Shown here one piece after another: positions 1 to 64,000 of a stretch of DNA of 64,000 nucleotides (position 1 is the first letter of the stretch; every line of letters begins with the position of its first letter). A model generated the notes under the pieces. The model was not told the origin of the DNA. It did no database searches and was given only the letters and a program-made list of their open reading frames with translations. The position numbers were made by a program, and so were the translations under genes. Origin of the DNA: Clostridioides sp. ES-S-0010-02 (lineage in GTDB: Bacteria > Bacillota > Clostridia > Peptostreptococcales > Peptostreptococcaceae); contig CP067345.1 in the NCBI GenBank assembly GCA_020641055.1, positions 1,729,317 through 1,793,316 on the forward strand, written 5' to 3'.

Positions 1-1143
1 ACCAAATAGGAATTCAAAACATCTTTCTCCATAATAACTCCACCCCAAAATTGTAGTGAATGCAAATAATGTTAAGCTAACTGTAAGTAATATTGGTCCA
101 AATGTAGGAATAGCACCATTAAAAGCTGCTTGAGTCATAACAGCACCATTTAAGTCTGAACACCAAACACCTGATATAACAAGAGAAAATCCAGTAAGTG
201 TACAGATTATAATAGTATCTATAAAAGTTCCTGTCATAGATATAAGTCCTTGCTCTGCTGGCCACTCAGTTTTAGCTGCAGCAGCTGCTATTGGAGCACT
301 ACCTAAACCAGATTCATTTGAAAATACACCACGGGCGATACCATTTCTAATTGCTAGTGACATAGTTGCACCTAGAAAACCACCAGTTGCAGCAGTAGGT
401 GTAAATGCACTTTTAATTATCAATACAAAAGTTTCAGGTATTTTATTCCAATAAGATATTAAAATGACTCCACAGATTACAATATAGATAACTGCCATAA
501 AAGGTACTATCTTAGTAGCAACATTAGATATACTTTTAAGACCTCCAAATACAACTAAAGCTACAAATACTGCTAGTACAACACCTGTAATTCTAGGGTC
601 CACTCCAAAGCTACTATTGATAGCGTCTGTTATTGAATTTACTTGAGTAAAAGTACCTATTCCTAAAAGTGCAACTAATATACCACTTATAGCAAAGAAT
701 ATTGCAAGAGGTCTCCATTTTTCTCCCATACCATTTACTATGTAGTACATAGGTCCACCAGATACTTGACCATTTTTATCTTTAGTTCTGTATTTTATTG
801 CAAGGACACCTTCTGAGTATTTAGTAGCCATCCCAAAGAATGCAGCTATCCACATCCAAAAAAGTGCACCAGGTCCACCAGCTTTAATAGCTGTGGCAAC
901 CCCAACGATATTACCAGTACCAACTGTAGCAGCCAATGCAGTACATAAAGCTGCAAAACTTGAAACATCACCACTACCTTTATTTTCAGCAGCAAATATT
1001 AGCTTAAGAGCACGTGGAAGTTTTGTTATTTGCACAACGCCAAGTTTAACAGTAAGTAATATACCAGTACCAACTAGTAGTACCAACAGGGGCGGTCCCC
1101 AAATAAAAGCATCAACTTTGTTTAAAATATCAATTAGATTCAT
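1..1143 (-). CDS. AGCS family sodium:glycine/alanine symporter (partial, 3' end missing)
   Basis: This is a multi-span membrane carrier that takes up glycine or alanine with Na+. The reverse-strand product begins MNLIDILNKVDAFIWGPPLL. It shows typical family blocks, including GTGNIVGVATAI, SGGPMYYI, and an FSNESGLGSAPIAAAAA segment. About 380 residues are visible; the rest lies beyond the window start. The ATG is preceded by a GAGGGAGTG ribosome binding site on the minus strand. A tandem glycine riboswitch and an intrinsic terminator sit in its leader, so glycine is the most likely substrate and inducer. Family assignment is secure from the conserved blocks; exact substrate preference is inferred from the riboswitch. 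Confidence 0.93.
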   Translation of the reverse strand, partial: MNLIDILNKVDAFIWGPPLLVLLVGTGILLTVKLGVVQITKLPRALKLIFAAENKGSGDVSSFAALCTALAATVGTGNIVGVATAIKAGGPGALFWMWIAAFFGMATKYSEGVLAIKYRTKDKNGQVSGGPMYYIVNGMGEKWRPLAIFFAISGILVALLGIGTFTQVNSITDAINSSFGVDPRITGVVLAVFVALVVFGGLKSISNVATKIVPFMAVIYIVICGVILISYWNKIPETFVLIIKSAFTPTAATGGFLGATMSLAIRNGIARGVFSNESGLGSAPIAAAAAKTEWPAEQGLISMTGTFIDTIIICTLTGFSLVISGVWCSDLNGAVMTQAAFNGAIPTFGPILLTVSLTLFAFTTILGWSYYGERCFEFLFG

Positions 1144-1243
1144 AAAAACACTCCCTCATTTTTTTGCTTTACACAATCAATAGAATTTTTAATGAAGTAA
1201 TTGACAGGAAATTAGTATAATTTATTAATAATTTCTAGTGTAA

Positions 1244-1275
1244 TAAAAAAAGCTAAATCTAAAATAGATTCAGCT
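1244..1275 (-). terminator. Intrinsic terminator in the riboswitch expression platform
   Basis: On the minus strand AGCTGAATCTA pairs with TAGATTTAGCT (one G-U-type position), followed directly by a run of seven T. It lies between the glycine aptamers and the symporter start. It is therefore the likely switchable terminator of the riboswitch rather than a gene-end terminator. Confidence 0.8.
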
Positions 1276-1337
1276 CTGGATATACACTAATTAGCAACCA
1301 AAATAAAAGTATTAATAATACTAGTTTTGGTAGATAA

Positions 1338-1500
1338 TCCCTGTCCTTTTGCCTGAGAGATTGAGCACAAATGCCTTGCCCCTTCGGCGCCCATAATGGG
1401 TCTCTCCAGAGTTCCGTAAATTTTACAGTCCTACTTTAAAAAAGTACCTGAGAGTGTTACTCCTTCGGTGTGCCATATGGCAACTCTTCTATAAAATCTT
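1338..1500 (-). ncRNA. Tandem glycine riboswitch (gcvT motif)
   Basis: The minus strand carries two adjacent aptamers with the hallmark blocks of this class. The first has GAAGAGTTGCC, ACACCGAAGGAGTAA and CACTCTCAGGTAC. The second has CTCTGGAGAGACCC, GGCGCCGAAGGGGCAAG and CAATCTCTCAGGCAAAAGGACAG. Tandem glycine aptamers bind glycine and control transport or cleavage genes. Here they precede a terminator and an AGCS symporter. Block identity is seen directly; ends are approximate. Confidence 0.93.
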
Positions 1501-1538
1501 AACCGGATATTGATTTGTCATAGCTTATTGTATTAATA

Positions 1539-1568
1539 ATATTAATATAAGGTTTTGTGTTTTGTCAA
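1539..1568 (-). promoter_or_regulatory. Sigma-A-type promoter for the riboswitch/symporter transcript
   Basis: Reading the minus strand, TTGACA (plus-strand TGTCAA at 1563-1568) is separated by 18 bases from TAATAT (plus-strand 1539-1544). The predicted start lies just upstream of the first glycine aptamer, which fits a riboswitch leader. Confidence 0.7.
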
Positions 1569-1847
1569 CTAAAAAATTTAAAAACAGGAAAAAAATATAA
1601 AAATATAAGTCTAATTACGAATTATAAACTTACAAATTTAAATAATATACGTAAAAATAAATAGGATAGTAGGTGTGTAAATCAAATTAAATATAGGTTT
1701 GTGATAAAAAAAGAAGAAAATATTAAATAATTAATTAGAATTGATTTAATTATGGTAATATTATAGTTACAATGTTAAGAAAAAGTATATTTATTTAGCT
1801 TTTAAGTGTAGTGTAAGATTGGAGAAAGAGAAAGGAAGTATTTTAAA

Positions 1848-3965
1848 ATGGGAAAAATATTAGTACTAGCAGAAAAACCTTCTGTGGGAAGAGATATAGC
1901 AAAAGTTTTGGGTTCAAAAAATGAAAAAAATGGATATATAGAGGGACCAAAGTATATTGTTACCTGGGCACTAGGTCATTTGGTTACACTTGCTGACCCT
2001 GAAAGTTATGGAGAAAGATACAAATCATGGAGTTTAGAAGATTTACCAATACTTCCTAAGTATCTAAAGACTGTTGTAATAAAAAAAAGTGGAAAGCAGT
2101 TTAATACAGTGAAGGCTCAAATGAACAGAAATGATATAGATGAAATAGTTATAGCAACAGATGCAGGGAGAGAAGGAGAACTTGTAGCAAGATGGATAAT
2201 AGAGAAATCTCAAGTAAAAAAACCTTTAAAACGTCTTTGGATTTCTTCAAGTACAGATAAAGCAATAAAAGAAGGTTTTGCAAAACTAAAAAGTGGTAAA
2301 GAATATGAAAATTTGTACTATTCAGCAATAGCACGAGCAGAAGCCGATTGGATTATTGGAATAAATGCAACTAGAGCTTTAACAACAAAGTATAACGCAC
2401 AGCTTTCTTGTGGAAGAGTGCAGACTCCTACTCTTGCTATGATATTGAAAAGAGAAGAAGAAATAAGAAATTTTAAACCTAAAGAATATTATGGATTGGA
2501 GATAATTGCAACAAAGGGCAACTCAGATATAAAGTTTATTTGGAATGATAAAAATAATAATTCCTCAACTTTTAGTAAAGAAAAGATGGAAGGTGTATCA
2601 AAAAAAGTAAAAGATTTAGATGTTAAAATATCTGAAGTAAATAAATCATATAAGAAAAAATATTCACCTGCGCTTTATGATTTAACAGAATTACAAAGAG
2701 ATGCAAATAAAATGTTTGGATTTTCAGCAAAAGAAACATTATCTATAATGCAAAAACTATATGAACACCATAAGGTACTTACTTATCCTAGAACTGATTC
2801 TAGGTATCTAACTTCGGATATTGTTGGGACATTAAAAGATAGAATAAAAGCTGTAAATGTTAGTGATTATTCGAAGGTTTGTAATAAGTTATTAAAAAGT
2901 AATATTGTATCTAATAAGTCTTTTGTTGATAATTCAAAAGTAACAGACCATCATGCCATAATACCAACAGAGCAAAAAGTGTTTATGAGTGATTTTACAG
3001 ATAAAGAAAGAAAAATATATAATCTTGTCGTAAAAAGGTTTTTGGCAGTATTAAGTCCTCCCTTTGAATATGAACAGACAACTATAAGTGCAACTATAGA
3101 GGGCGAGACATTTAAAGCCAAAGGCAATAAAGTAATAAATCTAGGTTGGAAAGAAAGCTATAAAGATATGGATGATGAAGATGAATATGAAAGCATTCCA
3201 AATGTGTTGGAAAAAGATATTCTTAAAGTTAAAAGCTTGAAGATGACTTCAGGAAGGACAAATCCACCACCATACTTAAATGAGGCTACACTTTTAACAT
3301 CTATGGAGAAAAGTGGACTTGGTACAGTTGCTACTAGAGCAGATATAATAGAAAAATTATTCAATTCATTTTTGATGGAAAAGAAAAATAAAGATATATA
3401 TATAACATCAAAAGGAAAACAACTGTTAGATTTAGTTCCTGTGGACTTAAAGACACCAGAACTTACAGCATCGTGGGAAAAGAAATTATTAGATATTTCA
3501 AAAGGGAAGCTTAATAAAAATACATTTATAAATGATATGAAGGATTATTCAAAAGCTATTGTATTAGAAGTAAAAAGTAGTGATAGCAAATTTAAACATG
3601 ATAATTTAACTAAAAATAGATGCCCAGAATGTGGTAAATTTATGCTAGAGGTAAATGGTAAGAAAGGTAAAATGTTAATTTGTGAAGATAGAGAGTGTAA
3701 TACTAGAAAAACCATATCACAAACAACTAATTCAAGATGCCCTAATTGTCATAAAAAATTAGAACTTCGTGGTGAAGGTGAAGGAAGAATATTTACTTGT
3801 AGTTGTGGGTACAGGGAAAAATTATCCTCTTTTAATAAAAGAAAACAAGAGGAAAAAAAGAAAGCATCAAAGAAAGATGTTAATCAATATCTAAAAAATC
3901 AAAATAAAAATCAAGAAGTATTTAATAATCCATTTGCAGAAGCCTTAGCTAAGTTGAAAAAATAA
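1848..3965 (+). CDS. topB: DNA topoisomerase III (type IA)
   Basis: This type IA topoisomerase relaxes and decatenates DNA through a 5'-phosphotyrosine intermediate. The N-terminal Toprim domain starts KILVLAEKPSVGRDIAKVLG and contains TDAGREGE at about residues 104-111. SCGRVQTPTLAMIL follows near 187-200. The catalytic Tyr is in TYPRTDSRYL (about Tyr313). The C-terminus has Cys-rich zinc-ribbon-like repeats (CPECGKF and CPNCHKK). At 705 aa it is about the usual length for Firmicute TopB. The start is supported by an AAAGGAAG ribosome binding site. It is transcribed away from the riboswitch-symporter unit; the upstream gap of about 280 bases has no gene, and I see only a weak TTGATT/TATAGT promoter candidate at 1741-1767 with a short spacer. 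Confidence 0.96.
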   Translation: MGKILVLAEKPSVGRDIAKVLGSKNEKNGYIEGPKYIVTWALGHLVTLADPESYGERYKSWSLEDLPILPKYLKTVVIKKSGKQFNTVKAQMNRNDIDEIVIATDAGREGELVARWIIEKSQVKKPLKRLWISSSTDKAIKEGFAKLKSGKEYENLYYSAIARAEADWIIGINATRALTTKYNAQLSCGRVQTPTLAMILKREEEIRNFKPKEYYGLEIIATKGNSDIKFIWNDKNNNSSTFSKEKMEGVSKKVKDLDVKISEVNKSYKKKYSPALYDLTELQRDANKMFGFSAKETLSIMQKLYEHHKVLTYPRTDSRYLTSDIVGTLKDRIKAVNVSDYSKVCNKLLKSNIVSNKSFVDNSKVTDHHAIIPTEQKVFMSDFTDKERKIYNLVVKRFLAVLSPPFEYEQTTISATIEGETFKAKGNKVINLGWKESYKDMDDEDEYESIPNVLEKDILKVKSLKMTSGRTNPPPYLNEATLLTSMEKSGLGTVATRADIIEKLFNSFLMEKKNKDIYITSKGKQLLDLVPVDLKTPELTASWEKKLLDISKGKLNKNTFINDMKDYSKAIVLEVKSSDSKFKHDNLTKNRCPECGKFMLEVNGKKGKMLICEDRECNTRKTISQTTNSRCPNCHKKLELRGEGEGRIFTCSCGYREKLSSFNKRKQEEKKKASKKDVNQYLKNQNKNQEVFNNPFAEALAKLKK

Positions 3966-4072
3966 ATAGTTTTCATGGCAATATTATACACAATCATAAC
4001 TTTAACTATATATTAGTTATATGTACTGATATAATATAGGGTATAGTTTAGACATGAAAGTAGGGATGTCAA

Positions 4073-5326
4073 ATGAGATTAAATTATATATTTAAATGCT
4101 ATTGTGACAAATGTAAAGATATATGGAATAATTCAAGTATCGAATTATGTAAAGAAATAGAAACATATAGTGAAGATTCACAAAAAAAGTGTGAAGGCGA
4201 ATTAGATAAATTGATAGATAAAGTATCAGTTCACTTAGAAAAGTGTCCAAGTGATGTTGTTCTAAGAAAAATGTGGATAAAAAAAGGTGAAGCTTTTTTG
4301 CAAAAAACACTAGAAAAAGAGAATATTTTTAAATTAGAGAAAATGAATGTAGAAGATAGAAAAAAATTCTTAGAAATAACAAAACAATTTATCAGAGATG
4401 CTAGAGGATTTGATGATGATTTACCTATAGAAGATATTATGCAGGCCATGAGAAATGTATGGATTTCAAATGCACTGCAATTATTATTTGGAAAAGATGT
4501 CTATTATTCAAAAGCAAGTTTTGCATATAGTATGTTATATCCATATACAGACAATTATTTAGATAATACAAAGACAAATGAAATGGATAAAGCCTTATTC
4601 AATCGTTGGTTAGAAAAAAGACTCTTAGGAGAAAAAATTAAACCTAATAACTGTCATGAAAGTAAAGTATCTCAGATGATAGATTATATTGAAGAGGTTT
4701 ATCCTAGAGAAGATTTTAAAGAAATATATGAGTCATTGTTATTAATATTTGAAAGCCAAGTAAAGAGTTTAAAACAGCAGGATAAGGAGACTTATTTGCA
4801 TAAAGACGAAATATTATCTATTTCTATTGAAAAGGGAGGTTCATCTGTTTTAGTAGATGGATATTTAATAAATGGGCTTATGACAAATGAAGAGGTAAAG
4901 TTTTGTATTGGTTATGGATTTTTATTACAAATATCTGATGATTTACAGGATATAAAAGAAGATTTAAAGTGTAATCATAAGACTATTATGACAGAGATGT
5001 CAAAAAAGGGTTTATTGGATGAAATTGCAAATAAGTTAATAAACTTTACTATTGAATTAATAGAAAACTTTAAAATTAACAGTAGAAATGAAGCTATAAC
5101 AGACATGATAAAAAATGATTGTTTAATGTTGATTTTGTTTTCTATAGCTTATAATGCTGAATTTTTTTCTATAGAATATATAAAAAAAATAGAGAGATTT
5201 CTTCCATATACGATATCTTATTCATTGGAAATTAAAGAAAAGATGCGAAAAAAATTTAAAAATATTGATTTTTTAAATAATGAAAATGAATATAAAGAAA
5301 TGATTGATACTATATGTGCAAAGTAG
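4073..5326 (+). CDS. Isoprenoid-synthase-like protein (polyprenyl synthetase/terpene-synthase fold)
   Basis: This 417-residue, mostly helical soluble protein has two acidic stretches placed like the metal-binding motifs of class I isoprenoid synthases. One is YTDNYLDN near residue 158, a degenerate DDxxD. The other is QISDDLQDIKED near 286, which resembles the second Asp-rich motif of polyprenyl synthetases. The N-terminus carries a Cys cluster (CYCDKCKD). I infer membership of the isoprenoid synthase superfamily; whether it condenses prenyl diphosphates, cyclises one, or is catalytically inactive is unknown. It stands alone between topB and a convergent ytvI, ending in a shared bidirectional terminator. 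The ATG follows GTAGGGATG, a modest ribosome binding site. Confidence 0.6.
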   Translation: MRLNYIFKCYCDKCKDIWNNSSIELCKEIETYSEDSQKKCEGELDKLIDKVSVHLEKCPSDVVLRKMWIKKGEAFLQKTLEKENIFKLEKMNVEDRKKFLEITKQFIRDARGFDDDLPIEDIMQAMRNVWISNALQLLFGKDVYYSKASFAYSMLYPYTDNYLDNTKTNEMDKALFNRWLEKRLLGEKIKPNNCHESKVSQMIDYIEEVYPREDFKEIYESLLLIFESQVKSLKQQDKETYLHKDEILSISIEKGGSSVLVDGYLINGLMTNEEVKFCIGYGFLLQISDDLQDIKEDLKCNHKTIMTEMSKKGLLDEIANKLINFTIELIENFKINSRNEAITDMIKNDCLMLILFSIAYNAEFFSIEYIKKIERFLPYTISYSLEIKEKMRKKFKNIDFLNNENEYKEMIDTICAK

Positions 5327-5364
5327 AAAAATAGTGAGATGTATAATACATATCTCACTATTTT
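5327..5364. terminator. Bidirectional intrinsic terminator between convergent genes
   Basis: AAAATAGTGAGATGTAT pairs with ATACATATCTCACTATTTT (a two-base bulge), flanked by A-rich sequence on the left and T-rich on the right. It therefore serves the plus-strand isoprenoid-synthase-like gene and the minus-strand ytvI gene. Confidence 0.85.
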
Positions 5365-5391
5365 AAGTTTAAATAAAATATTGATTTTAAG

Positions 5392-6453
5392 TTATTTAAA
5401 TGCAGTAATAATCCCATTATCATGTAGATTTTTAATGATTGTAGCTGCAATAGGAAAGCCAAATAATCCAGCTATTCCAAATAGTTGAGCACCAACAAAC
5501 ATACACATTAGTGTTATTAAAGGATACAGACCAATTTGTTGTCCTACTACTTTTGGTTCTAATATTTGTCTAACAACAGTTATGATGATGTATAGTATTA
5601 AAAGCCCTATTGCCAAATGTATATTTCCATTGATTAATGAAATAATCATCCAAGGAGTTAAGATACTTCCTGTGCCTAATACTGGTAAAATATCGACAAG
5701 CGCAACTATGACAGATATAGTAAATGCATTTTCAACTTGTAGGATATTAAGACCAATAAGAAGTTCTACAAATGTTACTGATAGTAGTATGGCATATGCT
5801 TTTAACAATTTTAAAATAGCATTGATACTACTATTTTTTATATTGATTATCATTGTCTGACTTTTTTCTGGAAACTGTCTTAAAATAAAGTTCACTATTT
5901 TTTGATAGTCAAATGTAAAGAAGAAAGAAGCAATTAAAGTTATAATAAGTTTCAACATAAATGCAGGTGTTTTACTTGCAATACTTGCAATAGCATTAAG
6001 TGCATTTGTTGAAATAGAGGCAACTAAAGACATCATAGATTGACTGATATTATCCCAACCAAGTATCAATGCTAGATTAACATTAGGTGTACTAGCATCT
6101 ATCTTAGAAAATAAGGTGTTTAATGTTGGCTGTATACCTGATTTATATATATCAGGAAGTCTAAAAAATATGTCGCTTATACTTGCAAATATTTTTGCAC
6201 CAAAACTAACTAATAAAAATATTCCTAATCCATAAAAGGCTAAAAGTACTACCGCAGAAATAAATGTACGGTTTAAGTTTGTATTATCTGTAATAAGTTT
6301 TATAATAGGTCTTAAAATAAAGGCAATGATAAAACTAATCACAAAAGGCATTAATAATGGAAATAAGAATTTTAAGACAACATATATAATACTTGCTATT
6401 AAAACTACATATGTAAATTTAATTATAAAGCTCTTTTGCTTTTGAATGTCCAT
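5392..6453 (-). CDS. ytvI: Sporulation integral membrane protein YtvI (AI-2E transporter family)
   Basis: This 353-residue polytopic membrane protein belongs to the AI-2E transporter superfamily. The N-terminus (FKFLFPLLMPFVISFIIAFI) and a LRPIIKLI block are typical of YtvI. Further membrane spans fill the C-terminal half, including a GLYPLITLMCMFVG segment. YtvI proteins are linked to sporulation in Bacilli and Clostridia, with unclear transport substrate. A clean AGGAGGTTTT ribosome binding site precedes the ATG. It is convergent with the preceding gene and shares its terminator. Family assignment is firm; the sporulation role is from family knowledge only. Confidence 0.82.
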   Translation of the reverse strand: MDIQKQKSFIIKFTYVVLIASIIYVVLKFLFPLLMPFVISFIIAFILRPIIKLITDNTNLNRTFISAVVLLAFYGLGIFLLVSFGAKIFASISDIFFRLPDIYKSGIQPTLNTLFSKIDASTPNVNLALILGWDNISQSMMSLVASISTNALNAIASIASKTPAFMLKLIITLIASFFFTFDYQKIVNFILRQFPEKSQTMIINIKNSSINAILKLLKAYAILLSVTFVELLIGLNILQVENAFTISVIVALVDILPVLGTGSILTPWMIISLINGNIHLAIGLLILYIIITVVRQILEPKVVGQQIGLYPLITLMCMFVGAQLFGIAGLFGFPIAATIIKNLHDNGIITAFK

Positions 6454-6682
6454 AATATAAAACCTCCAATGTATTTGATATTATTCTAAATATGGTCTTA
6501 TTTGTATAAAATATACTACTGTATATTGATTATAAACTATAAAGCTTCTATGTAGTAAATAAATTATGTAAAATTTAGGTTAATTTTGTATAAAGATATA
6601 CTTTTGTATTTTAAAATTATTAAGCAAATACGAAAAAATATTTTAAATAAATAGCATAAAATTGTGATAAAATTAATTTATA

Positions 6683-7486
6683 ATGTTTGAGCTAAATATA
6701 GTAGATAACTTATCATATGATAGAGAATTTTTAAGAGGTGGTAAGATGAAAAACTTTAGAGATTTAGGTGGAAATAAAACAGAGGATGGTAGAACTGTAA
6801 AGTATGGTTTATTTTATAGGTCTGCAAAGTTGTCAAATTTGAGTAGGAATGATATAAAGATTTTAAAAGACTTAAATATCAAATATGTATTTGATTATAG
6901 GAGTGATGAAGAGGCACGTAAACATCCATCAACAATAATATCAAATATAAAAAATATAAGAATTCCAGCAATGAGAGAATTAGAAGAATCAGGAGGTCGT
7001 TTTGGCTCTATCGAAGATATGATTGAGAGTTTATTTGAAAAAGATGGTGCGTTTAATATGCTAAATAATAGCTACTATAATCTACCTGTAAATAATCCTT
7101 CATATAAAAAGCTAGTAGAACTTATAAAAGATTACTCTAATTTGCCAGTACTAAATCATTGTACAGCTGGTAAGGATAGAACTGGTGTAGGAAGTGCTAT
7201 AATTCTTATGATTTTGGGTGTATCAAGAGAAAATATAATGAAAGATTATCTAAAAAGCAATGAGTTTGCAGATAAGGAAATAGAAAGGTTTATAGAATGT
7301 AAGCCTAAATTTAAAGATATTCCAAAAGAAAGATTAAATTATATATTTGGTGTAAATGAAGAATATATGAATACAGCCTTTAGAAGAATTGATGAGGAAT
7401 ACAATAGTGTAGAAGAGTATCTATATGGAGAATTTAATTTAAATAAAGAAGAGATAAAAAAATTGAGAAATCAATATCTAGAGTAA
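6683..7486 (+). CDS. CX5R-type protein-tyrosine/serine phosphatase
   Basis: The phosphatase signature HCTAGKDRTG (Cys160, Arg166) and the N-terminal NFRDLGG motif place this in the Tyr_phosphatase_3 (IphP/MptpB-like) family. Such enzymes remove phosphate from Tyr, Ser/Thr or phosphoinositides through a cysteinyl-phosphate. The long start gives 267 residues but has a poor ribosome binding site. An internal ATG at 6746 has a good AGAGGTGG site, but would start at MKNFRDLGG and lose most of the region before that motif. The true start is therefore uncertain. Only 11 bases separate it from the downstream PTS regulator, suggesting co-transcription. Confidence 0.85.
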   Translation: MFELNIVDNLSYDREFLRGGKMKNFRDLGGNKTEDGRTVKYGLFYRSAKLSNLSRNDIKILKDLNIKYVFDYRSDEEARKHPSTIISNIKNIRIPAMRELEESGGRFGSIEDMIESLFEKDGAFNMLNNSYYNLPVNNPSYKKLVELIKDYSNLPVLNHCTAGKDRTGVGSAIILMILGVSRENIMKDYLKSNEFADKEIERFIECKPKFKDIPKERLNYIFGVNEEYMNTAFRRIDEEYNSVEEYLYGEFNLNKEEIKKLRNQYLE

Positions 7487-7497
7487 AAGGTGATTTT

Positions 7498-9276
7498 ATG
7501 AGTTTAAATATAACAGCTAGACAGATAAATATAATAAAGATACTGTTAAATTCAAAAGATACAATGAGTGGACTTGCCTTAAGCCAAGAAATAGGGTGTT
7601 CTTCAAAGACTATACAAAATGAAATAAAGGATATTAACAAACAGCTTAAAAATGGTAAAATTTTATCAATAAGAGGTGTTGGTTATAAGTTAGAGGGAAG
7701 CTTTGATGAAGTGAATTTAAATAGTAACCTTTATGATGATGTAGATAGGGTAGAATATATAATCAGAAAAATACTAACTTTAAGCAATGAAGAAAAAAAT
7801 ACTATAAGGCTTGAAGATTTAGCAGATTCTATGTATGTAAGTGTTTCAACAGTAAAAAATGACTTAAAAGAAGTCAAGAGGATATTTGATAAGTATTCAA
7901 TTTCTGTTAAATCTAAGCATAAACAAGGTATATGTATCTCTGAAAATGAAGATAAGATATTAAATTGTATAATTGATTTAAGTAATAAGAGAGACAACCA
8001 ACTCAGTCTAAATGATTTTTTAAATGACGATATAAAAGAAAAAAAGTTAATAATAAAAAAAATACTATTAGACGCATTAAATGAAAATGGATTAGTACTA
8101 ACTGATATAGAATTTAAGAATGTATTAAATAATATATTAGTTATTTTGAGCAGGCATAAGTATGATGAAAGAGAGTTTATAAAGGACTATGTAGAAACTT
8201 ATAGCAACAAAAGAAGTTCAATATTGGAAAATGAACAGAACAAAGAGATTATAATAAATTCGATAAGAACGTTTTGTAAAAATTTAAAGCTAGCTACGTC
8301 AATAGATATAAGCCATGATGATATATTTGAAGAATATTTATATAAGCATATTAGTAGCTTGTGTAAGAAAATAAAGTTAGGCATGAATCAATCGCCTATA
8401 ATAGCACAAGATATTAAAATAAAGTATCCTTTTGCCTTTGAGTTAGCTAATATAGCTAAAAAAACAATAGAACAAGATTTAAAAATAGAAATCAACGAAG
8501 ATGAAGTTGCAAATATAGCTCTACATATAGGAGGTGCTATTGAGAGGGCATCCTATAATAATAAAGATAAGGTTTTCAAAGCGATAATAGTTTGTACATC
8601 AGGTATAGGTACCTCAATGTTAATAAAAGCTAAATTAGAGAATATATTTAGAGAAAAGCTAGAAATATTAAAGGTTATTCCTTCATATCTAGTTGAATAT
8701 GTAAAGGTTATAGATGTTGATTTTGTAATATCTACTGTACCTATTGAAATAGGTGATATACCAGTAATAAACATCTCTCCAATGTTGAGTGAAAAGGAAA
8801 TTAAATTAATTGAAAAATATATAGAAACAGGAAATGTATATTTGGATTTAGATATAAAAAACTTATTTGATAGTGCGTTGTTTTTTACTGACTTAGATTT
8901 TAAATATAAAGAAGAAGTTATTGATTTTATGGCAAGTGAACTTGTACAAAAAGGTTATATAGATGATGACATGAAAAACTCTTACTTTGAGAGAGAAAAA
9001 ATAGCAACAACAGAAATAGGCAACATGGTATCTATACCACATGGAGCTATTGGAAAGGTTTATGATAATAAAATAGCAATTGGAATACTAAAAAAACCAA
9101 TTGCTTGGGAAATATCAGATGTGCGCTTAATAATAATGTTGGCACTTGATAAAGATAAAATATTAGATTATGAAGTTATATTTTCAAACATATACAAAAG
9201 AGTAGACTCCATAGCGAAAGTTATAAGCATATGTGAAAATAGCAATTTCGAAAAATTTGTAAACATGTTTAAATAG
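7498..9276 (+). CDS. PRD-containing PTS transcriptional activator (BglG/MtlR-type)
   Basis: The order of domains is N-terminal helix-turn-helix (about residues 5-60), a second HTH of Mga type (about 100-140), and a PRD region (about 180-350, with His343 in ALHIGGAIERA). An EIIB-like domain follows with Cys366 in VCTSGIGTSML, then a fructose-type EIIA domain with His515 in VSIPHGAIG. Such proteins activate a sugar operon when phosphorylation by the PTS signals substrate availability. The adjacent fruK-fruA genes make the fructose operon the likely target. It follows the phosphatase gene by 11 bases. The complete set of regulatory phosphorylation sites appears present. Confidence 0.88.
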   Translation: MSLNITARQINIIKILLNSKDTMSGLALSQEIGCSSKTIQNEIKDINKQLKNGKILSIRGVGYKLEGSFDEVNLNSNLYDDVDRVEYIIRKILTLSNEEKNTIRLEDLADSMYVSVSTVKNDLKEVKRIFDKYSISVKSKHKQGICISENEDKILNCIIDLSNKRDNQLSLNDFLNDDIKEKKLIIKKILLDALNENGLVLTDIEFKNVLNNILVILSRHKYDEREFIKDYVETYSNKRSSILENEQNKEIIINSIRTFCKNLKLATSIDISHDDIFEEYLYKHISSLCKKIKLGMNQSPIIAQDIKIKYPFAFELANIAKKTIEQDLKIEINEDEVANIALHIGGAIERASYNNKDKVFKAIIVCTSGIGTSMLIKAKLENIFREKLEILKVIPSYLVEYVKVIDVDFVISTVPIEIGDIPVINISPMLSEKEIKLIEKYIETGNVYLDLDIKNLFDSALFFTDLDFKYKEEVIDFMASELVQKGYIDDDMKNSYFEREKIATTEIGNMVSIPHGAIGKVYDNKIAIGILKKPIAWEISDVRLIIMLALDKDKILDYEVIFSNIYKRVDSIAKVISICENSNFEKFVNMFK

Positions 9277-9350
9277 ATATATATAGAACATAGTGTTGTA
9301 TATACACATGCAAATTTGGATAATATAAAACTAAATAAGATAAAAACGAT

Positions 9351-9381
9351 AAATTTCTCTTTTAATTAAGAGAAATTTTTT
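9351..9381 (+). terminator. Hairpin with T-run between PTS regulator and fruK
   Basis: AAATTTCTCTT pairs with AAGAGAAATTT around a TTAATT loop and runs into six T. It could end the regulator transcript or act as a conditional terminator ahead of fruK-fruA. I found no convincing sigma-A promoter between it and fruK. Confidence 0.7.
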
Positions 9382-9450
9382 GACTTTCAGGGATATTAAT
9401 ATGGAGTTAAGATATAAACATAAGATAAATAAATAAAAAGAGGTGGCAAA

Positions 9451-10368
9451 ATGATTTATACAGTAACATTAAATCCATCAATAGATTATATAGTTGAATT
9501 AGATGAATTAAATACAGGAAGTACAAATCGTGTAAATGAAGAATACGTTTATCCAGGAGGAAAAGGTATAAATGTGTCTTGTATACTTAAAGAACTTGGA
9601 CATGACAATACATCATTAGGTTTTATAAGTGGTTTTACTGGTGAATATATAGTAAAAACATTGGAGGAAAAAAAATTAAAAACAGACTTTATAAAATTGA
9701 AAAACGGTTTTTCAAGAATAAATGTAAAAATAAAAGTGTCAGAGGAAACCGAAATTAATGGACAAGGACCCAATATAAGTGATGAATACATCAACCTATT
9801 ATATAAAAAACTTGATAAATTAAATCAAGATGATATTTTAATATTGGCAGGTAGTATACCATCTACTTTAGATGAAAAATTATATGAAAATATAATGTCT
9901 AGACTAGAAGAAAAGAATATAAAAATTGTTGTAGATGCAACAAAAAATCTTCTTCTCAATGTATTAAAATATAAGCCTTTCCTAATTAAACCTAATAATG
10001 ATGAGCTAGAGGAAATGTTTGGTGTTAAATTAAATTCAAATGAAGATATAGTAAAGTATGCTAAAAAGTTAAAAGAAATGGGAGCTGTAAATGTTTTAGT
10101 GTCAATGGGTAAAGATGGTGCATTACTGATTACAGAAGATAATGAAGTATTTATAAGTGATGTACCAAAAGGAACTGTAAAAAATTCTGCAGGAGCAGGA
10201 GATTCTATGGTAGCAGGGTTTATATCTGGATATCTAAGTACTGGTGAATATGATTATGCTCTTAAATTAGGTGCAGCTTCAGGAAGTGCAACTGCTTTTT
10301 CATATGATTTAGCTGAAAGAAAATATATTGATAAATTAGTAAACGAAATATCTGTTAAAAGATTTTAA
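9451..10368 (+). CDS. fruK: 1-phosphofructokinase
   Basis: This PfkB-family sugar kinase phosphorylates fructose 1-phosphate, the product of the fructose PTS, to fructose 1,6-bisphosphate. The N-terminus MIYTVTLNPSIDYIVELDEL is typical of FruK/LacC. GGKGINVSCILKELG is the substrate-binding block, and NSAGAGDSMVAGF is the PfkB signature with the catalytic Asp. The length, 305 aa, is normal. A good AGAGGTGG ribosome binding site precedes the ATG. It lies 39 bases before the fructose permease gene and forms an operon with it. Confidence 0.95.
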   Translation: MIYTVTLNPSIDYIVELDELNTGSTNRVNEEYVYPGGKGINVSCILKELGHDNTSLGFISGFTGEYIVKTLEEKKLKTDFIKLKNGFSRINVKIKVSEETEINGQGPNISDEYINLLYKKLDKLNQDDILILAGSIPSTLDEKLYENIMSRLEEKNIKIVVDATKNLLLNVLKYKPFLIKPNNDELEEMFGVKLNSNEDIVKYAKKLKEMGAVNVLVSMGKDGALLITEDNEVFISDVPKGTVKNSAGAGDSMVAGFISGYLSTGEYDYALKLGAASGSATAFSYDLAERKYIDKLVNEISVKRF

Positions 10369-10407
10369 AAATAACCTAAAAAATATATAGAGAGGAAATG
10401 AGAACTT

Positions 10408-12327
10408 ATGAAAATTATAGATTTATTAGATGAAAAATCAATTAAATTAAATTTAAAGTCAAAAAATAAACCAGAAGTAATAGAAGAACTAGTTGATTTA
10501 GTTGAAAATAGTGGTAATTTAAATGATAAAGAAAATTATAAGAAAGCAATTTTAGCCCGTGAAGAGATGAGTACAACAGGAATTGGAGAAGGTGTAGCTA
10601 TTCCTCATGCTAAGACTACAGCAGTTACTAAAGCTTGTATAGCAGCAGCTGTATCAAAGGAAGGTATAGATTATGAATCTTTTGATGGAAGTTTGTCAAA
10701 TTTATTTTTTATGATAGCTGCACCAGATGGAGCTAATAATACACATCTTGAAGTATTATCTAGATTATCTACAATACTTATGGATGAAGATTTTAGAAAT
10801 AAACTTATAAATTCAAATTCAGCAAGAGAATTCAAAGAAATAATAGATAAAAAAGAAAGAGAAAAATTCAGTGAAGAATATCAGGATGAAGAAATTAGTA
10901 AAGAGGATGTTTTAAATAATAAAGATAAAAATATTAGTAAGTATCCTCAAGTTTTAGCAGTAACAGCGTGTCCAACAGGAATAGCACATACATTTATGGC
11001 AGCTGAAAGTTTAAATAAAATGGCTGAAAGTAAAGGTATCTCTATAAAAGTAGAAACTAATGGTTCAGTAGGTGTTAAGAATAGACTTACAAAAGAAGAG
11101 ATAGAAAATGCTACATGTATAATAGTAGCAGCAGATAAAAATGTTGAAATGGCCAGATTTAATGGCAAAAAAGTTATAAAAACTAAGGTTGCTGATGGTA
11201 TACACAAAGCGGAAGAACTTATAGATAAAGCTGTAAATGGAGATGCTCCAATTTATCATGGAGAAGAAGGAAGTCACAACGAATCAAGTGAAGAAAACGA
11301 AAGTGGATTTAGAAAAGTCTACAAGCATTTAATGAATGGTGTGTCTAATATGTTGCCATTTGTTATTGGTGGAGGTATACTTATAGCTTTGGCATTCTTA
11401 CTTGATGATTACTCTATTGACCCTTCACATTTCGGTTCAAATACACCAATAGCAGCATTTTTTAAGGGAATTGGAGATAAAGCATTTGGATTTATGTTAC
11501 CTGTACTTGCAGGTTATATAGCATATTCTATATCTGATAGACCTGCATTTGTTGTTGGTTTTGTGGGAGGAGCTCTTGCAGGAGATGGTGGTTCAGGTTT
11601 TCTAGGAGCATTACTTGCAGGTTTTATAGCAGGATATTTGGTAGAAGGACTTAAGAAAATATTTAATGTATTACCAACTTCATTAGAAGGAATAAAACCA
11701 GTATTATTATATCCTTTATTTGGAACTCTTTTGATGGGCGTTATAATGACATTTCTAGTAATACCTCCAGTTACAGCAATTAATAATGCTATGGTTGGAT
11801 TCCTAAATAGTTTAGGTGGAACTTCAAAAATAGTTTTAGGATTAGTGTTGGGTGGAATGATGGCTGTAGATATGGGTGGACCTGTGAATAAAGCAGCTTA
11901 TGTATTTGGTGTAGCATCTCTTGAATCAGGGCAATTTGAAATAATGGCAGCAGTAATGGCTGGTGGTATGGTTCCTCCACTTGCTATAGCTCTTGCAACT
12001 ACATTCTTCAAAAATAGATTTACAAAAGAAGAAAGAGAGTCTGGTAAAGTTAACTATGTAATGGGGTTATCATTTGTAACAGAGGGAGCAATACCTTTTG
12101 CAGCTGGAGACCCACTTCATGTTATACCAGCTTGTATTGGAGGTTCAGCAGTAGCAGGAGCACTTAGTATGCTATTTAATGCAGCTCTTCGTGCACCTCA
12201 TGGAGGAGTATTTGTTATACCAGTAGTTACTCATCCACTTGGATATATAGTGGCTATAATTGTAGGTGCTGTAGTTGGAATGATGCTTTTAGCACTACTT
12301 AAAAAACCACTAAATCAAAGCGCATAA
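10408..12327 (+). CDS. fruA: Fructose-specific PTS permease EIIABC
   Basis: This is a single-chain fructose transporter that phosphorylates its substrate at C1 during import. The EIIA domain (residues 1-145) has the active His67 in GEGVAIPHAKT. A charged linker is followed by an EIIB domain (about 178-275) with Cys187 in AVTACPTGIAHTF. The C-terminal EIIC membrane domain (about 305-635) has the conserved DMGGPVNKAAY and TEGAIPFAA segments. Length and A-B-C order are typical of Firmicute FruA. The downstream terminator closes the operon. Confidence 0.96.
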   Translation: MKIIDLLDEKSIKLNLKSKNKPEVIEELVDLVENSGNLNDKENYKKAILAREEMSTTGIGEGVAIPHAKTTAVTKACIAAAVSKEGIDYESFDGSLSNLFFMIAAPDGANNTHLEVLSRLSTILMDEDFRNKLINSNSAREFKEIIDKKEREKFSEEYQDEEISKEDVLNNKDKNISKYPQVLAVTACPTGIAHTFMAAESLNKMAESKGISIKVETNGSVGVKNRLTKEEIENATCIIVAADKNVEMARFNGKKVIKTKVADGIHKAEELIDKAVNGDAPIYHGEEGSHNESSEENESGFRKVYKHLMNGVSNMLPFVIGGGILIALAFLLDDYSIDPSHFGSNTPIAAFFKGIGDKAFGFMLPVLAGYIAYSISDRPAFVVGFVGGALAGDGGSGFLGALLAGFIAGYLVEGLKKIFNVLPTSLEGIKPVLLYPLFGTLLMGVIMTFLVIPPVTAINNAMVGFLNSLGGTSKIVLGLVLGGMMAVDMGGPVNKAAYVFGVASLESGQFEIMAAVMAGGMVPPLAIALATTFFKNRFTKEERESGKVNYVMGLSFVTEGAIPFAAGDPLHVIPACIGGSAVAGALSMLFNAALRAPHGGVFVIPVVTHPLGYIVAIIVGAVVGMMLLALLKKPLNQSA

Positions 12328-12387
12328 TAACCAAAGAGTATTAAAAGGGATAATTTTAGATATATTTAAATGAAATTATTATAAAAT

Positions 12388-12422
12388 AACTGACTGACAT
12401 TTAACTGACAGTCAGTTTTTAT
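12388..12422 (+). terminator. Intrinsic terminator of the fru operon
   Basis: AACTGACTG and CAGTCAGTT form a perfect nine-base stem followed by TTTTTATT. The roughly 240 bases after it, up to the end of the convergent phosphoesterase gene, hold no gene I can support. Confidence 0.85.
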
Positions 12423-12665
12423 TATTTAAAAAAATTTACTTAAACTATAGGGTATTTCATTGTCAAATTTTTAAATCAGATGAGAATATCTATTTTATAG
12501 TTATTTGTAATACTTTATAGCTTTATAACTAAGTCATAGTATAGCTTTTTACTTGAAAAACTTTCAATTAGCCTTGACTTATATTTTGTATCATGTTTCA
12601 TAAATCTTACATCTCATCTTTTAATTAATATTTTAATATTCAATCTTAAATCAAGGAATAAAACT

Positions 12666-14060
12666 CTACTCTATATGTTCTAAATTAATATTGTATTTTT
12701 TTTCACCTTTTATAACTTTGAATTTATCATTTTTATTAGGATAAATAGTCACAACATTGTTTTTGTACTCTGATTCATCACATTTTATATTAAATGGCAT
12801 AAGCTCTGATTCTCCATATAGATAAGTAACAGGTTTATTATTCTTCATAACGACAATTTGTAGCATATCTCTATCTTTTGGAGAAGATATATTTCTCCAT
12901 TTATATCCTACAGCTTTATATATATCGTTTGCTGATGTTCCAGACTTAAAGATAAATATTTTATCCCATTCAGGCGGCATTACTTTTGCCAGTCTTATTT
13001 CATTATTGTTTTCACTAGCTTTCATAAGTGAAGAAACAAATTGTCCAAATTTCTCATCTTCTTTATTTTTCTCAAATTTAACTAACTCACTGGATTTGTC
13101 AACTACACTCCATTTATCGTTATTTTTTTCTAATTTAAAGTTAATTTTAGAAATACATTCTCCATGCTTTCCTGGTTCAGTAACTATAACCTTTTCTCCC
13201 AATGTGTTTTTATAATCGTGTTGTTCAATTTGAACATGATTATGCCCTGCAACTATCGCATCAATACCATCAACTTGTTGAGCTAAATCTTGTATTCTAT
13301 TGCCTGGATTTTTAGGATTTTTAGGTCTTTCACCTGTGTGCGCAACAGCTACTATTATATCTGGACTTTCTTTTTCCATGATTTTTACCCATTTTTTAGC
13401 ATCTTCTACTAAATCATTCATATATAGTTCACCACTATAACCTTCTTGGTCTTTTAGTTCTAAAGATTTAGAATCTACAAGTTCTCCATTTTCATTTAGT
13501 TGTTTTCCTTCACCAACTTCTTTTATAGTAAGTCCTAGAATTCCTAGTTTTACATTTCCTTCTGGTGTATCAATATTTTTTATTATGTATGGTTTTGTAT
13601 AGCTATCCCCATTTTTCTTATAAGTATTAGCTGATAATACATCTATTTTTTGTTTTTCAAAATCAGATATCATATTGTCTAAATGAAATTTATTAAGAGA
13701 TATAAATTCATGATTACCAAGAACTACAGCATCATAACCGACTTCTTTCATGTCCTTTGAAATAGGAGTTTCAATATAGCTTTCAGTTTTGTTGTTGTTA
13801 TCTTTAAGCATAGCATTAGAATAATCATCCATACTACTTCCTAAAGCTACTCCACGGTCAAAGAAGTCTCCAGCATCTACTAAAGTTATATTTTTATCTT
13901 TTTCTCTTTGTTCCCTTACATAAGAAGTTAACTCATAAGGGATGTTACCATGTAAATCGGTAGTGGCTAGTACATTTATTTCTGTTGTATGTTTTGAAGT
14001 ACACCCAGACATTAGCAATATAAATAAACAAGTAATGCCTATAATTATTTTGTTTTTCAT
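12666..14060 (-). CDS. Metallophosphoesterase lipoprotein (5'-nucleotidase/2',3'-cyclic phosphodiesterase family)
   Basis: This is a secreted, lipid-anchored phosphoesterase. A signal peptide (MKNKIIIGITCLFILLMSGC) ends in a lipobox with Cys20. The calcineurin-like domain shows all metal-binding motifs: TDLHGN (about 34-39), DAGDFFDRG (62-70), LGNHEF (114-119) and GHNH further on. A C-terminal 5'-nucleotidase-type domain follows, giving 464 aa. Such proteins scavenge extracellular nucleotides. The exact substrate cannot be told from sequence. The ATG is preceded by an AGGTTTT-type site (minus-strand TGGAGG). It is transcribed divergently from the FAD-Rieske gene. Confidence 0.88.
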   Translation of the reverse strand: MKNKIIIGITCLFILLMSGCTSKHTTEINVLATTDLHGNIPYELTSYVREQREKDKNITLVDAGDFFDRGVALGSSMDDYSNAMLKDNNNKTESYIETPISKDMKEVGYDAVVLGNHEFISLNKFHLDNMISDFEKQKIDVLSANTYKKNGDSYTKPYIIKNIDTPEGNVKLGILGLTIKEVGEGKQLNENGELVDSKSLELKDQEGYSGELYMNDLVEDAKKWVKIMEKESPDIIVAVAHTGERPKNPKNPGNRIQDLAQQVDGIDAIVAGHNHVQIEQHDYKNTLGEKVIVTEPGKHGECISKINFKLEKNNDKWSVVDKSSELVKFEKNKEDEKFGQFVSSLMKASENNNEIRLAKVMPPEWDKIFIFKSGTSANDIYKAVGYKWRNISSPKDRDMLQIVVMKNNKPVTYLYGESELMPFNIKCDESEYKNNVVTIYPNKNDKFKVIKGEKKYNINLEHIE

Positions 14061-14316
14061 AAAACCTCCATTTTACTTTTTCTGAATATTTGTTTTAGTG
14101 TCATTAACTACATAATCCCCCTGTAATATCAATAGTAATATATTACTATACAAAAATCAACTATATATTTCATAGACATATAAATTGATAGAGATAAAAA
14201 TAAAGTTCATTAAATAAAAATCAATTAAAAGTAATCTCAAAAGAATTTTAAAGCATTCTATAAGATTGGTTAACTATAGTATCTTTGAGAAAATGATAAA
14301 CAAATAATATATAGTC

Positions 14317-14346
14317 TTGCATTTATTTTTTTATATTATTTATAAT
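14317..14346 (+). promoter_or_regulatory. Sigma-A-type promoter of the FAD-Rieske gene
   Basis: TTGCAT at 14317-14322 and TATAAT at 14341-14346 are 18 bases apart, 58 bases before the ATG. The rest of the 343-base divergent gap is AT-rich and holds no gene. A reverse-strand promoter for the lipoprotein gene must also lie there, but I could not pick it out. Confidence 0.6.
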
Positions 14347-14403
14347 AAATAAACCCTATGATGGAAAAACTATTCTTATTTAACATGTAAAGGAGTATTT
14401 AAA

Positions 14404-15930
14404 ATGAACGAATCGTATTGGATTTTAAATTCAAGTCCCAAAGAATATGAAAAATTAGGCGAGAATATAAAAGTAGAATGTCTAGTCGTAGGAGGAGGAA
14501 TAACTGGTTTAACAACTGCATATCTATTAGCAAAAGAAGGTAAAAAAGTAGCACTTGTTGAAGCTGATAAAGTAGGATATGGAACTTCAGGCAGAAATAC
14601 TGGTAAAGTAACTTGTCAACATGATATAGTATATTCTAAAATAGAGAAAAAATATGGATTAGATAAAGCTAAATCATATTATAATGCAAATAATGAAGCT
14701 TTAAAATTGATTGAGAAAATAATCAGTGAAAATAATATAAAATGTGATTTTCAAAGGATTCCATCTTTTGTCTTTACAGAAAAGGAAGAATCTATAAAGG
14801 ATATTAAAGATGAATACCGTACATGTAAAAAAATAGGCATAGATTGCGAATATTATGAAACTATAAATGATATTCCATTAGATGTAAAAGGAGCTATTCA
14901 TTTTTCTAATCAAGGTCAATTTAATCCAAAACAATATGTTGATGGTTTGGCAGAAGTAGCAGTAAATTTAGGGCTAAAAATATATGAAAACACGCCGATA
15001 GTAGACCTAGAAAAAGGAGCTATATGTAGAGTTAAGACTGGAGATAATAATATAATAGAAGCTGAAAATGTTATAATCTCATCTCACAGTCCATGGTATG
15101 ATGGGTTGAATTTTTATTTTGCAAAGGAATATGCTGAACGTGCCTATTTAATGGTTGCAGTCCTACAAAATGAATTGCCAGAGGGTATATTTATAAGTAT
15201 AGATGACCCATCAATAACTTTTAGACAATGTAATGATGAAAATAATAACCTATTAATCTTTGGAGGAGGAGACCACAAAGTTGGTCAAGGTGGAACTGAA
15301 GAAGAAATATTTGATGATTTAGAGCATTATGGTAAAGAAGTATTTAAGATAAAAGACTTTAAATGTAAATGGTCTGCTCAAGACAATATGAGTTTTGACA
15401 ATGTTCCTTATATAGGTTATATCAATAAAAGGGAGAATAATATTTATGTAGCTACAGGATTTTCTAAATGGGGAATGACTAATGGAACTGCTGCAGGAAT
15501 AATAATAAAAGATTTAATAATAAATAAAACTTCTGACTATAAGGACACTTTCAATCCATCGAGATTAGGTAGTTATTTTTCAATGGATTTTATAAAGGAA
15601 AATGCAAATGTAGCGATGAATTATGTAACTGGAAAATTAAAAATAGGTAGTGGAGATATGCCTAAAAGTAGTGGTGAAGGAAAGATTGTTAATATTGATG
15701 GAAAAAGATATGGTGTTTATAAAGATGATAGAGGAGATTTTTATATTGTAGATACTACATGTACTCATTTAGGATGTGAACTTAATTTTAATAGTGAAGA
15801 AAAAACATGGGATTGTCCATGCCATGGTTCAAGATTTGACTATAAAGGAAACATACTTGAAGGCCCAGCACTTAAGCCATTAAAACTTTATGGTTATGGT
15901 GATAATGATGTTAATCCTAAGTTATTATAG
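14404..15930 (+). CDS. FAD-dependent oxidoreductase with C-terminal Rieske [2Fe-2S] domain (YhfW-like)
   Basis: A DAO-type flavoprotein domain begins after a short leader, with the dinucleotide-binding motif LVVGGGITGLTTAYLLAKEG and SGRNTGKVT. The C-terminal 80 residues form a Rieske domain with both ligand pairs: Cys453-x-His455 and Cys471-x2-His474 in CTHLG and CPCHGS. Domain order and 508-residue length match the B. subtilis YhfW type. The electron donor and substrate are unknown. AAAGGAG precedes the ATG by nine bases. The next gene starts 32 bases later and is probably co-transcribed. Confidence 0.88.
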   Translation: MNESYWILNSSPKEYEKLGENIKVECLVVGGGITGLTTAYLLAKEGKKVALVEADKVGYGTSGRNTGKVTCQHDIVYSKIEKKYGLDKAKSYYNANNEALKLIEKIISENNIKCDFQRIPSFVFTEKEESIKDIKDEYRTCKKIGIDCEYYETINDIPLDVKGAIHFSNQGQFNPKQYVDGLAEVAVNLGLKIYENTPIVDLEKGAICRVKTGDNNIIEAENVIISSHSPWYDGLNFYFAKEYAERAYLMVAVLQNELPEGIFISIDDPSITFRQCNDENNNLLIFGGGDHKVGQGGTEEEIFDDLEHYGKEVFKIKDFKCKWSAQDNMSFDNVPYIGYINKRENNIYVATGFSKWGMTNGTAAGIIIKDLIINKTSDYKDTFNPSRLGSYFSMDFIKENANVAMNYVTGKLKIGSGDMPKSSGEGKIVNIDGKRYGVYKDDRGDFYIVDTTCTHLGCELNFNSEEKTWDCPCHGSRFDYKGNILEGPALKPLKLYGYGDNDVNPKLL

Positions 15931-15962
15931 AATATAGAATGTTTTGGAAAGGTAAATTATTT

Positions 15963-16520
15963 ATGAATAAACTTTTAAAGCCAATAACCATTTTACTTTA
16001 TATAGTATATGTTTTATGTGCCATATTTTTTGCTACAAATAGAGCTTTTGGAAATGTAGGTTTAGTAGCAATCAGTTTAATTGGTACTTTTATATTAAGT
16101 ATTTTAAATAGGCAAAATAAAAGACTTTTGAGCAATGAATTATATATTGTACTTGTATTATTTATAATGTTTGCATCATTATTAGGTACTTGTTTTAATT
16201 TTTATGACATAAATTATTATGATGATTTTTTACATTTATGGTCGGGTATAATATCATGTATTGTAGCATTTTCTACAATTAAATATTTTTATATACAAAA
16301 AGATATAAGTAAGATGAGTAAAATATTTTTAGTTATATTTGTATTTATGTTTAGTATGGGAGTGGCTAGTTTGTGGGAAATAGGTGAATTTCTAATGGAT
16401 ACTTTTATTGGGACTACTACACAAGCTGGAGGACTAGAAGATACTATGATTGATATGGTAGATGCTTTAATAGGTACAATTATAACCATTCCTTTTATAA
16501 TAAAAAAATCAAATGCATAG
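15963..16520 (+). CDS. Small polytopic membrane protein of unknown function
   Basis: This 185-residue protein has about six hydrophobic segments. The central YDDFLHLWSGI motif and the later SLWEIGEFLMD and DTMIDMVDALIG motifs recur in uncharacterised membrane proteins of Firmicutes (DUF2238-like). An earlier in-frame ATG at 15939 exists, but GGAAAGG lies between the two and supports the start given here. It probably shares a transcript with the FAD-Rieske gene and ends before a strong terminator hairpin. Function is unknown. Confidence 0.75.
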   Translation: MNKLLKPITILLYIVYVLCAIFFATNRAFGNVGLVAISLIGTFILSILNRQNKRLLSNELYIVLVLFIMFASLLGTCFNFYDINYYDDFLHLWSGIISCIVAFSTIKYFYIQKDISKMSKIFLVIFVFMFSMGVASLWEIGEFLMDTFIGTTTQAGGLEDTMIDMVDALIGTIITIPFIIKKSNA

Positions 16521-16537
16521 TTTAAAGTTGATTGCAA

Positions 16538-16597
16538 TGGATTTAATTAGTCATATGAAGTCTAAGAAATTATATGACAAATTAAATCCATTTTTTA
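16538..16597 (+). terminator. Long-stem intrinsic terminator
   Basis: TGGATTTAATTAGTCATAT pairs with ATATGACAAATTAAATCCA (18 of 19 positions), followed by six T. It closes the housekeeping region just before the tail-like cluster. A 72-residue reading frame crosses it and is not credible. Confidence 0.88.
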
Positions 16598-16897
16598 TTG
16601 TATATACTTGTATAAGAGATTATATAATTTCTTATATCGTGAAAATAAATTTAAAATATTTAAAAGTGTATATGATTATAAAGACAATATTTTTTATTAA
16701 ATACAGATATTCTACAAAAAGCATAATATAAATTTTATTTTTTTGTTACAAAATGGAGAAATGTATAGGTATATATATAGATAATAAATATTCTTTGACT
16801 TTTGCCAAAACAAAGTCTTTTACTACTATAATTTGAAACTCGTATTTAATGATGTAAATTTGAATCAATTAAATAGTGTAGTAGGTAGAATATTTTT

Positions 16898-16941
16898 TAT
16901 ACAATACTAATTTTAATGGTACAAAAATTAGTCATTGTATA
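16898..16941. promoter_or_regulatory. Dyad symmetry upstream of the tail cluster (operator or leader hairpin)
   Basis: TATACAATACTAATTTT is mirrored by AAAATTAGTCATTGTATA around a nine-base centre, with a single-base gap. It lies 47 bases before the first cluster gene. No T-run follows, so it is not an obvious terminator and could be a repressor operator or RNA leader element. The surrounding 390-base gap (16598-16987) has no gene. It also holds a weak promoter candidate, TTGCCA at 16802 and TATAAT at 16827 with a 19-base spacer. Confidence 0.5.
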
Positions 16942-16987
16942 CATATATAAAAATAAATATAAGAAGTAAACTTAATAGGGGGGAACA

Positions 16988-17257
16988 ATGTTAAAAAAAA
17001 TTAATTTAGAGAGCTGTTTTAAACATGCTATGGAAAAGGGATATAATTATTTAGGTGTGGTTGTAAAAATAGATGAAAATCACAAGGAGCTAATAGTAAA
17101 TACCAAAAATAATTTTCAAAACAAACTTAAGTATTATAAATTAGCTTATGATGAAAATTTGAATCATAATGTAGCAAATGATATGAGTATAACTGATTTT
17201 ACATATGGAAATACATTAGCAGATATTGAAAGTAAATTACAAAAAAATTTTATATAA
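16988..17257 (+). CDS. Small protein of unknown function, first gene of the tail-like cluster
   Basis: This 89-residue, basic, soluble protein has no family I recognise. It has a very strong ribosome binding site (AGGGGGGAAC) and sits directly after the dyad element. Its position at the head of a long structural operon would fit a regulator or early assembly factor, but nothing in the sequence proves this. It has no clear HTH or membrane segment. Confidence 0.6.
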   Translation: MLKKINLESCFKHAMEKGYNYLGVVVKIDENHKELIVNTKNNFQNKLKYYKLAYDENLNHNVANDMSITDFTYGNTLADIESKLQKNFI

Positions 17258-17298
17258 AACAAAAAATATGCTTTTTAATTTAACAAAGTATATCTTAT

Positions 17299-17438
17299 AG
17301 AGGGTATATTACATAGTGAATAAGCAAATATGACCCCTCAAAAAATCCGCGTAATACCAACAAATCTAAGAATCCCAAATAAGCTTGTTAGCATTTAAAT
17401 AATGCTAACAAGCTTAGATATACTAGTCTAAGATATCT
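17299..17438 (+). other. Candidate structured leader RNA or regulatory DNA
   Basis: This 200-base gap has several nested inverted repeats. The best is a perfect 15-base stem (AAGCTTGTTAGCATT / AATGCTAACAAGCTT, 17381-17415) with a five-base loop and no T-run. Upstream, GAGGGTATATT can pair with AATATGACCCCTC. ATCTAAG at about 17364 could pair with CTTAGAT overlapping the perfect stem. Mutually exclusive pairings of this kind are seen in regulatory leaders. No known riboswitch class is recognisable. Confidence 0.4.
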
Positions 17439-17457
17439 CAACTAAGGAAGGAATAAT

Positions 17458-18429
17458 ATGGATAAAAGTATAAAGGAAGAGAATATATTGAGTTACAATC
17501 CTAATTTAGAAGTAGGGAGATTTGAAAATTTTGAATATACATCAATAGTAAATGAACCTATAACAATTGAGGATTATAAGACTAATATTTTGAAGTCATT
17601 TGAAAAGTATCATCCATCAAAAGTAGTATCAAAATTAAATGAACTTATATCATTAATCAAATCCTATTTGAGTTTGATAGAAAATGATGCATATCAAGGT
17701 AAGATTACAAAGCAGTATTGTTTTTCTATTACAGAATCTGAACAATATGTACTAAAAGAGGAAAATTTTAAAAATTTATATGGAGATTCTAAGTTTGAAA
17801 GTTACTTAGAGATATTAAATATAAAAAACGAATTATTAAATATAAGAAAAATCTTTGTAATGGGGATATACACAACTAAAAAAAATGATTATTTATTTGA
17901 TGATATAGATTCTTCATTTATTAATAAATTGAACCAGTATGAATATGAAAAGAGTAATCATAATATAAATTACTTTTCATTATTTTATGATATTCAAGTT
18001 ACATTTATTTTATTAGAATACTGTAAGAAAATAGAAAAAATAATTAAAGAATTATATTTGATTGAAAATAGAAAAAAAGGACAACCAATAAATTCAGAAA
18101 CACATTTTATTCTAAACAAAAAGTTTAACCTTATAAATAAAACTATGAAAAATGACTTATTTAATGAAAAAAGTATACATGGAAATATAGAGGATTCTTT
18201 ACATAATCTATTTTTAGCTAAACATGATGTAAATACATTTATAAATAATTTTATTAATTTAAGAGATGAATTTAACTTACTTAATGAGATAAAGGAAGAT
18301 AATCTAAATGATGTAGAAATTTGCATTGATGAGTTAATAAATGCTTGCATGATGTCTGTAATTTATAAAAAAGATGTTTATAATTCACTATTGAATAAGT
18401 CAAAGATAAGAGAATTTTTTACTAAATAA
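17458..18429 (+). CDS. Hypothetical protein of the tail-like cluster
   Basis: This 323-residue, Lys/Glu/Asn-rich, predicted helical soluble protein has no recognisable family. It has an AAGGAAGG ribosome binding site and follows the structured leader. It has no signal peptide or membrane segment. By position it belongs to the early part of the cluster; it could be a regulator or assembly factor. Function is unknown. Confidence 0.6.
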   Translation: MDKSIKEENILSYNPNLEVGRFENFEYTSIVNEPITIEDYKTNILKSFEKYHPSKVVSKLNELISLIKSYLSLIENDAYQGKITKQYCFSITESEQYVLKEENFKNLYGDSKFESYLEILNIKNELLNIRKIFVMGIYTTKKNDYLFDDIDSSFINKLNQYEYEKSNHNINYFSLFYDIQVTFILLEYCKKIEKIIKELYLIENRKKGQPINSETHFILNKKFNLINKTMKNDLFNEKSIHGNIEDSLHNLFLAKHDVNTFINNFINLRDEFNLLNEIKEDNLNDVEICIDELINACMMSVIYKKDVYNSLLNKSKIREFFTK

Positions 18430-18495
18430 TTTACAATAGAGAAAAATGGTTGGTATATTCAGAAAATGAAAAGTATTAATAAGGAGGGTGAATAT

Positions 18496-18702
18496 ATGGC
18501 TGTTAAGCAAAAAAATATTAAGAAGAAAGATAAAGAGGAGCTTTACTCAAAAGCAGTAAAAATAAAATGCTGTTATTGTAGTAAAAAAGAAGATTGTTTA
18601 TATCAAGCAAGAAAAGAGTTTAGTGAAAGTATAGGTCATATAACCTATTGTACATTAACTCCAAATATTCCTAAAAAACAACGTAAAAAAATAAAACGTT
18701 AG
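18496..18702 (+). CDS. Small basic Cys-rich protein
   Basis: This 68-residue protein has a Lys-rich N- and C-terminus around a Cys group (CCYCSKKEDC, later YC). This looks like a small metal-binding or nucleic-acid-binding module. An upstream in-frame ATG at 18466 is possible, but AAGGAGGGTG directly precedes the start given here. It lies 16 bases before the holin gene. No family is recognised; a regulatory role is a guess. Confidence 0.6.
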   Translation: MAVKQKNIKKKDKEELYSKAVKIKCCYCSKKEDCLYQARKEFSESIGHITYCTLTPNIPKKQRKKIKR

Positions 18703-18718
18703 TAAAAGGAGAGCATAT

Positions 18719-18931
18719 ATGAAGAACTATTTAAAAAAGAGAGTAGGAAATAGAGGGTTTTGGGTTTCTCTAGCAGCAATGATTCCACTTACAATACAAT
18801 CTTTTGGATATATTGATATACTACCAAAAAATTATTCTGATATAGTAAATTGTCTTTTAGCCTTACTCACAACACTTGGAATATTGAATGACAATTCTAC
18901 TGAAAACAAGTGGTATTTAGATGATAAGTAA
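18719..18931 (+). CDS. Phage holin, phi LC3 family
   Basis: This 70-residue protein has two hydrophobic segments (FWVSLAAMIPLTIQSFGYI and VNCLLALLTTLGIL), separated by a short polar turn, and a charged C-terminus. This is the layout and sequence style of phi LC3-type holins, which permeabilise the membrane for lysis and particle release. AAAGGAGAG precedes the ATG. No endolysin is found next to it or elsewhere in the window. Its presence shows phage ancestry of the cluster. Confidence 0.82.
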   Translation: MKNYLKKRVGNRGFWVSLAAMIPLTIQSFGYIDILPKNYSDIVNCLLALLTTLGILNDNSTENKWYLDDK

Positions 18932-19022
18932 TAGATTTTATTGAATAGCTAACATATTTACATTCTAAAAAAACTTTTCAAAAATATTTATAACAAAAAT
19001 AAAAAATAAAGGAGATAGTATT

Positions 19023-20021
19023 ATGATTTTTAATGATTTGAAGATACCTAGAGGAAGTTCTTTTGACCCAATGCAAGGAGTTAGATCTGTAGATAATATA
19101 GATGGGGATGTCACAGAACTTGTTACAGTTGAAGGTGAAGTCGATGTGAATGCAATTGGGGAATATACTTTGAAATATTCAGCTCCAGATAGATCTGGAA
19201 ATATAACAACAGCAACTAGAATAATAACAGTTATAGATACAGGTGCTCCTGTAATAAGTGGTGCTGATGATAAGACTATAAATTTATTGGAAGAACTAGA
19301 TTTAAAAGCTGGAGTTACAGCAATGGATGATATAGATGGAGATTTAACTGATTCGATAGTTATAGAAGGCTCAGTGGATAATACTATACCTGGAGACAAT
19401 AAGATTGTTTATACTGTGGAAGATAAATCTAAAAATAAAAGTACAGTAAATAGAGTAATAACAGTTGTTGATAATGTAGCTCCTATATTATCTGGTGTTG
19501 AAGATTGTACTGTAGAATATGGCTCATCATTTGATTCAAAAGCTGGGGTTACTGCTAATGACAATATAGATGGAGATTTAACTTCTAAGATAGTAATAGA
19601 AGGAATAGTTAATACTTCTGTTTTAGGAGAACAAACATTAACATATAGAGTTTCAGATGTTGCAAATAACGAAGCAAGTGTTGTGAGAAAAGTTACTGTT
19701 GTTGATACTGTTAAGCCAGTATTTTCAGGCGTAGACAATTTAACATTAAATTTAAATGACACATTCAATGCTTTAGAAGGTGTAACAGCTGTAGATGAAG
19801 TTGATGGAGATTTAACAGATTTAATAACTGTTGAAGGTGGAGATTTAGTTGATACATCTGTTGTAAAAGAATATCAAGTTACTTATAAAGTATCTGATAA
19901 ATCATCAAATGAAGCTGTAGTAGTTAGATTAGTATCTGTAATAGATAATATACCTCCTGTATTAACTGGGGTTGAAGATAAAGAGATAGAAGTAGAGCCA
20001 ATACCTAAAGAAGAAGTTTAA
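19023..20021 (+). CDS. Protein of four to five tandem Ig-like (DUF5011/HYR-type) domains
   Basis: The 332 residues consist almost wholly of repeats of about 75-80 aa with recurring DxxDGDLT, GxYxxTYxVxDxSxN and V(I/V)D...P(V/I) signatures. These are typical of bacterial Ig-like domains of the DUF5011 type found on cell-surface adhesins. No signal peptide, LPXTG motif or membrane anchor is present. Together with its place in a tail gene cluster, this suggests a structural or decoration protein of the particle. It starts mid-domain, as a cluster component rather than a secreted adhesin. AAAGGAGATAG precedes the ATG. Confidence 0.75.
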   Translation: MIFNDLKIPRGSSFDPMQGVRSVDNIDGDVTELVTVEGEVDVNAIGEYTLKYSAPDRSGNITTATRIITVIDTGAPVISGADDKTINLLEELDLKAGVTAMDDIDGDLTDSIVIEGSVDNTIPGDNKIVYTVEDKSKNKSTVNRVITVVDNVAPILSGVEDCTVEYGSSFDSKAGVTANDNIDGDLTSKIVIEGIVNTSVLGEQTLTYRVSDVANNEASVVRKVTVVDTVKPVFSGVDNLTLNLNDTFNALEGVTAVDEVDGDLTDLITVEGGDLVDTSVVKEYQVTYKVSDKSSNEAVVVRLVSVIDNIPPVLTGVEDKEIEVEPIPKEEV

Positions 20022-20046
20022 TAAATGATGTAGTAGAGGTGAAATT

Positions 20047-20667
20047 ATGAGTAACTTTAATGTCACTTATAGTGCTGGTGGAAACATAGATAAAATAAAA
20101 AAAGTTGGAAATATTGAAGAAATAAATAATATAGAAAACATAGAAAAAATAGATAGTCTATCTGAAGTAGAAAACATAGAAACTCTTAAAAACATTGAAA
20201 ATTTAGAGCAAGTCAAAAATGTGGCAAAACTTGAATCTGTTTCTAATATAGAGAACCTTAATGAAGTTAATACAGTCAATGAAATAAAAGAGATAGGTAG
20301 TATAAGGGGATTTGCATCAAAAACACAACCATATAATTATATGAGATTAATAGAAGTTCCAGCACTTAGAGGAGTGTTTGAAGAAGAAATAGTTTTGTCT
20401 CCATCTGAAGTTGAGATTCTTGCTATATCTGTTACATGTAGTGGATATGGAGAAAATGACCACTATAATTTATATTTTAATGAACAATTATGGTTTAAAG
20501 ATTGGTACTTGGGGGAAGTAAAAGAGGGACTTTTCTTAGGTTCATCAACATATGTATATTCAGCACCTCCAAATTCAAGAGTAATTTTAAAATTTCATAA
20601 TGATAGCGGAACTTCTAAAAAATTATGGTTTGGTATAAGAATGTTAAAAGACCCAGAACCAATTTAG
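20047..20667 (+). CDS. Structural protein with period-three hydrophobic repeat and C-terminal beta domain
   Basis: Residues about 14-84 repeat a hydrophobic residue every third position (IEEINNIENIEKI, VENIETLKNIENLEQV and so on). This is not a coiled-coil heptad and suggests a beta-solenoid or fibrous trimer. The remaining 115 residues form a compact beta-rich domain with aromatic residues (WFKDWYLGEV, LWFGIRM). It starts 26 bases after the Ig-repeat gene with GTAGAGGTG as ribosome binding site. I infer a fibrous component of the particle. No named family is recognised. Confidence 0.6.
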   Translation: MSNFNVTYSAGGNIDKIKKVGNIEEINNIENIEKIDSLSEVENIETLKNIENLEQVKNVAKLESVSNIENLNEVNTVNEIKEIGSIRGFASKTQPYNYMRLIEVPALRGVFEEEIVLSPSEVEILAISVTCSGYGENDHYNLYFNEQLWFKDWYLGEVKEGLFLGSSTYVYSAPPNSRVILKFHNDSGTSKKLWFGIRMLKDPEPI

Positions 20668-20688
20668 AGATGGAAAGGAAAATTAAAT

Positions 20689-23277
20689 ATGTTAAGTAAT
20701 GAAATAAAAGACTTTGTCTTCCATGAATTTAAAACAGATGCAGACAGTTTTGTAAAAGATTTAGCAAATGTTTTGGCTTTAGGGAATTATACTAAAGAAG
20801 TAAAAGATGTATCTGGAAACTTAATGAGAAAATCATTACCTTCAAAAGAAGATTGTTGGAATATAGTGTATCCTAACCCAAATTTTAAACTTATAAAAGG
20901 TAGAGAAGTTTCTTCTTTTGATGAGATAAATGCAAGTGAATATGAAATAATAACTAAGGACCAAATTTCTAAAATAACTGATTCTGTTGTGGTGAGAGCT
21001 GTAACAAGACCATCTGATAGAATTACTCAGCAAACAACAAAAGTTGGCTCTGATGAAATTTTAAAATATGGACTTCTGGATAATGATATAGAAGAAAATA
21101 CAGTTATGTATTTGGAAGTGTATTTTCCAAAATATTTATGTGATACAGAATTGGATGACCCTACTCAACAACGAGATGGAAAAACTGTACCAAAAGTTGT
21201 AAATCTAAAAACTGGTGTAAAAGATGCGCAAGCTAGAAACTATCATAACTGCTATATGAGAATTTTTGATAATCCAAATAAGGACTATTCTGGTCCAGCA
21301 GAAAATGTTATAGATATGGTAACTGGTGATATAGCTGAATTTAATTCTGCTTCATCTGAATGGTGTAAATTATCTTGGTTTACAGATTTTGATGAAAAGT
21401 TTAAATCAGAACTTGGTATAACTGGTTCAGATGCTCTTTTAAGAATACCTATTACATCTTCTTTAAATAATAAGACTAAAATAAGAGTACTTGCTAATAT
21501 ACATCCAAATAGAGTGCTTATAAATGTTACAGGTAATCCAAATGTAGATTATGAGGACAATAGATATTTAGTTGGTCAAGCCTATATAGGTTCTATTGAT
21601 AGTTTTGATTTTGCTAAGAAAGACATAACTGGTAATTTTGGTATATTTACAACTTCTTCATCTGTACCTTCTATACCAAAGTTTAATATTAAATATAGTG
21701 AGCCTTTTAATGGAGTCAATACGCTTGGAACTGATGGAGTAAAAACAACTGGAAAAAATGTTATATCAAATGCAGGAGCTAAGTCAGCTTGGGTAAATAT
21801 AGGTACATTTCCTTGGTTAAATAATTCATTATTTAATACTAGACCTGCAGATACAATAGTAAAATATACATATAATAGAAGAGATATTCCAAGAGATTTT
21901 GGTTCAAATATTGCTGGTGGAAAAACAACTATATATGAACCTAGTTTGCAAGTTACAATAGGAGCTTCTGTAAATAATGAATTTGTGGCTGAGTTTGGAT
22001 TAATGAATCCAAATATAAAATATAACTCATATGGAGTATCTTATATTACACCTAATGCAAGAACTTCTATATCAAGAGAAAAAGTTACTTTTCCATCTGA
22101 GCTACCAATAACTATAGATAAACCAATAGTAAAAGACATGACAGTAGAAGTTCAAGTGACTTATAATGAACAAGATTTATATAACTATATTAGAAAGTAT
22201 GTAGCACAAAATGATGGAAAAGAGCTTTTAAATGACCTAAGTTATTATATATATGGAGCACAAGATGGAACAGTTGAAAGACCAATTTATTTTTATCTAG
22301 GTTTTGATGAAGTTGAAGAAAGAACTACTCAAGAAGGTGGTTCGAATAGAGATAAATATGGAAATCTTGTAGATATAAAATACCATCAAACTTATGGTGT
22401 GCATACAGCAAATGGAACAACTGACTTTGCAATGTACAAAACAGACTCTGCTGACTATTTTCAAAGTCACTATTTTATGTTCTCATCAACAGAGCAATTC
22501 ATGAAAAAACATATGTATGGTAAATCAGTATATACAAACGAATACTTTGCAGATAGGATAAAAATTGTCCATAGTGCAGAAGGTGTTCGTGGAGCTTTAT
22601 CAGGTATGATAGTGATAGATGCTGAATCACTTTTCCCATTTGATGAATTAATAGTAAACAAATCTTTTGAAAAATATGAAGATAAACCAGAAGAAACATA
22701 TATATACCTTCCATTAACTACACCTTATACTCCTTTTGCAAATTCTCCAAATGAAAGATATGGTGTTGGAGTATTAAAAGAGCTTAAATATAATGAAAGC
22801 AATGATGATTCTAGATGTGAAACTGCATTAAGAGAAATACAAGATATGTATAAAGATATCTATTCTTGTACAAATAATGCTGAATCAGTTTATTTTGCTG
22901 ATAAAACAGACAATGGATTAGAGATAACATGGCATTCTTCTGATACGAATATAGTAAGTTTTTCTAAAGGAGCAGATGTTGAAGAACCTACAATAGAATT
23001 AAAAATATCTCCTGAAAATCCAATTTTAAAAGTTGGAGAAAAAAAAGTTCTTTCTTTACTTGAAGGAGAAGAAATAGTAGAGGATGATAACATAATTTGG
23101 ATTTCATCAAATGAAAATATAGTTACTGTTTCTCAAAAAGGAGAATTGACAGGGATTAAAATAGGTGGGGCAGTTATAACTGCTAGATATAAAAGTAGAA
23201 AAGTTCAAACTGAAGTAAATGTAAATTCTACAGATGAATTGGATGAATCAAATTCACAAGAAGACCCTGTTATATAA
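20689..23277 (+). CDS. Large structural protein with C-terminal Ig-like (BIG_2) domain
   Basis: This is an 862-residue protein. The first 720 residues are beta-rich and unlike any family I can name. Near residues 720-758 it has the first half of an atrophied Ig (aBig) domain ending ITWHSSDTNIVS. From about 765 a BIG_2 domain follows (VGEKKVLSLLEGE, IIWISSNENIVTVSQKGELTG). The next gene begins with what looks like the second half of the aBig domain, so this C-terminus appears rearranged. No signal peptide is present. By position it is a virion-type structural protein. Confidence 0.65.
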   Translation: MLSNEIKDFVFHEFKTDADSFVKDLANVLALGNYTKEVKDVSGNLMRKSLPSKEDCWNIVYPNPNFKLIKGREVSSFDEINASEYEIITKDQISKITDSVVVRAVTRPSDRITQQTTKVGSDEILKYGLLDNDIEENTVMYLEVYFPKYLCDTELDDPTQQRDGKTVPKVVNLKTGVKDAQARNYHNCYMRIFDNPNKDYSGPAENVIDMVTGDIAEFNSASSEWCKLSWFTDFDEKFKSELGITGSDALLRIPITSSLNNKTKIRVLANIHPNRVLINVTGNPNVDYEDNRYLVGQAYIGSIDSFDFAKKDITGNFGIFTTSSSVPSIPKFNIKYSEPFNGVNTLGTDGVKTTGKNVISNAGAKSAWVNIGTFPWLNNSLFNTRPADTIVKYTYNRRDIPRDFGSNIAGGKTTIYEPSLQVTIGASVNNEFVAEFGLMNPNIKYNSYGVSYITPNARTSISREKVTFPSELPITIDKPIVKDMTVEVQVTYNEQDLYNYIRKYVAQNDGKELLNDLSYYIYGAQDGTVERPIYFYLGFDEVEERTTQEGGSNRDKYGNLVDIKYHQTYGVHTANGTTDFAMYKTDSADYFQSHYFMFSSTEQFMKKHMYGKSVYTNEYFADRIKIVHSAEGVRGALSGMIVIDAESLFPFDELIVNKSFEKYEDKPEETYIYLPLTTPYTPFANSPNERYGVGVLKELKYNESNDDSRCETALREIQDMYKDIYSCTNNAESVYFADKTDNGLEITWHSSDTNIVSFSKGADVEEPTIELKISPENPILKVGEKKVLSLLEGEEIVEDDNIIWISSNENIVTVSQKGELTGIKIGGAVITARYKSRKVQTEVNVNSTDELDESNSQEDPVI

Positions 23278-23309
23278 AATATAATGAGAAATAGAAAGGA
23301 TGAATATTA

Positions 23310-24368
23310 ATGTTAGGTATAATTAATAGACCAGATTTCTATGAAGGAGATAAAGAAGTATACTTATCTGCTACTGTAAAGTCTGGAGAAGTCTCTAAAA
23401 CTAAAAAATTTAAGGTACTTGTAAAAGCATCGAAGCGAACTGATTTACAAAGTGTACTAGAGGATATAGGAAACATATCTATACCAAATATAGTCACAGA
23501 AAATCTGACTTTTATACAAAAAGGTAGTTGTGGTTCAACTATAGTATGGTCATCTTCTAGTCCAAATATAATAGGTCAATTAGGAAAAGTAACAAGACCT
23601 GTATTTGGTGAACAAGATGCAAAAGTTACTATAAACGTTATTGTGTCAAAGGGAAGTGTAAGTAGAAGTAAAGAATTTAAAGTTACAGTACCAGCATGGA
23701 CTCAAGAAGGTGAAGTTGAATCTGCTGCTAATGCAATAACTTGGGAACTTATTAGAAATAAAAATACTGATATAAATAAGGTTACAAGTGATTTAGTACT
23801 TCCAACAACTATAGGAAATGAAATATCAATAACATGGACTACAAGTAATTCTACATGCTTGAGTGATAAAGGGGTAGTTACTAGACCAGCATATAAAGAT
23901 GGTGATAGTATCGTATCTGTTACAGCAACACTTACTAAAGGTGAACTTATATCTACAAAAACTATAACTAATATTAGAATACTTAAGCAAGAGCCTACTA
24001 ATCAAGAGAAGGTTGATGATTTTGTAAAAACTTTTGACTTTGTTTCATATATTGCACCAAATAAATCATTAACAGAACTTAGTGATAACTTTACATTGCC
24101 TGCTAAAGTTGAAAATATGTCATTGACTTTCTCGGCACTTGATAATGAAGGTGAAGACTTAACATCAACAAATATAAAATTAGAACTTGATAATCAGGCT
24201 CTTTCTTATAAAGCCACAATAGTGAGACCTAGTTCTAGCATTGGTGATTTTAGTTTTAATTTAAAAATTGAAGCTAAAATTACTGTCTTGTCAGAAGGAG
24301 AAACATCAGAAGAAATTAAGGCTTCTAAGATATATCCAGCTAAAATATTAGCTATGATTGAAGAATAG
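23310..24368 (+). CDS. Tandem atrophied Ig-like (aBig) domain protein
   Basis: This 352-residue protein starts abruptly in the second half of an Ig domain (LGIINRPDFYEGDKEVYLSA). It continues with two clear aBig repeats (VWSSSSPNIIGQLGKVTRP and ITWTTSN...GVVTRPAYKDGD) and a more diverged third. Such domains are stalk modules of extracellular proteins. Its N-terminus completes the half domain at the end of the preceding gene, so the two were probably once one polypeptide. AAAGGATG precedes the ATG. The next gene starts immediately after the stop codon. Confidence 0.7.
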   Translation: MLGIINRPDFYEGDKEVYLSATVKSGEVSKTKKFKVLVKASKRTDLQSVLEDIGNISIPNIVTENLTFIQKGSCGSTIVWSSSSPNIIGQLGKVTRPVFGEQDAKVTINVIVSKGSVSRSKEFKVTVPAWTQEGEVESAANAITWELIRNKNTDINKVTSDLVLPTTIGNEISITWTTSNSTCLSDKGVVTRPAYKDGDSIVSVTATLTKGELISTKTITNIRILKQEPTNQEKVDDFVKTFDFVSYIAPNKSLTELSDNFTLPAKVENMSLTFSALDNEGEDLTSTNIKLELDNQALSYKATIVRPSSSIGDFSFNLKIEAKITVLSEGETSEEIKASKIYPAKILAMIEE

Positions 24369-27263
24369 ATGATTGCAACTTTTAAGTTTAGCACTGGCGT
24401 TTTCGTCAGTGCTAATTTTAAATATAATCTTTCTGGGGATGAAAACTCTATAGCTTTATTTTATAAGATAGAATGTGAACACACAGAAAGTAATATAGAC
24501 AATACTTTGTTGATGTTAAAAAATGACAAAAAGTCAATGTATATTAGAGAAAAACAGGTATTTTTTATAAAAAGTAAGAAATCTTTGCAACCAATATCCA
24601 TAAGTAATATCTATATAAATAAAGTATATAAAAAATTATATGATAAAAACATTAGTGAATATATAAGTAGCTATAAAGATTTTAAGAAATTTAGAAATTT
24701 TAATAATATATTAAACTATCTAAGTAGAGAGGAACAATATTTAGATAAATCAATTATAGAACATATGCTGTTCGTAGAATATAGAAATACTAGAGACAAA
24801 ATACAAATAAATGATAACTACAATACTTTTAAGACCAATCAAAATACTTTGTTCTTTCAAGATAATACAATAGAAGTAAGTAATATTGATAAATATATAA
24901 AAATTTATGACTATGAGGATATGATAGGTCTTCCAAGTAAACAAATTTTTGTAGACTGTAAAAGTACAAATATAAGTGAGACAGAAAATGATACATATAT
25001 ATTTGATTTTGAAAAAAATATTAAAGACTTAGATAAAAAAATAAATGAAAATGATTCTATAGGTGTCAAAAACTCTATAAACAATAAAATATCTATAGAA
25101 AAACCAAAATTTGCTGAAAATCATATTAAAAACTTATCTATAAATTTACAAAAAATTATAAAGAATGGAGATTTAAGAAAAGTTTTTGTAGAAGAAAATA
25201 AAATGTCTACATCAGATTCATCAGTTAATGTAGATATTAATTTACCTTATTTGATTGATATACCAAATATACCAGAGGTTTTAATCAATAATAATATAAA
25301 CTTAAGAAACGGTTTTAATAAACAAATACTTATAGAAGATAAAAAACGTTTAGCAAAGGGATACTCAGATAAAATACAAACATTTTTAGAATCTAAATAT
25401 AAACTATATAAAGCTAAAAATTATATTGAGTTATACCATTCACTAGATAATATTGAAAAAAACATAGATAGTAGTCTTCATATTGTAGATGATATTAAAG
25501 ATTTTACACATGAAGGTTCAAATATTCAAATGAATGATATCCTCGCTGGATATGATTTTTCAAAAGGGAAACCCACATTTAATTTATATAATCTAAATAT
25601 AGATGTAGGAAAGGCTGACAATCAAAAAATTTATATTTCTAGTATAGATTTATTCTCAAAATACTATAATCCAAAGTTTGATTTTAAAAATGATGAATAT
25701 AACTTATTAATATCAAAGTCTAATAATAAGGAAACATCTATAATTGAGCATAAGTTATTTGGAGAATATTATAAAGGGAATCTATCTCTTATTGACTCAA
25801 TTATATATCCTGATTATCTTTCAAAACCTTCATTATATACCTTTGAATGCTATATATATAAACGACTAGAAAATAGCAAATACAGACTTCTAATAAATAA
25901 AGAACTTGAAAAAGGGACAATACAAAAAAATGACTTTAAAACATCTTATGGTTACAGTCTGATAAATTTTTATAAAGAAGGTAGTTTATTAAATATTTCA
26001 GAACATATGGATGAGTTATATAAGTACAGTAATAATCTTTATAATATGTATCAAATTCAATTTGGAATCATGAAAAAAATCAAGGATACATCATCTGATG
26101 AATCACCAACTAAATTAAAGTTTTCAAAATTACCTACATATAAAAATGATGATGGTTACTTTGGAGTTGCGACAGAATATTTTCCTGACTTTGTGGTGAT
26201 TGATGGAAGTAAAGATGAATTGATTCTTCCCAAAAGTGGTTTTGATTATAATATATATAAAGATAAGATATTTGGTGACAATCTTATAATAACAGATAAG
26301 GATAAGTATGTAAAAAAATACACACAAGCTGGAAATCAAATAATTGAATTACCTATAGAAAATCCAGTTGATTATTTTGCAAATATAGCAATAGATGTTA
26401 TAAATATTGATGTTTCTGTTATGAAGTATGTTCTTGATACACTATACAATCAATGGAGACATAATATTTATAGATATGCTGGTATAGAGCCTGAAAAAGC
26501 TATAAAAGATTTGATAGACTCAACAATGAAGTATATAGGTGGAAAATATTATTGGGATAGATGCAAAATACCACATCTTGAGAGAACCTTAAAACTTTTT
26601 TTATGGTATGCAGAAATGAGTATATTGTGTAATTCAGAGTATGAAGTTGTATATATAAGAGAAGATTGTAAGATTGATTATTCTAATAAAACATTAGGAA
26701 ATTTAGAAAAAAATATATTACATATTGACAATTTAGAATTGACAGATGATTTTGTTCTATCAAGTAAGAAAAAGGGTGTAAGTTCCAAGTTAAAATTTAA
26801 AGTCAATCAAGAATTTGATTTACAACTAAAATTTAAAGCATATATGGAAAACCGTGGTGTTTTAGAAATACATATAGGAGAAGAAATTTATACGTTCTTA
26901 GGGGATGAAAAACCTTCTTATAATATAGATTTAAAAATTCCAAAAGAAGTTAAAGACGTAGAGATTTTATTTTTTTATGATAATGAGGAATCTTTTATAG
27001 ATATAGCTGCTTTTAGAATAAAAGATATGTTCAATAAATCAGTTAAGATAAAATATATTGGAAAACTTGGAAAAACAAATAAAACTGTAGAATATTTGAT
27101 AAATATGTTAAATATTGCAGGTGAGTCTATAGAAGATACACAAGTTAAGTTAGGAATTCAAAATTCAGTACAAGTTGCATATGCACTTGATACATTTAAA
27201 GATTATATGTTTAAACATCATAATAATAAAGAAAAAGGTAAGCGAAGAGTAATTAAAAAATAA
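24369..27263 (+). CDS. Large structural protein of unknown family
   Basis: This 964-residue protein is rich in Lys, Asp, Asn and Ile with no signal peptide or membrane segment. The last 220 residues look like a beta-sandwich module (LKFKVNQEFDLQLKFKAYM, EIHIGEEIYTFLG). It is joined directly to the preceding gene (TAG then ATG), which implies translational coupling. Length and position suggest a baseplate, fibre or collar component. I do not recognise a family. Confidence 0.55.
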   Translation: MIATFKFSTGVFVSANFKYNLSGDENSIALFYKIECEHTESNIDNTLLMLKNDKKSMYIREKQVFFIKSKKSLQPISISNIYINKVYKKLYDKNISEYISSYKDFKKFRNFNNILNYLSREEQYLDKSIIEHMLFVEYRNTRDKIQINDNYNTFKTNQNTLFFQDNTIEVSNIDKYIKIYDYEDMIGLPSKQIFVDCKSTNISETENDTYIFDFEKNIKDLDKKINENDSIGVKNSINNKISIEKPKFAENHIKNLSINLQKIIKNGDLRKVFVEENKMSTSDSSVNVDINLPYLIDIPNIPEVLINNNINLRNGFNKQILIEDKKRLAKGYSDKIQTFLESKYKLYKAKNYIELYHSLDNIEKNIDSSLHIVDDIKDFTHEGSNIQMNDILAGYDFSKGKPTFNLYNLNIDVGKADNQKIYISSIDLFSKYYNPKFDFKNDEYNLLISKSNNKETSIIEHKLFGEYYKGNLSLIDSIIYPDYLSKPSLYTFECYIYKRLENSKYRLLINKELEKGTIQKNDFKTSYGYSLINFYKEGSLLNISEHMDELYKYSNNLYNMYQIQFGIMKKIKDTSSDESPTKLKFSKLPTYKNDDGYFGVATEYFPDFVVIDGSKDELILPKSGFDYNIYKDKIFGDNLIITDKDKYVKKYTQAGNQIIELPIENPVDYFANIAIDVINIDVSVMKYVLDTLYNQWRHNIYRYAGIEPEKAIKDLIDSTMKYIGGKYYWDRCKIPHLERTLKLFLWYAEMSILCNSEYEVVYIREDCKIDYSNKTLGNLEKNILHIDNLELTDDFVLSSKKKGVSSKLKFKVNQEFDLQLKFKAYMENRGVLEIHIGEEIYTFLGDEKPSYNIDLKIPKEVKDVEILFFYDNEESFIDIAAFRIKDMFNKSVKIKYIGKLGKTNKTVEYLINMLNIAGESIEDTQVKLGIQNSVQVAYALDTFKDYMFKHHNNKEKGKRRVIKK

Positions 27264-27309
27264 AAATTATTTAAAATACTATCAAAGATAATCGAAGGGA
27301 AGAAATGTT

Positions 27310-27525
27310 ATGGTAAATTATCAAATTCAATATAAAGAAAAAGTAAATCAAAATGAACTATCTGGACCACCAAATGAAGCAAATGAATTTTGGAGAGTTG
27401 TATGTGACATGCCAACTTTACAATCAGCAATATCAACTACCAAATCACTAGTGAAAAAATATGGGTATGAAAATTTTCAGATATGTAAAGTGACTAGTAT
27501 AAGGGTTGAAGTTCATGCAGAGTAA
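27310..27525 (+). CDS. Small hypothetical protein
   Basis: This 71-residue soluble protein has no recognisable family (WRVVCDMPTLQSAISTTKS, GYENFQICKVTSIRVEV). It has a CGAAGGGAAG ribosome binding site and its end overlaps the next gene start by a few bases, so it is translated with the cluster. A chaperone or small structural role is possible but unproven. Confidence 0.6.
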   Translation: MVNYQIQYKEKVNQNELSGPPNEANEFWRVVCDMPTLQSAISTTKSLVKKYGYENFQICKVTSIRVEVHAE

Positions 27526-28597
27526 AAAAAAATTAAATAAAATATCTACAGGATATATATTTAGTGAGGAATTTAATGGTACCATGAATCCTCTGTGGGA
27601 TGTATTTCCAAGTGATAACAATAGAATCACCTTTACAGGTGATTCTATTAAAATACTTGAAAATGATGATAAAACAGAATTATTGATACCATGTCCCAAA
27701 GAATCTGGATATGTATTTCAAACATATATAAGGTATGAACCAAAAGAATCTAATGGTAATGGTGGTTGTATAATAAAGTCTATTACTGAAAATTATGTAG
27801 AATGTGAATTATCATCAGAAATCGAATCAATATATTATTCATATTTAAAAGTAATATATTCTGATAATTTTGTATTAAACCTTAGAGCATCAAAAGATGG
27901 ATTAAATTGGGAAGATTTTGGAAGTACAAAATTGTTAGATTCTAACTCAATAGGATATTATCTAAATGACAGTAAAGATACATTAGAAATATTTAATTGT
28001 GAAATGTATAAGAATAACTTTATAACATTTATAGGAATTGATAAAACACAAAATATCAAAATATATGACGAAAATAATAAAGAAATAGTGACAGATGTAG
28101 ATATGAAATATACTGAAGATTCAGTTATTGTTGATTTATCATCAAAACTTTTTCCAATAAATCATGTAAAGGTAGAAGTTGAAAGTGGAGGAAGATTATC
28201 TGATACTATAACTATAGACAAGTTGTATGGTGGAGATGTATATTCATTTGAACCAGAAATTAGATTTATTGTCAATGAAGCTAATATGGATAATGGTGAC
28301 TTTGATTTAGGACTAGTACAAGGTAAAGATAGAGTTTATGAGTTACAAGTAGTAAATGCAGGTGATTTTACTAAAACTGGAACCTTAAAAATAGTTGGAG
28401 TTTCTAGTTATGATAGGGGAGATAGTATGGCTTACTTGATGCCATATGGGGATTCAAGTGGAAGTTCTGAATTATTTAAAGAGTTGGACATTACTTTATT
28501 GCCTGGAACTACAAGTAAATTTTTGATTAAGATAATAAAGGACTCTAGTTGTATAACAATTGATGATAAATATAGTTTTAATATTATATTTATGTAA
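27515..28597 (+). CDS. Lectin-like (DUF1349/concanavalin-type) structural protein
   Basis: The N-terminal 170 residues resemble a DUF1349/LamG-like jelly roll (FSEEFNGTMNPLWDVFPS, VFQTYIRYEP, SKDGLNWEDFGS). The second half is a beta-rich domain ending in a tail-like segment (FEPEIRFIVNEANMDNGDFDLG). The ATG chosen has AAGGG nine bases upstream; a TTG nine bases earlier is an alternative. I infer a carbohydrate-binding component of the particle's fibres. Function rests on fold resemblance and context only. Confidence 0.6.
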   Translation: MQSKKKLNKISTGYIFSEEFNGTMNPLWDVFPSDNNRITFTGDSIKILENDDKTELLIPCPKESGYVFQTYIRYEPKESNGNGGCIIKSITENYVECELSSEIESIYYSYLKVIYSDNFVLNLRASKDGLNWEDFGSTKLLDSNSIGYYLNDSKDTLEIFNCEMYKNNFITFIGIDKTQNIKIYDENNKEIVTDVDMKYTEDSVIVDLSSKLFPINHVKVEVESGGRLSDTITIDKLYGGDVYSFEPEIRFIVNEANMDNGDFDLGLVQGKDRVYELQVVNAGDFTKTGTLKIVGVSSYDRGDSMAYLMPYGDSSGSSELFKELDITLLPGTTSKFLIKIIKDSSCITIDDKYSFNIIFM

Positions 28598-28610
28598 GGT
28601 GGTATGGTAG

Positions 28611-29132
28611 ATGGGTGTAAGAATAAAAAGATATGGAAAAACAGAATATTTAAATGACCATAACCAATTAAAGAATACTGATATAGAGGACCAACATCCA
28701 ATAAAAGCTATTACTGGATTGAATGAAAAACTAGATGATATAGATAACAATATAAGTATTAATATAGATGATATAAGAAATAACAGAAATGATATAGATA
28801 TTATTAATAAGATGATAGAAAATGGTGAGATTGGTGGGAGTTCTAGTGGTGTATCTGATATAACTCCATTAGTTGAAAGAGTAAAAGTATTAGAGCAAAA
28901 TGTAGTTATACTAAATAACAATAATTTAGAACTAAAAGAATTTGTGATTAGTGTATTGAATGAAGTAAATCGTTTAGAAGATGAACTTGTGAAAACAAAG
29001 CTTATTGTAGACGAATATCATAAAAATACTAATTTAAGTAAAAATAGTTTCACTGATACTTTGATAAATGACGATTACATACAAAATCTAATTGATTGTA
29101 AGATTGATATAAATAATGATAATGTTACATAA
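28611..29132 (+). CDS. Short fibre/adaptor protein with coiled coil
   Basis: This 173-residue protein begins with a short basic N-terminus and QHPIKAITGL, a segment that recurs in phage tail-fibre proteins. A long Asn/Asp-rich helical coiled coil follows (about 36-70 and 90-130). The last 41 residues (from DEYHKNTNLS) are nearly repeated at the C-terminus of the next gene, down to DINNDNV. AAGGTGG precedes the ATG. It probably forms a trimeric stalk or connector between baseplate and fibres. The shared C-terminal tag suggests a common docking partner. Confidence 0.68.
   Translation: MGVRIKRYGKTEYLNDHNQLKNTDIEDQHPIKAITGLNEKLDDIDNNISINIDDIRNNRNDIDIINKMIENGEIGGSSSGVSDITPLVERVKVLEQNVVILNNNNLELKEFVISVLNEVNRLEDELVKTKLIVDEYHKNTNLSKNSFTDTLINDDYIQNLIDCKIDINNDNVT
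29010..29132 (+). repeat. C-terminal tag module, copy 1
   Basis: This 123-base segment encodes DEYHKNTNLS...LINDDYIQNLIDCKIDINNDNVT. It matches the last 123 bases of the following gene closely in both DNA and protein, with the same distance to the stop codon. Confidence 0.85.
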
Positions 29133-29146
29133 AGTGAGGTGATGAT

Positions 29147-32100
29147 ATGCAAGGAGTAGATTTAGGATATAAGAATGTAGAAGGAGATGAAATATCTTTT
29201 CCAAATGTAACTATAAATGCTAATATAACTGGCAAAGTAAGTTCTGTTATAGAAATAAAAGATGGCTTTAAAGATGGTTTTGAACTGGAATATATTTTAA
29301 ATGGTAAAAAGATAAATAAAAAACTTACAAATAATATTTATATAATAACAGAAGAAGAAGTGACTAAGCTTCAGGAGGTTTTAAGAACTTTAAAAATAAA
29401 ATCAACTGATGATTTCAACGCTTCTATTTACTTGTCATTTGTACCAGAGGGAACAACTGCTAAAGCTGATCAGGAAAGTTATGGCAAAAACGTTGCAAGT
29501 AATGTTTTAGATAGTAATGAAGATACTTATTGGCAAGCTACATCTAACAATCAGGGTGTTGATGTGATTTTTAGAGAAAAGAAATTTATAGAGTCTGTTA
29601 CAGTATGTCTACAAGATGAACTTTTAGAAATCTGGGGAGAAAATGAGAATGGTACATTTGTAAAATTAGCTACAAAAAATGGTAGCGATAGTAGCATAAT
29701 TAAAAATATTGTTGTAGATATACCTAAAAATGAATATAAACATTTATTTTTTAAAACAGTTACATTTACTGAAGGATGGTCTGATATTAGAGATGTATAT
29801 ATAAATGAAGCAAGAGTAGATTTTAGTTTCAAATATAAAAAAGAAGAAATTAGTTTAGGTGATAAAAAGGCAGAGGGAGATAAGATTATATTTCCGAATG
29901 CATGTGCAAAATTCAATGGTAAATGTGGATTAAAAATAGAATATTTAGGTGTAAATTATGATGTAACGACAGAATATGAAACAAGCAATAACAAAGTAAA
30001 TAGCAAAGATAAGGTAGTTTATATAGAAGAACATAATGAAAATGAAATAAATGAAATACTAAAAACTATAAAAATAAAAGGATATAAAAAATTTAATGTA
30101 AAGATAACACTAATTAAGAATAATGATGGTTATATACCTTTTGGAATTGTGGCTACAGCCAATAGTGTTTATAGTGATAATACTCCAGATAAAGCAATAG
30201 ATGGAAATATAAATACAAGATGGATGTCTTCAACTTATGAAGCAATTTTCAGACTAGAATTCAAAGAAGCTACAAATATAAATAAAGTACAAATGAAAGT
30301 AAGTGCATCTCCAGCATCACAAAATAATTATGTAATTAAATCTGGAACAACAATAATAGGTCAAAAAACGTTAGTAGTACCAAATAGTATAACTACTGTC
30401 GATATTGATGTCACAACTGCTAATTATAATAATATAAGTATAGAGTGTAGTAGTACTAGTAGTTGGATTAATGCATTTGAAGTCCTTTTAAGTGGATATA
30501 CTGAAAATTTAGATTCTGATACTTGTATAATAAATGATATGCATGAAGTATATAATATACAAGGAATAGATGAACATACTTTGTTATATTTAAAAGGTGA
30601 TTCTTTTAATGATTTAAGTCTAAATCCCAAAACAGTAACTGCTATAGATGTATCGATTGTTGAAGATGATTTATTTGGAAAATCGTTTAAATCCAATACT
30701 GGATTAATTCAAATTCCATCTGAAGAAATAACTTTGAATGGAAGTACAAGTTTTACAATAGAATGGTTTGAGAATTTAATATCAGTTTATGACGCAGCTA
30801 TATTTAGTACTAATGAAAGACTAAAACATGGACTACTTTTAGGATATTATGAAGGAGATGTTTCAAATCTTTATTGTAGTAGCAATGGAAGTTCTTGGGA
30901 TATAATTCGTCAAGGAACTTGTGGAGGAAAAACTTTTAATAAATGGATACATAAAGCTTTTTGTTATTCAAAAGAAAATCTTACTTTATACTGTTTTGAA
31001 AATGGCATAAAAACATATGAAAAGAAATTACAACAAGAATTATCTATTTACTGTGGTAATAGATTTTTATTTTTCGACGTTTGGACAAATAAAATTAATG
31101 CAAATATATCTAATATTAGAATTTCTGATGTGACAAGGTGGATAGATGATTTTGAATTGCCCTTAGAGCCGTATGATTACTCACCTAACATTGAGATAAT
31201 AGAACAAACAGAACATCATATAATCTTTAATGTCTTAGCAAATACAACTACTATAAATAAGGTTAAAGTATATATAAACAATAAAATAGAAAAAGAGTAT
31301 ATTGATACTTTTGAAAATCTAATATTTGATATTATATATGATGAAAAATATATAATTGGAGAAAATGAAATAAAATTTGTTATAGATTACAATGAAAATA
31401 AAAATATAGAAGAAAAAGTATATCATTATAGGCAAAGAATTGATGAAAATACAATGTTCTTTCTAAACGGAACAGACATTGTTGATAGTAGCTATAATCC
31501 AAAGGTTATAAATAACAATGGAGTAACAATGTCTGATGGTGGTAAATTTGGTAAGTTTTATAATATGAAAACTGGATATTTGCAAATACAAAATTTTAAT
31601 CCTCATTTTAGAAACTTTTCAATAGAGTTTTATTTGAAATTTAATGATAATAGTACACAAGATATATTATTTGATACTAGAGTTTCTTCTTATAACAAAG
31701 GATATTTAATTTATACAGAATCTAAAAAATTAAGATTCTATCTTAGTGAATATTCATATTCTTCTATAGATTATTCAAACTTCGATAAAAATGTTTACCA
31801 TCACTTCGCTTTTGAAATTAAAGACTATAAATATATAAAGATATACCATAATGGTATACTTAAAAAAACAGATACTTTGTCTGAAATACCACAAGAACAT
31901 GCAAGTAACAACATATATATGTCAAAAAGATGTGATGGAGGTAATTATCGTTTTACCAATGAATTAAGTATGTTTAGAATCTCTAATATGAATATATACA
32001 ATGAAAATTTTACACCAACAAATATTCTATATTGTTACGAACCTATATTGAAGGCAAACCAAGTATCTGAAAATCAATTAATATTATCAATAAATGATAA

Positions 32101-32893
32101 ATCGAATGTAATGAATAAGCTTGAAATTTTTATAAATGGAACATTAAAAAAAACTATAGTAGATAACTTCGATAATATCTCTTTTAATTTATTATTAGAT
32201 GATTATAGTGATGACTTTAATGAATTTGAATTGCTAATGACATTCAACAATATTAAGCGCATTATAAAAAGATTTAAAATTTATAAAAATAAAGAAAAGT
32301 TAATACTTGCAAGTAAATATTTTGAAATAAAAAATGTTTTGTTTGATAAAAAATATACTCATTTTAAGCCTTTCTTTTTAGGTCATGGTAGTGTTAATGT
32401 TTTATATTCAACGAATGATAATGAATTTACATATTGCGATATTAATAGTTTCACACAAATAAATTCAAATAACATAAGATTAATGTTTTTAATGGATTCA
32501 GATGCTGTAATTGAAGCTTATAAAATTTATCTAAAGGATTGCACTGATACAACTAACATTAACTTTAATGAAGTTTTACCTCCACCAAATAACATAGATA
32601 AATTTCCAGTAACTGGTGGTGAGGGACTTAGTAAAGAATTATTTGATGTTATAAAAAGTAATTTTGATATTTTAAACAATAAAATACTAGAAGAACAAAA
32701 ATATATAAAATATATAAATGATAGAATTATCTCAGTAGAAGATAAAGTGTATGATATTGAATTTGATGTTGATGAATATCATAAAAATACTAACTTAAAA
32801 CATAATCAATTAACTGATACTCTTATTAATGATAAGTATATAAAACAGTTAATAGATTGTGAGTTAGATATTAATAATGATAATGTCAAGTAA
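29147..32893 (+). CDS. Multi-domain fibre protein with discoidin and LamG domains
   Basis: This 1248-residue protein contains an internal duplication. A beta domain plus F5/8-type C (discoidin) domain fills residues 1-228 and again about 229-455 (DxxxDTYWQA, DGNINTRWMSS). Two LamG/concanavalin domains follow at about 475-690 and 760-950 (EFYLKFNDN, YHHFAFEIKDYKYIKIYHNG). A small beta module and a helical 41-residue tag end the chain. Such domains bind glycans on cell surfaces. No export signal is visible, which fits a particle component. It is the probable main receptor-binding fibre of this subregion. Confidence 0.78.
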   Translation: MQGVDLGYKNVEGDEISFPNVTINANITGKVSSVIEIKDGFKDGFELEYILNGKKINKKLTNNIYIITEEEVTKLQEVLRTLKIKSTDDFNASIYLSFVPEGTTAKADQESYGKNVASNVLDSNEDTYWQATSNNQGVDVIFREKKFIESVTVCLQDELLEIWGENENGTFVKLATKNGSDSSIIKNIVVDIPKNEYKHLFFKTVTFTEGWSDIRDVYINEARVDFSFKYKKEEISLGDKKAEGDKIIFPNACAKFNGKCGLKIEYLGVNYDVTTEYETSNNKVNSKDKVVYIEEHNENEINEILKTIKIKGYKKFNVKITLIKNNDGYIPFGIVATANSVYSDNTPDKAIDGNINTRWMSSTYEAIFRLEFKEATNINKVQMKVSASPASQNNYVIKSGTTIIGQKTLVVPNSITTVDIDVTTANYNNISIECSSTSSWINAFEVLLSGYTENLDSDTCIINDMHEVYNIQGIDEHTLLYLKGDSFNDLSLNPKTVTAIDVSIVEDDLFGKSFKSNTGLIQIPSEEITLNGSTSFTIEWFENLISVYDAAIFSTNERLKHGLLLGYYEGDVSNLYCSSNGSSWDIIRQGTCGGKTFNKWIHKAFCYSKENLTLYCFENGIKTYEKKLQQELSIYCGNRFLFFDVWTNKINANISNIRISDVTRWIDDFELPLEPYDYSPNIEIIEQTEHHIIFNVLANTTTINKVKVYINNKIEKEYIDTFENLIFDIIYDEKYIIGENEIKFVIDYNENKNIEEKVYHYRQRIDENTMFFLNGTDIVDSSYNPKVINNNGVTMSDGGKFGKFYNMKTGYLQIQNFNPHFRNFSIEFYLKFNDNSTQDILFDTRVSSYNKGYLIYTESKKLRFYLSEYSYSSIDYSNFDKNVYHHFAFEIKDYKYIKIYHNGILKKTDTLSEIPQEHASNNIYMSKRCDGGNYRFTNELSMFRISNMNIYNENFTPTNILYCYEPILKANQVSENQLILSINDKSNVMNKLEIFINGTLKKTIVDNFDNISFNLLLDDYSDDFNEFELLMTFNNIKRIIKRFKIYKNKEKLILASKYFEIKNVLFDKKYTHFKPFFLGHGSVNVLYSTNDNEFTYCDINSFTQINSNNIRLMFLMDSDAVIEAYKIYLKDCTDTTNINFNEVLPPPNNIDKFPVTGGEGLSKELFDVIKSNFDILNNKILEEQKYIKYINDRIISVEDKVYDIEFDVDEYHKNTNLKHNQLTDTLINDKYIKQLIDCELDINNDNVK
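32771..32893 (+). repeat. C-terminal tag module, copy 2
   Basis: This is the second copy of the 41-residue module (DEYHKNTNLK...LINDKYIKQLIDCELDINNDNVK), directly before the stop codon. See copy 1 at 29010-29132. Confidence 0.85.
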
Positions 32894-32910
32894 AAAAAGA
32901 AGGTGAATAA

Positions 32911-35148
32911 ATGGCTATAGTTGGTGAACAGTTGTTACAGCCAGAAGCTGGATGGCAAAGAATTGATAACATTGATAATAATTTTAAATATATAGGATTA
33001 TGGAAAAAAGATACAAGTTCAGGGCTTTATAATAACACAGGTATGTTTATACAAGAAAATGCAACAATAGAAGAAGTAAATTCTAGTTATATTACATTTG
33101 CTTTTTATGGTTCAAAAATAAGGATATTCCATACTAGATATGCTAGTCATTCTTCTAATATGAAATGTATTATAGACGATATTGAGTATGAAAATTATAA
33201 TATTCATGGAGAAACTATAAGACAATATCTTGCCTTTGATAAAATAAATTTAGAAAAGAAGATTCATTTGGTAAAAATTAAAAGTGATGATGGTGTCAGA
33301 TTTGATTTTGATTGTATAGATATAGATGAAGATGGATATATGATAGATTTAATTGAAACCAAACTAACGAAAAAATCTACATTAGAATCTATGGAAATAG
33401 GAGATATAATTCCTTGCAGATATACAGCGCCTATTTCTGGAAAAGTAGGATATTTTTCAGAACTTGGAAACTGTAATTGTGAAGGAATAGATGTAGATAC
33501 TTCATCAGATACACCAGATGGAAAATTTTATTTTATAAAAGTTAATGATAATAAATTTATATCTGATAGAAATGTTCAAGCATCTATTTCATGGAATGAA
33601 TTAAACAAAAATAAATTAACTTGTAAAATGCTTTCTCCAACTTCTTTAGTATTTAATGGTAAGTCATCATATGTAAGTATACCTATAGAAAAAATTAGGA
33701 CTACTAAAGAGATAACAATAAAAATAAGAGTATATTTAGAAGACTGGACAGTTGGAGCAGAACATAGGTTTTTTAGTTGTACACAACTTGGAGGTTATGC
33801 ATGTTGTTATGTTCCAAAAGATAGATATTTTAGAATAGAGATTGCTACAAATCATCCTAATTCTCCAACTTTATATTTTATTTCTGGATTTAATATTGAT
33901 TCATCTAACAATGGATGGAAGACTTTTTACATACTATATAATGGAGAATCAGTTAAAATATATGATGAAATAACTTTAAAATTGAATGAAAAACGAAATG
34001 GTACTATCATATATGGAAGTACAAATCATTTGGTATTAGGTGGAGAAGCAGGAGGAGGTTTTTCTGTAGAGTCAGGTACTCGTTTAACTGGAAAAATATC
34101 AGAGTTTGTAATATGGGATAAAGCAATAGAACCAGCAACTATAGAAAATAATCTAACAGGGAATGAAGAAAATCTAATTTGTCTATTTAAATCTACTAAT
34201 GCAATTGGGGATACACTTTATGATTTATCACCAACTAAAAATAATGCAACTATTTTTAATTGTATAAAAGAATATGACAATAGTAATAAATATCATTACA
34301 CTATTCCAAGTGGGGGTATAGCGTATAATGATGATATAACAATATCCTTTCCAAAGAAAGCTTTAAAATCAAACGAAAATGATGACTATATTTTAGAACA
34401 AAGTTCAACATACAGTACAGGATTTCTTGCGTATTTAGCTTTCAATAAAACAAACATAGATTCTGATGACTGTTGGCATAGTAATTCTGAACCTAACCCA
34501 TATATTAAAGTGTCATCAAAAAAAGATAAAATACCAGTTTCTGGATTTAGGTTAACTAACAGAAATTGTCCTGGTTCTATCCAACCTCCATCATCTTGTA
34601 CTGTATATGGAAGCAATGATAATACAGTTTTCGAAAAGATATATGAAACATCAAATTTACCTTCAGGAAATAAAGCTACTTCTTATCATTATTTTAATTC
34701 ACAAGTAGAATATTTACATTATAAATTCAATTTTCAGCACGCAGATTTATATATAGCTGTAGGTGAATTAGAAATGTTTAAAGAATATGAGTGCAAAGAT
34801 TCATCTTCAAGCTTAATTAATAAAAATAAAGGTGGATGGCCAATAGAAAATGATTGGGATACATATATAAGAAATAGTGATTTAAAAGGAAAGATAATAG
34901 CAGGAGACAATGATATATGGAACTATCGCAATATGATTTCTTTATGTAAAGAGAAGGTTATTACAGGATTAAAAGATATTAACAATGAAAATATAGAGCC
35001 TACAAATGGGAATATATTAATACCAGTTCGTGGCAAAATTGAAGATATTGACGATTTGTCAGCAAAAAGATTTAATATATGTTTATCTTCATCTGTTGCT
35101 AAAAATACAGGTTTCAGACCTATGTTAATTGCAGAGGGAGGGATATAG
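32911..35148 (+). CDS. Fibre/receptor-binding protein, type A copy 1 (LamG insertion)
   Basis: This 745-residue protein opens with an N-terminal domain shared by four consecutive genes (MAIVGEQLLQPEAGW, about 1-150). The next block (MEIGDIIPCRYTA...DGKFYFIKV...SWNELN, 160-235) is the first part of a clostridial phage-fibre domain. That domain resumes near 645 (GGWPIENDWDTYI, AGDNDIWNY, GFRPMLI). Between the halves lie a LamG domain (245-470) and a discoidin domain (490-630). I infer a surface-binding fibre tip. AGAAGGTG precedes the ATG. Confidence 0.75.
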   Translation: MAIVGEQLLQPEAGWQRIDNIDNNFKYIGLWKKDTSSGLYNNTGMFIQENATIEEVNSSYITFAFYGSKIRIFHTRYASHSSNMKCIIDDIEYENYNIHGETIRQYLAFDKINLEKKIHLVKIKSDDGVRFDFDCIDIDEDGYMIDLIETKLTKKSTLESMEIGDIIPCRYTAPISGKVGYFSELGNCNCEGIDVDTSSDTPDGKFYFIKVNDNKFISDRNVQASISWNELNKNKLTCKMLSPTSLVFNGKSSYVSIPIEKIRTTKEITIKIRVYLEDWTVGAEHRFFSCTQLGGYACCYVPKDRYFRIEIATNHPNSPTLYFISGFNIDSSNNGWKTFYILYNGESVKIYDEITLKLNEKRNGTIIYGSTNHLVLGGEAGGGFSVESGTRLTGKISEFVIWDKAIEPATIENNLTGNEENLICLFKSTNAIGDTLYDLSPTKNNATIFNCIKEYDNSNKYHYTIPSGGIAYNDDITISFPKKALKSNENDDYILEQSSTYSTGFLAYLAFNKTNIDSDDCWHSNSEPNPYIKVSSKKDKIPVSGFRLTNRNCPGSIQPPSSCTVYGSNDNTVFEKIYETSNLPSGNKATSYHYFNSQVEYLHYKFNFQHADLYIAVGELEMFKEYECKDSSSSLINKNKGGWPIENDWDTYIRNSDLKGKIIAGDNDIWNYRNMISLCKEKVITGLKDINNENIEPTNGNILIPVRGKIEDIDDLSAKRFNICLSSSVAKNTGFRPMLIAEGGI

Positions 35149-35149
35149 T

Positions 35150-36982
35150 ATGGCTAGTGTAGGTAGTACTTTACCAGAGCCAGAACAAGGTTGGAAAAGA
35201 TATGACAACACAGACAGTAGAATAAAATATGTCAATAAGTGGACTATAAATAATAATGCTCCAACTGCTTATAACAATACAGGATGTATTACAAATTATA
35301 GACATGGTGAAAATGGGATATTAGAATTTAGATTTACTGGTACTAAAATAAGATTAATAGTTCCTGGTTCTGATGGTTCTCATACAGATAAGTGTACAGT
35401 AGAGATAGATGGTGAAAAATTTATAGCTAGCCAATGTACATCAAATCTTATACATCCTAATTATATTTATCAAATGTTATTTTTTGAAAAGCTTGATTTA
35501 ACAGATAGTGTTCATACTGTTAAGCTATATATAGAACTTGGAACACCGCCACCTTCAAGTGCTCCTTATGGAGATAATTATTTAGCTTTAGATGCAATTG
35601 ATGTAGATGTAAGCGAATCTCTATTGCATCATACACTAGAAGAAAATAACTTAATACAAAATATTCAAATTGGAGAATATATACCTTGTGATTACACTTA
35701 TGAAGATGGTTTTTCAAACTTTGGGACAGGAAAATCAATAAATTTTATTTGTGTTGAACATAATTTAAACCAAAGTATATTAATATCAGATACAGTAATT
35801 CCAAATTTAAGCTTTGATGAAATAAATAATAAAGGATTTATTTATGGTAATTTACTAGAAAGCCAACCTTATGGAAATTATTTATGTACTATAAAGTCAA
35901 TTACAGATAGTCCATTTAATGATAACTATTTCTATTCAGAATATGATAAATACGTTTTAAATAGTAGTTTAAATAACTTAATTACTGCTGGAGATAAAGA
36001 TATATGGCATCACAATTTAGCATCTATAACGGATACTTTTTCTGATTCAGATAATACTAAGGTAACAATTAGAGGTGGTACAAATTCAGACTCATATAAT
36101 ATAGTTAATACGTCTGCTAAGAATGATGCAAGTGGCTTTAGACCAGTTCTAATTATTAAGAAATTATACTTTTATCCAGAGTTTGATATTAATTATATTT
36201 TTGGAGAATGTAATGGCATTATAAATATAGAAAATATATCATTAGATAAAATAATAGATATACCAAAAATAAAAGTAAAAATAATTAATAAAAGTAAAGA
36301 TATAGAAATATTATATACAAATTTACTTGATGTAAATGAAGGGAGTTTGGATATAGATGTAATTAATACTAATTTATTAGATGGATTAAATATCTTAGAA
36401 ATTATCATAGAAGATGAAAATAATTATACTTCAGAACCAAAAACTCTAAATGTGTTTAAACATTATGAAGGAATTATTCAATATGCTAAAGTGGTTGTAA
36501 CTAATAATATACCCTTTGATAAAGAATATAAAAGTGTGAAAGTCAAATTAAAATCTGATGGCTCAATTATTGGTATATATACTATAGATAATACCAATTA
36601 TAGTATTTTTAATATAAATTCTATTTTTGATATAAATTCTAATAATATTAATTTATTTTTACTAATGGACAAAGATACTATTATAAATGCGTATAAGATA
36701 ATTTGTGAAGATGAGAAAAATCTTTCTTTTGATAATGCTGAGTTAATACCTTTGCCATCACAAGGTACTGATGAAGATACAAATTCAATAAATAAAGAAG
36801 AAGTGATAAAAATAATAAATGAAACTGTTAATCCCAAACTAGATTTAATAAATAAAAATCTAAGCTTATCTGATTTAAAAATTCAACTAAAATATGATAA
36901 AGAATTAAATCTTTCTGCTAATTATACATCTAACTATTATATAGATACTAAGCTTGATACAGTAGAAAAAGAAGGTGAATAG
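35150..36982 (+). CDS. Fibre/receptor-binding protein, type B copy 1
   Basis: This 610-residue protein has the shared N-terminal domain (MASVGSTLPEPEQGWKRYD). It then has an uninterrupted fibre domain at about 165-350 (QIGEYIPCDYTY, SEYDKYVLNSSLNNLITAGD, VTIRGG, GFRPVLII). A C-terminal extension with beta modules, a LMDKDTIINAYKI block and a helical tail ends the chain. The block resembles the end of the large discoidin-LamG fibre. GAGGGAGGG before the ATG supports this start over an ATG 21 bases earlier. It begins one base after the previous stop. Confidence 0.75.
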   Translation: MASVGSTLPEPEQGWKRYDNTDSRIKYVNKWTINNNAPTAYNNTGCITNYRHGENGILEFRFTGTKIRLIVPGSDGSHTDKCTVEIDGEKFIASQCTSNLIHPNYIYQMLFFEKLDLTDSVHTVKLYIELGTPPPSSAPYGDNYLALDAIDVDVSESLLHHTLEENNLIQNIQIGEYIPCDYTYEDGFSNFGTGKSINFICVEHNLNQSILISDTVIPNLSFDEINNKGFIYGNLLESQPYGNYLCTIKSITDSPFNDNYFYSEYDKYVLNSSLNNLITAGDKDIWHHNLASITDTFSDSDNTKVTIRGGTNSDSYNIVNTSAKNDASGFRPVLIIKKLYFYPEFDINYIFGECNGIINIENISLDKIIDIPKIKVKIINKSKDIEILYTNLLDVNEGSLDIDVINTNLLDGLNILEIIIEDENNYTSEPKTLNVFKHYEGIIQYAKVVVTNNIPFDKEYKSVKVKLKSDGSIIGIYTIDNTNYSIFNINSIFDINSNNINLFLLMDKDTIINAYKIICEDEKNLSFDNAELIPLPSQGTDEDTNSINKEEVIKIINETVNPKLDLINKNLSLSDLKIQLKYDKELNLSANYTSNYYIDTKLDTVEKEGE

Positions 36983-36983
36983 T

Positions 36984-39011
36984 ATGGCTAGTGTTGGAGA
37001 CGCCCTTCCTCAACCAGAGGAAGGTTGGAAAAGGTATAATGATGATTGTATAAATATATTCTATTCTGAATTGTATAAAAGAGTTCCTATGAGTTCATGT
37101 TATGGTGGAACAGGTACATATGTTAGAAATGTTCCTTATGACGAAACAGATATTAATTTTAGTTTTATTGGTTCAAAAGTAAGAATAATGTGTGACGTAT
37201 GTAGCGATAGGTCTGATTTAATTGATATTAATCTTGATGGTAAAGTTGAACAATTTAGCACAAGAACTGGTAACGCTATGAATTTTTCTAAAATAGTATA
37301 TGAAAAATTAGACCTAGATAATAAACTACATAATATTAAAATATCAATAAATAAAAATAGTGTTGTTGTTTATTTATTCTTTGACTGTATAGATATAGAT
37401 GAAAGTGGACATATATTGTCACCAATAGAATCTAAATTGACACAACGAACATCAATAGAAGATATGGAGATAGGAGATATAATATCTTGTAGATATACTG
37501 CTTCTACTGCTGGAAAAATAGGAGATTTTTCAGAACTAGGAAAGTGCAACTGTGAGGAAATTCCAAGGGATGTATCAAGCTCAACTCCAGATGGAAAATT
37601 CTTTTTTGTTAAAGTAGATGATAATAAATTAATAGCAGATAGAAATATACAAAATAATATATCTTGGAATGAGATTAATGGTAATTTAGATATCTTTTAT
37701 AGAGAAAAAGTGTTTCCTCTAAATATTTGTGAAAGTGATGAAACAGATGAATATATTTTAAAAGCAAGTAGTGTATATGAAAATAGGCATGCTTACAATG
37801 CATTTGGTAACAAAATAGGATGGCACAGCGAATTATATAACTATCCACATATATTACAAGTTAGTTTCAAAAGAAAACCTCAAAGAATAAACTCATATAA
37901 GTTTCACTTTGGAAATAACGAACAGTTTCCACAGTCAGCAACAGAATGGACGATAGAGGCTAGTAATGATGAATTGACATGGATAATTTTACAGACAGTC
38001 AAAGAAAATCCTGCTCCAAAACATGATCAAATAAAAAATTATATCTTTAAAAATGAAATTTTTTATAATCATTATAGAATAAAAATAACAAATTCAAATT
38101 CTAACTCTGGATGTGTAGCTATAAAATGTTTAGATTTTTTTTATAAAAAATTCTCTATGTGTTTACCAGATGGAGGAGTGTCTTACAATAATGATATAAC
38201 AGTATCTTTTCCTAAAAAAGCTTTAAATGCAAATGAGACTGATGAATATATACTTTATGCAAGTGGGTCTCTTAGTGACGCACTTCTTACATATAAAGCA
38301 TTTAATAAAACAAACATTGACTCTAATGATTGTTGGCATAGTCCTAATGAAGCAAATTCATATATAAAAATATTTTCAAAAAAAGAAAAAATAATTTCAA
38401 ATGGATTTATGTTCACTAATAGAAATAGTGATTCATTCCCTCAAGCTCCTAATTTATGTATCGTGTATGGTAGTAATGATAACGAAAAGTTTGAAAAAAT
38501 ATATGAGTCATCAAGCTTTCCTCAAAATGCTAGAGCTGTATCTTACCATTATTTTAATTCTCAGGTAGAATATTTATATTATCAATTTAATTTTAGTGGA
38601 GCAACAGGTTATGTAGCTGTAGGTGAGTTAGAGCTGCTTAAAGAGTATGAATATAAAAAATCCTCTCCAAGTCCAATTAATAAAAATCAAGGTGGTTGGC
38701 CAACTAATAATGATTGGGATAAATATATATGGAAAAGCAATTTAAATGGAAAAATAGAGTCTGGTGACAATAACATATGGAATTATAAAAATATTGCATC
38801 TTTAACAGATAACATTGCTATTTTATCAGTTGTAGATGTATGGGGAACAAGACCAAATGGAACCTCAATTGCTGTTAGAGGATATAATGATCAATTCGTA
38901 AATGATAGTAGTCCTAAAAGGTATGGAATAATAAATAATGCCTATACGGCTTCTAATGTAGGATTTAGGCCAATATTAGTTATAGGTGGTGATGCAGAAT
39001 GGCTGTTATAG
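36984..39011 (+). CDS. Fibre/receptor-binding protein, type A copy 2 (discoidin insertion)
   Basis: This 675-residue paralogue of type A copy 1 has the same N-terminal domain (MASVGDALPQPEEGWKRY), the MEIGDIISCRYTA block and the C-terminal GGWPTNNDWDKYI...GFRPILVI segment. At the position where copy 1 has LamG, this gene carries a discoidin-like domain (about 240-395). The second discoidin domain is conserved between the two. AAGAAGGTG precedes the ATG. Its 3' end overlaps the next gene by 13 bases. Confidence 0.75.
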   Translation: MASVGDALPQPEEGWKRYNDDCINIFYSELYKRVPMSSCYGGTGTYVRNVPYDETDINFSFIGSKVRIMCDVCSDRSDLIDINLDGKVEQFSTRTGNAMNFSKIVYEKLDLDNKLHNIKISINKNSVVVYLFFDCIDIDESGHILSPIESKLTQRTSIEDMEIGDIISCRYTASTAGKIGDFSELGKCNCEEIPRDVSSSTPDGKFFFVKVDDNKLIADRNIQNNISWNEINGNLDIFYREKVFPLNICESDETDEYILKASSVYENRHAYNAFGNKIGWHSELYNYPHILQVSFKRKPQRINSYKFHFGNNEQFPQSATEWTIEASNDELTWIILQTVKENPAPKHDQIKNYIFKNEIFYNHYRIKITNSNSNSGCVAIKCLDFFYKKFSMCLPDGGVSYNNDITVSFPKKALNANETDEYILYASGSLSDALLTYKAFNKTNIDSNDCWHSPNEANSYIKIFSKKEKIISNGFMFTNRNSDSFPQAPNLCIVYGSNDNEKFEKIYESSSFPQNARAVSYHYFNSQVEYLYYQFNFSGATGYVAVGELELLKEYEYKKSSPSPINKNQGGWPTNNDWDKYIWKSNLNGKIESGDNNIWNYKNIASLTDNIAILSVVDVWGTRPNGTSIAVRGYNDQFVNDSSPKRYGIINNAYTASNVGFRPILVIGGDAEWLL

Positions 39012-40495
39012 GGGAACAATTACTTCAACCAGAATCAGGATGGAAAAGATATGATGAAGCAAATATACAAGCTATAATAAAAGGAACATTTTGGGGAAAA
39101 GAGAATTTCAATGGATTTTATGGAGGGTCAAGTATTTGGCTTAAAAGTATTGATAGTAGCTATAAATTTAAATTTTATGGAAATAAGTTAAGACTTATAT
39201 CAGATAGAAATACAAATAGACCTCAAAATAATACTAAATTAGTAATAGATGGAGTTGAATACATTTGTAATACATATGGTCAAACAAATGGTCAAATACT
39301 TGCCATTGATGTAGGTAATTTAGAAGATTCTATACATGATGTTGTAATATCTCCAGTTAAAGAGGGTCTTGCAACTATTGACTGTATAGATATAAATTCA
39401 GATGGATATATTCTTGATTTAGCTTTAGAACGAAACAAAACCATTAATAAGTTAGAAGTTGGAGAATATATTCCATGTAATTACAGTTACTATGATGGAT
39501 TTTCAAGCTTTTATACTGGTAAAGATATAAATTTTATTTGTGTTAGCCACACTGATAGACAGTCTATATTAATCTGTGACAAAGTTATTCCAGATTTATC
39601 ATTTGATGAGATAAATCAAAAAGGTTTCATATATGGTAATGAGCTAGAAAATCAATCTTATGAGCATAATATTTTAAAAATACAATCCTTAACTGGAGGT
39701 TCCAATAATAATGGTTTATCTGAATATGATAAGTATATTGTAAATTCAGACTTAAATGGACTAATAACACCAGGAGACAAAACTATTTGGAATTGGGATA
39801 TTTGTAGTATTACAAGTTCTATATCAGCATCTGATAATTCTAAAATAATAACTAGAGGATACTCTAGCCTTACAAACTATTCAACAAACAATACTTTCAA
39901 CAATAAAGGTCCAACTTTTGGGTTTAGACCAGTATTGATTATTAAACATTTATATGTTTCTCCATCATTTGAAATAAATCAATTTGGAAATTTTGATAAT
40001 TGTTTTAGTATAGCGAATATAAATTTAGATATATCAATAAAAATTCCTAAAGTAAGTGTTAGTATAATAAATACAACTAATTCCAAAACTTTTATTTCTA
40101 CTGAATTAATAAATGTTGTAGATAATTCTCTAAATATAGATTATACATTTAATAAAGACGATTTTGAATTAAATAAAGTAAATGTACTAAAGATTACTTT
40201 AACCGATGAAAATGAGTTTGAAACATCTATAGAAATAAATACATTCCCTATCGAAGATAAGCTGCTTATTTTTAACAATTCAATAACCTCTACTATCATT
40301 GAAAACAAACATAATAAAGATAGAATGATTGTCTGCGCTAATATAAAGGATAATTGTATTGTATTATACTTAAATAATAATAATTACATTGAAGCAAACC
40401 TTGAAGATTATGTCAGTGTAAATAAAAATACGAAATTAAAATTTTTATTAGATAAAAATTCTGATTTAATATCTTATGGATTATCATTTATATAA
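38999..40495 (+). CDS. Fibre/receptor-binding protein, type B copy 2 (C-terminally shortened)
   Basis: This 498-residue paralogue of type B copy 1 has the same N-terminal domain (MAVIGEQLLQPESGWKRYD) and fibre domain (EVGEYIPCNYSY, SEYDKYIVNSDLNGLITPGD, GFRPVLII). It also has the following beta modules, but stops after SYGLSFI and lacks the roughly 70-residue helical tail of copy 1. The start overlaps the end of the preceding gene, implying coupled translation. About 200 bases of AT-rich sequence without a gene or clear promoter follow before the sheath genes. Confidence 0.73.
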   Translation: MAVIGEQLLQPESGWKRYDEANIQAIIKGTFWGKENFNGFYGGSSIWLKSIDSSYKFKFYGNKLRLISDRNTNRPQNNTKLVIDGVEYICNTYGQTNGQILAIDVGNLEDSIHDVVISPVKEGLATIDCIDINSDGYILDLALERNKTINKLEVGEYIPCNYSYYDGFSSFYTGKDINFICVSHTDRQSILICDKVIPDLSFDEINQKGFIYGNELENQSYEHNILKIQSLTGGSNNNGLSEYDKYIVNSDLNGLITPGDKTIWNWDICSITSSISASDNSKIITRGYSSLTNYSTNNTFNNKGPTFGFRPVLIIKHLYVSPSFEINQFGNFDNCFSIANINLDISIKIPKVSVSIINTTNSKTFISTELINVVDNSLNIDYTFNKDDFELNKVNVLKITLTDENEFETSIEINTFPIEDKLLIFNNSITSTIIENKHNKDRMIVCANIKDNCIVLYLNNNNYIEANLEDYVSVNKNTKLKFLLDKNSDLISYGLSFI

Positions 40496-40702
40496 AAAAT
40501 AATTAATACTAAAGCGAATGAAGTATAAAAAAGGAAATCTAAAGTAAAAAATAATTATCGTGATTTGCAAATAAAATATAAATTAAAATCTACAAAATAA
40601 ATATAAGTGGTAGTATATTAAATAATGTCAAGATATATAGTGTATTTAATTAATCTTGAAGAATTATAAAAAATAAAGATGATTAGAAGGAAAGAAATAA
40701 TC

Positions 40703-42214
40703 ATGAACATATCAAAAAATTTGCTTAATGAACAAGAATTCTATGGCAAAAATATCTATCTATTGGGAACTTCAGAATTTGGACCAGTAAACACTCCAAT
40801 AAAAATAAATTCAATTTCTCACATGAATTCAAACTTTGGGAAAAAAGGTTCTTTAGTTGAAGCATATAAAATTATAAAAGAATCCAAATTAGACTGTAAA
40901 GTTTATCTATGTAAAGTTACAGGAGCACATGCAGAAATTTATCTGGATGTAAAATGTGCTAATGGAGAAATAATAAAAAACAGTATACACATTAAATCAA
41001 AGTATGCAAATGAAATATATAATGATATTGAAATAATGATAAATCAAGATGACTTACGGGTAGTCTATCCAAAAAATTTAGGGGATTATGTATTAAAATA
41101 TCCATATAAAAATTATCCTACTTTGTATGATTTATCAGAAGCTATAAATAAAGATTCTCAAAAGCTAAAAGGGATGATAATTTGTAGTATTTATTGTGAT
41201 TCTTATATAGAAACAAAGGATTCTATAATTGAAGTAAATCAAAGTACATATAAACTTAGTGGAGGATATAATGGATTAGATTGCAACAAAAATATAATGT
41301 ACAATAATTTAGATAGTACATATACTATTTTAGAAGGACTTGATGTAGATATTATTATGCCTTTAGGAGTATATTATGATGATACATTTACAGATGACAG
41401 AGAAAAAATAGATAAATATTATGACCTAACAAGAGACTATTTAACTATTAAAGATGGAGAACGATACTTGACTTTTTATGAACAATTGCTTAATTTTTGT
41501 AAAGTTCAAATGAAAACAGGTATCATAACTCATGGTGTTATTGGACTTAATCTAACTAATGAGATTTGGATAGATGAGAAAAAATATATTGCTATACTGG
41601 AATATTTTAAAAAAGTAAATGAAGTATCAAAATTTGATAAAAATTATGAACAATTGGTAAGTGTAGTAGCTGGAGATGTATATACCACATATGGTACTAA
41701 CATTGTAAATGCAAGTATAGTATATGCTCCCCTTGTAGCAAGTTTAGATATTATAGCAAATACTACAAATAAGGAAGTTCCAGAATCATTTTCACTATTT
41801 AATACCTTTGATACTTCAACAATAGAAAAAATGAATGAACTTGGATATGTATCATTTAGATTTAGTCAGTTACATAGAAGGGTAGTAGTATCAAATGGAA
41901 TTACAATGAGTGAGCATACAGAATATAAGTATTTATGTAATGTAAGAATGATTCAGTTGACCATGTGTTACATAAAAAAGATGTTATATTCATATATAGG
42001 TGAAAATATAGATGCTTTGTTATCATCTGGATATTTAAAAGAAAACTTAACACAATTGTTAGATGAATTAAGGGAGAGAGAACTTATAAGTGAATATATA
42101 ATAAATGAACTATCTAAACGTAAATCAGGAGAATTATTTTTAGACTTAAGTTTAAAGACAGTATATATGTTAGAGTATGTTAAAACCTATAGTGGTTTGA
42201 GTATAGGTAGGTGA
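40703..42214 (+). CDS. Tail sheath-like protein 1 (short form)
   Basis: This 503-residue protein aligns by motif with the larger sheath two genes downstream. Shared blocks are YLLGTSEFGPVNTP near the start, LSGGYNGLDCNK, DVDIIMPLGVYYDD, ITHGVIGLN and LVSVVAGD. Sheath subunits form the contractile outer cylinder of myovirus-type tails. It lacks the inserted Ig-like repeats of its paralogue, and its C-terminal region is diverged. AGAAGG before the chosen ATG supports this start over one 24 bases earlier. Having two sheath genes is unusual for phages but known in some injection systems. Confidence 0.75.
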   Translation: MNISKNLLNEQEFYGKNIYLLGTSEFGPVNTPIKINSISHMNSNFGKKGSLVEAYKIIKESKLDCKVYLCKVTGAHAEIYLDVKCANGEIIKNSIHIKSKYANEIYNDIEIMINQDDLRVVYPKNLGDYVLKYPYKNYPTLYDLSEAINKDSQKLKGMIICSIYCDSYIETKDSIIEVNQSTYKLSGGYNGLDCNKNIMYNNLDSTYTILEGLDVDIIMPLGVYYDDTFTDDREKIDKYYDLTRDYLTIKDGERYLTFYEQLLNFCKVQMKTGIITHGVIGLNLTNEIWIDEKKYIAILEYFKKVNEVSKFDKNYEQLVSVVAGDVYTTYGTNIVNASIVYAPLVASLDIIANTTNKEVPESFSLFNTFDTSTIEKMNELGYVSFRFSQLHRRVVVSNGITMSEHTEYKYLCNVRMIQLTMCYIKKMLYSYIGENIDALLSSGYLKENLTQLLDELRERELISEYIINELSKRKSGELFLDLSLKTVYMLEYVKTYSGLSIGR

Positions 42215-42218
42215 AAAA

Positions 42219-42824
42219 GTGAATACAGAATCTATTCAAAATAATAAAAATATATTTATAACTAAAGAATACATTAATAACTTTGAAAAGATAGAAGAAA
42301 TACTAGAATATATTTTAAAAACAGAATTAGAAGATAATTGGGGAGTAATTTCCTTTGAAACAATAAAAAAAGATGAGACAGATAAAATTATACTGCCACA
42401 AATAAATTACTGTGTAAAATTAAGAGAAATATCTAAAGGTAAAAGTTATAAGCCAATGTTGACTGATCTAATTGATGAATTAGATGAAAATAAAGAAAAA
42501 ACAGGTAAAGTAATTAAAGTGTATAGACAAAGTTTTGATTGCATACTAGAATTTAGATTTATAGCTAAAACACAAAAAGAATGTAGAAGACTTATGGAAG
42601 CTTTTGAGGACATAATAACATCTTACACAGGATTTCTAAAGAAAAAAGGTCTTGGGGATATTTTCTTTTTAAAAGAAATCTCAACTGAAGATAACATAAG
42701 TTTTGATGAAAATACTTCAGTTAAAACATCTGAATATTTTATACGATTAGAAAAAGTAAAAACTTTAAATGTAAATAAACTTAAAAATATAGAAATGAAA
42801 TTTTCTGTAAAGGATAGAATTTAG
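42219..42824 (+). CDS. Putative tail terminator/completion protein
   Basis: This 201-residue protein starts with GTG, preceded by GTAGGTG, four bases after the previous stop. The mid-region (QSFDCILEFRFIAKTQKEC, LMEAFEDIITSYTGFLKKKG) resembles tail completion or terminator proteins that cap the sheath-tube end. Its location between two sheath genes fits. The similarity is judged by eye and is weak; it could also be another small tail component. Confidence 0.45.
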   Translation: MNTESIQNNKNIFITKEYINNFEKIEEILEYILKTELEDNWGVISFETIKKDETDKIILPQINYCVKLREISKGKSYKPMLTDLIDELDENKEKTGKVIKVYRQSFDCILEFRFIAKTQKECRRLMEAFEDIITSYTGFLKKKGLGDIFFLKEISTEDNISFDENTSVKTSEYFIRLEKVKTLNVNKLKNIEMKFSVKDRI

Positions 42825-42896
42825 CCAAGAATAGTATAAATTCCACTTGGTATAAAGTCTATAATATCTACAAAATTTAAAGGGGGAAAAACCTTT

Positions 42897-45203
42897 ATGG
42901 CAAACTTAGGAAATATGTATCCTAATCTTCCAGGAATGTTAGTCGAATTTAAAGATGGTGGTTCTGCACTTAGATTTGGTTTGGATGAATATAACACTGA
43001 TAGTATGTTGTTACTTGGGACAGCAGTTGATGGCCCAGTAATGGAGCCTGTAGCGATAGATGATTCTTCTATAGAATTACTATTTGGTTCAGACACTAAT
43101 TTAAATGGAATTCCAAATGGTTCAACATTAGTTCAATCATATAAGCAAGCTAGAGATGCTGGATGTCAAGATATAAGAGTAATGAGAATCTCTGGTACAT
43201 GCGCAACGTCAAATATAAGTGCACCATCTCAAGTTGTTGAAAAAAATAAAAAGATAGATGAGGACTTATCAGTTACTCAAGGATGTGAGAAAACTGATAT
43301 AAAACTAAGTGGAAAAGGGATTATTGCAAGTTCAATTAGAGTTTATGTAAAAGGAAAAGAACTACTCTCTGGATTTGTATATAATGAATTTCTTAAAAGC
43401 ATATCAATAGAAAAAAATGCTTGTGATGCAGGTGTACCTGTTTCAATAGCTTATAATTATAGATATTGGGTTGAACAGAAACCAGAATATTTAACTTTGA
43501 ATCGTGATAAAAAGATTTTTTTATCTAATATTCCAAATGGCGCTGCTATAGTAGTTACTTATGATGGGAAATCTATAGATGAGTATATTGAAATGAATGA
43601 TAATGTCATAACAATACCATCTTTAGATGAAGGAGAAAGAGTAGTTGTAAGTTATAGGGTAGAAGTTGTAGGAGAAGAAATAGAAACTCAAGTAGATGGA
43701 AATATTTTTATGACTGCCACATCAAATCAAAAGCTACTTTTAAGTAATACTCCAGTAGATGGAACACTTACATTATATGTTGGAGGAAGTAAAGTATTAG
43801 ATTCAAATTCTTTTTCAATAGATAAAAAGTCAAAAACTATAACTCTTAAAAAAGAATGTTTTCAAATGGGACAAGTAGTATCCGTAAGTTATTATATGCC
43901 AGTTAAAGAGAAGATAGAAAGAAAGATAAGATTAAAATCTAAGTTTGCTGGAGATATGTATAATTTAGGTCAAGTAAAAGTAGAAGATTTGAGAGACACT
44001 TTTGGCAATTATATAGGAAAATATGTAAAAATCATTAAGCCAGAATCTAAAATGAGTATTGGTGAAGAACCTTTAATATTATCAACTCTTGACTACTTAA
44101 CTTTTGGAGCATTAGTAGATGCAATAAACAATTTACAGACAACATATTTTGCAGAAACGGATACACCAGAAGAACTTACAAAAGATTTAATAAAATCAGC
44201 TACATATTTTATAGGCGGTTCTAATGGTTTAGATATGAATAAAGAAGATATGTTTAAGGCATTATCAGGAGAAAGAGATAGAAATGGATACATAGTAAAA
44301 CAAGGTGCTTATCAATTGCTTGAAAATTATAATGTAGATTGGATAGTTCCTTTAGGTGTTTATGCTGATGATAAACTATTTGACAGACATCAAGATTTTG
44401 CATATGAACTTGCTTTATTCTGTGCAGTGTTATCCTATAGAAATAAATCTACATATGGTGTAATAGCAATGAATCCATTAAAAGATACATCTCTATCAGG
44501 TGTCCAATCACACTCTAAATATTTAACACAATACAGTAATGAATTTTTAATGAAGGATGATAAAGGTACTATAATTACTGATGGTCAGGGAAACTCTATA
44601 GACCTTGGAAAGTTTATATCAGTAGTTGCAGGTCCTACACCTATAGTGGAACATAAGGTAAGTTCGCTTAGAGAAGGAAATCCAGCAGTACTTTATGCTG
44701 CGTTCAATACAAGTATTTTACCACATTCATCTCCAACAAATAAGATATTAAGTGGTGTGAAATCACTAAAATATTCTTTTTCAAATGCACAATTGAATGA
44801 TATAACAGGGAACAAATTGGTTTCATTCAACTCTAAAAAATTAAAGGGTAGAACTTGCTTAAATAAGGTTTTTGTAGTAGATGCTCCAACATCTGCGAAG
44901 AAAGATAGTGTATATTCAAAATTATCTACATTAAAAGTTATGAGAGTAGTAACTGATAATATAAGGGAAGTGGCAGACCCATTTATAGGGGAAGCAAATA
45001 CAATAGAACAGAGAAATGCACTAAGTGCAACAATTGCAAAAAGACTAGATGCATTATTATTACAAGGAGTTATATTAGATTATAGTTTCAATCTAATAGC
45101 AACACAACAAGATTTAATATTAGGACAAGCTAAGTTGGAAGTTGGTATAGTAGCACCACAAGAACTTAGAAAAATAACTACTATAGTAGGTCTAAAAAAA
45201 TAA
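42897..45203 (+). CDS. Contractile tail sheath protein 2 (with inserted Ig-like repeats)
   Basis: This 768-residue protein has a clear sheath fold. The N-terminal part is LLLGTAVDGPVMEP, and the central part has YFIGGSNGLDMNK, NVDWIVPLGVYADD and ISVVAGPTPI. The C-terminal domain (VMRVVTDNIREVADPFIGE, GVILDYSFNLIATQQD, KITTIVGLKK) is typical of sheaths. Residues about 131-336 hold three related beta repeats of 50-60 aa (LSxxPxxGTLxVYVxGK...VSVSYxxxV), absent from the shorter paralogue. They probably decorate the outside of the sheath. AGGGGGAAA precedes the ATG. Confidence 0.9.
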   Translation: MANLGNMYPNLPGMLVEFKDGGSALRFGLDEYNTDSMLLLGTAVDGPVMEPVAIDDSSIELLFGSDTNLNGIPNGSTLVQSYKQARDAGCQDIRVMRISGTCATSNISAPSQVVEKNKKIDEDLSVTQGCEKTDIKLSGKGIIASSIRVYVKGKELLSGFVYNEFLKSISIEKNACDAGVPVSIAYNYRYWVEQKPEYLTLNRDKKIFLSNIPNGAAIVVTYDGKSIDEYIEMNDNVITIPSLDEGERVVVSYRVEVVGEEIETQVDGNIFMTATSNQKLLLSNTPVDGTLTLYVGGSKVLDSNSFSIDKKSKTITLKKECFQMGQVVSVSYYMPVKEKIERKIRLKSKFAGDMYNLGQVKVEDLRDTFGNYIGKYVKIIKPESKMSIGEEPLILSTLDYLTFGALVDAINNLQTTYFAETDTPEELTKDLIKSATYFIGGSNGLDMNKEDMFKALSGERDRNGYIVKQGAYQLLENYNVDWIVPLGVYADDKLFDRHQDFAYELALFCAVLSYRNKSTYGVIAMNPLKDTSLSGVQSHSKYLTQYSNEFLMKDDKGTIITDGQGNSIDLGKFISVVAGPTPIVEHKVSSLREGNPAVLYAAFNTSILPHSSPTNKILSGVKSLKYSFSNAQLNDITGNKLVSFNSKKLKGRTCLNKVFVVDAPTSAKKDSVYSKLSTLKVMRVVTDNIREVADPFIGEANTIEQRNALSATIAKRLDALLLQGVILDYSFNLIATQQDLILGQAKLEVGIVAPQELRKITTIVGLKK

Positions 45204-45252
45204 AAACGGAAGAAAACCATTCGTTTATATTTAATAGTTAGGAGATATCGTT

Positions 45253-45945
45253 ATGTCAAGTCCGAATATAAACACACTAACATCATTTTCTGGTGCTGAT
45301 TTGGTTGTAAGCTTTGCAAATCAAGTTATTGGAGAATTACAAAAAATATCGTGGAGTATAGAACGTGAAAAAAAACCAGTATACACATTAGGAAGCCCAG
45401 ATGCAAGAAGTTTTTCAAGAGGTAAAAGAGAGATTAAAGGTTCCTTAGTATTTGCTATGTTTGACCAAGATTCTCTAATTAAATCTATGAAAAGCGTTTT
45501 AAAATCATCAGAATCTACAATATTTACAACATCAGGAAAATTAGCTATAACAGAAGAAGAAAACTTTATAAATGCAGTAGAGATGTTGAAGTGGAATATA
45601 ACAGCACAAGATGCTATAAATTTAAGTAGAAACATGGATAGTAAATCTAAGTATAATGAAAGTAATCCTAAAGTAAGTGACGAAAATTTTGAAATACCTA
45701 ATGGCTTTAGCCCAATAAGGGATAATAGAATAATTTATTTAGATTCTTTACCACCATTTGATATAACAATGACCTTTGGAAATGAGCAAGGTCAATGTGC
45801 ATTTCAAAAGATATATGATGTTGATATAATAGATGAATCTAGTGAGGTCTCTATTGATACAATTGTTTTAGAGAAAAAGTTAAATTATAGAGCTAGAAAA
45901 ATATCACCACTTATACAAGGTGTATATTCAAAAGAAGAAAATTAA
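45253..45945 (+). CDS. Tail tube protein 1
   Basis: This 230-residue protein follows the sheath by about 50 bases. It has a tube-like beta core (VVSFANQVIGELQKISWSI, PDARSFSRGKREIKGSLVF) and a late strand set (PFDITMTFGNE, YDVDIIDESSEVSIDTI). Position after sheath, length and the pattern shared with two further genes support a tail tube or tube-like role. AGGAGATATCG precedes the ATG. A hairpin follows it. Confidence 0.72.
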   Translation: MSSPNINTLTSFSGADLVVSFANQVIGELQKISWSIEREKKPVYTLGSPDARSFSRGKREIKGSLVFAMFDQDSLIKSMKSVLKSSESTIFTTSGKLAITEEENFINAVEMLKWNITAQDAINLSRNMDSKSKYNESNPKVSDENFEIPNGFSPIRDNRIIYLDSLPPFDITMTFGNEQGQCAFQKIYDVDIIDESSEVSIDTIVLEKKLNYRARKISPLIQGVYSKEEN

Positions 45946-45997
45946 AATAAAACATAAAATAAAAGATGTAAATAGATAAAAGTAAAAAATTATAAGG

Positions 45998-46057
45998 CCT
46001 CATGTAGTAAATATTTACAGGTGTATTTTATGTATTTAAAAGCTACATGTGGTTTTT
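45998..46057 (+). terminator. Partial terminator/attenuator between tube genes
   Basis: CCTCATGTAG pairs with CTACATGTGG (9 of 10 positions) across a 35-base loop and is followed by TTTTT. The downstream genes have no obvious new promoter, so this may reduce rather than stop transcription after the sheath and first tube genes. Confidence 0.55.
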
Positions 46058-46091
46058 CTAAATATAAATCACAAAAGAGAGGTAAAGTAAA

Positions 46092-46709
46092 ATGGATTTA
46101 GATAATACTTTTTACAAAGCATTTTCAAGTACAGATTCTCTCGCATTTGTTTTATTTCCAGAATCTAAGCCCATTCTTTTAGGTAGTTTAACAAGTATAT
46201 CATACTCAATTCAAAGAAATAAAAAGCCAGTAACATCAATAGGAAATACAAAAGTATCTGGATATACTAGAGGACCTAAGGTGATTTCTGGAAAAATGGA
46301 ATTTACTTTAATAAATCAGAATCTAATAAGTGATTTGACAAATAAGATTTCAGCTTTATCCAATAAAAAGAAGATTAGTTCAGACGAATTGCCTCTATTT
46401 GATGTAATGATAGTATCTCTAAATGAATATAAATATGTCACACAAATGATGATATATGGCATAGATATTATCAATGATAGTCAGATTATTTCTATAAATG
46501 ATATTTTTATAAAAAATACAATTCACTTTGTAGCAACAGATTTAAATGATTTTATGAGTTTATCAAGTGATAAAACAGTATCAAATAATACAAGTAGTTC
46601 AAATGTATTCTCGAATTCAGTGTTTTCTTATGATTTTACTATTGAGGGATATGAATATTCTAAAAAAAGTAATTTGAAAGGCGTTAAATATGACAAATTT
46701 AAACTTTGA
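46092..46709 (+). CDS. Tail tube-like protein 2
   Basis: This 205-residue protein shows the same strand pattern as the first tube protein: GSLTSISYSIQRNKKPVTSIG, VSGYTRGPKVISGKMEFTL, FDVMIVSLNE, MIYGIDIINDSQIISINDIF. This indicates a paralogous tube or tube-end subunit. AGAGAGGTAAAG precedes the ATG. The 3' end overlaps the next gene by 20 bases. A Ser/Asn-rich C-terminal tail is present. Its exact place in the tube cannot be told. Confidence 0.65.
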   Translation: MDLDNTFYKAFSSTDSLAFVLFPESKPILLGSLTSISYSIQRNKKPVTSIGNTKVSGYTRGPKVISGKMEFTLINQNLISDLTNKISALSNKKKISSDELPLFDVMIVSLNEYKYVTQMMIYGIDIINDSQIISINDIFIKNTIHFVATDLNDFMSLSSDKTVSNNTSSSNVFSNSVFSYDFTIEGYEYSKKSNLKGVKYDKFKL

Positions 46710-47823
46710 TACTATAAATAAAAAAGAAGTAAATAAGAGAGATTATAGTACATATAAAGAAGAGTTTTATGGAAGTTCTGATGTATTAATTTATATAAAT
46801 GGAAAACATAATAAACAGATATCTGCAATAAAATTTTATGTCAAAGAGCAAAGTAAACCTATTTATGGATATACATCTAGGGTATTTGATGATATAGCTG
46901 TAGGAAATAGAATAGTATTAGGATATATAAAAGTTCCTGTTAGTAATGCTCTCTCAGATACATCTAATTGTTTAGAACAAAATATAAGTATCTGTGATGA
47001 CTTTATTTTAAATAAAGAAGAAAAAATATATATACCAGATTGGATATATGGATATGATTTAAGAAATCTAAATGATAATTATATATGTAAATATGATGAT
47101 AACTTCTTATATAAAAATAAATGTAATTTAGATGACAATAATGTATCATTTCTTTATGATAAGTCACTATTTTATGTTGATTTTGGAAGTAAATACGATA
47201 TTAGAGTACACTCTGTACAAACAGCTCTAGTGTATATGGGATATATGTATAAGGAGCTAAGCTTTAGTGAATTAAAATACGGTCATTATTGTGTATGTAC
47301 ATTTGATATGGTTAAGGCTTTTCAAAAAGAAAGTGGAATTATACCCACAGGAAGGTTATGTAAAAAGACTTGGAATTTAATATTTAAAAAATTATATTCT
47401 AATTATAACATCATTATTTTGAAGAATAATGAAAAAGAAATCTGTATTAAAGATATGCAAGAAGAAAATCAGTATAAATCAGATTGTAATTTAAAAGCTA
47501 TAAATTCTTTTGTTTATGATGAATTAGAATGTGATTACAACTTGATAGATAATTTAATAGATGATTACAATTACAAAGAAAATAAGCTGAAATATGACTT
47601 AGAAAATTCAGACTATCAACCTTTCTTTAATCCTAATAATATAAATACACTTAGAAAAAATAATTTTTCGATAAGTCTTATATATGGAGATAAAAAAGAA
47701 AAATATAGAAAAATAATAGGAGTATCACCTGTATCAGTAAGTCAAGAAATAGATACAACAGGAAATCCTATATACGATATATACGAATTCATAGCAAAGG
47801 ATGTAATTGAAACTAATAATTAA
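46690..47823 (+). CDS. Tube-like protein with inserted peptidoglycan-binding domain
   Basis: In this 377-residue protein the first 85 residues (VLIYINGKHNKQISAIKFYV, RVFDDIAVGNRIVLGYIKV) and the last 60 (FSISLIYGDKK, IGVSPVSVSQEID) follow the tube-protein strand pattern. Between them, residues about 168-232 match a PG_binding_1 domain (SVQTALVYMGYM, TFDMVKAFQKESGIIPTGRL). No catalytic lysin domain is seen. I infer a tube-initiator or baseplate-proximal protein that touches the cell wall. It overlaps the preceding gene, so translation is coupled. Confidence 0.68.
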   Translation: MTNLNFDTINKKEVNKRDYSTYKEEFYGSSDVLIYINGKHNKQISAIKFYVKEQSKPIYGYTSRVFDDIAVGNRIVLGYIKVPVSNALSDTSNCLEQNISICDDFILNKEEKIYIPDWIYGYDLRNLNDNYICKYDDNFLYKNKCNLDDNNVSFLYDKSLFYVDFGSKYDIRVHSVQTALVYMGYMYKELSFSELKYGHYCVCTFDMVKAFQKESGIIPTGRLCKKTWNLIFKKLYSNYNIIILKNNEKEICIKDMQEENQYKSDCNLKAINSFVYDELECDYNLIDNLIDDYNYKENKLKYDLENSDYQPFFNPNNINTLRKNNFSISLIYGDKKEKYRKIIGVSPVSVSQEIDTTGNPIYDIYEFIAKDVIETNN

Positions 47824-47844
47824 ATAGTACTTGGAGGTGAGTAA

Positions 47845-48333
47845 ATGAATTATGATGAAAAAGAAATAGAGTTATTAGCAAAACAGGCCAAGCTGGACTT
47901 AGAATCTCAATATGGAAAAAATATAGACGAAATTGATTTATATGCAGATGTTTTTAGTGAGGACAGTAAAAATGAAGAATTTCAAGGTTTAGGGCTAGAA
48001 GACACTCCATTATTTGAAGGAGGACCAGGAACAATTCAAGTACAAGCATGGAAAAAGAAGTGGTCTGGTTATGATATTTATATGATTGATATTTTAAATA
48101 AAAGGTTTATATTTAGAACGATTAACAGATTTGAATATAAGCAGTTATTATCTATTCAAAATATTGACACTTTAGAACGTGAAGAAATTATATGTCAAAC
48201 AGTTACATTATGGCCAGAAGAGTATAATTGGAAAGATACTACTAAGTCCTTAGCAGGTTTACCAACTTCATATTCTGAAGTAATTATGGAAAAATCAGGA
48301 TTTACAAAAGAATTTACAATAGAGGTAATATAG
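47845..48333 (+). CDS. Tail assembly chaperone-like protein 1
   Basis: This 162-residue acidic protein is soluble. Its second half (RFIFRTINRFEYKQLLS, EREEIICQTVTLWPEEYNW, AGLPTSYSEVIMEKSGF) shares its pattern with the first part of the next gene. A pair of related genes here, between tube and hub genes, recalls the tail assembly chaperones of contractile phages, which usually shield the tape measure. GGAGGTGAG precedes the ATG. There is no frameshift join to the next gene. Confidence 0.5.
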   Translation: MNYDEKEIELLAKQAKLDLESQYGKNIDEIDLYADVFSEDSKNEEFQGLGLEDTPLFEGGPGTIQVQAWKKKWSGYDIYMIDILNKRFIFRTINRFEYKQLLSIQNIDTLEREEIICQTVTLWPEEYNWKDTTKSLAGLPTSYSEVIMEKSGFTKEFTIEVI

Positions 48334-48334
48334 T

Positions 48335-49405
48335 ATGCTTTTAATAAAAGATATTATAAATATAAAAGAAAAAACAGGATATAAAAAGTTAATTCATATT
48401 AAGTTTAGTACACATGAATATATATTTAAATTAATTAATTTAAATATATACATAAAAGCTGGTATTATTTCTGATACATATGAAGAGTTTAATGATTTTA
48501 TATGCCAATCTGCATTAATATATCCTGATAAATTTGTTTTTTCAAAAAGTCCAATAGCAGGATTGGCAGATGAAATATCTAAAAGAATAGTTTATGAATC
48601 TCATATTTTAGATGAAAGTTCAATAATAGATTGTTTTGAGGAAAGTAGAAGTAAGCTTAATTCTTTTTTAGAACAGAGTAAATTATTTGTAAAAGCAGCA
48701 TTTCCAGAAATTTCTCTTAAAGAAATACGAGACTGGGATTATGAAAAGCTTATGGAAATGACAGCTAAGTCTGAATATATTCTTAAATTAAGAGGCGTAG
48801 ATGTGGACCTTGAATATGACAAAGATTATCCAAATAATAAGTCTAATAAAGAGTATATGAATAATCAGAATGACATAAATAATTTAAATAAGGAAAACCT
48901 AGAAAATAATTACATAAAATCTAAAAATTATCGTTTGGATTCCAATAAATTCTCAAATACAAGATGGGATAATCCAGAAAAGCTAAAAGTATTAAGGTGT
49001 AGAAATGTACAAAAATTAAATATAGGAACTAAATATGCAAATTTAGATTTTTTTAAAATAGAGAATAAAAATGATAAGGATAATATTACTAATTCAAAAC
49101 ATATAAAAGATAAAAAGAGAGATTACATAAGAAATAAAGATAATATCATAAATAGTACAAATAGAAAAAATTCTAAGATAAGCGATTTCTATGTTAATGA
49201 AAATTTGAAGAATTATAACGACGATATATCAAAACTTCATTTACAAATAAGAGATATTTTAAATGGAGCAGGATATAAAAATATTGATATAGACTATATT
49301 CTAGGTGGAAAAGAATCAAATATAGATTTGAATTTTTATGAAAACAGACTTGAAAAATTTAAAATAAAGATGTTAAAAATGATTGGAGATATTATAAATG
49401 AATAA
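48335..49405 (+). CDS. Tail assembly chaperone-like protein 2
   Basis: In this 356-residue protein the first 150 residues repeat the pattern of the preceding protein (YIFKLINLNIYIKAGI, EFNDFICQSALIYPDKF, SPIAGLADEISKRIVYES). A helical segment (WDYEKLMEMTAKSEYILKL) and a long low-complexity Asn/Lys/Asp region follow, then a short folded C-terminus. It begins one base after the upstream stop and overlaps the next gene by eight bases. I infer a long form of the same chaperone type. Family assignment is by context and pattern only. Confidence 0.48.
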   Translation: MLLIKDIINIKEKTGYKKLIHIKFSTHEYIFKLINLNIYIKAGIISDTYEEFNDFICQSALIYPDKFVFSKSPIAGLADEISKRIVYESHILDESSIIDCFEESRSKLNSFLEQSKLFVKAAFPEISLKEIRDWDYEKLMEMTAKSEYILKLRGVDVDLEYDKDYPNNKSNKEYMNNQNDINNLNKENLENNYIKSKNYRLDSNKFSNTRWDNPEKLKVLRCRNVQKLNIGTKYANLDFFKIENKNDKDNITNSKHIKDKKRDYIRNKDNIINSTNRKNSKISDFYVNENLKNYNDDISKLHLQIRDILNGAGYKNIDIDYILGGKESNIDLNFYENRLEKFKIKMLKMIGDIINE

Positions 49406-49766
49406 TTTAAATAATATTGAAGAAGCCTTTTATAAAGAAGAATATGAAAAATTTTTATTAGGGAGAAGAATAAAAGCTAAAGCATCTTTCAATAATATCA
49501 ACTCTAAATTAAATGATGAATATTGTAACTTAGAAAGTAAAGATAACATAGTAGAAGATGATATTTTTACAAATAATAATGAAGTATTAAATATGAAAAT
49601 ATCTGCTCAATCTCCTTTAGATACTGATATAGATTATGGTGAAAAAATTATAAAGAATCTATTTAAAAATATAAAAAATTTAAACATAAGAACTACAATA
49701 CAAGATGATAGAAAAGACATAACAAGTGAGGAAATTGAAAGTGTAATATCTAAAATAATTGAGTGA
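49398..49766 (+). CDS. Hypothetical protein between chaperone and hub genes
   Basis: This 122-residue acidic protein has no recognisable family. It occupies the spot where a tape measure gene would usually be found but is far too short and lacks membrane or coiled-coil features. The start overlaps the preceding gene by eight bases. It may be a small baseplate or assembly protein. Confidence 0.55.
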   Translation: MNNLNNIEEAFYKEEYEKFLLGRRIKAKASFNNINSKLNDEYCNLESKDNIVEDDIFTNNNEVLNMKISAQSPLDTDIDYGEKIIKNLFKNIKNLNIRTTIQDDRKDITSEEIESVISKIIE

Positions 49767-49804
49767 ATTTATAAAAGTGCTTGTGAGTTAAAGAAGGTGA
49801 GTTT

Positions 49805-52800
49805 ATGAATAATAAGTCTAATAAGAGTTCAAACCAATCTTATTATGGAGCTATTGCTCAGGAAATAACTGATAAAGATAGTCAAGAAATAGTCAATATG
49901 CTATACAAAGAATCAACACTTAGAAACTTAGATGGTGAATATAAACCTTTAAGTTATTACGAATATATTCAATATGAACATAGGCTCAAATATAAAGACA
50001 ATCTTGATAATATTTTTAGAATAGGAGACTGTTGTTTTAAAATATTACCAGAATATATAAGTATAACTTCTATAAATGATAGTGAGAGTCTTAATGAGAA
50101 TAGGATGGCAAATATAGAACAATCTAAAAAACAGAATATAAGAAAAGAAATATTTGTGAACTTGACGATAAATGGTATAAATCAAGTTAATGGATATCAA
50201 GTAGAATCGCCATTTGACTTCAAATATTATGTAGATGGATTAAGAAATTTAATTTGTCAGTTTAAATATACTCCATTTGTTCCAATTGAATGTAAAGTTG
50301 TAAATGATGCAAATAGTATAAATAATGTAGCCTTAAAAAGTATGTCAGTTGAAACTGTAGAGGGTTTTTCTGAGACTCTAAGAATCAAAATAATTATGGA
50401 AGAATTTAATGTAAAGTCTTATTTTAATAAAGATAATATTTCATTAGATAAGCATATAGATTGGGATTTGTATAGATTTTATACTCAAAAAAATCTTGAA
50501 AATTCTAACTTATCAAGTCTTAAAAAGATACAGTCACTAAACTTCACTGGTAAATTTACATTTAAAAAATTACATTTAAAAAATATTGATTTTAATAAAA
50601 TAAAGAGCAAAAACATTATAATGAATGAACAATATTTTGATGAAATATTGAGTAGTGAAGAAAGTGTATATCTTACATATATCAATTTTAGTTTAAGTAA
50701 TACATTTTCGAACATAGGATTAAATCATGATGAAATACCAACAAAACAATATATGGGATTTAATAAAATTGACTTTGTCTTTATATTTAAAACAAGCGAT
50801 GAGAGTATAATAAAAAAATTCAACAGATTAAATAATAAAAATACAAGTTTTGAAAATGAAGATAGAGATATTATAAAAGTGGAAAATGAACTTGTAAATC
50901 TGACTGGAACAGAGTGCATAACCATAAAAGATGTTCAAGTAGACACTGTATTTGGATTTTGTGGATTATACAATATAACCATTAAATGTAGAAGTTATGA
51001 TATGGATAAAATTCAAAAGATGAAGCCAATATGCTTTAGACCATTTAATAAAGCTATAGAAACATATGAATATGAGTACAATGAAATTCCTGAGGGGAGA
51101 CTAGGTACAGAAGAGGATTTTATAGATTATACATCTAAAGGAATAGATAATAAAACTATGCAGGATATTTGTGCCTCCAAGAAACTTGTATATTTGGAAA
51201 TGTATCCAAATCTCAGTCTACCAAAATATAACGAAATAGACAATGCTATACAAAAAGTAAGAAATTTTAGATTTAAAAATGGAATTAAACAAACTTCACT
51301 TGTAAAATATCCTAGAACAGATATAGTTATGGGCGAAATAGCGAGAAATGAAAAATATAGTGGTTTTGTTGAACCAGACTTTTATATTATATATCCTACT
51401 AAATCTGAATGTAATAAAATTGATACACAGTTAAAAAGCATTAAATCAGATATAGTTGTAGAGCCAGAATATAAATATGGATATGAACCACAAAACATAG
51501 GTGAATTGGATGATGAATTTGAAAGAGAATTATCTTCTGACGAACACTTAATATTTAAGAATGAAAACTTTAATAAAATACATGGAAATGAGATTGGAAA
51601 ATTTAATATCGAACAAGTAAAGCCAACTCAATCCTTTAAAGAGTTTCCTAAAAATAATCGAAATACAGTTGTAGAAAATATGCTAGTTGATGAATTTTTA
51701 TATTCGCAAAAAGGTACACTCATTAGGGCATTTCCAAATTTTATATTTATGTTATGTGATGAGGGTATAGATTGCTTTGATGGACAAAAAAGTTGGACAA
51801 ATTACTATATATATAAGTCTATTATAGATATAAAAATATCACAAGAAGTTGATTCTCCTATATCAAGTGCAAAAGTAATTATTCCTAATGATTTTAATAA
51901 TGAAAAAAATTTAGATGGTGATAGTATTGGTATAAAAAATGACACTCTAAATACGTTTAATAAAAATCAATGTATATTATCAAAAGTGTTGGAAGGATAT
52001 AAAGAAGACTCAAGAGATGAAATTAATTTAGAAATAGTGAAAAAAAGAAATAAATTAGATAGCCAAGACATTTTGAAAGAAGGAACTAGAGTACATATAC
52101 GAATGGGATATGGTTCAAATCCCTCAAAATATCCAATTGTGTTTAATGGTACTATAATTGAAATGAACACTTCAAAAGACACTATTTTAATAGAGGCAAA
52201 GTCAGATGGATTAGAGCTTACAAATAGATATCTAAGTGAAGATATGAATTTTTTAAATGATAATATAGATTTAAAGAAAGATGCAAGTAATATAATATTA
52301 GATTTAATGAGTAAGAGAAGTTCTAAAATAGAATACCAAAATATTGAATATAAGGAAAAGAATCTTAAGAGTAAATATGATGTAGAGCATTTTGGCATGT
52401 ATGATTTTAATTCTATAGAAGCTTACAAAAAAGTTCAGAGTGATATATCTAAAAATATGTATCTAAGTAATTATAATGGGATATACCTTAGTGATATTCA
52501 CAGTGTTAACTATATAAGTGAATCAATTTATGAGTTTTTACCAATAGGTAAAAAAATATGGGACATATGTAAAATGAGCGAAAAATCTATGCCTGAGTTT
52601 GTAGTATATCCAAGACCATTCCTATTTGAACATAGATTATTTTTTGGTTTACCTATTTGGATGTACAAATTTGATATAAATAAGTTTAAAAATGATACCT
52701 ATGAGTATTCTAAAGCTTTTTCGCAAATGCATATAGTAGACTTTAATGACTCAATTATAGCCAATAATATAAAAATAGATAATAACAATTTAATAACAAA

Positions 52801-53449
52801 TACAAGAGGAATTTATAATGTATTAGGGACTTTAGAATCAACACCATTTATAACGAGTGATTACAATATGAAATGGTCAAATCAAAAAAATAAAGTATTA
52901 GACAATTCAATGATACAGAATTTTAATATATTTTCTACTTTAGAGGATGAAAATTTGAAATGCAGAGAATTATATGCAAATAACAGGCATATGTCTATAA
53001 GAAACTGTGTATCACAACTTCAAAATTCATGGCAAGAAACTTACAGTGGTGAGTTGATTATTATGGGGAAACCACAAGTGAATGTATATGATTTAATAGC
53101 AATTAATGATTTGTTTGGAGGACTATCAGGTGTGTGCTTAGCAAGGAAAGTAACACACTCTATAAATATGAAAACTGGATTTACAACATCAATTACACCA
53201 GGTCTATTGACTGCAAACTCATTAAAATATAGTGGCATGAGTAATATGTTAAAATCATGTAATAAAATATTGTTTTCTGTAGCAAATATATTAAACAATG
53301 AAAGCTTAGTAAGTTCAAACAATACAACTGATACTTCTAAACTAACGAGACTAGATAATTATAAGAAGCTAAATAGTATATTTACTGCACAATATGAAAT
53401 GTTTAATTATAAAAACTCTATAATTAGATATCCATTATATAAAGTTTAA
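49805..53449 (+). CDS. Large baseplate hub protein (gp27/gpD-like C-terminal part)
   Basis: This 1214-residue protein has two similar beta domains in its first 420 residues, each ending in a xVxTVxGFxxxxxIxI pattern (SVETVEGFSETLRIKI and QVDTVFGFCGLYNITI). Residues beyond about 640 carry hub-like features (EGTRVHIRMGYGSNPSKYPIVFNGTI, ILIEAKSDGLELTNRYL). The end is a SGELIIMGKPQVNVYDLIAI segment typical of hub proteins related to T4 gp27 or P2 gpD. Hubs bind the spike and the first tube ring. AGAAGGTGAG precedes the ATG. Confidence 0.7.
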   Translation: MNNKSNKSSNQSYYGAIAQEITDKDSQEIVNMLYKESTLRNLDGEYKPLSYYEYIQYEHRLKYKDNLDNIFRIGDCCFKILPEYISITSINDSESLNENRMANIEQSKKQNIRKEIFVNLTINGINQVNGYQVESPFDFKYYVDGLRNLICQFKYTPFVPIECKVVNDANSINNVALKSMSVETVEGFSETLRIKIIMEEFNVKSYFNKDNISLDKHIDWDLYRFYTQKNLENSNLSSLKKIQSLNFTGKFTFKKLHLKNIDFNKIKSKNIIMNEQYFDEILSSEESVYLTYINFSLSNTFSNIGLNHDEIPTKQYMGFNKIDFVFIFKTSDESIIKKFNRLNNKNTSFENEDRDIIKVENELVNLTGTECITIKDVQVDTVFGFCGLYNITIKCRSYDMDKIQKMKPICFRPFNKAIETYEYEYNEIPEGRLGTEEDFIDYTSKGIDNKTMQDICASKKLVYLEMYPNLSLPKYNEIDNAIQKVRNFRFKNGIKQTSLVKYPRTDIVMGEIARNEKYSGFVEPDFYIIYPTKSECNKIDTQLKSIKSDIVVEPEYKYGYEPQNIGELDDEFERELSSDEHLIFKNENFNKIHGNEIGKFNIEQVKPTQSFKEFPKNNRNTVVENMLVDEFLYSQKGTLIRAFPNFIFMLCDEGIDCFDGQKSWTNYYIYKSIIDIKISQEVDSPISSAKVIIPNDFNNEKNLDGDSIGIKNDTLNTFNKNQCILSKVLEGYKEDSRDEINLEIVKKRNKLDSQDILKEGTRVHIRMGYGSNPSKYPIVFNGTIIEMNTSKDTILIEAKSDGLELTNRYLSEDMNFLNDNIDLKKDASNIILDLMSKRSSKIEYQNIEYKEKNLKSKYDVEHFGMYDFNSIEAYKKVQSDISKNMYLSNYNGIYLSDIHSVNYISESIYEFLPIGKKIWDICKMSEKSMPEFVVYPRPFLFEHRLFFGLPIWMYKFDINKFKNDTYEYSKAFSQMHIVDFNDSIIANNIKIDNNNLITNTRGIYNVLGTLESTPFITSDYNMKWSNQKNKVLDNSMIQNFNIFSTLEDENLKCRELYANNRHMSIRNCVSQLQNSWQETYSGELIIMGKPQVNVYDLIAINDLFGGLSGVCLARKVTHSINMKTGFTTSITPGLLTANSLKYSGMSNMLKSCNKILFSVANILNNESLVSSNNTTDTSKLTRLDNYKKLNSIFTAQYEMFNYKNSIIRYPLYKV

Positions 53450-53489
53450 TTCATATAGGAAGTTTAACCTAGAGTGGGAGGTAATTAAT

Positions 53490-54266
53490 ATGAAGCTTAA
53501 AGATAAATTAATAGATAACATAATAGATCCATATTCAAAGATACTGTTTACAACTTCTATAGGTAAAGTAATACATTATAATATATGTAAAAATACAGCA
53601 GATGTATATGTAGAGAACATAAAAGGCAATAGTACAACTTTTTCAAATGTACCTATTCAAAATATAGGAGAAGGAGTTCATTTATCACCATTAGAAAAAG
53701 GAGATAAAGTATATATACAATTTAATAATGGTTCTATATTTCAACCGAAAATAACAGGAGTAGTAGAGAAGTCATACAAATCTCCATCAAAAAAAAGACA
53801 AACTCATATTAGAAAAGGATGTTTATTATCAAATATAAAGAGAGATTCAAGAGAAATAACTAAAAAAACGAGCGAAACTTGGCTAGACTATGCTAATAAA
53901 GATAAGTCAAAATATAAAGATTTTATGCATAAAAATCCTATTAATAATATTGTAAAAAAAATAGAAAAAAAAGGAATTTTTGTAGGTAAAGAAGTTGGTA
54001 TATACCATCCTGTAAAATCTTCAATTGTAAAATTAAGAGATGATAGTAGTATAGATATATTTACAGCAACTAATGTTGGATTAAGGATAAATGCTGAAAA
54101 TAGAACTATAGAAGTTTTTGGAGATTTTTCTACCAAATCAGAAAACTGGTCAGTAATATCAAATAATATAAATATATGTGCTGAAGATAAAATTACTTTA
54201 TCTGGAAGTGAGATAGTTATTGATACAAAAAAGATAGAGATAAATGGAGTAGATAAGAATGTTTGA
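53490..54266 (+). CDS. Baseplate spike protein (gp5/gpV-like, OB-fold)
   Basis: This 258-residue protein has an OB-fold-like N-terminal domain (GKVIHYNICKNTADVYVEN, LSPLEKGDKVYIQFNNGSIFQPKITGV) that mounts on the hub. The C-terminal strands (VIKLRDDSS, IFTATNVGLRINAENRTIEVFGD, ICAEDKITLSGSEIVIDTKKIEING) look like a needle-forming beta-helix. No lysozyme domain is inserted. The ribosome binding site is GGGAGG. Its end overlaps the next gene by eight bases. Confidence 0.75.
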   Translation: MKLKDKLIDNIIDPYSKILFTTSIGKVIHYNICKNTADVYVENIKGNSTTFSNVPIQNIGEGVHLSPLEKGDKVYIQFNNGSIFQPKITGVVEKSYKSPSKKRQTHIRKGCLLSNIKRDSREITKKTSETWLDYANKDKSKYKDFMHKNPINNIVKKIEKKGIFVGKEVGIYHPVKSSIVKLRDDSSIDIFTATNVGLRINAENRTIEVFGDFSTKSENWSVISNNINICAEDKITLSGSEIVIDTKKIEINGVDKNV

Positions 54267-54672
54267 TTTTTGTATAACAGATAGTGGAGAGCTAATATAT
54301 GATAATAATTCGAATAATTTTTTATATTTAAATTCAGATGATTTACTTAGACAAAAATGTATTTGTAGAATAAAGTCTGTAACAAAAGATTGGTTCAATG
54401 TAGATTATATAGGTTCAGATATAGAAAAGTTTTTAGGCGAATTAAATAATAAAAATACATTAGACTTAATTATAAAATCTATTGAACAAGCATTACTTTA
54501 TGATGAGTTAGTTGGAGAAAATAGTTTGTTTTTTATACCTAAAATATGCAAAAATAGGATAGAATTATTAATTTTCATAAAAGAAAAAAGAAATAATAAT
54601 CCAATTGTTATTAACATGGAAATTGATGTAGTTAGTGGGGTGAAAATCAAATATGATATTAATACACAATAA
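54259..54672 (+). CDS. Baseplate wedge protein, gp25-like
   Basis: This 137-residue protein is of the size and layout of T4 gp25-like wedge proteins: an N-terminal FDFCITDSGEL strand, a helix with ALLYDELVGE, and C-terminal strands. Its place between spike and baseplate-J genes is the conserved order in contractile tails. It overlaps both neighbours slightly, so translation is coupled. Assignment rests mainly on gene order and length. Confidence 0.65.
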   Translation: MFDFCITDSGELIYDNNSNNFLYLNSDDLLRQKCICRIKSVTKDWFNVDYIGSDIEKFLGELNNKNTLDLIIKSIEQALLYDELVGENSLFFIPKICKNRIELLIFIKEKRNNNPIVINMEIDVVSGVKIKYDINTQ

Positions 54673-55468
54673 AAATTTTGAATCTCTGGTTAAAGAAACG
54701 GAAGTCGAACTAAATAAAATTGGATTTGACACAAGCCCTGGTTCTATAGCCAAACTTTTTTCTGATATAATAAATAAAAATATATCAGAATTTTATGATG
54801 TACTTACAATGAGCCATCTTCAAGCTTTTGTGACTACTGCTACTGGTAGGTTTTTAAATGCTATAGGTATATTAGTAGGATGCAAGAGATTATTTGAAGA
54901 ATCAGATGAAGATTATAGAAAAAGAATTACTCATCAAACACTAACTTTGGCTAAAGCAAATGAAACTTCAATAAGATTAGCTGTCTTAAGTATCAAAGGT
55001 GTAAAAGATGTAATATTAAAAAGATACTCTCATGGACCAGGTAGTATGACTATTGTGCCAATAACTGAAAATATAAAAGATGAAGATTTACTTTTGAATG
55101 TAAGAGAAGCATTATTAGATATAACATCATTTGGAGAAAAGGTCATAGTAAAGTTGCCTAATTTTAAATATGTAAAGCTAAATGTAGGGTTGGTATTTTC
55201 TTCATATATAGGCGAAATAGAAAAACAAGCTATAAGAGTATCTGTAAGAGAAGAAATCATAAGCTATATAAATTCTATAAACATAGGAGAATCACTATTT
55301 ATAAATGAATTGACACAGAGAATAATGCAAGTCAGTGATTCTATACTAAATTATTCTTGTAATAGTATTAAGATAAACAATAAAAATTGTTTGTTAATTA
55401 ATCAGGAGTGCAGATGGGATGAAAAATTTATCGTATCTCCAGATGGGGATTCTGTAGTAATTATATAG
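54653..55468 (+). CDS. Baseplate J-like wedge protein (gp6/gp47 family)
   Basis: This 271-residue protein shows the baseplate J pattern: an N-terminal helix bundle (DTSPGSIAKLFSDIINKNISEFY), RRLFEESDEDYRKRI-like spacing (CKRLFEESDEDYRKRITHQ), SIKGVKDVILKRYSHGPGSM and terminal strands. These proteins form the wedge that triggers sheath contraction. AGTGGGGTGA precedes the ATG, and the start overlaps the gp25-like gene. Shorter than many J proteins but complete in pattern. Confidence 0.82.
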   Translation: MILIHNKNFESLVKETEVELNKIGFDTSPGSIAKLFSDIINKNISEFYDVLTMSHLQAFVTTATGRFLNAIGILVGCKRLFEESDEDYRKRITHQTLTLAKANETSIRLAVLSIKGVKDVILKRYSHGPGSMTIVPITENIKDEDLLLNVREALLDITSFGEKVIVKLPNFKYVKLNVGLVFSSYIGEIEKQAIRVSVREEIISYINSINIGESLFINELTQRIMQVSDSILNYSCNSIKINNKNCLLINQECRWDEKFIVSPDGDSVVII

Positions 55469-55476
55469 GGGACATA

Positions 55477-56151
55477 ATGACTGAAAACATATATTTGGAA
55501 TTAATAAAGAGTGTTGTAGCAGTTACAACTGCAATTATCACTGTAGTTGGAGCTTGCTTAGGTAGAAAAAAATATAAAAAAAAGAATAAAGAACAATATA
55601 AAGCTATAAATAATCAATTAATGTTATATTCGCATCCAATATTTAAAAAAATAGAACTAAATAAAAATATTATAAAAATACATTTTACACTCGAGAATAA
55701 GGGAAAAGAAGCTGTTTTTAGAGAAATATTGATTAATCATATGGATATATTTAAGGTTCATGCTTTAAAACTATGTAAAAAAGTGGACTCTGGAAAGATA
55801 GTAGATACAGATGAATTATATACAGAAAGTGTTTATACATTAAATAATATTATTGCCGATTTGAAAAGTTTTTATAATGATAATAATCGTTATTCGCAAG
55901 AAGAAGTAAATGTACTTGATATAGTGATGGATAAGTATAATCATTGGAATTCAGATAGACAGCATGAAATAGTTGCTAGGATTCAAGAAATTTGTGTATC
56001 TGCTTTTTATCCAGATATATACAATAAGTCTATAACGGTATTTGATACATTTCTGTTTGTTATGAATGACATTATGTTTGATGCAAATAAAACATTAAAT
56101 AATTTAAATGGAGACTTAGTAGGGCTAAAATTTAGAGGAGTGATTATCTAA
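55477..56151 (+). CDS. Membrane-anchored protein within the baseplate operon
   Basis: In this 224-residue protein an N-terminal hydrophobic helix (about residues 9-29, SVVAVTTAIITVVGACLG) is followed by a strongly basic stretch, so the rest probably faces the cytoplasm. The C-terminal domain (LMLYSHPIFKKIELNKNIIKI, EIVARIQEICVSAFYPDIYN) is helical and unlike any family I can name. It is nine bases after the J-like gene and directly adjoins the next gene. A structural part with a membrane helix is unusual; assembly at the membrane or self-protection are possibilities. Confidence 0.6.
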   Translation: MTENIYLELIKSVVAVTTAIITVVGACLGRKKYKKKNKEQYKAINNQLMLYSHPIFKKIELNKNIIKIHFTLENKGKEAVFREILINHMDIFKVHALKLCKKVDSGKIVDTDELYTESVYTLNNIIADLKSFYNDNNRYSQEEVNVLDIVMDKYNHWNSDRQHEIVARIQEICVSAFYPDIYNKSITVFDTFLFVMNDIMFDANKTLNNLNGDLVGLKFRGVII

Positions 56152-57270
56152 ATGCAAGAAAGCGATTTTGCAAGATATACAGAAAAAATAAGGTCAATGC
56201 TTCCCTTTTGGTTTGAAATGAAGAAAAAACCCAATAAGTCTATTGGGATTGAGTTTTTAAATATATTTGGTATAGAGTTGGATGAAATAGAAGAAATGCT
56301 ACTTTATGCTTCAAAACAAATGTATATTGAATCAGCAGATGAAGAGTTTGTTGATTTGGTATATAAAGCTTTACTACCAAGTAACTTTAATATAAATAAT
56401 ATTTCTATGGTGTATACAAATCAACTCATACTTGAAAGAAGTTGTGATTTGTATACTTTTTTTGGAATAAAGAGAAATGAAAAAAATTTAGAAAATAACA
56501 TAAAGCAGCCAGATTATTATTTTATTGATGAAAAGAAGAAAATAATTTATGTTAGAGAGGCATACGATAAAGAAGAAGATTTACCTTTTGGTAAAATAAA
56601 AATAAAGTTTAATAATAAAGAATTTTTATTTGAGCTAAGTCTACATCATGTATGGAACTTTTTTGATGAATTTGGTTCTTTAGTAGGATGCTCTAGGCTT
56701 AAAGGTGAGAAGAATCATGATTATAAATTGAGAATTCTTGATGTCTTTAAAAATCCAGCTAATTCAACAAAGCGAGGTCTTGCTAATGGAATTGCAAGAG
56801 AGCTTGGAATTAGAGAAGTAAAAGAATGGAAGAATATGGGCGAAGATTTTATTATATCTGAAAAGATGGTATTGATAAATACTATATCAATAGATAACAA
56901 TATAATAGACTTAAATGATGTCTATATCACTTCTAGAGGAGAAATTCTTTTAAAGGGAAATCCTGATAAAAAAAATCAATCAGCAGTTATTTCTTTTATA
57001 AAAAATCTTGAAATGTATCAACTAGTGGATATAAATAATAAAAAATTAAATATAGAATTGTATAATTCAGATGCAACTCCAACAAGTCTATTAATTGATT
57101 ATGTAACAAAGATAAAAGATGATACTTCAACTTTCTGGAATGATTTTAGATATGATGAAGATATTTGGGTAAGAAAAGATGAAGATTATGATAATAGTTT
57201 TTCATTTTTACCAACGTTTCTTGATTCCAGTATAAAAGGTTTTTCAAAATATGGATATTATAAAAAGTAG
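56152..57270 (+). CDS. Baseplate/tail protein following J (wedge-like)
   Basis: This 372-residue soluble protein starts with helices (ARYTEKIRSMLPFWFEM) and a central block (FGSLVGCSRLKGEKNHDYKLRILDVFKNPANSTKRGLANGIAREL) that echoes baseplate proteins with a J-like EExDxYRxRI segment. Position after the J-like gene suggests a second wedge protein. The start codon directly follows the previous stop codon. No known family is assigned with certainty. Confidence 0.6.
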   Translation: MQESDFARYTEKIRSMLPFWFEMKKKPNKSIGIEFLNIFGIELDEIEEMLLYASKQMYIESADEEFVDLVYKALLPSNFNINNISMVYTNQLILERSCDLYTFFGIKRNEKNLENNIKQPDYYFIDEKKKIIYVREAYDKEEDLPFGKIKIKFNNKEFLFELSLHHVWNFFDEFGSLVGCSRLKGEKNHDYKLRILDVFKNPANSTKRGLANGIARELGIREVKEWKNMGEDFIISEKMVLINTISIDNNIIDLNDVYITSRGEILLKGNPDKKNQSAVISFIKNLEMYQLVDINNKKLNIELYNSDATPTSLLIDYVTKIKDDTSTFWNDFRYDEDIWVRKDEDYDNSFSFLPTFLDSSIKGFSKYGYYKK

Positions 57271-57285
57271 ATTGGGGGTGAAAAA

Positions 57286-60200
57286 ATGGATTTGAACTTT
57301 GAAATTAAACTTATTATAGAGAATACTGAAATAAATAAGTTGATAACCTTTAATAAACATATAATTAAAAAAAATCTAAAGCTATACCCACACGAAGAAC
57401 TTGAAGTTGATTCAAAAGAAATAACCAAGTATTTTGCTAAAGAGTTAGATAGATATAGTATTGAAAATAATATACATATAAGTAAATTAATGGTTGATGG
57501 ATATGAAATAGAGTCGTTAACAGAGGGTGTATATATTTTTTTTAAAACAGAAAATACAGAATTATTCTCGCTATCTCCATCTATAGTTGCCGTATTGGAA
57601 GAAGAAAAAAATGTAATTATAAAAGAAAATAAAGTGCTAAGCTATACTAAGTTTAAATTGCCAGAAAGAGTGGAAATAGTTCCATATATGAATATTAACA
57701 TAGCAAGTAGAATGAAAGCATTTCAGTCTGGGATAGGAGATTATAATGATTGTAAGTTATATAAATCAGAAGATACTACATATAAAAAGACATTTAAACT
57801 ACTAAATAAAATATATGGAATAAGAGCAAGTAACAAGGTAAAATATAACACTATAAAATTTTATTATAGATATAAGATGGAAGCTAAAACTAATTACATT
57901 ACTTATGATTCTAAAGTAAGTATTAGAGTAAGTGCAAGAGAGGTATCCCAAATTAGAGAAAAAATTGAAGGAGAACCATTTGGGCCAACATATAAATCTG
58001 AACTAGATTTAGACTATGTATTTGATGAGCATACTCAAGTAGCAGATATTTATTTATATAGTTTGATACCAGAATTAAAAAATAAAGATTATTCAAAGAG
58101 ATATAAATTTGATATAGAAGTTTACAATATAAAAGGACCAGTAAGAATATATTCATATACACATGGATATAGGGATTTTTTAGAAGACAATAAAGCTGAT
58201 GACAACGTTAAATTTAGTGAATATGGTTATTTTGACCATAAAGTGTGTATAAAAGCTGTAGAAGTTATAAGACAAAAAGAATATATTGAAATATTTCCAC
58301 CACTAGAATATGATTCGCTTGTTGGAGCCATAAATGGAGATTTTGAAGTATCAGAAAATGGAAAGAAGGATATGGTAGATACAGCTCCAGTTTTTGAAGC
58401 TTCTCTTGATGTCTATGATAGAAAATATTATTGTATAATAGAAAAATTTAGTCCAGAAGAAGCATATGTTTTATATGAGTTTGATAATCAAGTAGATGAA
58501 GAAGACTATACATTAATTAATGGAGACAAAATAAAATTTTATTCTGATTCTATAATTTCCGATTCAACTGAGTATAAGGAATTTTTAGGACAAGTTGATA
58601 GAGGAGAGTTCATAATTGATGATAATAGAAAGCATACCTATGTTTATGGTCTTACAGAATTTAGTTTAAATTCAAATGAATATAAAAGGTTTGAGCTTGT
58701 AGTAGAAGCTAGTATAAGTGATGTGATGATTTTAGATTATCCAAAAGTGCTTACTATAAGATATGGATATATTGATGATATTATAATTGTATCCTTGAGA
58801 ACATTACAAAATGCTTTAGCACGTTGGTGTCCAAGTATACATAATGGATATTATTATTATAATCAAGATGAGTATTATTTATATAATAAATGTAATATGA
58901 ATGGTCAAGAAAAAATATTACAGGATACCTTTAATAAATTTAGAATACTAATTAAGATTACTTTGAATGTATCAGAGCCAACAGGGCAATTTGAAAGGTA
59001 TGATATTAGAAAATTTAATAAAAAAGACTTATTACTGGATAGTTCAAAATTTGTATATAAAGATAATATGTTATGGCCAAAACCAATAAAATACTATAAC
59101 GATTATTATTACGATTTTCTGGAAGAATATATTTATGAAACAACACCTTTTTTATTTAACAAAAAACCTACATCCATTCAAGAAATATCATGGATACAAA
59201 AATCCAATGAATTTAGTACTGTAGATGTATTTTATGTAGGTCATAATGATATTTATGGAGAATGGATGCAACCAGTTAAATTGATTTATGGAGAGCCCAT
59301 TCCTTTAAATTTAATATTGTGTAAAGTTTTTAAATTAAGGTTTATACTTAAACCTTCTAAAATGCCCAAACTACAACATAGAGAGTTAATTTATGAATGT
59401 GAATCTGATTGGAGAAACTTTATTGATTCTTTCCTTAGTTTTAATTTTTATTATAGAGAAGAAGTATTGATGCCGTTATCGGATAATTCCATATCAATAT
59501 CAATAACTAACATAATTGATTTAGGGGATACAATAGAAACCACAGAGAATTTAAAATATATAATGCCATCAATGAAGTTTGATGGAGAAGTAGAATTTTA
59601 TGTACAAGATGACAATGTATTGCTTAATTTAGAAGGAAAACTAAATTCAGATAAATGGATTCAAGTAGAAAATAATACCAAGATTGAAACTAAAAGATTT
59701 GTGAGATTTAAAATTGTTTTAAAAGAGGGAGCAAAACTATATAGTTTAAACCTAAAAGTTGGAAGATATGAGTATACAGGAATGAATTTAGAGACTTTTT
59801 TACCCTCAATAGGGGATATAAAAGTTAAAGCCACTTACAATTCTACAGAATACTCATCTAAATATGAAAATATAATATCTTATAATCTACCGTATGATAC
59901 TCAACCATATACAATTATAAAAAATATTGAAGAATATGCAGAAACAGTTGCAAAAGCTAATAATTTTAAACTAGAAAATATAAAAAGTATAAAATTTACT
60001 AAGGTAGATGTATATTCTGAAGAATATAATATTTTATATGATGGAGATGATAAAGTAACTAAAAAACCAGTAAAAGCACAATCATTATATTTATCTGAAA
60101 GTGATTTTATAGTAGAATCAGAGCAAGATGGAATAATATTTAAAGTTCCTTACACTAAAACAATAAGAATGTCTCCAATACCACAACAATATTCACCTAT

Positions 60201-60966
60201 TATCATATATGAAATTGGAATAGAAGAACCATATACTCAAGTATTTTTTTTGAGTGAAACAGGAGAATATTCACTTGAAAGTGAAGAAAAATTTGAATCT
60301 CTTGGGTTTAAAACTTTATACTTACAAAACATAGATATAGATGAGACAACAATAGTGATTACAATAAATGAGGTATTAATGAAGGACTATACTATTGAAA
60401 ATAATGTTATAGTTTTTGAAAAAGAGGTTCCTAAAGGAAAGATAATAAATGTTAGATACAAGATTAAGAACTCTTTTATAGCTTTGTATGACTATGAAAA
60501 AGATGAAGTTGAAATAAAATTACATAAATTTGAAGAAAAGTATCCAAATAAAGTGAAGGTCTATTTTGAAACTCATAAAACATCTTCACTAAAAGAATTA
60601 AAGCATATATCACTAAATCCAATCTACAATACCCTATACAATGGATATATATACATATCAGATTATACCTTAGAACCATACTTTTTAAGGATATATTTAG
60701 AAACCAACTTTGTGTTTGCAAATGGAAAAGATGATATAAGCATCTTAATATCAGTAACAGATGTGTATAATAATCCAGTTGAAGGTGCTTTTGTAAATAT
60801 AGAATCTGCTCTTGGAACAATTGAAAAATTAAATGATAGAACTGATATTAATGGAATAATTCCATGTATTTATACAAGTTGGACAGGAGATTGTATAGAT
60901 GTTATAAAGGCAATTGCTAATGAAAATGCTAAAGATGAAATCACTATAGTAAATAGAAAAATATAG
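57286..60966 (+). CDS. Very large structural protein with C-terminal Big_1 Ig domain
   Basis: This 1226-residue protein, mostly beta-rich, has no signal peptide. The last 80 residues form an invasin-type Ig (Big_1) domain (DISILISVTDVYNNPVEGAFVNIESALGTI...TDINGIIPCIYTS). A beta module with VLMKDYTIENNVIVFEKEVPKGKIINVRYKIK sits before it and recalls the repeats in the large sheath. It could be a baseplate fibre or tail spike. GGGGGTG precedes the ATG. Family unknown. Confidence 0.6.
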   Translation: MDLNFEIKLIIENTEINKLITFNKHIIKKNLKLYPHEELEVDSKEITKYFAKELDRYSIENNIHISKLMVDGYEIESLTEGVYIFFKTENTELFSLSPSIVAVLEEEKNVIIKENKVLSYTKFKLPERVEIVPYMNINIASRMKAFQSGIGDYNDCKLYKSEDTTYKKTFKLLNKIYGIRASNKVKYNTIKFYYRYKMEAKTNYITYDSKVSIRVSAREVSQIREKIEGEPFGPTYKSELDLDYVFDEHTQVADIYLYSLIPELKNKDYSKRYKFDIEVYNIKGPVRIYSYTHGYRDFLEDNKADDNVKFSEYGYFDHKVCIKAVEVIRQKEYIEIFPPLEYDSLVGAINGDFEVSENGKKDMVDTAPVFEASLDVYDRKYYCIIEKFSPEEAYVLYEFDNQVDEEDYTLINGDKIKFYSDSIISDSTEYKEFLGQVDRGEFIIDDNRKHTYVYGLTEFSLNSNEYKRFELVVEASISDVMILDYPKVLTIRYGYIDDIIIVSLRTLQNALARWCPSIHNGYYYYNQDEYYLYNKCNMNGQEKILQDTFNKFRILIKITLNVSEPTGQFERYDIRKFNKKDLLLDSSKFVYKDNMLWPKPIKYYNDYYYDFLEEYIYETTPFLFNKKPTSIQEISWIQKSNEFSTVDVFYVGHNDIYGEWMQPVKLIYGEPIPLNLILCKVFKLRFILKPSKMPKLQHRELIYECESDWRNFIDSFLSFNFYYREEVLMPLSDNSISISITNIIDLGDTIETTENLKYIMPSMKFDGEVEFYVQDDNVLLNLEGKLNSDKWIQVENNTKIETKRFVRFKIVLKEGAKLYSLNLKVGRYEYTGMNLETFLPSIGDIKVKATYNSTEYSSKYENIISYNLPYDTQPYTIIKNIEEYAETVAKANNFKLENIKSIKFTKVDVYSEEYNILYDGDDKVTKKPVKAQSLYLSESDFIVESEQDGIIFKVPYTKTIRMSPIPQQYSPIIIYEIGIEEPYTQVFFLSETGEYSLESEEKFESLGFKTLYLQNIDIDETTIVITINEVLMKDYTIENNVIVFEKEVPKGKIINVRYKIKNSFIALYDYEKDEVEIKLHKFEEKYPNKVKVYFETHKTSSLKELKHISLNPIYNTLYNGYIYISDYTLEPYFLRIYLETNFVFANGKDDISILISVTDVYNNPVEGAFVNIESALGTIEKLNDRTDINGIIPCIYTSWTGDCIDVIKAIANENAKDEITIVNRKI

Positions 60967-60991
60967 ATAAGCTACAAAAGGGGTATGTTTT

Positions 60992-63900
60992 ATGGATATT
61001 AATAAGTTGAAAACATTAAATTATAAGATAACAAATGGGTCTAATCTTCAAGGCGTTATTTTAATAAAAGAAGGAAACATAAATTCTCTAGGAGAAGCAT
61101 ATAGAAAAGGTTCTATTGAAGAAGAAACTTTTTTAAAATTATCAGGAAATGTTAATTTTAGTATTTTAAATAATATAATATATTTTAATTATTATGCAAA
61201 TGATTTATATATTGGAGAAGACTCTTTTGATTTTATTGTGACATTAGAAAATGGAATGACATACATTCAAACAATAGGTATTTTAATTGAACAAAAAATA
61301 GTGAGTGTAAATACAAAAGAAAGATTTATAGAAATATATTTTGATAATGAACAAGATAATAGAGTAGCTGTAAATATATCAAGTAATATTAACCAATCTA
61401 TAGAATTACCAACGACAATAGTTTATAGTTCAACTGATAAAGAATTTAATATTGATAAATGTGTTGAAACTAATGATGCTATAAATAATTTTAGTGAAAT
61501 AGCGTATCCTTTATATGATTGTAAGGTTGAGATAGTAACTAAAGCTACTAATGAAACCGTAAATAATGGGGCAAGTATAAAAGTCGTTAATAACGCAAAT
61601 ATATCATTTATAAAGAGTAAGAAATTTTTAGGTGATGAATACGGGAAAATTGTATTTAAAAACTTTGTAAATAGAGAATATAATATTGATTCACCTACAA
61701 AAGAAATTGTTTATATAGTTTGGCATGCAAGAACAATTGTAACTGAATATAAACCCAAAGATGATATTATAGTAAGTCAAAGACCTGATGTAAGTATACC
61801 TAATTTCAAGTTACCTATTATGGACTATCCACAAGCACCAAAAGATGAATCTATTTTAGAAAAAGAAGAATATGTATCTGGAGATTTATTTTCTAATACA
61901 AAAGTACATAAAGAATTTGATAATAAAGGAAATAAATCTATTAAACTTGGAAGAAATGTTCCAAATGGAGCAGTAAATTTAGCTTATTATTATAATACAA
62001 CAGCCTCACTAGATGATACTGTTTCTGTAATAGAGACTAATACAAATAATGTAACATTGCATTTTGTTGAAGATTGGATTCACAGAAGAGATTTAGCTAC
62101 AAAAAATGATGATTACTTTCCAGAAACTATTGAATTTACTGGTGAAAAAGGCACAGAATTAGAAGGGTATTGGGGTGTTTTATATAGAGATTTTGTTATG
62201 TGGGATGAATCTACAGTTACTGATTTTAAACCAGAGCATAAAGTTCAACATGAGGAATTTAAAGGTCTATTAGCTAAAAGAGTGCCTATAGACAAGATAT
62301 ACAATGATGGTGATAAGTATGGTGTTTTAAATTTGACAAACTCTATATTTGAAGCTGTAAGCTTTGTGGAAACTGAGAATGAACTTATTGATTATAATCC
62401 TAAAACTTATAATGCATATACACGATATGAAGGTTTGGTTAGAAAGTTAAAAGTATTGTATAATGGGTCAGCTAAATATAGTGGTGTTGTAAATAAAAAA
62501 GATGAAATATCAAATATACATCCAGAACAGGAAAGAGAAATAATAATGTATCCAGATGAAAGTGGTCTTTTACATAGAATTGATGGAGAGTATTTGATAG
62601 ATGACGATTTATTTTATATTACAAATAAATTTAAGGACAACATACCACTGTATTACAGATATAAGTTAAAGTATAAAATTTATGATAATGTCGGATTAGA
62701 TATAAATGGTTTGTATAATTCAGAAAATATAAATATCGTTTCAGAAAATAATTATCCAATAGATGAAAATGAGTTTAAGTACAAGGTCTTTATAGAAAAA
62801 ACTAAATATGAAAATGTCTATGATGCATATCTATATACATCATTTGTACCAACTGTAGAAAATCCTATATATGTTATGTATGATGGATTGACAGAAGAAG
62901 CTTATGGAAAAGATAGTGTAAATCCTTTAGAAACTAAAGCAGGTATACTTGAAAAGATAAGTCCAATTCAATGTTGCGATTTAGATTCATATAGAGTAAA
63001 TAGGTTTCAAGATATAACAAATAAGTCTTCTATAGAGGTATTTGAATATGAAATATTGGAAGACAAAAGAAGTAAAATACAAATTGAATACATTATAATG
63101 GCGGATGAGTTAGAAATAGCTCCTATTACAAAGGAAATAATAAATAAAAAATATGCGTTATACTCAGAACTTGCTAGTTTTAAGAATGAGGACATGATTA
63201 TATCTGAAAAGGATACAAATGGATATATGACAGCAAGAGAGATGTTTATGAAGTACTCATCAGTTGAAGACAGAGATAAAATAAATGAAAACTCAACTTT
63301 TAGAGTTAAATATAATCTTCAAAATTTAGATACTATGTATTCAAAAGATAAGACTTTGATATATACAGCATCAGATGGAAATGGATTTATATATGGAAGA
63401 ACATATGAAGATACTGGATTTCCAGAACAAGATTCAACTACTCTTGGAGATATTAAAAATACTAATATGTTAGATAAAGATTCTATATATAAATCAGCGA
63501 ATGGAAAAGTTTATAAAGGATATTCAGTAGTGTGTAGAAATATAAATCAAATTGTTGTGGGAACTCCTCTAGAAAAAGAGCCCCTAAAAGGTTGGTTTCC
63601 AACTATTAAATATGCTTATTTTAGTAAAAAATATGAAAGAATCGATAAAACAATAGAAATTATATATTCCATACCAGAATATGATTTACAGATATTTGGA
63701 AAGTATGGCAAACCATATATTGACATATCTGGAGAAAAAGGAAGTTTTGTTGGAAATAGTACTATTAAGGTAAAAAATACTCCAATGTATATAGAAGTTG
63801 ATAATAGCTGGAAGCCAACTAATTTAAAAGTTTATAAAATGTTAAATGATAAAGATAAAAAAGAACTTGAAATAAAAGGATTTAATTTTAAGTATGGATT

Positions 63901-64000
63901 TATAGAGATTAATGATTCAGTAAGTGATAATGATAAGATATTAGTAGATTATACTTATGAAGAAAAGAATCTTCATTACAGAGGCTATTATAAAAACCAA
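60992..64000 (+). CDS. Very large structural protein, 3' end beyond the window
   Basis: The frame is open from an ATG with AAAAGGGG upstream to the last base, 1003 codons. The product begins MDINKLKTLNYKITNGSNLQ and is beta-rich throughout, with no signal peptide. Near the visible end an IKVKNTPMYIEVDNSW...KILVDYTYEE segment resembles the small beta modules of the large sheath and of the previous gene. It is likely a further fibre or baseplate-associated protein. The C-terminus and family are unknown. Confidence 0.6.
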   Translation, partial: MDINKLKTLNYKITNGSNLQGVILIKEGNINSLGEAYRKGSIEEETFLKLSGNVNFSILNNIIYFNYYANDLYIGEDSFDFIVTLENGMTYIQTIGILIEQKIVSVNTKERFIEIYFDNEQDNRVAVNISSNINQSIELPTTIVYSSTDKEFNIDKCVETNDAINNFSEIAYPLYDCKVEIVTKATNETVNNGASIKVVNNANISFIKSKKFLGDEYGKIVFKNFVNREYNIDSPTKEIVYIVWHARTIVTEYKPKDDIIVSQRPDVSIPNFKLPIMDYPQAPKDESILEKEEYVSGDLFSNTKVHKEFDNKGNKSIKLGRNVPNGAVNLAYYYNTTASLDDTVSVIETNTNNVTLHFVEDWIHRRDLATKNDDYFPETIEFTGEKGTELEGYWGVLYRDFVMWDESTVTDFKPEHKVQHEEFKGLLAKRVPIDKIYNDGDKYGVLNLTNSIFEAVSFVETENELIDYNPKTYNAYTRYEGLVRKLKVLYNGSAKYSGVVNKKDEISNIHPEQEREIIMYPDESGLLHRIDGEYLIDDDLFYITNKFKDNIPLYYRYKLKYKIYDNVGLDINGLYNSENINIVSENNYPIDENEFKYKVFIEKTKYENVYDAYLYTSFVPTVENPIYVMYDGLTEEAYGKDSVNPLETKAGILEKISPIQCCDLDSYRVNRFQDITNKSSIEVFEYEILEDKRSKIQIEYIIMADELEIAPITKEIINKKYALYSELASFKNEDMIISEKDTNGYMTAREMFMKYSSVEDRDKINENSTFRVKYNLQNLDTMYSKDKTLIYTASDGNGFIYGRTYEDTGFPEQDSTTLGDIKNTNMLDKDSIYKSANGKVYKGYSVVCRNINQIVVGTPLEKEPLKGWFPTIKYAYFSKKYERIDKTIEIIYSIPEYDLQIFGKYGKPYIDISGEKGSFVGNSTIKVKNTPMYIEVDNSWKPTNLKVYKMLNDKDKKELEIKGFNFKYGFIEINDSVSDNDKILVDYTYEEKNLHYRGYYKNQ

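What the first reader, a model, noticed from the sequence alone, without database searches (positions are those of the whole stretch)
16898..64000. Large contractile tail-like gene cluster without capsid or packaging genes in view
About 47 kb of same-strand, tightly packed or overlapping genes encode sheath, tube, hub, spike, gp25-like and J-like proteins plus many fibre and Ig-domain proteins. It begins right after chromosomal genes closed by a strong terminator. No terminase, portal, capsid, integrase or replication gene is visible. The gene content is much larger than a typical R-type bacteriocin such as the diffocins. It may be a new type of contractile particle in Clostridia, or the tail half of a large prophage.
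Basis: partly seen in the sequence, partly recalled or inferred. Interest (0 to 1): 0.85.

Follow-up and report, generated by a model that had tools for sequence, protein, structure and literature searches.

The report
Headless giant-phage tail in Clostridioides
Some Clostridioides (C. difficile group) chromosomes carry a long-kept, head-less contractile tail machine that descends from giant phages, probably a weapon against rival bacteria, whose proposed length-setting proteins have shrunk almost to nothing.

Summary
The cluster is real and runs 17.6 kb past the window: 48 same-strand ORFs, 16,988 to 81,641, in an island of about 66 kb. The genus is Clostridioides. It is collinear with the tail and baseplate arm of large phages of the Bacillus phage 0305phi8-36 type (Moorella phage MTATph1, 200-kb Bacillus/Paenibacillus phage-plasmids, IMG/VR contigs) and keeps a regulator of that lineage. 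Terminase, portal, protease, scaffold, capsid and endolysin are missing from it; capsid and portal profiles found nothing in 8 Clostridioides genomes (6 of 6 controls hit). Four of eight genomes carry it at one locus, on both sides of the deepest split, under purifying selection; a fifth keeps a deletion scar. So it looks domesticated, neither active nor decaying. Unexpected: the two giant proteins between tail chaperones and hub, one in the position of the assigned tape measure, are gone. One survives as a ~60-residue C-terminus fused to a chaperone (well supported), the other perhaps as the end of a 122-aa protein (suggestive only). Best reading: a tailocin-like killing particle with exchangeable fibres and an eroded ruler. 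One paper had listed a 0305phi8-36-like 'cryptic prophage' in a C. difficile isolate. Particle and function are unproven.

The parts
16988..64000 (+). Part of the island inside the window; the ORF run goes on to 81,641 in window numbering (last genes: 78,494 structural, 79,989, 80,388, sigma-like 80,730)
17458..18429 (+). Relative of the gene that follows the terminase in the phages (weak)
   Evidence: phrog_38749 E 3e-12; G394 gene 12 E 9e-5
18466..18702 (+). Small Cys-rich protein kept from the phage left arm
   Evidence: 60-62% identity to G394/G396 genes
18719..18931 (+). Holin
   Evidence: phrog_297 E 3e-9; PF04531 24.2 bits, cut-off 22
19023..28597 (+). Ig-like and other structural proteins; 20,047, 20,689, 23,310, 24,369 and 27,506 have phage counterparts in the same order
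28611..40495 (+). Fibre array with laminin-G and discoidin-type domains; four related genes (32,911-40,495) and an exchanged first slot (29,147)
40679..42214 (+). Second sheath-like protein
   Evidence: phrog_279 E 6e-23; 32-35% identity to G394/G396
42219..42824 (+). Neck/terminator-position protein
   Evidence: phrog_20284 E 9e-37
42897..45203 (+). Tail sheath, 768 aa
   Evidence: phrog_16991 E 8e-207; 42-47% identity to G396/G394
45253..47823 (+). Three tube-position genes
   Evidence: PF18906 Phage_tube_2 E 0.007, below cut-off
47845..48333 (+). Tail chaperone 1
   Evidence: 55% identity over 110 aa to G394/G396
48335..49405 (+). Tail chaperone 2 (aa 6-158) fused through a poorly conserved linker to the C-terminus of phage giant 1
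49398..49766 (+). 122-aa protein in the position of phage giant 2 (assigned tape measure); its end may be the giant 2 C-terminus (suggestive)
49805..53449 (+). Shrunken baseplate hub, 1214 aa against 1876-1923 aa
   Evidence: hhalign E 3e-98
53490..57270 (+). Baseplate genes (spike position, wedge, J-like, wedge) with one inserted gene, 55,477, from the phage right arm
57286..64000 (+). Large baseplate proteins 57,286-60,966 (joins parts of a 359-aa and a 4110-aa phage protein) and 60,992-64,669

Best explanation
The island is a domesticated, head-less contractile particle, a tailocin-like device, made from the tail arm of a 0305phi8-36-type giant phage. Shown: collinear descent, absence of head and packaging genes, shared locus and vertical-looking inheritance, purifying selection, absence of the two giant proteins next to the hub, and exchange in the fibre array. 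Inferred: under a cluster-encoded sigma-like regulator, baseplate, tube and sheath assemble; the particle is freed through the holin and some wall hydrolase from elsewhere; variable fibres dock on related bacteria; sheath contraction drives the tube through the envelope and kills. Also inferred: with the ruler reduced to stubs, the tube is either very short (122 residues at about 0.15 nm each, a recalled rule, is about 18 nm) or its length is set in another way.
For: 35 of 48 ORFs match phage contigs G394 or G396, collinear from 18,466 to 79,723 apart from four genes of the right arm. Capsid and portal profiles: 6 of 6 controls, 0 of 8 Clostridioides; terminase 0 of 3 Clostridioides, 13 of 17 other records. 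Same locus in G000, G007, G002 and right half in G006; joined flanks in the four others; scar in G005. dN/dS 0.04-0.52 over the 48 ORFs, G000 against G007. G+C 26% beside 28% in the flanks and 37-46% in the phages. Fibre slot exchanged. Ruler stubs.
Against: No endolysin recognised in the island, and no exact GAACNNNNGTTC (recalled SOS box) in the window or L005. No particle, expression or killing data. Known tailocins, as far as I recall, keep a tape measure, so loss of it could mean that no tail is built. The 122-aa stub is only suggestive and its reverse search failed. Which giant is the ruler rests on PMC2147016 for a phage not held here. One or more losses (G005, and G001, G003, G004 if they ever had it) show that the island is dispensable.
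Confidence: 0.6

Rival explanations
1. A defective (cryptic) prophage kept by chance and on its way out, as a 2023 paper named a similar element.
For: No head genes or endolysin; absent in 4 of 8 genomes, one with a deletion scar; PMC10778935 calls a similar element cryptic (passages).
Against: ORFs open across four genomes (internal stops counted only at alternative starts, gene ends or a contig end) and dN/dS well below 1 in each of the 48 ORFs; tidy fusions rather than fragments.
Confidence: 0.15
2. An extracellular contractile injection system that delivers an effector to bacterial or other cells.
For: Contractile parts without capsid, many fibres, domesticated state.
Against: No AAA+ ATPase matched in the 45 of 48 ORFs scanned with Pfam; no effector-like ORF recognised; ancestry is a phage tail rather than an eCIS; a holin is present.
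Confidence: 0.12
3. A host-borne tail supply that packages or is used by another phage or satellite with its own head.
For: Neck-position genes 40,679 and 42,219 are kept.
Against: No capsid, portal (0 of 8) or terminase (0 of 3) relative in the Clostridioides genomes searched; an unrelated head type was not excluded. A long tape measure is missing.
Confidence: 0.04

Closest known systems
Bacillus phage 0305phi8-36 lineage (with BtI1/BwK1; here MTATph1, KLEB27-3, pBL141-2, P. rhizovicinus plasmid, IMG/VR contigs G394-G400)
   Same: Tail and baseplate gene order, two-gene tail chaperone, large hub, two sheath-like genes, right-arm regulator (PMC2147016)
   Different: No head, packaging or endolysin genes; giant proteins before the hub gone; hub and baseplate giants shrunken; sits in the chromosome at a fixed locus
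Diffocins, the R-type tailocins of C. difficile
   Same: Same genus, contractile tail without head, expected to act on related bacteria
   Different: PF04984 finds sheaths in 8 of 8 genomes at other loci, including 351-358 aa ORFs of diffocin size (size recalled), but not the 768-aa sheath of the island; the island is far larger and lacks a long tape measure, whereas diffocin has one (PMC13324602, passages)
X particles of C. saccharoperbutylacetonicum N1-4
   Same: Giant head-less contractile tails, said to be coded by an extrachromosomal element like the Bacillus phages (PMC10538166 section 8.3)
   Different: Extrachromosomal and about 450 nm long; the sequence was not compared (no Clostridium plasmid among the hits)
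0305phi8-36-like 'cryptic prophage' of C. difficile isolate DSS202
   Same: Probably the same kind of element; said to lack TerL and LysM (PMC10778935, passages)
   Different: Only named there; in the passages seen no gene map, conservation or function is given; sequence not compared here

Membership tests
R-type tailocin (phage tail-like bacteriocin) | Sheath, tube and baseplate genes present | tested here: met
R-type tailocin (phage tail-like bacteriocin) | No capsid, portal or terminase | tested here: met
   none in the island; profiles 0 of 8 (capsid, portal) and query 0 of 3 (terminase) in Clostridioides
R-type tailocin (phage tail-like bacteriocin) | Tape measure protein of tail length | tested here: not met
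   4.6 kb between sheath and hub; giants reduced to stubs
R-type tailocin (phage tail-like bacteriocin) | Lysis genes for release | tested here: inconclusive
   holin found, endolysin not recognised
R-type tailocin (phage tail-like bacteriocin) | Kills related bacteria as a particle | not testable with these tools
   needs microscopy and killing assays
Extracellular contractile injection system | AAA+ ATPase in the cluster | tested here: not met
   no match in 45 of 48 ORFs scanned with Pfam
0305phi8-36-type phage or prophage | Collinear tail and baseplate genes | tested here: met
   35 of 48 ORFs
0305phi8-36-type phage or prophage | Terminase, portal and capsid genes | tested here: not met
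0305phi8-36-type phage or prophage | Long tape measure before the hub | tested here: not met
   a giant 2 profile gave 0 of 8 but hit only 3 of 6 controls
Integrated prophage | Integrase or attachment repeats at the island ends | tested here: not met
   longest shared word of the two ends is 11 bases, shuffled mean 11.3; no integrase match in the family scans made of the island

The most novel reading that the evidence does not exclude
A selected contractile nanomachine that works without a tape-measure ruler: domestication cut the ruler and its giant neighbour down to short hub-side ends, giving either a near-tubeless, baseplate-dominated puncturing device or a tail whose length is set in a new way.
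Probability: 0.35. Interest if true: 0.85.

Novelty: new variant of a known kind. Interest (0 to 1): 0.62.

Why it matters
The host-kept phage tails known in this genus are the diffocins, which come from a different and smaller kind of phage. This would be a second, independent capture, from a giant-phage lineage, and it appears to predate the split of the genus. Because its proposed ruler proteins are nearly gone while sheath, tube and baseplate genes are conserved, it offers a natural test of how contractile tails set their length, and a set of exchangeable binding fibres in the C. difficile group.

Tried and rejected
Active prophage: rejected (no head genes, no attachment repeat, shared locus, empty sites). 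A profile search of PDB sequences gave one chance-like match for the tube and a weak Afp3 sheath match, E 0.34, for the sheath. SOS box: no exact match. Sheath relatives in phage and plasmid records: none above 33% identity. Relatives in family (71 genomes) and order (393 drawn): besides the genus only one genome, a MAG. Giant 2 as a whole-protein profile: too weak a probe (3 of 6 controls). Giant 1 and 2 against PDB sequences: no convincing match. Rows dropped: MTATph1 giant 2 was left out of the C-terminus set because its end differs, and G399 giant 2 because the fetched stretch cut it. Full-text searches; in what I saw of them there is no account of this island beyond PMC10778935. Of PMC10778935, PMC13324602, PMC10993401 and PMC1817643 I saw passages; of PMC10538166 passages and section 8.3; of PMC2147016 the abstract, sections 8, 9 and 14, and passages.
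Full report
Where it is. The window lies at 1,729,317-1,793,316 of a single-contig genome of 4.26 Mb. The genus set held eight genomes. I did not establish whether the window's own genome is C. difficile in the strict sense.

Extent. Past 64,000 the same-strand run goes on to 81,641: 48 of 48 ORFs kept by a greedy caller are on the + strand, 97% coding. A PadR gene, a 144-aa ORF and then chromosomal genes follow. No tRNA lies in the window, and the two ends share no repeat longer than shuffles give.

What the genes are. Sheath (phrog_16991, E 8e-207), a second sheath-like protein, three tube-position genes, two tail chaperones, hub, wedge and J-like baseplate genes, large baseplate proteins, and a fibre array with laminin-G and discoidin-type domains. 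At the left is a holin; near the right end is a regulator with a sigma-70 region 4 match below Pfam's cut-off (E 4e-4).

Ancestry. The sheath finds two phage records, MTATph1 and KLEB27-3, and nine Bacillus, Paenibacillus and Cytobacillus plasmids of 200-240 kb. The four records opened have a terminase upstream, three with an annotated capsid gene; the fourth has a relative of one. IMG/VR gave 58 loci, the best four at 43-47% identity. Against two of those contigs, G394 and G396, 35 of 48 cluster ORFs match at E<=1e-3. They run in the same order from 18,466 to 79,723, except four genes that in the phages sit on the other strand in the right arm: 55,477, 79,989, 80,388 and the sigma-like 80,730. 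ORFs 16,988, 17,458 and, weakly, 27,310 find counterparts with profiles (E 3e-5, 9e-5 and 0.004). The order is that described for Bacillus phage 0305phi8-36: two-gene chaperonin orf143/144, one gene, tape measure orf146, hub orf147 (PMC2147016). Its tail measures 486 x 26 nm (PMC1817643). That genome is not held here, so the link rests on gene order and relatives.

What is missing. G394 has terminase, portal, protease, scaffold-position and capsid genes related to those of MTATph1, KLEB27-3 or pBL141-2; G396 has a portal and an amidase-type endolysin. None is in the island. Capsid and portal profiles each hit 6 of 6 control records and 0 of 8 Clostridioides genomes. A terminase query hit 0 of 3 Clostridioides genomes and 13 of the 17 other records.

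The ruler. In the phages two giant proteins lie between chaperone 2 and hub: giant 1 of 1863-2073 aa (10 proteins) and giant 2 of 2288-3258 aa (8 proteins; MTATph1 has 1309 aa). In the island 4.6 kb separate sheath and hub. Of 66 sheath loci, some of them duplicates, 56 have at least 6 kb after the sheath match, and only the two Clostridioides loci show a hub match inside the locus. The end of giant 1 survives as the end of ORF 48,335: a profile of the last 65 residues of ten phage proteins ranks it first of 1514 six-frame ORFs at E 9e-6 (next 0.22), hhalign gives 94% (next of 54: 7%), and 0 of 1000 shuffles reach it. In reverse, the first hit among 5970 phage ORFs is the giant 1 end of G394, at E 0.07. 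Giant 2, in the tape-measure position, may survive as the end of the 122-aa ORF 49,398: first of 1514 but only at E 0.94 (next 0.97), second of 54 by hhalign (2.7%), first of 199 ORF ends by pairwise score, 3 of 1000 shuffles reach it, and the reverse search fails. I call this suggestive. PMC2147016 could align only the last 60 residues of orf146 with its relatives, and calls a long tail an evolutionarily stable property of the lineage; the island departs from that. A giant 1 profile hit 6 of 6 controls and 0 of 8 Clostridioides genomes; the giant 2 profile hit 3 of 6 and 0 of 8, a weak negative. The hub fell from 1876-1923 to 1214 aa, and 57,286 joins parts of a 359-aa and a 4110-aa protein. 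From 40,679 to 79,723 the island codes for 12,726 aa against 20,298 aa for G394 genes 41-70.

Domesticated or decaying. The island is complete and syntenic in G007; in G002 it is there from the left flank to the contig end in the hub gene, in G006 from the fibres to the right flank. In G001, G003, G004 and G005 the flanking genes are adjacent. G005 keeps short pieces of both ends (window 16,408-16,655, 16,908-16,958 and from 82,606), so it lost the island by deletion; the other three show no such trace. A one-gene tree puts G000 and G005 on one side and the other six on the other, with carriers on both sides, and dS of island genes is like that of flanking genes. This fits presence before the split and later losses, though one gene is little evidence. 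dN/dS between G000 and G007 runs from 0.04 to 0.52 over the 48 ORFs; 48,335 gives 0.25-0.27 and 49,398 gives 0.24-0.34 in three comparisons. Internal stops were counted only at alternative starts, gene ends or a contig end. G+C is 26% beside 28% in the flanks and 37-46% in four phage stretches.

Fibres. The 29,147 slot holds 1248 aa here, 785 aa in G007 matching the last 778 at 72%, and ORFs without a match at E<=1e-5 in G002 and in the partial G006. The four genes that follow are 70-86% identical between species; the other island ORFs are 77-99% in G007. This is expected of receptor-binding parts.

Mechanism. I judge a tailocin-like killer most likely (0.6 together with its ancestry). Assembly, release, binding and killing are inferred. 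Against it: no endolysin recognised, no exact SOS box, no particle data, and no long tape measure. If the ruler is really gone, the tube is very short or set in another way; that is open. The genus also carries other contractile sheaths, found by PF04984 at other places in 8 of 8 genomes.

Known before. PMC10778935, on 166 environmental C. difficile isolates, lists a 0305phi8-36-like element in isolate DSS202 and calls it cryptic for lack of TerL and LysM (passages). PMC10538166 describes giant head-less X particles in C. saccharoperbutylacetonicum (section 8.3). In what I saw of the searches named in Tried and rejected there is no account of gene content, conservation or ruler loss for this island.

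Noticed in passing
Giant 2 proteins of the phage relatives, e.g. L022:32582-39448 (residue 1851): 6 of 8 giant 2 proteins carry a D.DGD motif after an R.P-type stretch, like the catalytic loop of RNA polymerase beta' (recalled), and 5 of 8 an exonuclease-like FD.E motif near the N-terminus (RNase_H_2 E 0.0017). PDB sequences gave no support. They may be ejected enzymes as well as, or instead of, a ruler.
   Followed up: partly
G397:C1:170712-171704 and G400:C1:107112-108098: The capsid match in these two phage contigs is crossed by one in-frame TAA.
   Followed up: no
G402:C1:99253-101718 and G409:C147:81455-84011: The terminase match is split in two pieces about 1 kb or less apart, as if interrupted by an insertion.
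   Followed up: no
17381-17415: Perfect inverted repeat upstream of ORF 17,458, without a run of T.
   Followed up: no
L058; L035-L037 (Clostridium sp. MAG SUG825, G069): The only other family member with a sheath relative (25-27% identity); it also has a terminase match in two pieces, so probably a phage of this lineage.
   Followed up: partly
46690-47823: Tube-position gene that looks like two phage genes joined, with a weak peptidoglycan-binding match (PF01471, below cut-off) between them.
   Followed up: no
81701-82778 (window numbering, in L005): A PadR regulator and a 144-aa ORF lie inside the island limits but have no phage counterpart found; they may be host additions.
   Followed up: no
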